In this document: positions 1 to 40,618 of the stretch, piece by piece
Layout of the letters: each line of letters opens with the position of its first letter
Numbering within the stretch: position 1 is the first letter of the stretch
Source: Spirochaetota bacterium
Lineage (GTDB): Bacteria; Spirochaetota; UBA12135; COTS27; JAFLEE01
DNA: 40,618 nucleotides
Direction: 5' to 3'
NCBI GenBank assembly: GCA_017302015.1
Contig: JAFLEE010000048.1
Coordinates: 1 to 40,618 of the forward strand
Translations under genes and position numbers: made by a program
The notes under the pieces: generated by a model
What the model was told of the DNA's origin: nothing
The model's database searches: none
What the model saw: the letters and a program-made list of their open reading frames with translations, nothing else

Positions 1-782
1 TCCAATTCGCCTTCGGGCAGGGGCGCCTCGGTGCCGGCAGGCAGGAGGAGCACCCGGGCGAGGTACTCCACGTTCCCCGATTTGACGCCGCGGATGGGCG
101 AGGCGGCGAAATGGGTGAGGCGCGCCCCGCAGGCCGCGACCCCCCGGGCCCAACGGGAGATGACGGCGAGGTGGAGTTCCGGTCCCGTCACCCGGCCCCC
201 TCGGGTGACTTCGGAGGGCTCTGCTTCGAAGGGCGGCTTCACGAGGCTCACGAGTTCGCCCGGGGGAAGGAGCACCCTGCCCAGGGCCGGGTAAATTTTG
301 AGCGTCGAGATGAAGGAGACGTCCATCACCGCCAAACTCGGCCGTGGATCGCAGGCCGACGCTTCCATCAGCCGCGCGTTGGTGTTCTCCATCACGACCA
401 CCCGCTTGTCCCCCCGCAGGCTCTCGTGCAGTTGGTGGGTGCCCGAGTCCACGGCATAGACGCGGCGGGCGCCCCGGTCCAGCAGGCATTGGGTGAAGCC
501 GCCGGTGGAGGCGCCGATGTCGATGCAGACCCGGTCCTTGGGTTGGGCGGCGAAGGCGTCGAGGGCGTGGGCCAGTTTCAGCCAACCGCGCGAGACATGG
601 GCCCCGCCCGAATCGACCTCGATGGGGGCGTCGAGGGCCGTGGGGTGGCCCGGCTTGCGCGCGAGTTCCCCCCCCACGCGCACCGCCCCGGCCATGATGA
701 GGGCCTGGGCGCGGGTGCGGGTCTCGGCGAGGCCGCGCTCGGCGAGGAGCTGGTCGAGGCGGATTTTCCGCGTGGCGCCCAC
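1..782 (-). CDS. tlyA: TlyA-family S4/FtsJ rRNA methyltransferase, 3' end cut by window edge
   Basis: I read this gene directly on the minus strand from a GTG at 782, 19 bp after the clpX stop; 260 codons lie in the window and the C-terminus runs off at position 1. The N-terminus (about residues 7-60, beginning IRLDQLLAERGL) is an S4 RNA-binding domain. A Rossmann methyltransferase domain follows with the SAM loop DIGASTGGFTQ, the VMDVSFIS strand and KPPFE, where family members have KPQFE. Near the end SPIRGVKSGNVEYL matches the usual TlyA tail, so only a few residues should be missing. TlyA proteins 2'-O-methylate cytidines of 16S and 23S rRNA using SAM, and some act as hemolysin-like proteins; the rRNA role is the safer inference. 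It is probably the last gene of the tig-clpP-clpX operon. The GTG start is chosen for position and has only a weak GAGGG upstream. Confidence 0.85.
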   Translation of the reverse strand, partial: MGATRKIRLDQLLAERGLAETRTRAQALIMAGAVRVGGELARKPGHPTALDAPIEVDSGGAHVSRGWLKLAHALDAFAAQPKDRVCIDIGASTGGFTQCLLDRGARRVYAVDSGTHQLHESLRGDKRVVVMENTNARLMEASACDPRPSLAVMDVSFISTLKIYPALGRVLLPPGELVSLVKPPFEAEPSEVTRGGRVTGPELHLAVISRWARGVAACGARLTHFAASPIRGVKSGNVEYLARVLLLPAGTEAPLPEGEL

Positions 783-801
783 GGTGCTCGCCGGGGCGCC
801 C

Positions 802-2097
<1,296 letters not shown>

Positions 2098-2118
2098 GGG
2101 GTTCGTGACGCGCGCGGC

Positions 2119-2697
2119 CTAGCCGCGGTGCGTCATGACCTCGTCGATGAGGCCGTAGGCGACGGCTTCCGCGGCGCCCATGAAATTATCGCGCTCGGTG
2201 TCGCGCCCGATGGCGTCGACGGGCTTGCCCGTGTGCTTCGAGAGGATCTGGTTGAGCAGTTCCTTGTTGCGCTGGATCTCCTGGGCCTGGATCTGGATGT
2301 CGGTGGCCTGGCCCTGGGCGCCGCCGGAGGGCTGGTGGATCATGATGCGGGCGTGGGGGGTGGCGAAGCGCTTCTTCGGCTCGCCCGCCGCCAGGAGCAG
2401 CGCGCCCATGCTGGCCGCTTGGCCCACGCACACGGTGTTCACGTCGCACTTGATGTACTGCATGGTGTCGTAGATGGCGAGGCCCGAGGTGACCACGCCG
2501 CCGGGGCTGTTGATGTAGAACCAGATGTCTTTTTCGGGGTCGACGGACTCGAGGAAGAGCATCTGGGCGATGATGACGTTGCTGATCTGGTCGTAGACCT
2601 CGCCCCCGAGGAAGATGATGCGGTCTTTCAGCAGCCGCGAGTAGATGTCGTAGGAGCGCTCGCCGCGGGTGGTCTGTTCGATGACGTAGGGGATCAT
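2119..2697 (-). CDS. clpP: ATP-dependent Clp protease proteolytic subunit ClpP
   Basis: This is the self-compartmentalised serine protease that partners the ClpX encoded next to it. I start it at the ATG at 2697, giving 192 aa beginning [20 protein letters not shown]. An AGGAG lies 5 nt upstream of this ATG, and the protein then begins like mature ClpP; the open frame extends 14 codons further but without support. The catalytic triad is complete: Ser96 in GQAASMGA, His121 in MIHQP and Asp170 in RDTERDNF. The oligomerisation and substrate-binding stretch YINSPGG is also intact. There is no long propeptide, so little or no self-processing is expected. The gene is 49 bp after tig and 21 bp before clpX, the common tig-clpP-clpX order. 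Confidence 0.97.
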
Positions 2698-2746
2698 GGG
2701 GGCTCCTGTCGGGAGGCGGGGGGATCCCGCCCGACTCACAATCTAA

Positions 2747-4102
2747 TCACGAAAACAATTTGGACAAGGGCACTTTTTCGCCCGGCGTTTTCTTGCCCTT
2801 GGCGATGACGCGCTCGATGAGCCCCCGGTCGGCCAGGCGCTTCTTGAGTTCGGTGAACTCGCCGCTTTTGAGCATATTCTTGCGGAGTTCCTTGGCGTCG
2901 ATCTTCTGGTCGAGCGCGCGCTTCTCGATCTCGGCGTTCATGGCCTCGTCGGTGACCTCGACGGTCTCGAGCTTGCGCAGGGCCTCCATCAGGAGGTCTT
3001 CGGTGAGGTTGGTGACGGCCTGGGCCATGTAGTCTTCGTGGAGTTTCTTGATGGACTCGTGCGGGGAATGGAGGAGGTGGGGGATCTCCTTGTCGCCGAA
3101 GCCCATGCGCCGCAGGTGCTGCTCCAGGAAATAATGGGCCACGTCGTGGGTCATGGCGTCGGGGATCTCGATCTTGGCGCGCGCGGCCAGGGCCTCGAGG
3201 GCCTGGCGCCGGATCTCGCGCTCGCGGTGGCGCTCGGCGAACTGCTCGACTTGCGCGCGCAGTTTCGCGCGCATGTCGGCGACGGACTCGAACTGGAATT
3301 CCTTGGCGAGTTCCTCGGAGATCTCGGGGATCTTCACGAGCTTCACCTCGTGTACGGCGAGGGTCGCGCCGGCCTTCTTGCCCGCGAGTTCCTTCACGGG
3401 GAAATCCTCGGGGTAGCTCTTCTCGATCTTGCGGGTTTCGCCGGCCTTCATGCCGCGCACGTCCTCCATGCCGAAGGCCTGCGGGCGGTCGCCCAGGCGC
3501 TCGGTCATGACGGGGGAGCCCTTCAGGTTCTGGGCGGCGAGGGCCTCGTCGTCGTAGGTGAGGTCGACCTTCACCCAGTGGGCGCCGCCGACGGCCTCTT
3601 CGGTGGGGACGAGTTCCATCTTGCTGCGCAGGTAGGTCTTCACTTCGCCGTCGATGTCGGCCTCGGTGATCTCGATGACGGGCTCTTTCACGGCCACGCC
3701 CGCGAAATCCTTCAGTTCGCAGGTCGGCTGGAGGGTCACGAGGAAGGTGACCGAGAGGGGCTTCTGCTCCTCCCATTCGCCGATCTTCTCGGCCATGCCG
3801 CGGCCGTAGGCCTTGAGGTCGAGTTCTTTGAGGGCCTGCTCGTAGGCCTTGGGCAGGATATTCTCGATGGCTTGGGCGCGGAAACTATCGCGGTAGCGCT
3901 TCTCGAGGGCCGCCACGGGGACCTTGCCCTTGCGGAAGCCGGGCAGGGCGATCTCCCGGGAGGCCTCGGCGCGGGTGGACGCGTATTCCCGTTCGAGTTC
4001 GGCGTAGGCGATCTCGATCTCGAGTTTGACCTGGCGCTTCTCGGCCGGGGTCTGCTTGACGGTGAGGGCGAGGGGTTTTTCCTCGGGATGTTGGTGGGTC
4101 AT
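2747..4102 (-). CDS. tig: Trigger factor (ribosome-associated chaperone and prolyl isomerase)
   Basis: Trigger factor binds the ribosomal exit tunnel and shields nascent chains. The 451-aa protein starts at the ATG at 4102 (MTHQHPEEKP); the open frame runs further upstream but crosses a terminator hairpin and a tRNA, so a longer start is excluded. The ribosome-docking signature GFRKGKVP is at residues 55-62 of the N-terminal domain. A recognisable FKBP-type middle domain follows (from about GAHWVKVDLTYDDE to the VHEVKLVKIPE strand), then the helical C-terminal chaperone arms. The length is close to the family norm. No convincing Shine-Dalgarno is seen, and only 28 nt separate the start from an intrinsic terminator, so the origin of its transcript is unclear (see findings). 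clpP and clpX follow on the same strand. Confidence 0.95.
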   Translation of the reverse strand: MTHQHPEEKPLALTVKQTPAEKRQVKLEIEIAYAELEREYASTRAEASREIALPGFRKGKVPVAALEKRYRDSFRAQAIENILPKAYEQALKELDLKAYGRGMAEKIGEWEEQKPLSVTFLVTLQPTCELKDFAGVAVKEPVIEITEADIDGEVKTYLRSKMELVPTEEAVGGAHWVKVDLTYDDEALAAQNLKGSPVMTERLGDRPQAFGMEDVRGMKAGETRKIEKSYPEDFPVKELAGKKAGATLAVHEVKLVKIPEISEELAKEFQFESVADMRAKLRAQVEQFAERHREREIRRQALEALAARAKIEIPDAMTHDVAHYFLEQHLRRMGFGDKEIPHLLHSPHESIKKLHEDYMAQAVTNLTEDLLMEALRKLETVEVTDEAMNAEIEKRALDQKIDAKELRKNMLKSGEFTELKKRLADRGLIERVIAKGKKTPGEKVPLSKLFS

Positions 4103-4130
4103 GGGAGATCCGTGGGGTGGGGATAAAAAC

Positions 4131-4164
4131 AAAAAAGCGAATGCCATGCGGCATTCGCTTTTTT
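4131..4164 (-). terminator. Strong bidirectional intrinsic terminator between tRNA-Gly and tig
   Basis: Two perfect 15-nt arms (AAAAAAGCGAATGCC and its complement) flank the tetraloop ATGC. The A and T runs at the two ends give a U tract in either direction. On the minus strand it begins 7 nt after the tRNA-Gly 3' end and ends 28 nt before the tig start. Confidence 0.85.
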
Positions 4165-4171
4165 GACACTG

Positions 4172-4245
4172 AGCGGGAAACGAGACTCGAACTCGCGACC
4201 TACTGCATGGCAAGCAGTCGCTCTAGCCAACTGAGCTATTCCCGC
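4172..4245 (-). tRNA. tRNA-Gly (anticodon GCC)
   Basis: Read on the minus strand, the 74-nt cloverleaf has the acceptor stem GCGGGAA/TTCCCGC with discriminator T. The D-arm is TAGCTCAGTTGGCTAGAGC, the anticodon stem ACTGC/GCAGT encloses TTGCCAT (anticodon GCC), and the T-arm contains the canonical GTTCGAGTC. A discriminator U fits bacterial glycine tRNA. The CCA end is not encoded, so nucleotidyltransferase must add it. A weak candidate promoter is TTCCAT, 17 bp, then TAGGAT, ending 9 nt before the mature 5' end. The downstream hairpin at 4131-4164 would terminate it. Confidence 0.96.
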
Positions 4246-4711
4246 AATGAGCGAATCCTACCATAAGTTCCCGCGAAATGGAAACGGGGCATGGGCCCAA
4301 AAGCGCAACCCTGACTGACAACCGGGATCTGAACTCCTGTGGAGTCCCGAGGGGGATGGCCGAATTTGTCGTGGAGAGGGGTGAAGGACGTGGATTCGGC
4401 CCCATTGGACCCTGGGCCAACCGGAAAAAGCGGAAGACCGTTATTCGGTCGGGCATCCTCCGGATGATCGGGGCGGGTCTGACTGATGCAAATTCGACAG
4501 AGCGGGGAGGGGAGGAGACCAGGAATCTTAGGCACATGGCGGAGTTCCATGACCAAAAAATGGCTTGGATTCTACAACTCGAGACCCGGTATCCCTTGAA
4601 AATCCATATAGAGCGGCAGTCAGAAGGGTGATTCCATTGATCGTGGAGGTAAGTCAAAACAGCCAAGTATGCATTTCCCTCCCGACTTGGACGGGCATTA
4701 TCTTCTCGGGA
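4246..4711. other. 466-bp intergenic region between tRNA-Gly and the DNA glycosylase
   Basis: No convincing gene is seen. Open frames on both strands here are extensions or shadows of the glycosylase. The left end must hold the tRNA promoter (minus strand) and the right end the glycosylase promoter (plus strand). A short inverted repeat CCAAGT...ACTTGG (about 4662-4689) lies just before the glycosylase start. Confidence 0.5.
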
Positions 4712-5668
4712 ATGCCTGCCAAGCCCAATCGTTCCCGTTTTTTTCCCGTGGAGGATTTCGATCTGGACGGCACCCTTGATTCGGGGCAGGCCTTCCGCTG
4801 GAAAAAGACCGCGCGGGGATGGGAGGGGGTGATCGGCCGGAGGTGGGTTTGCCTGAACGCCGTGAAAGGAGGTTTGCAGGCCGAGACGGCCCGCCCCAAT
4901 GCTCACTGGGCGTGGCTCGCCGAATATCTGCAAATTGAGGCAGGTGGAGGTAGGAGGTTGGGCTCCCTGGGGTATCGGGAGCGCATGGGGCGCTTCCCCA
5001 AAGATCGCGCCCTTCAAGGGGCCGTGAAGGCCTGCCCGGGGCTGAGGCTTTTGCGCCAGGAGCCTTGGGAATGCCTGGCTTCCTTCATCCTCTCCTCGAC
5101 GAAACAGATCGTTCAGATCCGGCAGATCGTGGACACGCTATGCGAGCGCTACGGCGAACCGGTCCCCGTGCCCACCGGGGTGGAACCCTGGAACGCCTTT
5201 CCCACCGCCCGCTCACTCGCGAAGCGGACCGAGGGCCAACTCCGCTCCTGCAAGGCCGGCTTCCGCGCGCCCTATCTCCTCAGATCGGCCCAACTCGTGG
5301 CGGCGGGGAAGCCCGACCTGGGTCGGCTTTCGAGCCGTCCTCTGGAGGAGGCGCGGGAAGCGCTGATGGCACTCCCCGGGGTGGGTCGAAAGATCGCCGA
5401 TTGCGCCCTCTTGTTTTCCCTGGGATTTCGGCAAGTGTTCCCGGTGGACACGTGGATCCTTCGTGCCCTCCGAGGGCTCTATTTTCCGGGTCGGAATCCC
5501 TCCCCGGACGAATTACGGCGTTTCGCCGATTCCCATTTCGGACCGGAGGCGGGATTCGCCCAGCAATTCCTCTTTCACGCCATCCGCACGGGGCGGCTTG
5601 AAGCTGGCGTTCCAAAAACAACACGACGATCAGGGAAACCCAAGGGTATTCAAGAAACAAGAGAGTAA
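4712..5668 (+). CDS. OGG1-type 8-oxoguanine DNA glycosylase/lyase
   Basis: This is a base-excision repair enzyme of the HhH-GPD superfamily that should remove 8-oxoguanine and cleave by beta-elimination. From the ATG at 4712 it has 318 aa; an earlier in-frame ATG at 4565 would add 49 residues with no family similarity. The N-terminus shows the OGG_N signature LDSGQAFRW, like GQSFRW of eukaryotic OGG1. The stretch ILSSTKQIVQIRQIV matches the OGG1 lesion-pocket helix. The helix-hairpin-helix LPGVGRKIADC (221-231) carries the Schiff-base lysine K227, and VDTW supplies the catalytic aspartate D246. The order OGG_N then HhH-GPD argues against AlkA or MutY, and no iron-sulfur cluster cysteines follow. 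The last 25 residues are basic and probably disordered. It stands alone, upstream of an AT-richer gap. Confidence 0.88.
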   Translation: MPAKPNRSRFFPVEDFDLDGTLDSGQAFRWKKTARGWEGVIGRRWVCLNAVKGGLQAETARPNAHWAWLAEYLQIEAGGGRRLGSLGYRERMGRFPKDRALQGAVKACPGLRLLRQEPWECLASFILSSTKQIVQIRQIVDTLCERYGEPVPVPTGVEPWNAFPTARSLAKRTEGQLRSCKAGFRAPYLLRSAQLVAAGKPDLGRLSSRPLEEAREALMALPGVGRKIADCALLFSLGFRQVFPVDTWILRALRGLYFPGRNPSPDELRRFADSHFGPEAGFAQQFLFHAIRTGRLEAGVPKTTRRSGKPKGIQETRE

Positions 5669-6026
5669 TCAGGAAACAAGCGGAATCCTTCCAAACGATT
5701 ATTGTGGATTTAATTGGATATCCGAGATAAAAATGCTCTTTGTAACTAAATTAGATAACCACGAGAATGCATATGTCATTTTCTTTCTAATGGGCATTTG
5801 GTGGATTATTCGTCAATTCTGCCACTTTGATTTTCCATCCAGTTTGTCAATTAGGTGATGACAACGTTTACATAGATCGTTCCTCTTTTTGTCAGATCCA
5901 GAAGAGACGCTTCGATCGCGCTATTTTTTAGGCAGAGATACTGAAGAAAGTCTTTCTAACCATTGTAAAATAAGGCCATTCGACATAGAATTCAGTCCGT
6001 AGGCTTTGAACGATAAGTACCGTCTG
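5669..6026. other. 358-bp AT-rich intergenic region
   Basis: Composition drops sharply in GC compared with the genes on either side. I see no intact gene. On the minus strand a stop-bounded fragment at about 5830-5930 reads NDLCKRCHHLIDKLDGK, which resembles the end of an HNH-type endonuclease but has no start codon and is too short to call. A good sigma-70-like promoter for the downstream operon lies at 5963-5991. Confidence 0.5.
5963..5991 (+). promoter_or_regulatory. Sigma-70-like promoter for the 6-18 kb surface-protein operon
   Basis: TTGTAA (5963-5968) and TAGAAT (5986-5991) are separated by exactly 17 bp, in an AT-rich gap. The predicted start of transcription is near 5998, about 29 nt before the ATG of the TPR protein gene. 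Confidence 0.5.
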
Positions 6027-6692
6027 ATGCGTATCCGAAGTGATTTTTTCCTCATCGCGTTTGCTCTGACCGGGTTGGTCCTTCCCGCGTTCGCCGGCGA
6101 AAAATCCCTGACCGTCATCGAAGTGCGCCCGGCTTGGGAGAAATTTCCCCCGGCGGATTTCGGCACCAATGCGGTGCGACTCGAATCCCTCCCGATCGAC
6201 GCCATCACCAACCTCACCGCCCGCCACACCGGGATGATCCGCGCCTCCCGCCTGGCGTGGCTCGGGAATTTCGCGAGGACGAACCTCGAGCGCGACGGGG
6301 GGTTCAAGACCCACGTCGAGGTCGGCATGGCTTATGCCCAAAATCTGTTCTATTCCGAGGCGCTCGAATGGATGCAGCGCGCCCTCGCCCTCAACCAGAA
6401 CTCGAGCTACGTCTACAATAACCTCGCCAACGTGTATTACCTCTCGGGCGACATCCCCCTCGCGCTCACCAATTATTTCCTCGCCCTCTCCATCAGCCGC
6501 AACGACCCCCGCACCCTGCTGAACCTCGCCTTCATCCACTACGAGACCGGCCTGCCGCAGGAGGCCAAGAAATTCTACCTGAAGGCGATCCTCATCGATC
6601 CCGCCCTCGACCGCCCGGAATACCAGGTGCTCGCCGGCGACGAAAAACCCCCCGCCACCGCATCCCCCAACGCATCCCCCGCCCGTCGCTGA
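6027..6692 (+). CDS. Exported TPR-repeat protein
   Basis: The 221-aa product begins with a clear Sec signal peptide (MRIRSDFFLIAFALTGLVLPAFA, cut before GEK). The mature part carries two to three tetratricopeptide units (around AQNLFYSEALEWMQRALALN, VYNNLANVYYLSGDIPLAL and LNLAFIHYETGLPQEAKKFY), a fold that mediates protein-protein contacts. It ends in a short Pro/Ala-rich tail. A TTG at 6006 would add seven residues, but the ATG at 6027 places the signal peptide correctly. It is the first gene of the operon, 22 bp before the FecR-domain protein. TPR units also form the second half of that neighbour, so the two may interact. No enzymatic motif is visible; a periplasmic scaffold role is an inference. 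Confidence 0.8.
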   Translation: MRIRSDFFLIAFALTGLVLPAFAGEKSLTVIEVRPAWEKFPPADFGTNAVRLESLPIDAITNLTARHTGMIRASRLAWLGNFARTNLERDGGFKTHVEVGMAYAQNLFYSEALEWMQRALALNQNSSYVYNNLANVYYLSGDIPLALTNYFLALSISRNDPRTLLNLAFIHYETGLPQEAKKFYLKAILIDPALDRPEYQVLAGDEKPPATASPNASPARR

Positions 6693-6714
6693 AAACCCAA
6701 GGAGAGGTCCATCC

Positions 6715-7635
6715 ATGAAAACGTCCAAGTTCGCCGTTCTGCTGCTCGCGTGCATCGCGACGGTCGCGTTCGCCGCCACCAAAGAGATCAAGGTCACCAA
6801 GGTGACCGGCCAGGTACGCATCCTCCAGGGAAGCGAGAGCGCCCCGGCCATGGTCGGCCAGGTCCTGCCGGCGGGCAGCACCATCAAGACCTATACGGGC
6901 GCCCAATTGGCCCTGAGCATCGATGGCACCGCCAAGGTCATCAGCGAGAACCGCACCGTCCCCGTGTCCGTCCTCGCCGGCGGCGATAGCGGCCTCGAGA
7001 ACGCCACGAGCCTCATCGGCAAGCTCACCGCCCGCGGCTACACCGGCGGGGGCGCCTCGAGCGTCGCCGGCGTGCGGGGCGCGGAGCAGGGCAAGAAGGG
7101 CTCCTTCGGGGTCCAGTGGCAGGGGCAGGCCGCCTCCCGTCCGGTGGCGGGCGCCAATGCCACGAGCGATCTCGACCAGGCGCGCGCGCTTTGCGAAGCC
7201 CAGGATTTCGAGGGCGCCATCGCCAAACTGAATAGTTTCATCGCGGCCAGCAACGACGACCAGGCCAAGGCGCGCGCCCAATTGCTCCTGGCCCAGGCCG
7301 ACCTGGAATTGGCCCGGAGCGCCGACGCGCTCAAGGCCGCCGATGCCGGGCTGAAACTCGCCCCCAAAGACGCCGCCGTCTCCGCTCAATTGCGTTTCGC
7401 GGCCGTCAGCGCCGCCTGGTTCTCCGGGAAGGCCGATGCCGCGGTCGCCGCGGTGGACGTCCATTTCCCGGCCTCCGCCGCCGCCGGCGACGAATATTGG
7501 AACGCCCAGGTCATCAAGGTCCTGGCACTCAAGACGATGGGGAACAAGTCGGCCGCCAAGAAACTCAAGGCCGAAGTCTCGACGGCCTGCCCCAACGATG
7601 AAATCGTGGCGGCCGTCGCGCAAATCTCCTTGTGA
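6715..7635 (+). CDS. Secreted FecR-domain protein with C-terminal TPR-like helices
   Basis: A good AGGAGAGG lies just upstream of the ATG. The 306-aa protein has a signal peptide (MKTSKFAVLLLACIATVAFA) followed by a FecR-type beta domain. That domain opens VTKVTGQVRILQGSE, passes through VGQVLPAGSTIKTYTGAQL and closes with the diagnostic SSVAGVRGAEQ. From about residue 155 the protein is Ala-rich and helical, with TPR-like repeats (AQLLLAQADLELARSADALKAADAGLKLAPKD). Classical FecR proteins are inner-membrane anti-sigma regulators; this one lacks a transmembrane anchor and no sigma factor is nearby, so a different, exported role is likely. A second FecR protein occurs at 21226 beside a similar barrel gene. 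A GC-rich hairpin follows the stop. Confidence 0.85.
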   Translation: MKTSKFAVLLLACIATVAFAATKEIKVTKVTGQVRILQGSESAPAMVGQVLPAGSTIKTYTGAQLALSIDGTAKVISENRTVPVSVLAGGDSGLENATSLIGKLTARGYTGGGASSVAGVRGAEQGKKGSFGVQWQGQAASRPVAGANATSDLDQARALCEAQDFEGAIAKLNSFIAASNDDQAKARAQLLLAQADLELARSADALKAADAGLKLAPKDAAVSAQLRFAAVSAAWFSGKADAAVAAVDVHFPASAAAGDEYWNAQVIKVLALKTMGNKSAAKKLKAEVSTACPNDEIVAAVAQISL

Positions 7636-7642
7636 TCCGAAG

Positions 7643-7672
7643 GCGCCCCCGCAGGATGACCTGCTGGGGCGC
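7643..7672 (+). terminator. GC-rich hairpin after the first FecR gene
   Basis: A 13-bp stem with a single mismatch encloses the tetraloop ATGA (GCGCCCCCGCAGG / CCTGCTGGGGCGC). No real T tract follows, so it may be an attenuator or an mRNA-stabilising element rather than a full terminator. It lies between the FecR gene and the barrel-transglutaminase gene. Confidence 0.4.
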
Positions 7673-7726
7673 GCTTCCGTCTCCCGCGGGCGGAATCTCC
7701 CCCCGAGCGGGCATTCGGCGGTTTCC

Positions 7727-9643
7727 TTGAAGCGTTATATTTTTTCCCTCGCGCTCGCCCTCTGCCTCCTCGGCGCGCCGGCGTTCGCCAGTTTCGAGTA
7801 CGCCGCCACGGCCGGCCGGGGCGATACCGGCGTGGCGATCGGGGGAGGATCCCTCTCCCTGGCCTTCAATCCCGCCGTCCTCGGCACCCTCTTCTATTGG
7901 GAAGTCAGCGGGATGTACCAGCAGCCCTATTGGCAGAACCTCCACCAATTCGCCGGCTCCTTCGCGGCGAGCCTGGGGGGGAAATTGAACCTCGGGCTGG
8001 TGGGCGACGGGATGGTCTTCGACGACGCGGAGTTGGGCATCACCCGCATCGGGGCGACCGCCGGGGTGGCCCGGGGGCTCTTTCCCGGGGGCTACGGCGG
8101 GGTGGCGCTTCGGGTGAACTATAACGGCACCACCCTCGACCGCCAGCAGACCTGGAGTTCGGTGGATGTGGGCGCCGACCTGGGCTTCCTCTACCGGGGC
8201 TTCCCCTTCGTCAAGAACGAGAAGCTCTCGGCCATCCTCGCGCCGCTCTCCCTCGGCTTCGCGCTGCGCAATTTCATCGTGATGAAGGGGGATTCCACCA
8301 ACCAGGCCGGCTCGGGGTTCTCGCTGGAGGGTTGGCGGGCGGGCCTCTCCTACACCTTCTTCAACCTCGTGAGCCTTTCCCTGGATAGCGGCGGCGAAAC
8401 CCTCAATCTGGGGGCCGAGTTCTACATCTCGCCGTCGATCCTGCGCCGCGCGACGCCGGGGCACCGGCGCAACGACACGCTCCAGGACACCTTCCTCACC
8501 CTGCGCGCCGGGCTCGTGCGCCACCGCAGCTCCCCGAACTTCTCGAATTATTTCTCCGATCTGGGCTCCCTCTTCGGGGACGTGTTCGCGCTCAACCAGG
8601 GAGAGGCCGGACGGCCCTCCATCACCTTCGGCGCGGGAATTTCGGTCTTCCAATTCGACATCAACTATGCCGGGATCCTCGACAATGCCCTCGCCCTCGA
8701 CCACCGCTTCTCCGTGGGCTACCGCTTCGGCTACGAGGACAGCTACCTCCAGCCCTCCGAAGTGAGCCTGCGCAACCTCTTCAGCGCCCTGGGCAAATCC
8801 TACGGCCGAAACCCGGTGGGTTCGCTCAAGCTGCGCAATACCTCGGCCCAGGTGCTCACCGCGGAACTGGGCTTCTTCGTGAAGGGGCTCATGGACAGCC
8901 CCACCACCGAGCAGGTGGTGCTGCGGCCCCGCTCCGAGCGCATGGTCGACCTGCACGCGGTCTTCAACGAATCGATCCAATCCTTCAAGAGCGACAAGCC
9001 CATCCAGGGGCAGATCTCCATCCGCTACAAGTACCAGGGCAAGACGATCCAGAAGAATCTCTCGAAGAATTTTCTCATGTACGACCGCAACTCCATCACC
9101 TGGGACGATCCCCAGCAGGTCATGGTCTTCGTGACCCCCCGCGATCCCGTCGTGATGGAGTTCTCGCGCAAGGCGCTCGAGACCCTGGGCACGAACCACG
9201 CGAGTTTCCTCTCGCCCGTCTTGGCGAAGGCCATGGCCGTCTTCGACGCCGTCGCCGCCTACGGGATGACCTACGTGACCTCGGCCTCGGGGGCCTTCGC
9301 CTCGGACAAGAGCACGCGCAGCCAGATCGACACGGTCCAGTATCCCCGGGAGACCCTGAAGCTCCGCGCCGGCAAATGCGGCGACACGACCGTGCTCTAC
9401 GCCTCCCTTCTGGAGAGCGTGGGCATCCAGACCGCCTTCGTCGACATCCCCGGCCACGTTTTCCTGATGTTCAACACCGAGGTGCCCGAGGCCAACGCCA
9501 CCATCATCTCCCCCGACCCCGCCGATTACGTGCTGCGCGACGGGACCGCCTGGGTGGCGGTGGAGACCACGGTCTGGAAGGATGGCTTCGTGGCGGCCTG
9601 CAAAGAAGGCATGCTGGAGTACTGGAAATGGGTGAAACGATGA
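7727..9643 (+). CDS. PorV/UPF0164-like outer-membrane barrel fused to a transglutaminase-like domain
   Basis: I start this at the TTG at 7727, because it is the only start that puts a signal peptide at the N-terminus (KRYIFSLALALCLLGAPAFA); the frame is open further upstream inside the FecR gene. The 638-aa product has three parts. Residues about 20-350 read as an outer-membrane beta-barrel of the PorV/UPF0164/FadL-like kind (GDTGVAIGGGSLSLAFNPAVLG, then amphipathic strands). A beta-rich linker follows to about 450. The last part is a transglutaminase/cysteine-protease-like domain. Its core RAGKCGDTTVLYASLLESVG provides Cys551, PGHVF provides His577, and Asp597 in PDPADY is a candidate third residue. 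Such domains cross-link or cleave peptide bonds. The stop overlaps the ATG of the next gene (ATGA), so translation is coupled to the giant repeat protein, its most likely partner. Confidence 0.75.
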   Translation: MKRYIFSLALALCLLGAPAFASFEYAATAGRGDTGVAIGGGSLSLAFNPAVLGTLFYWEVSGMYQQPYWQNLHQFAGSFAASLGGKLNLGLVGDGMVFDDAELGITRIGATAGVARGLFPGGYGGVALRVNYNGTTLDRQQTWSSVDVGADLGFLYRGFPFVKNEKLSAILAPLSLGFALRNFIVMKGDSTNQAGSGFSLEGWRAGLSYTFFNLVSLSLDSGGETLNLGAEFYISPSILRRATPGHRRNDTLQDTFLTLRAGLVRHRSSPNFSNYFSDLGSLFGDVFALNQGEAGRPSITFGAGISVFQFDINYAGILDNALALDHRFSVGYRFGYEDSYLQPSEVSLRNLFSALGKSYGRNPVGSLKLRNTSAQVLTAELGFFVKGLMDSPTTEQVVLRPRSERMVDLHAVFNESIQSFKSDKPIQGQISIRYKYQGKTIQKNLSKNFLMYDRNSITWDDPQQVMVFVTPRDPVVMEFSRKALETLGTNHASFLSPVLAKAMAVFDAVAAYGMTYVTSASGAFASDKSTRSQIDTVQYPRETLKLRAGKCGDTTVLYASLLESVGIQTAFVDIPGHVFLMFNTEVPEANATIISPDPADYVLRDGTAWVAVETTVWKDGFVAACKEGMLEYWKWVKR

Positions 9644-12600
9644 CGACCCTTCGGCATCTGGCTCTCGTGGTGGCGGCGGTCCTGGCCCTCTCGGTGCCCG
9701 CGCGGGCGGCCGTCTCGATTCCAGCCGAGTACCTCCCCGATGCATCGGTCTGGATTTCGGGGGTCGTTTCGAACGCGACCAACGTGGATGCGGGGGTGGG
9801 CCGATTCATCAGCAACGTGGTCATCACCACCAACGGCAGCTTTGCCACCAATTTCACGGGGCCGTGCGCGCGGCTGCTCGATTGGTTCCTCGTCGTCGAT
9901 ACCGCCACCTGGGCGGATGGGACGAACCTGATCGCCGTCTTCGCCACCAATACCAACAACCAAACCGACTCCAACACCTTCTTCCGCCTCGTGGACAATT
10001 CGGGACCCCGCCATGCCGCCACGACGCCCAGTGGTTGGGTGAGTTCCAACACCAATCTCCGGGGGAGCATCCTACGCACGAATTCGATCATGGCGGGCCC
10101 GGTGGTGGTGCGCATCGGCACGAACCAGGCGAATGCGGTCGAGTATCTGGTGACGAATTGGACGACCAACGGCGCGAGCAACCTCTACACCCTCGCGTTC
10201 CCCACCACGAACCTCCCCAATGGAACGAACACGGTTTGGGTGACGGTGACCAACGGGGCCACCCCCGGCGTGGCCTCCACGACGAACTACCCATTGCTGG
10301 TGGATAACGGCTCCCTTGCGCTGAACGTCGCGGCCCCCGGGGCGTGGCAGAGCGGAACCGCCTCGTTCACCGGGCAGATCTTATGCAGCAACGCCGGGAT
10401 CCTCACGAACCTCCTGGCGCGGGTGGGCACCAACCTCTTTCCGGCCACGGCGGTGGATGCGGGGGGTGGCTCGACGAACTACACGGTGCAATTCGCCATC
10501 GACACGACGGCGCTATCGAATGGAAGCAATACCCTCGTGGTCGCGGTGACCAACGGGTCGACTCCGGCTGTGGTGCTCACCAACACCTACCTCTTCCTTG
10601 TGGATAACGGGGCGCCCAAGATCTCCACCACCCTTTCGCCCTCGGCATGGTTGAGTTCCAATTTCATGCTCACGGGGACGCTGGCGCTGACGAACTCCGG
10701 GGTGACCGGAAAACTCCTGGTGATCATACAGGGGTCGACCAATGTGGTGGCCCTGACGTCTACGGCCTCCAATTTCGAGTGGATCATGGGCGTGGGGACG
10801 AACGGACTCCTCGACGGGTCGAACCTCGTTCAGATGATCGCATCCAACGGGGCCGTCCCCCCCATAACGGCGACCTCCAATTTCACCCTGCTCTTCGACG
10901 GCCGAGCCCCCGAGCTCTCCGCGACCGTGGCCACGAATTGGGTCAGCGGCACCAACGTGATCGCGGGGGTCGTCGCCCGGACGAACTCGGGCCTGGGCGG
11001 GCCGATCCTGCTCCAGGTGGGGACCAATGTCTATCGGGTGTTCCCCTCCCAGACCAACGCCGCGAGTTATGTTTTCAGCACCAATCTCCAGACCAGCAAT
11101 TTCCTCGACGGGACGAACGCCGTCACGATCATCATGACCAATGGGGCGAATCCGCCGATCCTCGCCACCTCGAATTTTTCCCTCTGGGTGGACAACCGCC
11201 CCCCCGGGATCTCCAGCAGCCTCGCCGCGGGGCTCTGGCGGAGTTCCAACGTCGTCTACGCCGGGAATATCCGCGCGCCGGCCTCGGGGTTGCCGGCGGC
11301 CGTCAAGCTCACCCTCGGCGCCCTCGTGACCAACGTGGCGGTGACGCCCACCGACGCGTTCCTCACCAACGGAGCCTTCTCCGTCGATTTCCCCACCAAT
11401 TATTTCACCAACGGGTCCAATCCGGTGGGGGTGGAGGCGACGAATAACGCGGCGCCCGGCGTGTGGGCGGCGACCAACGAAGCGGTGCTCATGGACCGCC
11501 AAGCGGCGCTGCCCGCCGCGCTGTCGCCGACGAATTGGTCCCAGGGCAACGCGGTCACCCTCTCGGCGATGTTGACCAACCGGCATTCCGGCGTCGCGGC
11601 GGTCGCCCTGCGCGTCGGGGGCCAAGCGTGGGCCGCGACCGTGGTGACGAACGGCGCCAGCAACTTGACCTTCTCCGTCACCGTGGACACGACGGGGGCC
11701 GCGTTCACCAACGGCACCAACGCCGTGGTCGTGGAGGTGACCAACGGGGCGACGCCGCCCGTGGTGGCGAGCAACGCCTTCCCCCTCCTGGTGGACAACC
11801 AGTACCCGGCCCCCGCGACCAACCTCGATGTCGCGCCCACGGCTTGGTTGATGGGCGCGACCAACCTATCGGGGACCCTCGTGCCGTCGGCCTCGGGGCT
11901 CGCGGGCATCCGCGTTCAGGTCGGAACCAACCAGTACACCGTCGGCCTCGCCACCAATGCCTCGAATCTCGTGTGGTCGGTGAGCTTGCCGACGACCGCC
12001 CTCTCGAACGGGCCGACGAACCTGGTCGTGTGGGCGTCCAACGCCTCCGCGCTCCTCACGAACCAATCGTATGCCCTCCAGATCGATAATTTCCGCCCGG
12101 TGCCGACGAACGCCATCGCCCCGGCCGGTTGGTTGGGCGCGGTGCAGGTCCTCTCCGGGAGCGTCCTCCAGCCCTATAGCAGCCTCTCGTTCCTCGGGCT
12201 CACGCTGGGTGGGCAGGCCCTCACCAATGGCGTCGTCATCGCCACCAATGCGGGGTCGGTCACCTACCAAGCCACGGTCAATACCTCCAATTGGGCCAAC
12301 GGCACCAACCTCCTCGTGGTGGTCGCCTCCAACGCCTCGGGCCCCGGCCTGGGGACCAACCAAGCCTATCCGGTGCGCATCGACAACGATCCGCCCCAAT
12401 TTCCCGCCGCCTTCGCGCCCACCAATTGGGTGCGGGGCGCGGCCCTGAGCGTCACGGGGACCGTCGTCGAATCCAACGCCCGCGTCTCCTCGGTGAGCTT
12501 CAGTTACATCGATGGCGCCGGCCTCCCGGCGAGCGCCGCCGCCGCGGTCACGACGAACGCCGTGACCAACGGGTGGACCCTCACGATCGATACCACGACG

Positions 12601-15285
12601 CTCTCCAACGGTTCCGTGCCCCTCGACGCGGTGGCCAGCAATGAGGTGAGCCCGGTCGGCACCGGGGCGCGCCGCTTCACCCTGCTGGTGGACAACGAGG
12701 CCCCCGTGGTGCAGGCGTGCGCGGTGCGCAACGTCAGCCAAACCAACGCCTGGTTCGACCTGGTCTCCGACGATTTCGCGCGCTCCGGGGTGGTGCAGTA
12801 CGTCTTGTCCAACCTCTCCAACGCCTCCATGTTCACCAACGTCACCGTCTCCAACGCGACGCCCCTGAGCAACGTGTTCTCGTTCAACCTGGTGCGGCCC
12901 TTCTCCAACAGCCTCCAGGCCTGGACCGTGCGGGCCCGGGACGCCCTCTCCAACGTTTCCGCCCCGGTGACGAACCTCTTCGAGTACGACATCGTCTCCA
13001 ACGCGGGCCCCATCGTCACCAACGGCGTCGTGGCCCAGAATGCCGCGGTCACCCTCTATTTCAAGGAGCCCATCGCCCCCGCCGCCATCTTCGACACGCG
13101 CAATTTCTACGTCTCGGCGGTCCCCGGGAATTACACCACGCAATTGATCCCCACGGCGGCCGCGCTCAGCGCCGACCAACTCAGCGTGACCCTCACCCCC
13201 CTCTCCGATCTGGGGCAGGGGGTCACCCGCTACTTCAACCTGTCGACCAACGTGGCCACCGTGGCGGGGGCGCGGCCCATCTCCAACCGCGCCTACCCGT
13301 TCACCACCCTCGGGCCCATGAGCGTCAGCAATTCGAGCGTCGCCGGATCCCTCCTCGGGATCAAGCCCACGATCCGGATCACCTTCAGCCTCGATGTGGT
13401 GCCCGCGACGGTCAACGAGCAGAGCCTCCATTTCTACCGGAACGACCAGGCCACCAACCAGTTGCACTACACGATCGTCCCATTGGCGGGCACGCCCACC
13501 TATCAACTCTCCCTCGACGAGCCCCTGGCGCCCCTGACCAACTACACCCTCGTGATCGACACGAATATCCAGGCGACCAACGGCGCCCGGCTCACGAACA
13601 ACGCGGTGTGGGCCTTCACCACCTCCGACTCCTTCAAGTACTCCACGCTCACCCCGCAATTCTTCAATGTGCCCCTCAATGTCCGCCCGAGCATCAAATT
13701 CCTCACCAACATCCTCGCGGCGTCGATCACCAACCCCTCGCCCCAATTGACCCTCTCGGCCACGGCCTCCAACGGCACCCTGACGCCGGTCACCGGGAAC
13801 GTGGTGCTGACCAATAACGACACGGTGCTCTTCATCCCCGCCACCAACCTCGTCGTGAACACGACCTATGTGGTCACCGTTTACGGGAGCATCATGTCGG
13901 TGGGCAGCAACCTCTTCGGGCAGATCCTCAGTTGGGAGTTCACCACGGGCGACCCCGTCGCCCCGCCCTATGCCACCGTACCGGCCGCCGGCGCGGCGGG
14001 CGTGCGCCTCGGCACCGCGGTGAGCGCGGCCTTCACCAATACGCTGACCCTCGACAGCGCGAGCGTCTCCGTGGACAGTTTCTACCTCTTCACCTACGTC
14101 GACACCAACGGCAACCCGGTGAAGGTGCCCGCGACGACGGTGGTGAAGGACTACTCCAATTTGCTCCTCACACCGGCCGTGCCGCTGGACCCCTCGCGGG
14201 CCTATCAGGCCGTGATCACGACCAAACTCCGCTGGTCCGACGGGAACGGCCTGGACTCCAACCGGTCCTGGACCTTCACCACGGCGGCGGCCCTGGGCGC
14301 GCCCACGGCCCTGGTGCCGGCGAGCGGGGCGACCTTCGTCGAACCCAGCACCCCCGTGAACGCCACCTTCGCCGAGGATCTGCGCATCGACACGGTCACC
14401 GCGTCGTCGTTCGGCGTGGTGGACGCCGACACGGGAGATCCGGTCTCGGGCACCGTCAACTACCTCAATCGAAGGATCTCCTTCCTGCCGAAGGATCCGC
14501 TCAAGGTCGGGAAAAAGTACACGGCGACCATCCAGAAGGGCATCCTCTCCGCCAACGACACGCCGCTTTCCCAGGCCGTCTCATGGACCTTCTCCATCGG
14601 GGCCTTCGTCGGGCCCGCCGGCGGCAAGGTGAGCACGCCCGACGGGGCCTTCACCCTCTTTTTCCCGCCCCGGGCCCTCGAGCGCGACACCCTCATCCAG
14701 ATCACCCCGAAGGAACCCGACGGTTCGGAGCAATCGACGGCCCCCGGCGCGGTCTTCCCCGCGGGAACGAGTTTCGAGATCGGGCCTTCCGAGACGCCGT
14801 ATCTGAAGCCCGTGGCGGCCACGTTCAATTTCGCCCAGACCCCGGCCGCGGGGATGAAGGACCTCGCCATCTACCGTTGGAACTCCGGCCAATGGACCCT
14901 CGTCGGCGGCAGCCGGGATGGCACTGAGATCGCCTTCACGCTGCGCAGCCCCGGGCGCTATAGCCTCGTCCAGGGCGGATCCGGGAGCGCCGAGGGCGCG
15001 GGAATTTCATGCTACCCGCGGGTGGCCACCCTGGCCGAGGGGATGCACATCTCCTTCTCCTTGGCCCTGCCGAAGAACGGGCGCATCCGGATCTACCACG
15101 TTGGGGGGGCCCCCATCCGCGAACTCACCGGGTCGCGCGGGCTCAACGCCGGCGACAATACGTTCTTCTGGAATTGCAAGGCGGATGACGGGCGCGCCGT
15201 GGCGCCCGGGGTGTACATCATCGTGGTGGAAGACGCGGGCTTCAAGCGGGTCCTCGAGAAAATCGTGTCGGTCGTGCGTTCATGA
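9640..15285 (+). CDS. Giant secreted Asn/Thr-rich Ig-like repeat protein with FlgD/T9SS-like tail
   Basis: This 1,881-aa exported protein starts in the ATGA overlap with the barrel-transglutaminase gene. A signal peptide (MTTLRHLALVVAAVLALSVPARA) precedes nine tandem repeats of 97-103 residues. Each has a core like LSNGSNTLVVAVTNG and ends in a [VI]DN-type linker, the pattern of bacterial Ig-like folds (usually DGT...VTATD) with Asn replacing Asp. From about 13,000 there are about five SbsA/Big_5-like domains, each closing with W-x-F-T-T. A ZU5-like domain follows (GPAGGKVSTPDGAFTLFFPP), and the end is a FlgD/T9SS-type Ig domain (GRIRIYHVGGAPIREL, then APGVYIIVVE). The composition is extremely rich in TN and SN pairs and in N-G-[ST] sequons. 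An adhesin or surface-layer filament role is inferred; no catalytic motif is visible. Its stop overlaps the next start by 4 nt. Confidence 0.85.
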   Translation: MTTLRHLALVVAAVLALSVPARAAVSIPAEYLPDASVWISGVVSNATNVDAGVGRFISNVVITTNGSFATNFTGPCARLLDWFLVVDTATWADGTNLIAVFATNTNNQTDSNTFFRLVDNSGPRHAATTPSGWVSSNTNLRGSILRTNSIMAGPVVVRIGTNQANAVEYLVTNWTTNGASNLYTLAFPTTNLPNGTNTVWVTVTNGATPGVASTTNYPLLVDNGSLALNVAAPGAWQSGTASFTGQILCSNAGILTNLLARVGTNLFPATAVDAGGGSTNYTVQFAIDTTALSNGSNTLVVAVTNGSTPAVVLTNTYLFLVDNGAPKISTTLSPSAWLSSNFMLTGTLALTNSGVTGKLLVIIQGSTNVVALTSTASNFEWIMGVGTNGLLDGSNLVQMIASNGAVPPITATSNFTLLFDGRAPELSATVATNWVSGTNVIAGVVARTNSGLGGPILLQVGTNVYRVFPSQTNAASYVFSTNLQTSNFLDGTNAVTIIMTNGANPPILATSNFSLWVDNRPPGISSSLAAGLWRSSNVVYAGNIRAPASGLPAAVKLTLGALVTNVAVTPTDAFLTNGAFSVDFPTNYFTNGSNPVGVEATNNAAPGVWAATNEAVLMDRQAALPAALSPTNWSQGNAVTLSAMLTNRHSGVAAVALRVGGQAWAATVVTNGASNLTFSVTVDTTGAAFTNGTNAVVVEVTNGATPPVVASNAFPLLVDNQYPAPATNLDVAPTAWLMGATNLSGTLVPSASGLAGIRVQVGTNQYTVGLATNASNLVWSVSLPTTALSNGPTNLVVWASNASALLTNQSYALQIDNFRPVPTNAIAPAGWLGAVQVLSGSVLQPYSSLSFLGLTLGGQALTNGVVIATNAGSVTYQATVNTSNWANGTNLLVVVASNASGPGLGTNQAYPVRIDNDPPQFPAAFAPTNWVRGAALSVTGTVVESNARVSSVSFSYIDGAGLPASAAAAVTTNAVTNGWTLTIDTTTLSNGSVPLDAVASNEVSPVGTGARRFTLLVDNEAPVVQACAVRNVSQTNAWFDLVSDDFARSGVVQYVLSNLSNASMFTNVTVSNATPLSNVFSFNLVRPFSNSLQAWTVRARDALSNVSAPVTNLFEYDIVSNAGPIVTNGVVAQNAAVTLYFKEPIAPAAIFDTRNFYVSAVPGNYTTQLIPTAAALSADQLSVTLTPLSDLGQGVTRYFNLSTNVATVAGARPISNRAYPFTTLGPMSVSNSSVAGSLLGIKPTIRITFSLDVVPATVNEQSLHFYRNDQATNQLHYTIVPLAGTPTYQLSLDEPLAPLTNYTLVIDTNIQATNGARLTNNAVWAFTTSDSFKYSTLTPQFFNVPLNVRPSIKFLTNILAASITNPSPQLTLSATASNGTLTPVTGNVVLTNNDTVLFIPATNLVVNTTYVVTVYGSIMSVGSNLFGQILSWEFTTGDPVAPPYATVPAAGAAGVRLGTAVSAAFTNTLTLDSASVSVDSFYLFTYVDTNGNPVKVPATTVVKDYSNLLLTPAVPLDPSRAYQAVITTKLRWSDGNGLDSNRSWTFTTAAALGAPTALVPASGATFVEPSTPVNATFAEDLRIDTVTASSFGVVDADTGDPVSGTVNYLNRRISFLPKDPLKVGKKYTATIQKGILSANDTPLSQAVSWTFSIGAFVGPAGGKVSTPDGAFTLFFPPRALERDTLIQITPKEPDGSEQSTAPGAVFPAGTSFEIGPSETPYLKPVAATFNFAQTPAAGMKDLAIYRWNSGQWTLVGGSRDGTEIAFTLRSPGRYSLVQGGSGSAEGAGISCYPRVATLAEGMHISFSLALPKNGRIRIYHVGGAPIRELTGSRGLNAGDNTFFWNCKADDGRAVAPGVYIIVVEDAGFKRVLEKIVSVVRS
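9991..12690 (+). repeat. Nine tandem ~300-bp units encoding Ig-like repeats
   Basis: The linker codons for [V/I/F/M]D[N/G/R] recur at 9991, 10300, 10600, 10894, 11188, 11491, 11791, 12082, 12379 and 12688, a spacing of 291-309 nt. A degenerate tenth unit precedes 9991. The units have diverged in sequence, so the repeat is old and protein-level rather than a recent DNA duplication. Confidence 0.85.
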
Positions 15286-16606
15286 GGCCCGCGGCGGCTT
15301 GCCGGACGGCGGCCCTGGCCGCCTTGGCGTTCCTGGGCGGATGCGCCCGGGCGCCCGAAACCCGTACGGTGGTCGTCACGAATTTCATCAAGGTGCCGGG
15401 CGCCGGCGGGGCGGTCACCCAGGTCCGCTACGTCGTCGTCCCCGTCACGAATTTCGTGACGGCCACGCTGACGAATTACGAGACGATGACGGTCACCAAT
15501 TTCGTCACGGCCACCGCCACGAATTTCACCACGGCGGTGCTCACCAATTACGAGACGGCCACGCTCACGAACTTCGCCACGGCGACGCTCACCAATGTAC
15601 AGACGACCGTGCTGACGAACTTCGCCTCTGCCACCCTCACCAATTTTGCGACGGCCGTGCTCACGAATTTCGCCACCGCGGTGCTCACCAATTTCGCCAC
15701 GGCGGTGCTTACGAACTTCGCCACTGCCGTGCTGACCAATTTCGCCACCGCGGTGGTGACCAACTTCGCCACCGTCGTCGTCACCAATGTGCGCGAAGTG
15801 GAGGGCGCCGCCGCCAGTGCCCCCGTCAAGCGCGCCCGAACCGGGGCCCTCTTCTGGGCCCAGTACGAGCCGCCGCTGATCCGAACGGTGACCTTGGAGG
15901 GAGCCTCCCCAAAATCGGTCATCACCGCCGGCCTCATCCATCCCATGGGGCTCGCGGTGGACGGGCCCGGGCGCCGCCTCTACTGGACCGATTTTTCGAA
16001 GGGGGATTTGTGGACCTCCGGCCTGGACGGCAGCGCGCCGCGCGTGCTCATCCCATTGGGATCGGAGAGCCCGTTGGCCCTCACCCTGTCGATCGACCGT
16101 CAAAAACTGTACTGGACCGTCCTGGGTGTGAACAACGTGTTCTATGCCCGCGTCGACGGCAGCGCCCGGGGACTGACCCGTCTGCTCGATCCGGTGGAAC
16201 CCTTCGGTCTGGCGGTGGACGAGGCCCGGGGCTATTTCTATTACATCAAACTCCGGGGGAAGCTCATCCGCCGCGTGAAACTCGACGGGTCCGAACTCAC
16301 CGACCTCGTGACCTCCGGCCTCCACAAGCCCACGACGCTGCGGACCCCGACGAGGGGCGGCTCTTCTGGATCGATACGGGCAGCGGCCGCATCCGCAGCT
16401 GCGCCGCCACCGGCGGGGAGGAGCGGGATGTGGTCTCCTCCGGCCTCTCGTTCCCCTACGGCCTGGCCCTGGACCCGGCGCGCAAGGAGATCTATTGGAG
16501 CGACCTCGGCACCCGCTGCCTGATGCGCGCCGATTATTCGGGCCGGAAAGTGGAAACCGTCTTCGAGGCCGGCGACGCGGAGCCCCGGGCCATCGTCCTG
16601 GAGTAG
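15282..16606 (+). CDS. Lipoprotein with octapeptide-repeat stalk and YWTD beta-propeller (single-base frameshift)
   Basis: The gene starts in an ATGA overlap with the giant protein. A lipobox (LAFLGGC, Cys21) marks it as a lipoprotein. Residues 55-174 are about 15 copies of the octapeptide L-T-N-F-A-T-A-V. The rest is an LDL-receptor-type YWTD propeller: LYWTDFSKGDLW, LYWTVLGVNNVF, FYYIKLRGKLI, LFWIDTGSGRIRS and IYWSDLGTRCLM. The fourth and fifth blades lie in a different frame. After CTG at 16338-16340 one base is missing from what should be [G]CG GAC CCC GAC, and the other frame continues to a TAG at 16604. Restoring the base gives 441 aa; as written, translation ends at 16523 with a nonsense tail. 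Either the assembly has an error or the allele is recently broken. YWTD propellers usually bind proteins, so a tethered surface receptor is plausible. Confidence 0.75.
15444..15791 (+). repeat. 24-bp tandem repeats encoding an octapeptide stalk
   Basis: About 14-15 consecutive 24-nt units encode [LVA]-T-N-[FYV]-x-T-x-[TV]. The last several units are identical at protein level (LTNFATAV five times) but differ in synonymous codons (ACGAATTTC, ACCAATTTC, ACGAACTTC). The repeat is a multiple of three, so copy-number changes would keep the frame. Confidence 0.9.
16338..16346 (+). other. Probable single-base deletion (frameshift site)
   Basis: The frame that encodes the first three propeller blades stops making sense here, and the -1 frame resumes with DPDEGRLFWIDTGSGR. 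Length arithmetic supports one lost base: 15282-16606 is 1,325 nt, one short of a multiple of three. Confidence 0.75.
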
Positions 16607-16641
16607 GGGAAGGATCCGCCGCAAGATGCCATAATGAGGCC

Positions 16642-18393
16642 TTGCGCGCGCTGCTGCCCCGCCTCTTCCCCTTCCTCGCCTGGTGGCCCCGGGTCGATGG
16701 CGCGACCCTCCGCGCCGACGCCTTCGCCGGCCTGGCGGGGGCGCTCATCGTGCTCCCCCAGGCGGTGGCCTTCGCCACCATCGCGGGCCTGCCGCCGCAG
16801 TACGGCCTCTACGCCGCCATGGTGCCGGCCATCGTCGCGGCCCTCTTCGGATCCTCGTGGCATATGGTCAGCGGCCCGACGACCGCGATCTCCCTGGTGG
16901 TCTTCGCCACCGTGAGCCCCCACGCGCCGGCGGGGAGCGAGCATTACCTGCGCGACGTCCTCACCCTCTCCCTCCTGGTGGGGGCCCTGCAATTTTCCAT
17001 GGGGCTCCTCCGCCTCGGCGTGCTGGTGGATTTCATCTCGCACTCGGTGCTGGTGGGTTTCACCGCGGGCGCGGCCGTGCTCATCGGCGGGAGCCAATTG
17101 AAGAATCTTCTGGGGATCTCCCTGCCGGCCCGGCCCGATTTTTTCCCGATGCTGCGGGATCTGGCCCTCCATCTGGGGGAAGCGAATCCATGGTCCCTCG
17201 CCACCGGGGGCCTCACCCTCGCTCTAGCCGTGGGGCTCCGCCGCTTCTTCCCGAAAATTCCTTACTTGATCGTCGCCATGGTCGGGGGCGGGGCGTTCGC
17301 CTATTTCCTCCAACGCCATTTGGGGAGCGGTGCCGCCGTGCGCACCGTCGGAGCGCTCCCGGCGAGCCTGCCCCCCTTGTCGATGCCCGATCTCAGTTGG
17401 ACGACCCTGCGCGATCTGGCGCCCGCCGCGATGGCCATCGGGCTGGTCGCCCTCACCGAAGCCGTGGGGATCGCCCGCGGGATCGCGCTTAAAAGCGGCC
17501 AGCGCATCGATGGAAATCGCGAGTTCCTCGGCCAGGGCCTCTCCAATATGGCGGGGGCCTTCTTTTCCGCCTATCCCTCCAGCGGATCCTTCAATCGGAG
17601 CGGTCTCAATTTCGACGGCGGGGCGAAAACGCCCCTGGCCTCGGTGTTCGCGGCATTATTCCTCGTGGGGGTGGTGCTGGTGGTGGCTCCCTTGGCCGCG
17701 TGGCTGCCCATGGCCTCCATGGCGGGGGTGCTTCTCCTGATCGCCTGGCGCCTGGTCGACCGGGAGCAGATCCGCCATATCCTTTCTTCCGGGAAGGGCG
17801 AGGCCGCCGTGCTTCTCCTGACGTTTTCGGCGACCCTGCTCCTCGCCCTGGAGTTCGCCATCCTCGCCGGGGTGCTCCTCTCGCTTTTCCTCTATCTCCA
17901 TCGCGCATCCCGGGTGCACCTGCGGGTTCTGGCCCCCGACCCCGCCCATCCCCATCGGCGGTTTTCCGATGCGCCGCCCCTGGCGATTTGCCCGCAACTT
18001 CTCATGGTGCGGGTGGAGGGGTCCCTCTTCTTCGGCGCCGCCAATCATGTCGCCTCCCAATTCGATCAACTCCGCGGGGCGCATCCCGGCGCCCGGCACC
18101 TGCTTTTATTGGCCAAGAGCATGAACCAGGTGGATCTCACCGGGGCCGCCGTGATCGCGGAAGAATCCCGGATCCGGCGGGCCGCGGGCGGGGGGATCTA
18201 CTTCTACGGCCTGCGGGATGCCGCAAAAGCCTCCCTCGAGAAAGCGGGCGCGTTAAGCGACCTCGTCTCCCGATGCTACGACAATCGCGGGGAGGCCATC
18301 GCGTCGATCTTCAAAGAACGTCTGGATCCGCGGCGGTGCGAAACTTGTGCGTCGCGGATATTCCTGGAGTGCGATCGGGTTCTTCGTCATTGA
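16642..18393 (+). CDS. SulP-family anion transporter with STAS domain
   Basis: This is an inner-membrane sulfate, bicarbonate or other anion transporter. The first about 430 residues are hydrophobic helices with family landmarks: FAGLAGALIVLPQAVAFATI, GLPPQYGLYAAMVPAIVAALFG, SGPTTAISL and, later, GNREFLGQGLSNMAGAFFSAYPSSGSFNRS. A cytoplasmic STAS domain occupies about 450-560 (LLMVRVEGSLFFGAANHV to the SMNQVDLTGA loop). The tail carries three cysteines (RRCETC and LEC), seen in some SulP subgroups. The start is uncertain: the TTG at 16642 (LRALLPRLFPFLAWW) fits the family length, giving 583 aa, whereas the ATG at 16495 would overlap the propeller gene by 112 nt. It is the one non-exported gene inside the surface-protein block, 35 bp after the propeller gene. 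Confidence 0.88.
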   Translation: MRALLPRLFPFLAWWPRVDGATLRADAFAGLAGALIVLPQAVAFATIAGLPPQYGLYAAMVPAIVAALFGSSWHMVSGPTTAISLVVFATVSPHAPAGSEHYLRDVLTLSLLVGALQFSMGLLRLGVLVDFISHSVLVGFTAGAAVLIGGSQLKNLLGISLPARPDFFPMLRDLALHLGEANPWSLATGGLTLALAVGLRRFFPKIPYLIVAMVGGGAFAYFLQRHLGSGAAVRTVGALPASLPPLSMPDLSWTTLRDLAPAAMAIGLVALTEAVGIARGIALKSGQRIDGNREFLGQGLSNMAGAFFSAYPSSGSFNRSGLNFDGGAKTPLASVFAALFLVGVVLVVAPLAAWLPMASMAGVLLLIAWRLVDREQIRHILSSGKGEAAVLLLTFSATLLLALEFAILAGVLLSLFLYLHRASRVHLRVLAPDPAHPHRRFSDAPPLAICPQLLMVRVEGSLFFGAANHVASQFDQLRGAHPGARHLLLLAKSMNQVDLTGAAVIAEESRIRRAAGGGIYFYGLRDAAKASLEKAGALSDLVSRCYDNRGEAIASIFKERLDPRRCETCASRIFLECDRVLRH

Positions 18394-18421
18394 CCCTGGA
18401 CGCCTTGATTCGTGCGGATGG

Positions 18422-18448
18422 ACCCCGTAGGGCGCTGGCTGACGGGGT
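18422..18448 (+). other. Hairpin downstream of the SulP gene
   Basis: ACCCCGT and ACGGGGT form a 7-bp perfect stem around a 13-nt loop, starting 28 nt after the SulP stop. No T tract follows, so it could be an mRNA 3'-end structure rather than an intrinsic terminator. Confidence 0.35.
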
Positions 18449-18655
18449 GTGGATCGGGTCTCTTTCCTCATCGCCGATATCGCGCATCTCGATTAGGATA
18501 AATCAGGCGTTATCATCGGCCTGTCATCTTTGACTTTCACGAGTCTCCGAGGCCATCTTTAGGGGTGCGATGGCGTTTCTTCGCGGTATTTTGCCCATTC
18601 GAGGCCTTTTCGGGTCATAAGAAGTCTGCCTCGAATGCGAATAAGGGAGCCCTCC

Positions 18656-21229
18656 ATGAAAATTGCCCGAACCCTGTTCCTCCTATCGGCGATGCTGGGA
18701 CCCCTTGGCGCCCAGGTCGTCCCGTTCTTCGAGGTGACGCCTTCGGTCATCACCAACGCCACCACGCCCGTGGTGCTGCGCTACCTGAGCAATGTGGGGG
18801 CCATCGCCACGCTCACCAATATCCAATGGGATTTCGGCGACGGGAAAATCGTGAGCGGGGGTTCCTTCTTCACCAACGCCACCAATTTCTATAACGCGAC
18901 GAACCTCTACCTGGCGACCCTCACGCTGCTCTACGATAACGGGAACATCGGCGTCGCCGCCATGCCCGTGAACGTCTCCGTCTACCAACCGGGTTCCATG
19001 TGGCAGCGGGTCGGGGAACCGGCCAATCTCCCCGTGCGGAACCTGGGAGCCTTCTGGGTTACGCCGCTGGGGATTGTCGCGGGCACCGGCGTGCTGGGCG
19101 GAAGCACCGCGGTCTTGGGGACCTTCGGCAGCGACAACGGCGGCGCATGGGCGCCGATTCTACCCATCGCCCCCTATCCGCCCCGCGCGGGCGGAGGCTA
19201 CGCCATGGGGGGCGGGAACGCATGGATCCTCGGGGGGATGCGCACCAACGCGGTGCGTTCCAACGACGTGTGGTCGTGCGCCGATGGAACGATTTGGCAG
19301 CAGGCCACCCCGGTGGCCCCCTGGGCCGGCCGCGACGTTTTCGGCGCGGCGTATTACCACGGGCGGCTCTGGGTCACGGGCGGGCATTTGAACGCCATCG
19401 CGATGCCGACCAACGACGTTTGGTCGAGCGCCGATGGGGCGACTTGGGTGCAGCACACCAACACGGCCCCCTGGGGCCCGCGGGAGCGGCATACGCTCGC
19501 CGTCCTCAACGACCGCCTCTATCTCATCGGCGGCTTCTCCAATCTCGGCGTGAACGACGTGTGGTCGACCCAGGACGGCACCAATTGGGTCCTCGAAAAT
19601 CCGGCCGCCCCGTTCGGCCCCCGATTCGACCATCGGGTGACGGTGGCCGAAGGCCGCATCTGGATGACCGGCGGCCACGACGGCGCCGTGTATAAGCGCG
19701 ATGTGTGGTTCAGCCCCGATGGGGCGGTCTGGCGTCGGGCCACCGGCAACGCCCCGTGGTCTCCCCGCCGCAATCACGGCTTTTTCTATTACAAGGGGAA
19801 CCTGGTGTTAGTCGGCGGCGACACCAATGGCGGGGAAAACTCGGAGATCTGGGCGACGCGTCTGGTTGCCGATGCCGCCCTCCCGGACCAGGCCCAATTC
19901 GAGATGAACGCGGGACGTTGGCGCTTGGTGGGCTTGCCCCTCTCCAACGCCGCCCTCAATCCCGGGGCGGTCTTCTCCAATCTCGGGGCGAGCGAACTCT
20001 GGGCCTGGGACCCCGGCGCCAAGACCAATGGCGCCCTCCTTCAGTACGTCCGGCCGCAGGCCCTCACCCCGACCGCGGGGTATTGGCTCCTTTCCGAATT
20101 CGCCCTCAACCTGAGGGCGAACGGCACGCCGCCCTCCCAGCCCGCCTTCGCTCCCCTGGTGGGGGGCAATTGGAACCTGCTTGCCAATCCCTTTCCGTAT
20201 CCCTTGGATCAGTCCTCCTTGAGGATCACCACCGGGCCTTCCAATTTCATGGCGGGGCAAGCCCTCGCGTCCCGCGGGGATCTCGTCGATGCCCAGAGCG
20301 TGTTCGCCTATGCGGTCCAGGGCGCCGCGGGCTACGTGCGGATCAACTCCAATCAATCGATCCCCGCGGGGGCCGGTTATTGGTTGTGGGTCCATTCCAA
20401 CGCCTTCTTGGCGATGCCTCCGGTGCCCGGGGTGAACCCGGTGCCGCCGGGTTACTTGGGCCTTGCCCAAACGCCGCCGCCCGCGGCGCCTCCCGGGGCC
20501 GTCTCGATGCGATTGGGTTATACGGCGGGCGATCAAATCGACCGGGAAAGCGTCCTCACCCTCTCCCGAGACGTGGCCGCTTCCAGTTCCCCCAAACCCC
20601 CCGCGCCGCGGGACCACGCGAGCCTCCAATTATGGGCGGGCAATCGCTCGGTTTCAGAACTGGTGCGCCCCTTGGCGAAGGGTATCCAGCGCTATCCCTT
20701 TACCATAAGCGGCGGCCGGCCCGGCGTCCGCTCCACCCTCGCCTGGGACCTCGCGCCGAGCCCCGGCTGGTGGGTGTTCGTTCGCGACCTCGCCACCGGC
20801 GCCTTGGTGGATGCCTCGGCCCAGAAAACGATCCACTACACGGTCGCTTCGATGGGGACGAGCCGTACCTTCGAGGTGGTCGTGGCGCCCGAGGGCGCCG
20901 CGCTCTCTTCCCTGGCGGGGTTTCGGCTCGCGAATGTCGCGCTCTATCCGAATCCGGCGCCCCAGGGGAGCCTCCTGACGCTCCGCCTCGACCTGGACCG
21001 GGAGGTCACCCTCTCGCTCGAAATCCGCGACGTGCTCGGTCGCCTTCGGGCGCACCAGGAGCGCAGCGCCTGGGCCGATCCCTGGCAATCCACCTTGTGG
21101 GCTCTCCCGATGGAACAAGACGGCCGCCCCCTCGAACCGGGGCTCTATGGCTGGAGGCTGATCGCGCGGAGCGCCGCGGGTGAAACCGCTCAAACGACCG
21201 GGAAACTCCAAATCACGGGGACGAAATGA
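18656..21229 (+). CDS. Secreted PKD/Kelch-repeat protein with T9SS-like C-terminal domain
   Basis: An AAGGGAG sits 8 nt before the ATG at 18656. The 857-aa product has a signal peptide (MKIARTLFLLSAMLGPLGA) and a PKD-like domain (IQWDFGDGKIVSGG). About five Kelch-type propeller repeats follow (NDVWSSADGATWVQHTNTAP, LYLIGGFSNLGVNDVWSTQD and so on). A domain with paired GYWL and NWNLLANPFPYPLD motifs, frequent in type IX-secreted proteins, comes next. The last about 90 residues (NVALYPNPAPQGSLLTLRLD, LSLEIRDVLGRL, LEPGLYGWRLIARS) match the T9SS type-A sorting domain or FlgD-Ig family. It is also rich in TN pairs near the N-terminus. A surface-exposed binding or structural role is inferred. Its stop overlaps the FecR-gene start by 4 nt. 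Confidence 0.85.
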   Translation: MKIARTLFLLSAMLGPLGAQVVPFFEVTPSVITNATTPVVLRYLSNVGAIATLTNIQWDFGDGKIVSGGSFFTNATNFYNATNLYLATLTLLYDNGNIGVAAMPVNVSVYQPGSMWQRVGEPANLPVRNLGAFWVTPLGIVAGTGVLGGSTAVLGTFGSDNGGAWAPILPIAPYPPRAGGGYAMGGGNAWILGGMRTNAVRSNDVWSCADGTIWQQATPVAPWAGRDVFGAAYYHGRLWVTGGHLNAIAMPTNDVWSSADGATWVQHTNTAPWGPRERHTLAVLNDRLYLIGGFSNLGVNDVWSTQDGTNWVLENPAAPFGPRFDHRVTVAEGRIWMTGGHDGAVYKRDVWFSPDGAVWRRATGNAPWSPRRNHGFFYYKGNLVLVGGDTNGGENSEIWATRLVADAALPDQAQFEMNAGRWRLVGLPLSNAALNPGAVFSNLGASELWAWDPGAKTNGALLQYVRPQALTPTAGYWLLSEFALNLRANGTPPSQPAFAPLVGGNWNLLANPFPYPLDQSSLRITTGPSNFMAGQALASRGDLVDAQSVFAYAVQGAAGYVRINSNQSIPAGAGYWLWVHSNAFLAMPPVPGVNPVPPGYLGLAQTPPPAAPPGAVSMRLGYTAGDQIDRESVLTLSRDVAASSSPKPPAPRDHASLQLWAGNRSVSELVRPLAKGIQRYPFTISGGRPGVRSTLAWDLAPSPGWWVFVRDLATGALVDASAQKTIHYTVASMGTSRTFEVVVAPEGAALSSLAGFRLANVALYPNPAPQGSLLTLRLDLDREVTLSLEIRDVLGRLRAHQERSAWADPWQSTLWALPMEQDGRPLEPGLYGWRLIARSAAGETAQTTGKLQITGTK

Positions 21230-22458
21230 AACCGCATCCAATTCCCTTCCTTCTCCTGCCCGTCCTCGCCGCCCTGCTTTTGGGCCCGCTCCTCGCCGCG
21301 CCGGCCGAATTGGTGGGGGTCGAGGGGACGGTGGAACTCACGCGGGTCGATGGGGAGGCGCCCAAGGCCTGCAAGGTGGGCGACCGGCTCTATGTGGGCG
21401 ATCGCCTGCGCACCTTGGCCGGGGCGGGGGCCCAAGTGCGCTTCGCCAACGGTTCCCTGACCGCGGTGGGAGAGAAGACGATCTTCACGGTGCGGAGCCT
21501 GGAGGAGGGCACCTCGATGAAGGTCGGCCTCAACCTCGCCTCGGGCTCGCTCTTTAGCGCCATCAAAAAACTCGGCGCCAACGAGCAGTTCACCGTCCAT
21601 ACCCCGTCCGCCGTGGCCGGGGTGAGGGGAACCGAACTCGGGGTCCAGCACGAGGGGCGCCGGTCCCTCATTACCGTGCACCAGGGCCGGGTGGCCGTGA
21701 CCGCGATGGGCCAACCGGCCTCCATGCTCGATGCGGGGCAGGCCGCGGAAATCGAGGAGGGCGGCGCGGCGATCGTGCGCGCGTTGCAGGAGGATGAACG
21801 CGCCCGGGGCGCCGGATTTTTCGGGCGCCTCACCAATGCCCAACGCCCGGCCAACGGGAGCAATCTCCAAGCTCCGCCGGGAGGCACGAACGGCTCCACG
21901 AACATGGCGCGGCCCGGGGGCCGGCGGGCCCTCCTCAATATCCTGCAGCCCATAAGGCCGCCCTATCTCGCGGGCGTCGCCGAGAAGGGGGCCCGAATCA
22001 CCGTCAAAGTCAACGATCGCCAGGCGGGAGAGGAGCGCTCCCTCGCCTCCGCCGCCTTCCGCTTCAACCTCGATGGCGCGCTTCGGGAGGATCCCCTCGG
22101 GGAAAAGCCCAACCGCGTGGACGTGCGGGCGGAGAATGCGGACGGCGCCACGGCCCAGGCCTCCTTCACCGTCTTCTGGGATCGCACGCCGCCTTCGCTC
22201 TCCGGCCTCGTCTGGCGCCTCGTGCCGGGGCGCCTGCTCATCGAGGGCGGGATCGGGGAGGCCGGAATGCTCATGGTCGCCGGCGTGCCGGTGCCCTTGG
22301 ATCCCCATGGGCGGGTGATCCCCGGCTTCGGCATCCCCTTGGAGCGGGTCGTCGAAGGGGTCAACGCCGTCTTCGCCTCCGATCGGGCGGGCAACCGGGT
22401 GAACGCTAATTGGGTGGTGAAGAAGCCGCGCCAGCCGCCCCCGCCCCCGGCGCGCTGA
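21226..22458 (+). CDS. Secreted FecR-domain protein with Ig-like and Pro-rich C-terminus
   Basis: The start is in an ATGA overlap with the Kelch gene. After a signal peptide (MKPHPIPFLLLPVLAALLLGPLLA) comes a complete FecR domain. It opens LVGVEGTVELTRVDGE, continues GDRLYVGDRLRTLAGAGAQV and FANGSLTAVGE, and closes with TVHTPSAVAGVRGTELGV. Residues about 240-395 read as two beta-sandwich (Ig-like) units (FTVFWDRTPPSLSGLVW, NAVFASDRAGNRVNANWV), and the protein ends in a KPRQPPPPPAR tail. No transmembrane anchor or neighbouring sigma factor is seen, so it is not a classical FecR regulator; binding to surface polymers or to the adjacent barrel is inferred. It is the second of two such genes in the window and is better conserved in the FecR core. 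Confidence 0.87.
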   Translation: MKPHPIPFLLLPVLAALLLGPLLAAPAELVGVEGTVELTRVDGEAPKACKVGDRLYVGDRLRTLAGAGAQVRFANGSLTAVGEKTIFTVRSLEEGTSMKVGLNLASGSLFSAIKKLGANEQFTVHTPSAVAGVRGTELGVQHEGRRSLITVHQGRVAVTAMGQPASMLDAGQAAEIEEGGAAIVRALQEDERARGAGFFGRLTNAQRPANGSNLQAPPGGTNGSTNMARPGGRRALLNILQPIRPPYLAGVAEKGARITVKVNDRQAGEERSLASAAFRFNLDGALREDPLGEKPNRVDVRAENADGATAQASFTVFWDRTPPSLSGLVWRLVPGRLLIEGGIGEAGMLMVAGVPVPLDPHGRVIPGFGIPLERVVEGVNAVFASDRAGNRVNANWVVKKPRQPPPPPAR

Positions 22459-22468
22459 CAAAGGCTCG

Positions 22469-23377
22469 ATGCGTCCGGTCGTATTTGTTCGGATTCTCGT
22501 GCTCGTCCTCCCCGTCGTGGCGGGGGGCGTGTTCGCCGCCGGCAAGCCCCTGTACTCCGAATTGGGGGGCCTCACCCAGGCGTGGTTGGAAATCGGCTCC
22601 ACCGTCGCCCGGGGGGAGGGCGCCCTGGCGGTGATGGAAAATCCGGCCGGCTTGGCGTTCTCCCGCCACTTCGAATTGGCCGCCAGCGCCCAATGGCCCA
22701 CGGGGTGGACGGGCGCGACCGGCAGCGAGTTCGTCGCCCTCGCCATGGCCGCCTCGATACCCATGGGCGGGTCGACCCAGGGGCGCCATGCCTTGGGCGT
22801 GCAGGGGATCTGGCTGGATGCGGGGGGCCTCTCCAGTTATGATGCCCGCGGAAATTGGCTGGGCGACCGGAAGACCACCTGGGGCGAGGGCGCGCTTTCC
22901 TGGGGCGTGAGGCTGGTGCCCGGTCTGGGCCTCGGCGTCGGCGTGCGGGTGGCGGCGCCGGAATGGGCCGAAGAAGCGCCGAGCGGGGCCCTATGCGCCG
23001 GGTTACAGGCCCGCCTATTCCCCGGCGATCGCCTGGCCCTGGCCTTCCTCGTGGAAAGCCCCTGGTGGGATGATCCGACCCCCTCGCCGGAACTCCGCCT
23101 CGGGGCCTCCTTCCGTTTCCTCCCCGAACTGGCCCTCGGCGCCGAGTCGCGCTGGGTGCCGGGCGACGACCCCCAGGCGCGCTTGGGCCTCACCTTCCTC
23201 CCGCTTCGGGCCCTCCGCCTGGGGGCCGGCTTGGCCCTTCGCGGGGCGACGGAAGACGGGCTGGGCGCCTTCTTCGGCTTGGAACTCCGCCTCGCGCGAC
23301 TCGCCATCACCCTGACCCACGCGGGCGCCGTGGGCCAGTCAGACATCCTCGCCCTTGGAATACGACATGCTTGGTAA
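22469..23377 (+). CDS. PorV/UPF0164-like outer-membrane protein
   Basis: The 302-aa product carries a signal peptide (MRPVVFVRILVLVLPVVAGGVFA). The N-terminal signature GGLTQAWLEIGSTVARGEGALAVMENPAGLAF is the hallmark of PorV/UPF0164/FadL-type barrels. Alternating amphipathic strands follow to a C-terminal aromatic residue (IRHAW), the usual signal for outer-membrane insertion. In Bacteroidetes PorV works with the type IX secretion channel and an attachment complex; here it sits next to a gene with a T9SS-like tail, but no T9SS core gene is visible. An AAAGG precedes the ATG by about 5 nt. The 3' end overlaps the next gene by 11 nt. Confidence 0.78.
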   Translation: MRPVVFVRILVLVLPVVAGGVFAAGKPLYSELGGLTQAWLEIGSTVARGEGALAVMENPAGLAFSRHFELAASAQWPTGWTGATGSEFVALAMAASIPMGGSTQGRHALGVQGIWLDAGGLSSYDARGNWLGDRKTTWGEGALSWGVRLVPGLGLGVGVRVAAPEWAEEAPSGALCAGLQARLFPGDRLALAFLVESPWWDDPTPSPELRLGASFRFLPELALGAESRWVPGDDPQARLGLTFLPLRALRLGAGLALRGATEDGLGAFFGLELRLARLAITLTHAGAVGQSDILALGIRHAW

Positions 23378-25085
23378 ACCCCTCCTCTTCGCCGTCCTTT
23401 TCGCCCTTCCCCTCGGGGCCCAGCTGCGCCCCGCCAGCCCCGCGGGATCGATCTCGGGGATGAGCACGTTGGAAACCGGCTACCTCTTCCACAATAACGG
23501 CCTCCTCGATCCGACCCAAGACGGCGATGTGCTCATGGCGCCCGGCTGGAACCCGCGCCTCAAGCAATTATTCTCCGGGGTCGGCTCCGGCTTCAATTGG
23601 ACCTTCCTCCTGGACATGGCCTACAACAAGCAGGTGGATAGCCTCATGCGGGAAACCTGGCTCACCGCCGCCGAGTCCAATTTCAAAACCACCCCCCTCG
23701 AACGCGCCGAACGCCTCATCGACACCTTGACCTTCTCCATGGAGACCCCCCTTTGGCGCTTCACCTTGGGCGACCAGACCCCCGACCTGGGGGGGCTCGT
23801 GCTCTCGGGGAAACGGGTGCGCGGCCTTCACCTCGACGCCGATGGGGGCGCCTGGCGCCTTTCGGCCTTCGGGGGTTGGTCGAGCCCGCGCCTCATGGCC
23901 CTCACGGAAAGCGAGACCAATTCGAGTTTCGACACGAATAACGATCTCGACCAGAACGGCTACCTCACCCAGAACCCGACCCCGGCCTACCGCCGCTTCT
24001 CCGCGGGCGCCCTCCTCGGGGGAGTCCCGGTGAAAGGATGGCGGGCCTCGCTCTCCGCATACTATGAAGAAGACGCCACCAATGCCGTGGGCTCCAACGA
24101 GGCGACCGCCCTGCCGCCGGTCGCCCGGCTTCTTTTGGGTACGAGGCAGGATATCGGGGAGGGCCCCCTTCGCCTAGCCGTGGAGGGGAGCGTTTCGCGG
24201 GCGACCTCCAATCGTTTGGACGGGGAGGGCCCCCGTTGGGCTTTCGGAACGCGTTCCTCCCTCACCCTCGACCGACAGCCGGTGAAGGGGGTCCTCGGCG
24301 TGGCCTGGTACCAGCCCCATTTCACCCTCGGCGGCATCCAAACATTCTCGGAAGAGGATCGCCTGGAATCCACCCTCGACTTCGATGTCTCGGCCACGCC
24401 GGTCTGGGTGCCGGGCCTTTCCTACCGGCTCACCGGTCAGGCGGTCTCCGCGGGCCTCGTCGCCTCGAACCTGGAGCACGAGGGCCGACTCCGCCTCGGC
24501 GTTCGGCCCGACGAGAGGGCCGAACTTTTGGCCGAGTTCACCGGGCGACTGCGGGAGGGAGAACAAGACGCTGAACTTTCCCTCACCGCCCGGGACTTGG
24601 ACTTGAAGTTCACCCGCCTCTCCCCGGGAGTCCTCGGGCGCTGGTATGAACGCACCAATGCCCTCACCAACGCCCAGCGCGCCATCGAAGGCCGCTTGGA
24701 TACCCGAAACCGTTGGGGCGACGACCGCGTGAGCCTGGCGACCACCCACCGGTTTTCCTGGCGCATCGTGCCGGTGACGGCCGCGAGGGCGATGGAATGG
24801 AATAGCGGCTTCACGGCGGGCGCCAAACTCGTGCCCCGCCGATTAGGTGCGGATCTGGGCGCGAACGTGCAATTCCTCCATGAGGAACTCACGGGCACCA
24901 ATCAATTGACCCAGACGTGGCGCGTCAGCGGCCAAGTCGGGGCGACGTGGAACGTGAACGACCGTTTTTCGGCCGCGATCTCCTACCGGCCGGCCTGGGT
25001 GCAGGCGAGGGCCGACGGCGTGGTCGATCCACTGACCCAATTCACGGCCCACGCCGTGAACGTGGCCCTCACGGCGATGTACTGA
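23367..25085 (+). CDS. Predicted outer-membrane beta-barrel protein
   Basis: I start this at the ATG at 23367, which overlaps the previous gene by 11 nt and begins a signal peptide (MLGKPLLFAVLFALPLGA). The 572-aa product is rich in alternating polar/hydrophobic strands separated by Asp/Asn turns (for example FRFTLGDQTP-like and WRASLSAYYEEDATN segments) and ends in a Tyr (LTAMY), as outer-membrane barrels do. A porin or TonB-independent channel is possible; I recognise no specific family. Length allows 16-22 strands. It closes the second surface module and is the last plus-strand gene before a convergent minus-strand gene 11 bp away. Confidence 0.7.
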   Translation: MLGKPLLFAVLFALPLGAQLRPASPAGSISGMSTLETGYLFHNNGLLDPTQDGDVLMAPGWNPRLKQLFSGVGSGFNWTFLLDMAYNKQVDSLMRETWLTAAESNFKTTPLERAERLIDTLTFSMETPLWRFTLGDQTPDLGGLVLSGKRVRGLHLDADGGAWRLSAFGGWSSPRLMALTESETNSSFDTNNDLDQNGYLTQNPTPAYRRFSAGALLGGVPVKGWRASLSAYYEEDATNAVGSNEATALPPVARLLLGTRQDIGEGPLRLAVEGSVSRATSNRLDGEGPRWAFGTRSSLTLDRQPVKGVLGVAWYQPHFTLGGIQTFSEEDRLESTLDFDVSATPVWVPGLSYRLTGQAVSAGLVASNLEHEGRLRLGVRPDERAELLAEFTGRLREGEQDAELSLTARDLDLKFTRLSPGVLGRWYERTNALTNAQRAIEGRLDTRNRWGDDRVSLATTHRFSWRIVPVTAARAMEWNSGFTAGAKLVPRRLGADLGANVQFLHEELTGTNQLTQTWRVSGQVGATWNVNDRFSAAISYRPAWVQARADGVVDPLTQFTAHAVNVALTAMY

Positions 25086-25101
25086 AACGCTTCGCTTCAG
25101 C
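25083..25101. other. Hairpin spanning two convergent stop codons
   Basis: CTGAAACG and CGCTTCAG pair with one mismatch around CTT. The stem contains the TGA of the barrel gene (plus strand) and the TGA of the chalcone-isomerase-like gene (minus strand). No T tract follows in either direction. Confidence 0.35.
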
Positions 25102-25666
25102 GCCCGCCGCCCAAGAGCGCCTTCTTGAGGCTTTCCTGGGCGGGTTTTTCGCATAGCCAAATGCCGAAGAGCGCCCGGCGGAACGCGTCCCCGGCGATGG
25201 TGGCGGCGGGGGCCCCATTTTTCGAGATCAGGGTGCCCGCCGCGGGATCGAACGCGAGGTCGAAGCGGTCCCCCGGTTTGATGGGGGCGCGGAAGATCTG
25301 GATGAAGGCCTCGATCTCGCCCTTGATGGGGGCGATCTGGCCGCCGGTGGCGTGCTCGAAGCCCTCGCGGGTCGCTTCCTCCATGCGCGCGCTGGTGATG
25401 AGGGAAGAAACCATATGGAGGCGGATGGCCGCGGGCCCCGGGGCGGCGAGGATCGCGGCCGCATCGGCGCTCCGACGCTCGAGGTAGAGCGCGCCGACGT
25501 ACATCGTCATGCCGAACTTCGTGCGGTTCCCGGCGCCGTTTAGGGCGAGGGGCTTCCCGCCGACGGCGAGACTCTCGGCGACCTCGACCCCGTTGACCGA
25601 AATCGGGAAGAGGGCGGCGGTGCAAAAAAGCGCCGCAAGGATCGGTGCGAGCGGGAGGGTCTTCAT
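25097..25666 (-). CDS. Exported chalcone-isomerase-like protein
   Basis: A GAGGAG lies 8 nt before the ATG at 25666; the open frame extends further but without support. The 189-aa product has a signal peptide (MKTLPLAPILAALFCTAALFPISVNG) and the fold signature of the bacterial chalcone-isomerase-like family (Chalcone_3). That signature comprises LNGAGNRTKFGMTMYVGALYL, a central helix (ITSARMEEATREGFEHATGG) and the C-terminal FRRALFGIWLCEKPAQESLKKALLG. Family members are secreted or periplasmic and are thought to bind lipids or small hydrophobic molecules; true isomerase activity is not expected. It is convergent with the barrel gene and 166 bp downstream of the DUF1295 gene, so its own promoter probably lies between them. 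Confidence 0.82.
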   Translation of the reverse strand: MKTLPLAPILAALFCTAALFPISVNGVEVAESLAVGGKPLALNGAGNRTKFGMTMYVGALYLERRSADAAAILAAPGPAAIRLHMVSSLITSARMEEATREGFEHATGGQIAPIKGEIEAFIQIFRAPIKPGDRFDLAFDPAAGTLISKNGAPAATIAGDAFRRALFGIWLCEKPAQESLKKALLGGGR

Positions 25667-25832
25667 CGTGCGGCTCCTCGGGAGGGGGGAATGTGGATGG
25701 GATGTTTTTGGCATGATTTGGGTGAAAGGGGAAGCCGAGAGGCTTCGATGGGCGCTACGGCCCTCCGCATGGCGCTTTCGGTCTTCGGGATCCGGGGAAT
25801 GTGCCAAGGGTCTCACCGGATTCCGCCGCTTC

Positions 25833-26660
25833 CTACTCTAAATACACCTTGATGTTCTTAAGCGAATAGATGGGAAGGAACGGGAAGAGCACGGGCACCT
25901 TCTTCACGTAGGCTTGGTATTCGGGATCCGACCCGTAGCGGGCGTCTTGCTTGGTCTCGAGGCGCTTGGTGGACCCCATCATGATGAGGACGATGCAGAT
26001 CGTGCCGAGGATGCCGGGCACGGCCTGGAGGGGGTGGTTCCACGCGGAGATCCCGGCGAGGAGGCTCCCGCTCCAGATGGTGATCTCGCCGAGATAATTG
26101 GGGCAGCGCACCAGGCGGAAGAGGCCCCGGTCGCAGAAACGCTTGGGCGCCGTTTTTTTGAACCTGGATTTTTGGAAATCGGCGAGGCCTTCCAGGCCCA
26201 AGCCGCCGGCCATCACGGCTAGGCCGAGGATCGTCAACCAGGGAAGGGGTTCCGCGCGGCCCTGGGCGAGGGCGTGGGCCCTCAGCAGGCCCGGCGAGAA
26301 CATGCACAGATAGAGGAGCGCCACAGAGATCCAGATTCCGAAGCGGGTGAAGATCGACATCTTGCGATTGCGGCGCTGCACCTCATCGAGTTCGGTTTGG
26401 TAGGACGGGGAGCGCTCCCGGGATACGAGGAAGGTGCCGAGGCGCACGCCGTAGAGGGCCAGAAGCCCCAAGTGGGCCCAAGCCAGGGGGCCGAGTTGGC
26501 GGTAAAAGAGGGCCCCGGCGAGCACGGCGAGGGCGGTGATGGAGAAGGCGTAGCCGATGCTCACGAAATAGACGAGGCGGATGAAGCCCGTGGCCGAAAT
26601 CGCCAGGGTCAGGGCGAAAAACCAGGGCCATTCGGTCGGGAATAGGGAGGAAAGATTCAC
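25833..26660 (-). CDS. DUF1295 membrane protein (steroid 5-alpha-reductase/ICMT-like fold)
   Basis: The 275-aa protein is an integral membrane protein with six to seven helices. Its C-terminal half holds the family hallmark LFRLVRCPNYLGEITIWSG and the downstream KRLETKQDARYGSDPEYQAY motif. This region is shared by DUF1295 proteins, 3-oxo-5-alpha-steroid 4-dehydrogenases and isoprenylcysteine carboxyl methyltransferases, where it binds the nucleotide or SAM cofactor. The physiological substrate is unknown; reduction of a lipid double bond is the family-based guess. A well-formed promoter lies at 26696-26724. The gene is divergent from valS, with 143 bp between the two starts. Confidence 0.85.
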   Translation of the reverse strand: MNLSSLFPTEWPWFFALTLAISATGFIRLVYFVSIGYAFSITALAVLAGALFYRQLGPLAWAHLGLLALYGVRLGTFLVSRERSPSYQTELDEVQRRNRKMSIFTRFGIWISVALLYLCMFSPGLLRAHALAQGRAEPLPWLTILGLAVMAGGLGLEGLADFQKSRFKKTAPKRFCDRGLFRLVRCPNYLGEITIWSGSLLAGISAWNHPLQAVPGILGTICIVLIMMGSTKRLETKQDARYGSDPEYQAYVKKVPVLFPFLPIYSLKNIKVYLE

Positions 26661-26695
26661 CTGGGCACTCCGGGTCCTTGAGGGTGACCGGGTTG

Positions 26696-26724
26696 AATAT
26701 ACCCCTTCGCCTTGTCAGACGCAA
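26696..26724 (-). promoter_or_regulatory. Sigma-70-like promoter for the DUF1295 gene
   Basis: On the minus strand TTGCGT (26724-26719), a 17-bp spacer, then TATATT (26701-26696). The predicted start is about 28 nt before the ATG at 26660. Confidence 0.6.
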
Positions 26725-26781
26725 CCCGGGTTTAGTTCGCGCGCCTGCCGCCGCCTTCGGGCCGCATCGGGCCGGGGAAGG

Positions 26782-26787
26782 TATAAT
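26782..26787 (+). promoter_or_regulatory. -10 element (TATAAT) upstream of valS
   Basis: A perfect TATAAT ends 16 nt before the valS ATG. No convincing -35 lies 16-18 bp upstream (the sequence is GC-rich). If used, the 5' leader would be very short (about 8-10 nt). Confidence 0.4.
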
Positions 26788-26803
26788 TTCCCACGGAATT
26801 CCA

Positions 26804-29587
26804 ATGACAAGACCCGATTTCGACGCCTATTTCCCCACCCGATACGATTTCACCGCCGCCGAAGCGCGCATCCTGGAACGGTGGAAGGCCAAGAACGCCT
26901 TCCTCCCCCGGGGCACCGGCAAGCCCCATGTCATCGTCATCCCGCCGCCAAACGTCACCGGGCGCCTCCACATGGGGCACGCCCTCAATAACACGATCCA
27001 AGACATGCTCACCCGTTTCCACCGCATGGACGGCGCCGATGCCCTGTGGATCCCGGGCACCGACCACGCGGGCATCGCCACCCAGACGGTGGTGAAGAAG
27101 ATGCTCGACGCCGAGGGGGTGGATTACCGGGCCCTGGGCCGCGAGAAGTTCGTGGAGAAGGTGTGGGAATGGAAGGAAAAATTCGGCGGCGAGATCCTGC
27201 GCCAACTCTCCCGCATCGGCTCCTCCTGCGATTGGAGCCGCACCCGCTTCACCATGGACGAGGGCCTCTCGAAGGCGGTGGCCCGGGCGTTCAAGAAACT
27301 CTACGACGACGGGCTCATCTACCGGGGCAAGCGCATCGTGAACTGGTGCCCGGTGGACCAGACGGCCCTCTCCGACGACGAGGTCGAGACGAAAGAGGGG
27401 GGCGAGCCCGGCTCTCTCTGGCACATCAAGTACCTCCTGGCCGACGGCGGCGGCGAATTGGTGGTGGCCACCACCCGGCCCGAGACCCTCTTCGGCGACG
27501 TGGCCGTGGCCGTGCACCCCGACGACGAGCGCTACCGGAGCCTGGTGGGCAAGCACGTCCTCCTGCCGCTCACCGACAAGAAGATTCCCGTCATCGCCGA
27601 CGCCTACGTCGACCGGGCCTTCGGCACGGGCTGCCTCAAGATCACCCCGGCCCACGACGCCAACGACTTCGAGGTGGGCGCGCGCCACGGCTTCGAGCCG
27701 GTGGAGATCATGCTCCCCGACGCCCGCATGAACGACCGCGTGCCCGAGCGCTTCCGCGGGCTCACCCGGGAAAAATGCCGCGTGATAGCCGTGGCCGAAC
27801 TCGAGGCCGCGGGCCTCCTGGTCAAGGTCGAGCCGCGCATGACCCCGGTGGGCCGCTCCTACCGCAGCCGGGCCATCATCGAGTACCGCCTCTCCGAGCA
27901 GTGGTTCGTGAAGATGAAGCCCCTCTGCGAGGCCGTCCTGGCGCGCCGGAGCGAACTGAGCTTCCACCCCGCGCGCTGGGAGAAGGTCTACCTCCATTGG
28001 CTCAACAATATCCGCGATTGGTGCATCTCGCGCCAGATCTGGTGGGGGCACCGCATCCCGGCCTGGTACCACGTGGAGACCGGCGAGATCCTCGTCGACG
28101 AGACCACGCCGGCGCGGGTGCTCGCCGAGCCCGGGAAATGGCGCCAAGACGAGGACGTGCTCGACACCTGGTTCTCCTCGGGCCTCTGGCCCATGTCGAC
28201 CCTGGGATGGCCCGAAAAGGGCGCCGATTTCGACCGCTATTTCCCCACCACCACCCTCTCCACCGCCAAGGACATCCTCTTCTTCTGGGTGGCCCGCATG
28301 AACATGATGGCGGTGCACTTCGAGGGCAAGCTCCCCTACCGGCACGTCTACATCCACCCCACGGTGATGGACGAGCGCGGCGAGACGATGAGCAAGTCCA
28401 AGGGCAACGGCATCGACCCGCTCCACATCATCGGCGGGGCCACGGTGGAGGACCTCAAGAACCCCGTGCTCGACGCCCGGCCGTCGAACATGAAGGAGAT
28501 GCTCGCGCGCATCGAGAAGAACTACGCCGAGGGCTTCCCCGGGGTCGGCGCCGACGCCATGCGCTGGACGCTCATCTACCTGTGCTCCTCCGGCCAGGAA
28601 CTGCGCGTGGGCCTGGACAATTTCATCGACCTGGGCCGGCGCTTCATCACCAAACTCTGGAACGCCGCCCGCTTCATCACCGTCTACGCCGATGGCTACG
28701 TCGGCGGCGCCCCGCCCTCCGGCGCCGCGGAAGAGGAGGAGGACCGCTGGATGCGAAGCCGCATCGACGAGGCGGGCGCCGAGGTGCGGCGCTGCCTCGC
28801 CGAGTTCGATTTCACGGCCCTGGGGAAGGTCTATTACGAACTGGTGTGGAACGACTTCTGCGATTGGTACGTGGAACTCTGCAAGGTGCGCCTCGCGGGC
28901 GGCGACGAAGCCAAGAAGGGCGCCGCCCTCGTCCACCTCTACGCGGCCTTCGCCGACCTCCTGAAACTCCTCCATCCCCTCATCCCCTTCGTGACCGAGG
29001 AACTCTGGGAGAAGCTCGGCGAGGTCGCCCGCGAGAAAGGCCTGTGGACCCACCGCCAGGGCGACGACGCGCTCCTCATGCGCTCCGCCTTCCCCGCGCC
29101 CGGGGCCTCCCTTGATCGGGCGCTCCTCCAGCGCTTCGCCGCGCTCCAGGCCTTCACGGGCGCCATCCGGGGCCTGCGCACCCAGACCAAGGCCCCCGAC
29201 CGGGAGCGGGTGGACGCCCGCTACAAGGCAGAAGCGGCCCATGCCTCCGTGGTCGACGCCATGAAAGACCGCATCCTGCGCATGGCCATGCTCTCATCCC
29301 TAGAGCCCGCCGAGGCCAAGCCCCAGGGCTGGTCGAGCGCCGTGATTTCGGGGGTGGAGATCTATGTCGACTTGCGCGCCTTCCGCGATAGCGCCGGCGA
29401 GAAGAAGCGGCTGGAGAAGGAATTGGAGGCGGCCCGGGTCGAACTCGAGGGCCTGGAAAAGCGCCTGGGGAACCCGGGATTCCTGGCCAAGGCCCGCCCC
29501 GAAGTGGTGGAGAAAGAGAAGGCCCGAAAGGCCGAATTGGGCATCCAGATCGGCAAGTGGAAAGAGGCCCTGGCGGAATTGGGCTGA
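26804..29587 (+). CDS. valS: Valine--tRNA ligase
   Basis: This class I aminoacyl-tRNA synthetase charges tRNA-Val. From the ATG at 26804 it has 927 aa (MTRPDFDAYFPTRYDF). The HIGH motif is HMGH at residues 56-59 (PPPNVTGRLHMGHALNNTIQD), the KMSKS loop is TMSKS at 528-532, and the editing (CP1) domain between them includes the valyl/isoleucyl-type ATTRPETLFGDVAVAVHP and GTGCLKITPAHDANDFEVG. The WFSSGLWP motif is typical of ValRS. The C-terminus is the ValRS coiled-coil arm (KKRLEKELEAARVELEGLEK onward). The open frame upstream of 26804 overlaps the promoter and is not used. A short hairpin with a T4 run follows the gene at 29636. Confidence 0.97.
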   Translation: MTRPDFDAYFPTRYDFTAAEARILERWKAKNAFLPRGTGKPHVIVIPPPNVTGRLHMGHALNNTIQDMLTRFHRMDGADALWIPGTDHAGIATQTVVKKMLDAEGVDYRALGREKFVEKVWEWKEKFGGEILRQLSRIGSSCDWSRTRFTMDEGLSKAVARAFKKLYDDGLIYRGKRIVNWCPVDQTALSDDEVETKEGGEPGSLWHIKYLLADGGGELVVATTRPETLFGDVAVAVHPDDERYRSLVGKHVLLPLTDKKIPVIADAYVDRAFGTGCLKITPAHDANDFEVGARHGFEPVEIMLPDARMNDRVPERFRGLTREKCRVIAVAELEAAGLLVKVEPRMTPVGRSYRSRAIIEYRLSEQWFVKMKPLCEAVLARRSELSFHPARWEKVYLHWLNNIRDWCISRQIWWGHRIPAWYHVETGEILVDETTPARVLAEPGKWRQDEDVLDTWFSSGLWPMSTLGWPEKGADFDRYFPTTTLSTAKDILFFWVARMNMMAVHFEGKLPYRHVYIHPTVMDERGETMSKSKGNGIDPLHIIGGATVEDLKNPVLDARPSNMKEMLARIEKNYAEGFPGVGADAMRWTLIYLCSSGQELRVGLDNFIDLGRRFITKLWNAARFITVYADGYVGGAPPSGAAEEEEDRWMRSRIDEAGAEVRRCLAEFDFTALGKVYYELVWNDFCDWYVELCKVRLAGGDEAKKGAALVHLYAAFADLLKLLHPLIPFVTEELWEKLGEVAREKGLWTHRQGDDALLMRSAFPAPGASLDRALLQRFAALQAFTGAIRGLRTQTKAPDRERVDARYKAEAAHASVVDAMKDRILRMAMLSSLEPAEAKPQGWSSAVISGVEIYVDLRAFRDSAGEKKRLEKELEAARVELEGLEKRLGNPGFLAKARPEVVEKEKARKAELGIQIGKWKEALAELG

Positions 29588-29635
29588 TTCGCCACGAAAG
29601 CAGCCCCAGGTTCATCTCTTTTCCACCGATGCTTC

Positions 29636-29656
29636 GCCCCTAAAATGGGGCTTTTC
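29636..29656 (+). terminator. Short intrinsic terminator after valS
   Basis: GCCCC-TAAAAT-GGGGC followed by TTTT, 49 nt after the valS stop. The stem is only 5 bp but purely GC. Confidence 0.5.
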
Positions 29657-29670
29657 GACCCGAAATCGAT

Positions 29671-29676
29671 TATAAT
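29671..29676 (+). promoter_or_regulatory. -10 element (TATAAT) upstream of tatA
   Basis: A perfect TATAAT in an AT-rich patch between the valS terminator and tatA, 53 nt before the tatA ATG. No clear -35 at the expected distance. Confidence 0.45.
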
Positions 29677-29728
29677 TAGGGGTGATCGGGCGGCCCCCGC
29701 ACGCCGCCTCGGTCCCCCGGGAGTCAAC

Positions 29729-29938
29729 ATGCTGTCCACCGCCCACCTCCTCATCGTCGTCGCCGTCGTCGTGCTCCTTTTCGGGGCTTCCGCCATCCCC
29801 AAATTCGCGAAGAGCTTGGGCCAGGCCAAGGGTGAGTTCGAAAAGGGCCTGCGCGAGTCCCGGGAAGAAGCCGAGAAGAACGCCGCCAACCCGTCCCCCC
29901 AGGTTGGCGCCCCGAAATCCGACGAAAAGAAGGGCTGA
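29729..29938 (+). CDS. tatA: Sec-independent protein translocase subunit TatA
   Basis: The 69-aa protein starts at the ATG at 29729 after a GGGAG. It has the single N-terminal transmembrane helix (HLLIVVAVVVLLFGASAIPK) with the conserved FG hinge, then the amphipathic helix FAKSLGQAKGEFEKGLRESR and a charged, disordered tail. This is the pore-forming component that oligomerises to move folded twin-arginine substrates across the inner membrane. No tatB or tatC is adjacent, so those partners must be elsewhere; a TatE-like or combined TatA/B role cannot be told from sequence alone. Its own -10 (29671) and a terminator (30011) suggest a monocistronic unit. Confidence 0.92.
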   Translation: MLSTAHLLIVVAVVVLLFGASAIPKFAKSLGQAKGEFEKGLRESREEAEKNAANPSPQVGAPKSDEKKG

Positions 29939-29960
29939 TCGGCACTGCCCCTGTTCGGTC

Positions 29961-29989
29961 CTAGGGGCGAGCCGTCGCGGATCCCCTAG
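29961..29989. repeat. Inverted repeat between tatA and its terminator
   Basis: CTAGGGG and CCCCTAG form a perfect 7-bp palindrome arm pair around a 15-nt GC-rich loop. It could be an operator-like site or part of the tatA mRNA 3' structure. Confidence 0.35.
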
Positions 29990-30010
29990 TGGCCGGTGCT
30001 TGACGCCCCG

Positions 30011-30033
30011 GCGAATGACGCCATTCGTTTTTC
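30011..30033 (+). terminator. Intrinsic terminator after tatA
   Basis: CGAATG-ACGC-CATTCG (stem extended by a G-T pair) followed by TTTTT, 73 nt after the tatA stop and just before the convergent mannosidase stop. Confidence 0.6.
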
Positions 30034-30036
30034 CCC

Positions 30037-32322
30037 TTAACCGGCGAACGGGTCCGAATCGACCCCGTGAATTTTCTTCAGTTCCGGCATCCAGCGTTTC
30101 CAGGCTTCCATCGAAAAGGGCGGCTGTCCCATGACGAAATGGTTGGCTTCCCAAACGCCGCCGCGCTCCCACTCCACCACGAAGATGGCCTGCTCCCCCC
30201 AACTCGCGCCGAGGCGCCCGCAACTCGACCGGCCATTGCCTTCGATCGCGTAGCGGCCTTCCCATAGGGGCGCGCTTTCCCCCAGGCGGCGCACGCGGGC
30301 GGCGCCCGAGACGCGCGCCGGGGTCTCGTTCACCGCCACGAGTTCGCAGCCCCAGTCCCGGAGTTCGTCGAGCATGAGGCAGACCGGCCTCTGGCTCGTG
30401 ACGATCCACCACCAGGCGAGTTTCTTCGTCCCGTACCAGTCGACCACCGCGTCGCTGAATTGGGGCCACCCGTCGACGACGTTCCACCAGATGAGGCCGC
30501 TCTTCTCGCCCTTGCGGATGCGGAAATGCTCGATGAAGAACTTGAAGGCCTCGGCCTGGGCGATCTGGCTCGCGAAGACGAAATCCGCCAGGTTCTCGGG
30601 GGTCTTCCCGAAGAGTTCCCGCGTCTGCTTGGCCATGAGGCCGATGCGGTAGGCGTAGGGGCCCCGGGCGTCCACGGGCTCGGCGGCGTGGACGATCCAC
30701 TCGTCGTTGTCCTGCCAGGGCCACCTTTTGTCCTCGGACAAGAACCGCGCGAGGCTCCCCGCCGAGGGGCAGCCGTGGTAGCCGATCTCGCTGGCGAAGC
30801 GGGCCGTATTGTCCCGGTAGAAGGGGCCCTTATAATAATCCCGGGGGCCCCAGAGATGCTGCTCGGGGCCGCCGTTATCCTTGCGCGCCTTGGCGAGTTC
30901 GTCGGTGAGCCAGGGCGAACTGGGGAGGTAGGGCCGCCAGGGGTCGTGCTGGCTGAGGGCCCGGGGGAGGACTTCCCGGGTGATGCGGTTGGATGAGGGC
31001 TTCTGGCCGCTCCAGGTGCAGAAGGCGTCGGTCTCGTTGTCGCCGGCCCACAGGGCCAGCGAGGGATGGTGGCGCAGTTTCTTGATGATCTGGGCGGCCT
31101 CGCGGGCCATCCCCGCGGCGAAGGCGTCGTCCATGGGCGGGAGTTCGCAGCCGATCATGAAATCCTGCCAGACGAGCAGGCCGTGCCGGTCGCAGAAATC
31201 GAAGAAGGCGTGGTCTTCGTAGACCCCCCCGCCCCAGACGCGGATCATATTGCACCCGGAGGCCCGGAAGAGCTCCAGGTTGCGCGCGACGTATTGGGGG
31301 TCGCGGGAGTGGAAGGCGTCGGCGGGCACCCAATTGGAGCCCCGGATGAAGACGGGCTCGCCGTTCACCTTGAAGCGGAAATCGCCCATGGCGCCGTCGG
31401 GCCGCTTGAACGATTGCTCCAATTCCACCGTGCGCACGCCGACGTTCCAGACCTGTTCGTGGCGCAGCGCCGCGCCCTGGAAGAGTTCCAGGCGGGCCTC
31501 GTAGAGCGGCTGCGGCCCGAGGTCCCGGGGCCACCAAAGGGCGGGGGAGGGGAGCGAGATGGCTTGGCGCCCGGTGGTGAAACGCAGCGCGAACTCGCTT
31601 CGATGCGCGACGCCGCCATGGCTTAGGGTGAAGACGGCGCGGAAATCGTCGAGGCGGCGAGCGGGGGTAGTGAAGGTCCAGTCGAGGAGCAGGTCGGCGC
31701 GGGAGGGCGTGGCGCCCCGCACGGCCAGCGCCCATTCGGTCCAGCGCGTCTTGGGCCGGCGGCGCAGGAAGACCGGCTTCCAGAGGCCGGCGCTCACGAT
31801 GCGGGGCATGATGTCCCAACCGAACATGTGGGCGGCCTTGCGCAGGTGCAGGTGCTCGTAATTATAGGGCTGGGCGAAGAGGCCCGAGGGCCGGTCGAAG
31901 GTCCGCGCGTGGAGGACCGCGCTCTTGATCTCGACGCGCAAAACGTTTCCCTTCGCATTCAGTTTCCCGGTGACATCTGGGGCGTGCTCGAGGAACATAT
32001 TCTCGCAGCGCAGGACCTTCTCGCCATTGAGGAAAACATCTGCGATGGTATCGACCCCCGCGAAGACGAGTTCGATTTCGTCCTCCCCCGCCTCGATCCC
32101 GTCGAAGCGCGTTTCATAGGTCCAATCCACGGTCTCGTAGGGGCCAAGGCGCTGGACGTTCTTTCCCTGATAGGGATCCGGCAGGAGCCCCTGGGCGACG
32201 AGGTCGAGTTCCACATTGCCGGGGACGGCCGCCGGAATGCGATGGGGCTTACCCGTCTCGGGATCTTCGTAAGAAAGAGACCAGGGGCCGGGGAGGGGAA
32301 AAACATCTTCGCGAGGTTCCAT
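30037..32322 (-). CDS. Glycoside hydrolase family 2 beta-mannosidase
   Basis: This 761-aa intracellular enzyme should release mannose from the non-reducing ends of beta-mannosides. There is no signal peptide, and AAGGA lies 8 nt before the ATG. The domain order is GH2 jelly-roll sugar-binding (PAAVPGNVELDLVAQGLLPD, typical of beta-mannosidases), Ig-like, then a TIM barrel beginning FRFKVNGEPVFIRGSNWVPAD. The acid/base is Glu430 in LALWAGDNETDA, a variant of the usual GNNE. The probable nucleophile is Glu512 in ASEIGYHGCPSA. The phrase NMIRVWGGGVYEDHAFFDFC is diagnostic of the mannosidase branch. The 662-bp upstream gap carries a -10 without -35 and two 20-bp-spaced direct repeats, suggesting activator-dependent, sugar-responsive control. 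No transporter or other sugar enzymes are adjacent. Confidence 0.9.
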   Translation of the reverse strand: MEPREDVFPLPGPWSLSYEDPETGKPHRIPAAVPGNVELDLVAQGLLPDPYQGKNVQRLGPYETVDWTYETRFDGIEAGEDEIELVFAGVDTIADVFLNGEKVLRCENMFLEHAPDVTGKLNAKGNVLRVEIKSAVLHARTFDRPSGLFAQPYNYEHLHLRKAAHMFGWDIMPRIVSAGLWKPVFLRRRPKTRWTEWALAVRGATPSRADLLLDWTFTTPARRLDDFRAVFTLSHGGVAHRSEFALRFTTGRQAISLPSPALWWPRDLGPQPLYEARLELFQGAALRHEQVWNVGVRTVELEQSFKRPDGAMGDFRFKVNGEPVFIRGSNWVPADAFHSRDPQYVARNLELFRASGCNMIRVWGGGVYEDHAFFDFCDRHGLLVWQDFMIGCELPPMDDAFAAGMAREAAQIIKKLRHHPSLALWAGDNETDAFCTWSGQKPSSNRITREVLPRALSQHDPWRPYLPSSPWLTDELAKARKDNGGPEQHLWGPRDYYKGPFYRDNTARFASEIGYHGCPSAGSLARFLSEDKRWPWQDNDEWIVHAAEPVDARGPYAYRIGLMAKQTRELFGKTPENLADFVFASQIAQAEAFKFFIEHFRIRKGEKSGLIWWNVVDGWPQFSDAVVDWYGTKKLAWWWIVTSQRPVCLMLDELRDWGCELVAVNETPARVSGAARVRRLGESAPLWEGRYAIEGNGRSSCGRLGASWGEQAIFVVEWERGGVWEANHFVMGQPPFSMEAWKRWMPELKKIHGVDSDPFAG

Positions 32323-32384
32323 GGAAAATCCTTGGGATGCTTAAAAAGGCTCCAAAACGCCCCTCAAAGCCAATCCTCGCCCCA

Positions 32385-32442
32385 AGTATAAGCGTCCGGA
32401 ACCATAAAAACTTATCTAAAATTGTTAAAACTTACATAAAAT
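32385..32442 (-). promoter_or_regulatory. Candidate mannosidase promoter with paired activator sites
   Basis: On the minus strand TATACT (32390-32385) is a good -10, about 65 nt before the ATG. There is no -35 at 16-18 bp; instead two direct copies of TAAGTTTT(T)A lie 20 bp apart (about 32405-32415 and 32425-32435), the proximal one overlapping the -35 position. This is the layout of AraC/XylS-type activation. The regulator is not in the window. Confidence 0.4.
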
Positions 32443-32610
32443 ATGCATTCTTCACGATCGAAGTCATTGGCGACCCCGTTTTGAATCGCGGAAGCCCATG
32501 CACCGGGTTTCCCAATCCGCCTTTCTCAGGGGCAAAACAGGCTTTGAATTTCGAGGAATCCAAAACCCCATGACCCACCTGAAATCATTGCCGGTGAATC
32601 AGAGGGAGAT

Positions 32611-32719
32611 GAAACAAGGTGTCGTCATCCACGGGAACGAAATTGCCAGCCATGGCCAGATATCCGGAGGGTGCCGAAGCAAGGTATCGTCATCCATGGA
32701 AACGAAATGTGCAGCCAAG
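32611..32719. repeat. Two ~42-bp imperfect direct repeats
   Basis: Units at 32611-32653 and 32676-32719 share GAA[A/G]CAAGGT[G/A]TCGTCATCCA and then GGAAACGAAAT-like sequence with a few substitutions and one indel. Their start points are 65 bp apart, which is not a multiple of three, so this is not a protein repeat. Confidence 0.75.
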
Positions 32720-32767
32720 GGTGATTAAAACTTAGAAAAGTTTATTCCACTCCTCCACCCCCCCATC

Positions 32768-32784
32768 AAAAGGCGAAGCCTTTT
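32768..32784 (-). terminator. Small bidirectional hairpin with T tract
   Basis: AAAAGGC-GAA-GCCTTTT is a perfect 7-bp stem with a triloop. The A/T ends could act as a U tract in either direction; on the minus strand it lies about 200 nt after the DUF2723 stop. Confidence 0.4.
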
Positions 32785-32819
32785 ACCTGGCAGTCGACGG
32801 TGGAAGCCATACCCCAAGC

Positions 32820-32922
32820 GGCAGGTGGGAGTCCCTGGAGGAGCGCCTCAGCGCCACCCAAAAACCCGCACCCGGGCCCACCCGCTGGCGCTGCGGCGCG
32901 ACGGAAGGGATTCCCACCTGCC
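32820..32922. repeat. REP-like inverted repeat with 37-bp arms
   Basis: Arms at 32820-32856 and 32886-32922 begin GGCAGGTGGGAGTCCCT and match in inverted orientation at about 29 of 37 positions, with outer and inner ends nearly perfect and the mismatches clustered in the middle. The 29-nt centre is C-rich. It lies in the 3' flank of the DUF2723 gene. Confidence 0.75.
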
Positions 32923-32984
32923 GCGGGAGGCAAGCCCCGGCGATACCAGGGTTTCAAAAAACCCAGTGATAGCCCGACGGAGTC

Positions 32985-34445
32985 CTAGGCGATTTTCTTC
33001 GCGCCCGTGAGTTTCCCCAACCCCTTCTCCATGCCTTCCATCATCCAGGCGACGCCGTAGGCCATGGGGATCGTGCAGGCCCAATAGCTGAAGACGTAGA
33101 AGTCCTTGATGAAGGAGAGCGCGCGGTCGTCGGGGTAATAGCGCAGGTAGAGGGTCATGATGACGTTGTAGGAGAAGATGGCCCACAGGCTCAGGAAGAA
33201 CCACAGGCGGTCCTTGAAGAATTGGCTGACGGCGCCGGCCGCGGCGAAGAGCCAGAAGATCACCGTGAAATTGGGGCCGTTGAGCTTGGTGATGGCGATG
33301 CCGAACCACATGGGCAGCCCCTCCAGCGAAAGCGGCAGGATGCCCATATTGCCGTACTGCTTGCGCCAGATGGCGTTGAAGAATTTCCCGAATTTCAGCC
33401 ACCAATCCTCGACCTCGTTGATCCCCATCCAATTGATGGGCGGGTTGCCGTGGGCGCGGATGATCATGTAGAGCAGGATCGCGTAGCCCAGGTAGAACAT
33501 CATGAACATCTTGATGAGCACGAAGAAGCCGCGCTGGAGCGGGTTGTGCGGGTCGACGAGGTCGGGGGCGAGGAACTTGTAGAAGAGGTAGACCCCCAGG
33601 AGCGCCAGGTTGCAGACGATGAAGGTGATCATCCCGATCTTGACGTTATTGGTGTCGTAGAGGTTGCTGTCGAGGCTGACGATGAACTTGTAGTAGACCC
33701 CGTAGGCGATCGCGAGGACGACGACCGCGGTGGCCAGGAGGCCGAGCCCGTGGAGGATCTGCTCGGCGGAGAGGCGGCGGGGCGCCACGACGAAGATGAG
33801 GAGCACGGTGACGATGTGCATGAAGCCGAAGCCGGCGGTGCCCAGGATGGTCTGGTGGCCCCCCATGGCGAAGCCGAAGAGCATGGCGAAGGCGAGGAGG
33901 TACTTCTCGCCGAAATAGGGCACGGCGGCCTTCTCGCTATTGCGCTCGATGACCTCGTCCTGCCAGCGCAGGAGGATGAGCAGGAGCACGGGGAAGAAGA
34001 CGGCGCTCATGGCGGTGGCGCGGGTTTGGCAGCGGGCGCTCCAGATGACGCCGGAGGTGGCCCAGGCGGCGCCGACGATGGCGGCGGCGATGCGGGTGTA
34101 GAGGGCGCGGGTGCCGCAGGAGGCGAGGAGCTTGATGAAGACGAGCACCGAGAAGAAGACGATGAGCCCCCCGCAGAACGAGGAGAAGAAATTGGCCCGC
34201 CAGCCGATGCTCTCGATGGGCAGGAAGGTCATGAGTTTGCCCATGTAGGAGTAGAGCGGGTAGCACGGGGCGTGGGCGATGCCCAGGAAGTGGATGGCCA
34301 CGATGAGCTCGCCGCTATCGCCCGCGGAGACCGTGGGGGTCATGGTGTAGGTGTAGAGCGCGGTGGTGAGGATCCCCATGATGGCGGCCACCAGCAGGTC
34401 GATGCGCGTGAAGGTATGGATGCGGTACTTGGAAATGAGGTCCAC
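32985..34445 (-). CDS. DUF2723-family polytopic membrane protein
   Basis: The start is a GTG at 34445 with AAGGAG 8 nt upstream, and the gene lies 11 bp after the miaB stop. The 486-aa protein has about ten to twelve transmembrane helices. The first extracytoplasmic loop carries the DUF2723 hallmark TPTVSAGDSGELIVAIHFLG followed by IAHAPCYPLYSYMG, where the acidic residues and the H-x-P-x-Y-PLY pattern resemble GT-C type glycosyltransferases such as protein O-mannosyltransferases. Transfer of a lipid-linked sugar to an exported acceptor is therefore a reasonable inference but unproven. If it is a glycosyltransferase, the Asn/Thr-rich exported proteins of this window are conceivable acceptors. 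The C-terminus is short, without the large soluble domain found in longer homologues. Confidence 0.78.
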   Translation of the reverse strand: MDLISKYRIHTFTRIDLLVAAIMGILTTALYTYTMTPTVSAGDSGELIVAIHFLGIAHAPCYPLYSYMGKLMTFLPIESIGWRANFFSSFCGGLIVFFSVLVFIKLLASCGTRALYTRIAAAIVGAAWATSGVIWSARCQTRATAMSAVFFPVLLLILLRWQDEVIERNSEKAAVPYFGEKYLLAFAMLFGFAMGGHQTILGTAGFGFMHIVTVLLIFVVAPRRLSAEQILHGLGLLATAVVVLAIAYGVYYKFIVSLDSNLYDTNNVKIGMITFIVCNLALLGVYLFYKFLAPDLVDPHNPLQRGFFVLIKMFMMFYLGYAILLYMIIRAHGNPPINWMGINEVEDWWLKFGKFFNAIWRKQYGNMGILPLSLEGLPMWFGIAITKLNGPNFTVIFWLFAAAGAVSQFFKDRLWFFLSLWAIFSYNVIMTLYLRYYPDDRALSFIKDFYVFSYWACTIPMAYGVAWMMEGMEKGLGKLTGAKKIA

Positions 34446-34456
34446 GGTCGGGCTCC

Positions 34457-35653
34457 TTAAGGGCTGGTTTCCGTCTCCCGGATCGGGGCGAGCCGGGGGG
34501 CGGTTCGGGGATTGAGTCGGTCGAGCAGGTCGTTGAGGACGGCGAGGCGGCGGGCTTTCTCGGCCTCGGGGATCTGGCCGTCCATGACGGCGGCCTTGGT
34601 GCCGGGGCGGGGCGAGAAGGCGGCCGTGTTGGCCCAGTCGAAGCGCAGGTGTTCCACGGCCTCGAGGGTCTTCTGGAATTGGGCCTCGGTCTCGCCGGGG
34701 AAGGCGACGATGAGGTCGGTGCCCACGCGGGCCCCGGGGATGGTGCGCCGCAGGGCCTCGACTTTGGCGGCGTATTCGGCGAAGGTGTAGCCGCGGTTCA
34801 TGCGCGTAAGCACGACGTCATCGCCGTGCTGGAGGGGGAAATGGATCTCTTTGGAGAGGTTCTTGTGCCGCGCGATGACGTCGATGAGGCGCTGGTCGAC
34901 GTCGCGGGGATGGCTCGTCATGAAGCCGATGTCTTCGAGGAAGGAGAAGGCGGCGACCTCCTCGAGGAGATCGGGGAAGAGATAGTCGCCGTAGGTGGTC
35001 TTGCCGTAGCTGTTCACGTTCTGGCCGAGGAGGACGACCTCGGTGTAGCCCCGGCCCTCGAGGCCGCGGATCTCCTCGAGGATCGATTCTTTCTTGCGGC
35101 TGTATTCCCGGCCCCGGGTGAAGGGGACGATGCAATAGGTGCAGAACTTGTCGCAGCCGAAGGCGATGCTCACCCAGGCGCGCTTGCCCGGTTCGCGCTT
35201 CTGCGCGGCGAGGTTCTCTTCATAGGAGGCGACCTCGGATTCCTTGCGCCCGGGGCGCATGGTGGCGAGTTGGGCCGCGAGGGGAACGCCGCCGGCGAGG
35301 TAGGCGGGGAGCTGCTCCATATTATTGACCCCCACGACCACGTCGAGGAAGGGGAGTTTCTCGAGGACGAAGCCGCGCAGGTGCTGGGGCATGCAGCCGG
35401 TCATGGCGAGTTTCATGTCGAGGCCGTTCTGGCGGCGCAGGTAATCGAGTTCGTGGAATTTCCCCAGCACCCGGCGTTCGGCCTTGTCGCGCACCGAACA
35501 GGTATTGAGGACCACCAGGTTGGCCTCTTCCGCCCGCTCGGCCTCGGTCCAGCCGGTATTCTCCAGCAGGCCCGACAGGCGTTCGCTATCGTTTTTATTC
35601 ATCTGGCACCCGTAGGTGATGATGTGGTAGCGCCGCAGGAGGGGGGAATTCAT
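34457..35653 (-). CDS. miaB: MiaB-type tRNA methylthiotransferase lacking the TRAM domain
   Basis: This radical-SAM enzyme adds the 2-methylthio group to N6-isopentenyl-A37 of tRNAs. The N-terminal UPF0004 domain has its three cluster cysteines, C16 (TYGCQMN), C52 (LNTCSVRD) and C87 (TGCMPQ). The radical-SAM cluster is C167-x3-C171-x2-C174 (GCDKFCTYC). The product is 398 aa and stops right after the radical-SAM domain (RRLAVLNDLLDRLNPRTAPR). The TRAM domain of about 60 residues found in most MiaB proteins is missing. The usual HLPVQSGS is HFPLQHGD here. The next gene begins 11 bp downstream, so no hidden frame encodes the missing part. MiaB rather than RimO or MtaB is preferred from the N-terminal motifs. 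No Shine-Dalgarno is seen; a TATAGT -10 lies about 25 nt upstream. Confidence 0.87.
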   Translation of the reverse strand: MNSPLLRRYHIITYGCQMNKNDSERLSGLLENTGWTEAERAEEANLVVLNTCSVRDKAERRVLGKFHELDYLRRQNGLDMKLAMTGCMPQHLRGFVLEKLPFLDVVVGVNNMEQLPAYLAGGVPLAAQLATMRPGRKESEVASYEENLAAQKREPGKRAWVSIAFGCDKFCTYCIVPFTRGREYSRKKESILEEIRGLEGRGYTEVVLLGQNVNSYGKTTYGDYLFPDLLEEVAAFSFLEDIGFMTSHPRDVDQRLIDVIARHKNLSKEIHFPLQHGDDVVLTRMNRGYTFAEYAAKVEALRRTIPGARVGTDLIVAFPGETEAQFQKTLEAVEHLRFDWANTAAFSPRPGTKAAVMDGQIPEAEKARRLAVLNDLLDRLNPRTAPRLAPIRETETSP

Positions 35654-35692
35654 GGGGGAGGGGAGGGAGGATTTTACTATAGAAGAAGGGCC

Positions 35693-35720
35693 TTGAATTT
35701 GGAGCGTAGAACGCTATCTT
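35693..35720 (+). promoter_or_regulatory. Sigma-70-like promoter for the cytochrome gene
   Basis: TTGAAT (35693-35698) and TATCTT (35715-35720) are separated by 16 bp, about 47 nt before the ATG at 35768. Confidence 0.45.
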
Positions 35721-35767
35721 TTAGGGGGTCCCCCGAGGCCAAGCCCGGGGCCAAATAGGAGTCCCCG

Positions 35768-36145
35768 ATGTTAGATGGTAGAAAAATCCTCGTCAGCCTT
35801 GTTTTTGCCGCGATGGCCGCGGTGTTCGCCCAGTCCGCCACCAACGCCTCGGGTGAGGCCTATTTCCGGGCCAATGTGAAACCGGTGCTGGAGAATTACT
35901 GCTACAATTGCCACGGCCCCTCCAAGCAAAAAGCGGGGCTGCGCTTCGACCAGGGGAAGTCCGCCTTTACCGGTGCGACCCCCGCCGTGACCCCCGGTGA
36001 TGTGGAGAAGAGCCTCATGCTTTCGGTGATCAGCTACGAAGGCCGGGTGAAGATGCCCCCCAAGCGCCGCCTGGACGACGAGCAGATCGCCACGCTGCGC
36101 AAATGGATCGAGGACGGGGCCTGGTGGCCCAAAGAAACCCCTTAG
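35768..36145 (+). CDS. Exported Planctomycete-type cytochrome c (PSCyt1-like)
   Basis: AGGAG lies 6 nt before the ATG. The 125-aa product has a signal peptide (MLDGRKILVSLVFAAMAAVFA) and one heme-attachment motif C45-Y-N-C48-H49. Around it is the PSCyt1 context ANVKPVLENYCYNCHGPSKQKAGLRFDQ, and a distal Met in KMPPKRRLDD is the probable sixth ligand. It should carry electrons in the periplasm or sense them. In Planctomycetes and Verrucomicrobia this domain usually sits at the N-terminus of much larger DUF1549/DUF1553 proteins; here it stands alone. The downstream MFS gene is 64 bp away with its own possible -10 (TATAAG, 36163-36168). Confidence 0.88.
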   Translation: MLDGRKILVSLVFAAMAAVFAQSATNASGEAYFRANVKPVLENYCYNCHGPSKQKAGLRFDQGKSAFTGATPAVTPGDVEKSLMLSVISYEGRVKMPPKRRLDDEQIATLRKWIEDGAWWPKETP

Positions 36146-36209
36146 CATTTCGGGGGACATGATATAAGGAGCCTCGGACCGCTCCCGATGCGGTTCTCAG
36201 GTTTCCTCC

Positions 36210-37595
36210 ATGTCCCCGCAAGCCCTGGGGGCGCCCACCGAGCGTCAGGTGGAGCGCTCCATGCAATTCACCTACGCCCAGGCGCTCTTCAACTCCGTGT
36301 TCGTGGCGTCCACGGGGGGCATGTTCCTCATCGGGTACGCCCTGCGCCTCGGGGCCGATAATTTCCGCATCGGGCTGTTAAGCAGCGTCCCCATGTGCTG
36401 CGTCGTGGCCCAACTCGCCGGGGCCTATCTGGTGGAACGGGGCTTCCGCCGCAAGCGCCTCACCATCGTTTTTACCCTGCTTCAAGTGCTCTGTTGGGCG
36501 GCCGTCGTGCTCATCCCCGTCCTGGGCGAGGGGAGGTCCGCGGATGTGCGCGTCGGGCTCCTCATCGCCGTCATCGCCCTCGTCACCCTCTTCGCCCATG
36601 TGGGGGCCAACGCCCGGGCCAGTTGGGTCGGCGATCTGGTGCCCCCGAAGCGCCGGGGAACGTTCTTCGGCCGCCTCTCCCTCTTCGGGGGGATCGTGGG
36701 CACCCTCTTCGCCCTGGCCGAGGGGGGCTTCCTCGACTGGGTGAAGCAGATGGGCCTCGGCGCCTTCACCGTGCTCTTCGCCATCGGCATGCTCTTCGGG
36801 GTGGTCGCCGCGCTCCTCTTCCTGCCCCAAGCCGACGTGCCGCTCCATAAGGAAACCCGATCGGTGCCTTTCCGCGGTCGCATACGCCAGACCTTCGCCA
36901 ATGGGCCGCTCATGGCCCTCATGCTCTTCGCCGTCCTCTGGTCGCTCCAGACGGTGGCCATGCCGTTCTACCACACCTATATGCTGCGCGACCTGAAGAT
37001 GCCCTTCTTCGGGGTCGGCCTCACCAATGCGGCGACCATCCTGACCTTCCTGGCATCGTCCCCCTTCTGGGGCCGCATCGTCGACCGCTACGGGTGCCGC
37101 CCGGTGATCATCCTCTGCGCCTTCGCCTTCGCCCCGATCCAGGCGATCTGGATCCCCCTCGACACCCCGGCAAAGGTCTACGCCGCGGTGATCCCCGCCA
37201 ATCTCCTCGTCGGCTTCCTGGTGGGGGGGCTTAACGTCGCGCTCAATACCCTCATCTATAAACTGATCCCCTCCGCCGGGCGCTCCGTCCAGATCGCCGT
37301 GTATTCGGTGATCGTGGTGCTGCTTTCGGCGCCCATGCCGGCCCTGGGGGGAAAACTCCCCGAACTCTTCCAGCGCCTGGGCCTGGGCAGCGACCTGCGC
37401 TATACCTTCTACTTGAGCGGATTCTTTACCCTCATCGCCGCCTTCGCCGCGCTGCGCATCCGGGAAGAAGGCGCCCAAGGCGCCCGGGCCCTGCTCGTCA
37501 AGCTGCCGCGGCACCTCATGCGTCCCTCCACGCTCCCCGCCTCCCATCCCCCGCCGCCCCTGGATCTTCCGGGGGAGACGGCGCCCCATTCCTGA
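36210..37595 (+). CDS. Major facilitator superfamily transporter
   Basis: The 461-aa polytopic protein has about twelve predicted transmembrane helices in two halves, with a cytoplasmic central loop (around LHKETRSVPFRGRIRQTF). The loop between helices 2 and 3 (LVERGFRRKRLTIV) and its counterpart in the second half (GRIVDRYGCRPVIILC) fit the MFS G-x3-[DE]-R-x-G-[RK] pattern. The segment ARASWVGDLVPPKRRGTFFGR is characteristic of a PVC-abundant MFS subgroup of unknown substrate. The C-terminus is Pro-rich. The substrate cannot be predicted. It converges with the diguanylate cyclase gene, separated by a terminator. Confidence 0.85.
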   Translation: MSPQALGAPTERQVERSMQFTYAQALFNSVFVASTGGMFLIGYALRLGADNFRIGLLSSVPMCCVVAQLAGAYLVERGFRRKRLTIVFTLLQVLCWAAVVLIPVLGEGRSADVRVGLLIAVIALVTLFAHVGANARASWVGDLVPPKRRGTFFGRLSLFGGIVGTLFALAEGGFLDWVKQMGLGAFTVLFAIGMLFGVVAALLFLPQADVPLHKETRSVPFRGRIRQTFANGPLMALMLFAVLWSLQTVAMPFYHTYMLRDLKMPFFGVGLTNAATILTFLASSPFWGRIVDRYGCRPVIILCAFAFAPIQAIWIPLDTPAKVYAAVIPANLLVGFLVGGLNVALNTLIYKLIPSAGRSVQIAVYSVIVVLLSAPMPALGGKLPELFQRLGLGSDLRYTFYLSGFFTLIAAFAALRIREEGAQGARALLVKLPRHLMRPSTLPASHPPPPLDLPGETAPHS

Positions 37596-37601
37596 GGCCT
37601 A

Positions 37602-37623
37602 ACAGAAAACGGCGGGCCCCGCC
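37602..37623 (-). terminator. Intrinsic terminator of the diguanylate cyclase gene
   Basis: On the minus strand the last base of the stop codon flows into GGCGG-GGC-CCGCC followed by GTTTTCTG. The stem is 5 bp of pure GC with a T-rich tail. Confidence 0.55.
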
Positions 37624-38813
37624 TAAAGGTCGAGGACCGGATGGTGCCCGCTCATCCCTTCGCGCCAGACGACCACGCGGTTTCGTCCCTCGTGCTTCGC
37701 CTGGTAGAGCGCGGCGTCCGCCCGGCGGATCGTTTCATCCAGGGTGGAGGCCGGCGGGAGGAAATGGCCCACCCCGATGCTGACGGTGCAATGGATGGGC
37801 TGGGGGCTCGCGGGGAAGGTCCGGTCTTGGAGGCCCTGGCGCAGGCGCTCGGCGGCGGAATACGCGAGGGCAGGATCGGGGGTGGAGAGGAGCACGAGAA
37901 ACTCTTCGCCGCCCCAACGGCAGACGAGGTCGTCCCCCCGCACGGCGCCGCTAAGGACCTCGGCCACCATCTTGAGCACCTGGTCGCCCACCCCGTGGCC
38001 GTGGGCGTCGTTGACGCGCTTGAAATGGTCCACGTCGAGGAGGAGCAGGTGGAAACCCACGCCCAGGCGCCGGGAACGGGCGAGTTCGGCTTGAAGCCGG
38101 AGTTCCCCGGCCCGGCGATTGAAGAGCCCCGTGAGGAAGTCGACGGAGGCGGCGCGGCGCAGATCAACGACGAGGCGCTGGGTGATCATGAGCACGAAGC
38201 CGACCGTGAGCAGATGACTCACCAAAATCCAAGCGAGGTTGATCGCCAGGGATTGGGTCTGGAGGGAGGCTTCGGGGTCGCGCCCATGGGTGAGGAAGGT
38301 GTAGGGGATTCGCAGGAGCATGACCACGGCTTGGATGACGAATACGAGGCCCGTGAACCGGCTGCTGCGAATCCGCCGGCTTTCCCGGGAGCGCAGGAAG
38401 GCGTAGGCCGTGAGACCCTGGAAGGTCGCCAGGCAAAGGGAAATGACGGTGACGCGGCCTTCAAAGGTCGGGAAGGGGAGGGTGAACAGCCAGAATAAGA
38501 ACCCCACCAGGGCCGAGGCCGCCCATGGAATCCAACGGGGGGCGATTCCGTGGGTGAAGCGAACGGAGCCCGTCCAGATGCAGCCCGCGCCCCAGGCGAT
38601 GCATATATTGCCCGCGATGAGCGAAAGGGGCGCGGGGATCCGGGCGCGCAGGAAGATCAGGGCGATGCCCACGGCGATGGCCAGGCAACCGAGGGCCCAG
38701 CGCTTGACCCCGGGGTAATGCTGGACCACCGCGGCGAAATAGAGGATGAAGAGGGTCTGGATCGCCGAGAGGGCGATCATGAGGACGCCGACGGTGGTGA
38801 AATCGAGTTTCAT
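37623..38813 (-). CDS. Membrane diguanylate cyclase (GGDEF)
   Basis: This 396-aa protein makes cyclic di-GMP. Residues 1-212 form about seven transmembrane helices with no extra sensor domain, and the catalytic domain follows from about 222 (SVDFLTGLFNRRAGE). The active-site loop is GGEEF at 301-305, a functional variant. The RxxD inhibitory I-site is present (R292 and D295 in RGDDLVCRWGGEEF), so product feedback is expected, as in PleD. DVDHFKRVNDAHGHGVGD supplies the metal- and substrate-binding helix. No EAL domain is attached. There is no clear Shine-Dalgarno; a GGGCCC hairpin (38821-38841) lies directly in front of the start and could affect translation. Control of surface attachment is a reasonable link to the adhesin-like genes but is only inference. 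Confidence 0.9.
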   Translation of the reverse strand: MKLDFTTVGVLMIALSAIQTLFILYFAAVVQHYPGVKRWALGCLAIAVGIALIFLRARIPAPLSLIAGNICIAWGAGCIWTGSVRFTHGIAPRWIPWAASALVGFLFWLFTLPFPTFEGRVTVISLCLATFQGLTAYAFLRSRESRRIRSSRFTGLVFVIQAVVMLLRIPYTFLTHGRDPEASLQTQSLAINLAWILVSHLLTVGFVLMITQRLVVDLRRAASVDFLTGLFNRRAGELRLQAELARSRRLGVGFHLLLLDVDHFKRVNDAHGHGVGDQVLKMVAEVLSGAVRGDDLVCRWGGEEFLVLLSTPDPALAYSAAERLRQGLQDRTFPASPQPIHCTVSIGVGHFLPPASTLDETIRRADAALYQAKHEGRNRVVVWREGMSGHHPVLDL

Positions 38814-39169
38814 GGGAGCCGGGCCCGCTTCGCCCGGGCCCTCCCGCCGACATCCAGAACCATCCCCGATTAGCTCCTGAAACCCGATAAAAGTAAATTA
38901 TTCGGAAATAGGCCGAAGGCCCCCATTTTGAAGCGAGCCGGGAAAAGCAGCATCCTGGGCGTTCGTTGCCGATCGGCGCGCTTCACCTCGGGGAGCGCCG
39001 CCCTCCCCCCGAGAAAGATCTCAGTCTGCGGGGGCTGAAGCTGACGTTCGGCATCTCAACCACTCGGCCATCGCCGAGCATCGGTCACCGCCGAGCATCG
39101 GTCACCGCCGAGCATCGGTCACCGCCGAGCATCGGTCACCGCCGAGCATCGGTCACCGCCGAGCATCGG
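38814..39169. other. 356-bp intergenic region with tandem array
   Basis: The left part carries the diguanylate cyclase leader and a GGGCCC...GGGCCC hairpin (38821-38841), then an AT-richer patch (about 38878-38912) that may hold its promoter. The right end (from 39073) is the 17-bp tandem array that runs into the URO-D gene. No open frame here looks coding. Confidence 0.6.
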
Positions 39170-39191
39170 TCACCGCCGAGCATCGGTCACC
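39073..39191. repeat. Seven perfect 17-bp tandem repeats at the 3' end of the URO-D gene
   Basis: The unit GCCGAGCATCGGTCACC repeats seven times without change (39073, 39090, 39107, 39124, 39141, 39158, 39175). Each unit contains the short palindrome CCGA-GCA-TCGG. The array overlaps the last codons and the stop of the URO-D gene on the minus strand. Confidence 0.95.
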
Positions 39192-40213
39192 GCCCGGATC
39201 ATCGCGAAGTAGTGGTCATGGGGAACCCAATGGGGCACGCTATTGCCCGTGCCGAGGGCATAGCCGCCGCGGGAAGCCGAGCGCTCGAGCATGGCCTTGG
39301 AGCGTTCGTAGACCGCTTCGGGCGCCATGCGGCAGACGTAATCGACGTCGATGCCCCCGAGGATCGCGATGCGGTCGTGGAAGCGCTCGTAGGACTCTTC
39401 CACGGGGAGGATGGCGTCTTCGTAGGAATGGCGCGCGTCGTATTTCAGTTCGTCGACGATGGCATCGATGACTTGCTCGTAATAGCCGCAGGAATGGAGA
39501 ATGGCGGGCTTGCCGCCGGCGTGGATGGCCTCGACGATGCGCTTGTGCCAGGGGAAGAGATATTCGCGCATCTGGTCCACTGACAGAAGAGTCTGGGTCT
39601 TGAAGCCCCAATCGTCGTTGGAGATGCAGGCGCCCACGGAGGCCAGCGGGGCCGCATTGCGGTAATAACGTTCGAGGCGCGAGCCGACGGCCTCGAAGAG
39701 GTCGCGGACGAGTTCCGGCTCGTCCGCCATCATGTAGCAGAGGTTCTCGTAGCCCACGAGGCGGATGACGTTCTCCTCCACCCCGCCGGGCCCGTGGACG
39801 ATGACCTTCATCCCTTTCGGAAGGTATTCGGTGAGTTCGGCGATGGCCGCGTAATCGCATTCGTCGGGGTTCGGCCAGGGATACTTCTCGAACGAGGCGC
39901 GGTCGGTGATGACGAACCCCTCGTTGAGCGAGATGGAACTCTTGCTATGGACCTCGCCGCGCTTGAAGACGAAGCCGGGCACCTGATAGGTGACGTAATC
40001 GTAGCCCGCGTTTTTGAAGGCCTCCATCACCGTGAGGTCGATGCCCCGACGGGATGCGGGCTTCTTGCCCCTGGCGAGCACCTCATGGAGGGGACCGTTG
40101 AGGAAGAACTCGAAAAGCGTGGGCCGGCTGGGGGCTTCCCGCCTCAGCACCTTGAGGAGGTTCATGAAATCGGGTTGAGTCTGGACGGGGGGAAGGGCAG
40201 TGCAGGTATCCAT
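39170..40213 (-). CDS. URO-D-family protein (corrinoid methyltransferase-like)
   Basis: The 347-aa protein starts at the ATG at 40213 with AAGGATC about 8 nt upstream. It belongs to the uroporphyrinogen-decarboxylase-fold family, but in the branch related to methylcobamide:CoM methyltransferases rather than HemE. The motif ILHSCGYYEQVID (His240, Cys242) is the zinc-binding H-x-C of MtaA-like enzymes, and the N-terminal HemE signature is absent. GVEENVIRLVGYENLCYMM and GGIDVDYVCRMAPEAVYER are typical of the copies abundant in Lentisphaerae and relatives. The substrate is unknown; transfer of methyl groups from O- or N-methyl compounds is the usual suggestion. Its last residues (VTDARR) and stop are encoded by the first unit of the tandem array, so the natural C-terminus may have been altered by the repeat. 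Confidence 0.85.
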   Translation of the reverse strand: MDTCTALPPVQTQPDFMNLLKVLRREAPSRPTLFEFFLNGPLHEVLARGKKPASRRGIDLTVMEAFKNAGYDYVTYQVPGFVFKRGEVHSKSSISLNEGFVITDRASFEKYPWPNPDECDYAAIAELTEYLPKGMKVIVHGPGGVEENVIRLVGYENLCYMMADEPELVRDLFEAVGSRLERYYRNAAPLASVGACISNDDWGFKTQTLLSVDQMREYLFPWHKRIVEAIHAGGKPAILHSCGYYEQVIDAIVDELKYDARHSYEDAILPVEESYERFHDRIAILGGIDVDYVCRMAPEAVYERSKAMLERSASRGGYALGTGNSVPHWVPHDHYFAMIRAVTDARR

Positions 40214-40374
40214 TTCAATGATCCTTTTTGAAAATCTATGATTAAAATAGGCCAGAAAACTTGCTTTTCACAGGTTATAGACGATTATTATGTACCTGAA
40301 TCGCTTAATTCATTGATCTGAAATGCCTCCCCCTAAACGCCCCCATCCACCCATTTCCCCACTTCCAAATTCCA

Positions 40375-40562
40375 GTCCCAGGCTTACTCCTCCGTCGCCT
40401 GCAAATCCTCACCCCGTCTTAAGTCCCACGCCTCCGCTAAGTTCCCCTCCCAAGGCAACTCCCATTCCCAAACCAACCCCCACTCCACCCTCACCTCCAA
40501 ATCCACCCCCCACCCGCACTCTCAATCCCACTCCACTTCCCGATCCAACTCCAACTCCTCCC
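40375..40562. repeat. Degenerate hexanucleotide polypyrimidine repeat
   Basis: Imperfect units such as AACTCC, CATTCC, AAATCC, CGATCC and AACTCC recur about every 6 bp with frequent one-base slips. The strand bias (C and T rich, G poor) is extreme compared with the rest of the window. Confidence 0.6.
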
Positions 40563-40599
40563 CCCCCTTCCCCTTGGCTTTCGGCCAAGGGGAAGGGGG
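40563..40599. repeat. Perfect 16-bp-arm hairpin
   Basis: CCCCCTTCCCCTTGGC, loop TTTCG, then GCCAAGGGGAAGGGGG. It resembles the CCCTTGG-type REP palindromes scattered in many bacterial genomes. It is at the edge of the window, so its gene context is unknown. Confidence 0.8.
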
Positions 40600-40618
40600 C
40601 CGGGGGGATGGGGTCCAT

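Follow-up and report, generated by a model that had tools for sequence, protein, structure and literature searches.

The type B cargos of F. johnsoniae require an SprF-like shuttle for secretion, which is usually encoded directly downstream (PMC12618676), and in P. gingivalis, PorE, PorP, and PG1035 form a surface anchor complex (PMC9143113). A 2016 survey found T9SS genes in Bacteroidetes only (PMC4793230), and a 2024 paper describes the T9SS in the FCB phyla and its absence elsewhere (PMC11285876). No paper on a T9SS in Spirochaetota was found in our search of the literature available without subscription. Here we describe a gene cluster from a Spirochaetota genome whose arrangement, in the simplest reading, would be parallel to SprB-SprF and PG1035-PorP-PorE, with PorV-type shuttles. 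Our main reading, to which we give a probability of roughly 60%, is that Spirochaetota have a T9SS-like route of export across the outer membrane and that the first module is a cargo-shuttle/anchor operon dedicated to it.

The window, by which we mean the whole stretch of 40,618 nucleotides analyzed, belongs, as contig 109, to an assembly of 5.4 Mb and has a G+C content of about 65%. Gene calling reproduced the genes named in an earlier sequence-only reading at the same coordinates, and direct reading bore out both the three ATGA overlaps (at 9640, 15282, and 21226) and the overlap of 11 nt (23367–23377). The PVC origin assumed at that time had to be dropped: the genome is that of a Spirochaetota, and the named relatives of the 7727 protein are mostly Spirochaetota or Spirochaetia bins. 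All the proteins listed below, with genes named by their start positions, have a signal-peptide-like N terminus (read directly).

6027–6692, + strand: secreted TPR protein, corresponding to the C-terminal TPR extension of relatives, split off (profile match, Pfam TPR)
6715–7635, + strand: secreted protein with a FecR-like domain and TPR-like repeats (hhalign profile comparison)
7727–9643, + strand: predicted PorV/FadL-fold barrel with an Ig-like and a transglutaminase-like domain (AF2 models, structure matches)
9640–15285, + strand: giant secreted protein of 1881 aa with TN-rich Ig-like repeats, Big_5, and a T9SS-like C-terminal tail (Pfam, tail profile)
15282–16523, + strand: lipoprotein with TN-rich repeats and an LDL-receptor-B (YWTD) propeller (lipobox, PF00058)
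18656–21229, + strand: secreted PKD and Kelch protein with a T9SS-like tail, cargo of module 2 (Pfam, tail profile)
21226–22458, + strand: secreted FecR protein ending in PRQPPPPPAR, module 2 (PF04773)
22469–23377, + strand: PorV-family-like barrel, module 2 (NF033709, hhalign, NPAGL motif)
23367–25085, + strand: probable second outer-membrane beta-barrel with no detectable family (from sequence character)

The sequence-only reading had seen two modules repeating the same ingredients, a secreted FecR protein, a PorV/UPF0164-like barrel, and a giant secreted protein. The ingredients are indeed shared, but the gene order differs between the modules and the layout is not shared. The lipoprotein encoded by 15282 has the lipobox LGGC (read directly) and a PF00058 match (Pfam, E 8.5e-6); its reading frame slips near the 3′ end, and the propeller carries on in another frame.

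Module 1 resembles SprB-SprF in that a giant adhesin-like cargo with a C-terminal signal lies beside its own outer-membrane shuttle barrel and an SprA-like protein is encoded in the genome. However, the barrel of the window is of the PorV/FadL type and not PorP/SprF, it is fused to a transglutaminase-like domain and has a FecR partner, the phylum is another one, and GldM was not found (TIGR03517 gave one match, at E 0.008, among 12 genomes). The PorE-PorP-PG1035 complex likewise unites a cargo, a barrel, and a periplasmic partner in one set, although the window has TPR, FecR, and transglutaminase pieces in place of PorE and no match to the PorE family. With PorV-PorU, which serves type A cargo attachment, module 1 shares a PorV-fold barrel and a putative cysteine-enzyme part for a tail-bearing cargo. 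PorU, however, is a surface C25-type protease, whereas the transglutaminase domain here should be periplasmic, and only the C-terminal tail domain of PorU was matched in these genomes: NF033707 matched only over that tail region (about 946–1095), and the PorU protease part was not found. As neither this part nor GldM was found, we use the term T9SS-like for the route rather than classing it as a T9SS.

The barrel of 7727 (residues 23–341) was modeled by AlphaFold2 with 11 homologues, and its best structural match was PorV of the T9SS translocon (8gl6_F, Z 28.7, rmsd 3.0 over 271; 6h3i_F, Z 28.3). Transporters of the FadL/TodX type fit it nearly as well, the FadL, TodX, and CymD structures lying within 2 Z units of PorV and the best within 1 (FadL, Z 27.9). 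The protein is best described as a predicted FadL/PorV-type barrel with an N-terminal NPA hatch, the NPA motif being present in the alignment. Its score against the PorV family NF033709 (22 bits) is below the curated 90 bits, which some barrel-transglutaminase orthologues pass (for instance G036:C110). UPF0164 and PorV Pfam matches occur among its relatives, some of which match Toluene_X. The PorV/UPF0164 assignment proposed for both barrels stands for 7727 by its fold and is weak for 22469, which has no Pfam match, reaches 16 bits against NF033709 (E 0.006; curated 90 bits), and aligns over its full length with the PorV-family set in hhalign at E 1.2e-4 and 55% probability, with an NPAGL motif.

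Beyond the barrel, 7727 continues with an Ig-like domain (residues ~340–452) and then a transglutaminase-like domain up to ~635. The model of this non-barrel part, based on 36 sequences from several phyla, has a pLDDT of 93 and a pTM of 0.88, and the fold of the transglutaminase half matches 3kd4 (putative protease), 1x3w (PNGase), and 3isr (putative cysteine protease) at Z 9.2–9.6. C551, H577, and E613 form a candidate triad, and this Cys-His-Glu set is invariant in 36/36 sequences. Pfam gave weak transglutaminase matches only (PF01841, 17.3 for a cut-off of 23). As modeled, 7727 carries a predicted domain of the transglutaminase-like superfamily, with a putative protease or cross-linking activity. 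This domain was absent from the sequence-only reading, as were the split TPR gene 6027 and the T9SS connection. No barrel-transglutaminase relatives were found in viral contigs, and our literature search found no papers on PorV with transglutaminase or on anti-phage ProA with transglutaminase.

Module 1 is a conserved system. A giant with a homologous C-terminal region or the same tail type lies directly beside the barrel-transglutaminase gene in 10 loci (L054, L055, L056, L057, L059, L061, L063, L065, L066, and the window), and wherever the barrel is fused to the transglutaminase-like domain, a giant with a T9SS-like tail adjoins it in nearly every visible case. A FecR gene is found within two genes of the barrel-transglutaminase gene in 7/10 loci with visible flanks (the window, L053, L054, L057, L061, L062, and L065; p ~1e-10 in a binomial test at 0.02 per locus, a background rate estimated from FecR counts). 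Most relatives of 7727 have the Ig-like and transglutaminase-like domains followed by a TPR domain within one protein. The TPR gene is separate and upstream both in the window and in G003, a genome of the same class; locus L053 has the same split gene. The 6027 protein, in which Pfam detects TPR repeats, gives a full-length collinear match to the profile of the relatives' TPR part that follows the transglutaminase-like domain (E 1.3e-17). No other protein in the loci that we examined in this genome, TPR proteins included, comes near to this.

The secreted giants had been described as Asn/Thr-rich, which is true of 9640 (N 8.3%, T 11.6%, 73 TN dipeptides) and only mildly so of 18656 (N 5.5%, T 6.5%), and a FlgD/T9SS-like tail was recovered on both. 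Pfam detects five Big_5 stretches in 9640 (E 8e-43) and FlgD_ig at 1816–1864 of its 1881 residues (E 0.003); 18656 has PKD and Kelch domains and the same kind of tail. Neither protein matches TIGR04183 at E 0.1. A tail profile built solely from TIGR04183-positive proteins of other genomes matches 9640 at E 4.1e-12 and 18656 at E 2.3e-5. Both show the combination that characterizes T9SS cargos, a Sec signal peptide (read directly) and, at the very end of the protein, a conserved Ig-like domain. Related genomes have many proteins above the curated cut-off of TIGR04183, and in the genome of the window the tail profile also matches genes beside PorV matches in seven loci chosen for PorV matches, the own-genome statistics here and below being drawn from selected loci.

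As had been supposed, barrels of the PorV type recur in other genomes in company with large secreted proteins that bear a tail. Among the relatives, matches to TIGR04183 (Por_Secre_tail) reach 51 per genome and matches to the PorV family 77. When the 150 best of each family were considered, a tail gene was followed directly by a PorV gene on the same strand in 46 pairs, vs 0.37 expected, and the reversed order was seen 0 times. The genome of the window also encodes a 2278-aa protein (G000:C16) with three collinear TIGR04189 matches below the curated cut-off. As a single sequence it has no match in the PDB; a profile of four Spirochaetota copies matches F. johnsoniae SprA at E 4e-25, and this profile similarity suggests that the protein is SprA-like. 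Such a protein is present in 27/60 Spirochaetota genomes sampled, namely, in all six genomes with a barrel-transglutaminase gene vs 21/54 others (p 0.006).

A FecR protein had been proposed for each module. The 21226 protein is a true FecR (PF04773, 53 bits, E 5e-14, above the gathering score of 24), whereas 6715 has no FecR match in a Pfam search and is linked to the family by profile comparison: the profile of its six-member family aligns with the FecR profile in hhalign at 98.7% probability (E 2.4e-16), the AGVRG core included. In 60 genomes, this FecR-TPR family has eight full-length members, seven of which adjoin a transglutaminase gene, the eighth being at a contig end, and the next match below them has an E of 9e-20; six of the eight are seeds of the profile, and exclusivity outweighs the count. 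No sigma factor is present among the window genes (gene list, Pfam), and the gene list holds neither an adjacent ECF sigma factor nor a cytoplasmic anti-sigma segment, the N terminus being a signal peptide. FecR genes beside sigma factors, which would speak for conventional signaling, do occur elsewhere in the same genome (the three-gene surroundings of 11 other FecR genes, 57 proteins in all, include two sigma genes, and locus L043 has a sigma-FecR pair) and, by eye, in related genomes. Adjacency of FecR and PorV as a general rule failed, as 4/89 PF04773 FecR genes lie within 4 kb of a PorV match, vs 4.5 expected. The strong links are those of the tail gene to PorV, of FecR to the barrel-transglutaminase gene, and of the tail gene to FecR. 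What survives of the proposed surface-assembly system apart from classical FecR signaling is module 1, a conserved surface/secretion set outside sigma-factor signaling; a general FecR-barrel pairing does not.

Module 2 is looser. In six places, a tail gene has a FecR gene no more than 1.5 kb downstream of it, vs 0.43 expected (p 6e-6). Three genomes (loci L125, L126, and L127) have a tail giant, a barrel of ~310 aa, and a FecR protein (~300 aa) ending in PPxPPxR, with a large protein after it in L126 and L127, while the contig of L125 ends after FecR. The order in the window is tail protein, FecR ending in PPPPPAR, PorV-like barrel, and large protein. The 21226 protein agrees with the FecR proteins of these loci in the FecR domain and in the end motif; its part after the FecR domain has no significant match to them, so that membership in the same family rests on the domain and the C-terminal motif. 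For 23367, no Pfam, NCBIfam, or PDB match, no detectable relatives, and no homology to the large protein after FecR in the relatives were found; judged by the character of its sequence, it is probably a second outer-membrane beta-barrel. Since neither 23367 nor the later part of 21226 shows a significant relationship, module 2 resembles these loci in kind and is not proven to be identical with them. The same genome contains at least two other sets, one with FecR, an 817-aa protein, a TPR/PQQ protein, and a tail protein (L034), and the other with FecR, a small protein, an M6 peptidase with a tail, and a PorV-like barrel (L040).

We propose that Sec delivers the giant 9640 to the periplasm and that the SprA-like translocon encoded elsewhere in the genome carries it across the outer membrane. 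The cargo's own PorV-type barrel, 7727, would capture its C-terminal tail and so hold the giant on the cell surface. Barrels of the PorV/FadL fold end in the periplasm, as established for FadL, and the domain after the last strand of 7727 would therefore face the periplasm, where the Ig-like/transglutaminase-like domain, the TPR protein 6027, and the FecR-TPR protein 6715 would form a foot. This foot may anchor the complex to the wall or process the cargo. In module 2, another cargo would be served by a FecR and a PorV-like barrel of its own, with no transglutaminase in the set. We put forward only tentatively a bolder version, in which T9SS-like export in Spirochaetota uses one PorV-type shuttle per cargo and the PorV-transglutaminase fusion with FecR/TPR would stand in for the PorU of Bacteroidota as a new enzyme, complete in itself, for attachment or processing.

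It is also possible, although unlikely, that a periplasmic unit of transglutaminase, TPR, and FecR, serving cell-wall or protein cross-linking or proteolysis, makes up the core and that the barrel and the giant were attached to it later in some Spirochaetota, FecR being unrelated to export. Barrel-less Ig-transglutaminase-TPR proteins are present in several other phyla, and no enrichment of FecR genes in general was seen around PorV genes. In three Spirochaetota genomes, a barrel-less Ig-transglutaminase-TPR gene is directly followed by a FecR-TPR gene with no PorV barrel, so that the association with FecR could be independent of export. Against this reading stand the tail giant beside the fused barrel in nearly every visible case, the SprA-like protein in all barrel-transglutaminase genomes, and the six places where FecR comes after tail genes without a transglutaminase-like domain. 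The transglutaminase-like domain also recalls LapG, a transglutaminase-like cysteine protease that acts on a giant adhesin. A periplasmic protease of this kind, its triad conserved in the relatives of 7727, could cut the retention part of the giant and release it, with FecR sensing the signal. We regard such control as improbable: LapG, LapD, and a retention module were not found in the cluster, nor was a c-di-GMP receptor family (Pfam), the LapA retention model NF033682 matches, weakly, FecR 21226 (24.8 bits, cut-off 50) and not the giant, the giant has a C-terminal tail and not an N-terminal plug, and the enzyme-like domain is here fused to an outer-membrane barrel.

Still less probable is that the barrels are FadL-type importers with unrelated adhesins as neighbors. 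The closeness of FadL, TodX, and CymD to PorV in structure and the Toluene_X matches of some relatives would fit importers, but the systematic order of tail gene and then PorV-family gene (46 vs 0.37) does not, nor do the UPF0164 and PorV matches among the relatives of the barrel. Classical cell-surface signaling by sigma factor, FecR, and TonB receptor, already disfavoured, is very unlikely here. The window proteins share the FecR periplasmic domain with the anti-sigma/sensor family (PF04773), and the genome has a sigma-FecR pair elsewhere; however, they are fully secreted and fused to TPR or Ig-like parts, a signal peptide replaces the cytoplasmic anti-sigma domain, no sigma factor lies in the cluster, and the barrel is not a TonB receptor.

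From a biological perspective, SprA-like translocons, dozens of T9SS-like tails, and one-to-one tail-PorV pairs in Spirochaetota would extend the logic of T9SS-type secretion to another phylum, and the many natural cargo-shuttle pairs are on offer for testing specificity. Module 1 also points to a new periplasmic enzyme, of putative activity, and a FecR partner in surface-protein anchoring.

Besides the two modules in the window (each a FecR protein, a PorV-type or PorV-like barrel and a large secreted protein with a T9SS-like tail), the own genome holds a third module, at L034:7780-17585. Within this interval lie:

FecR lipoprotein
protein of 817 aa that matches PorV marginally
TPR/PQQ protein of 1164 aa
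NosD/PKD protein that carries a T9SS-like tail

FecR lipoproteins also occur in a setting of another kind in three Spirochaetota genomes (L137, L140 and L144), where an ECF-sigma-like gene, identified by eye only, a ~190-aa gene and the FecR lipoprotein gene share one common order.

The lipoprotein gene 15282 encodes a YWTD propeller whose coding runs on in a different frame past ~16.3 kb (window 16250-16640, +), a change that is due to a frameshift or an assembly error.

The Ig-like and transglutaminase-like (Ig-TG) region of the barrel gene 7727 (window 8744-9640) matches the NCBIfam family NF058533 (anti-phage ProA) over the family's residues 71-270, as seen in 36 of 36 homologues (best E 7e-18). 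Barrel-less Ig-TG-TPR genes are followed by a gene for a secreted protein of ~136-148 aa at L105, L106, L107, L108 and L116, loci whose records are labelled Gallionellales/Nitrosomonadales, Desulfobacterales and Nitrospiraceae.

Finally, PorV-family matches number 56-77 per ~3 Mb genome in the Spirochaetota genomes G014, G026 and G036, which is an extreme expansion of the family.
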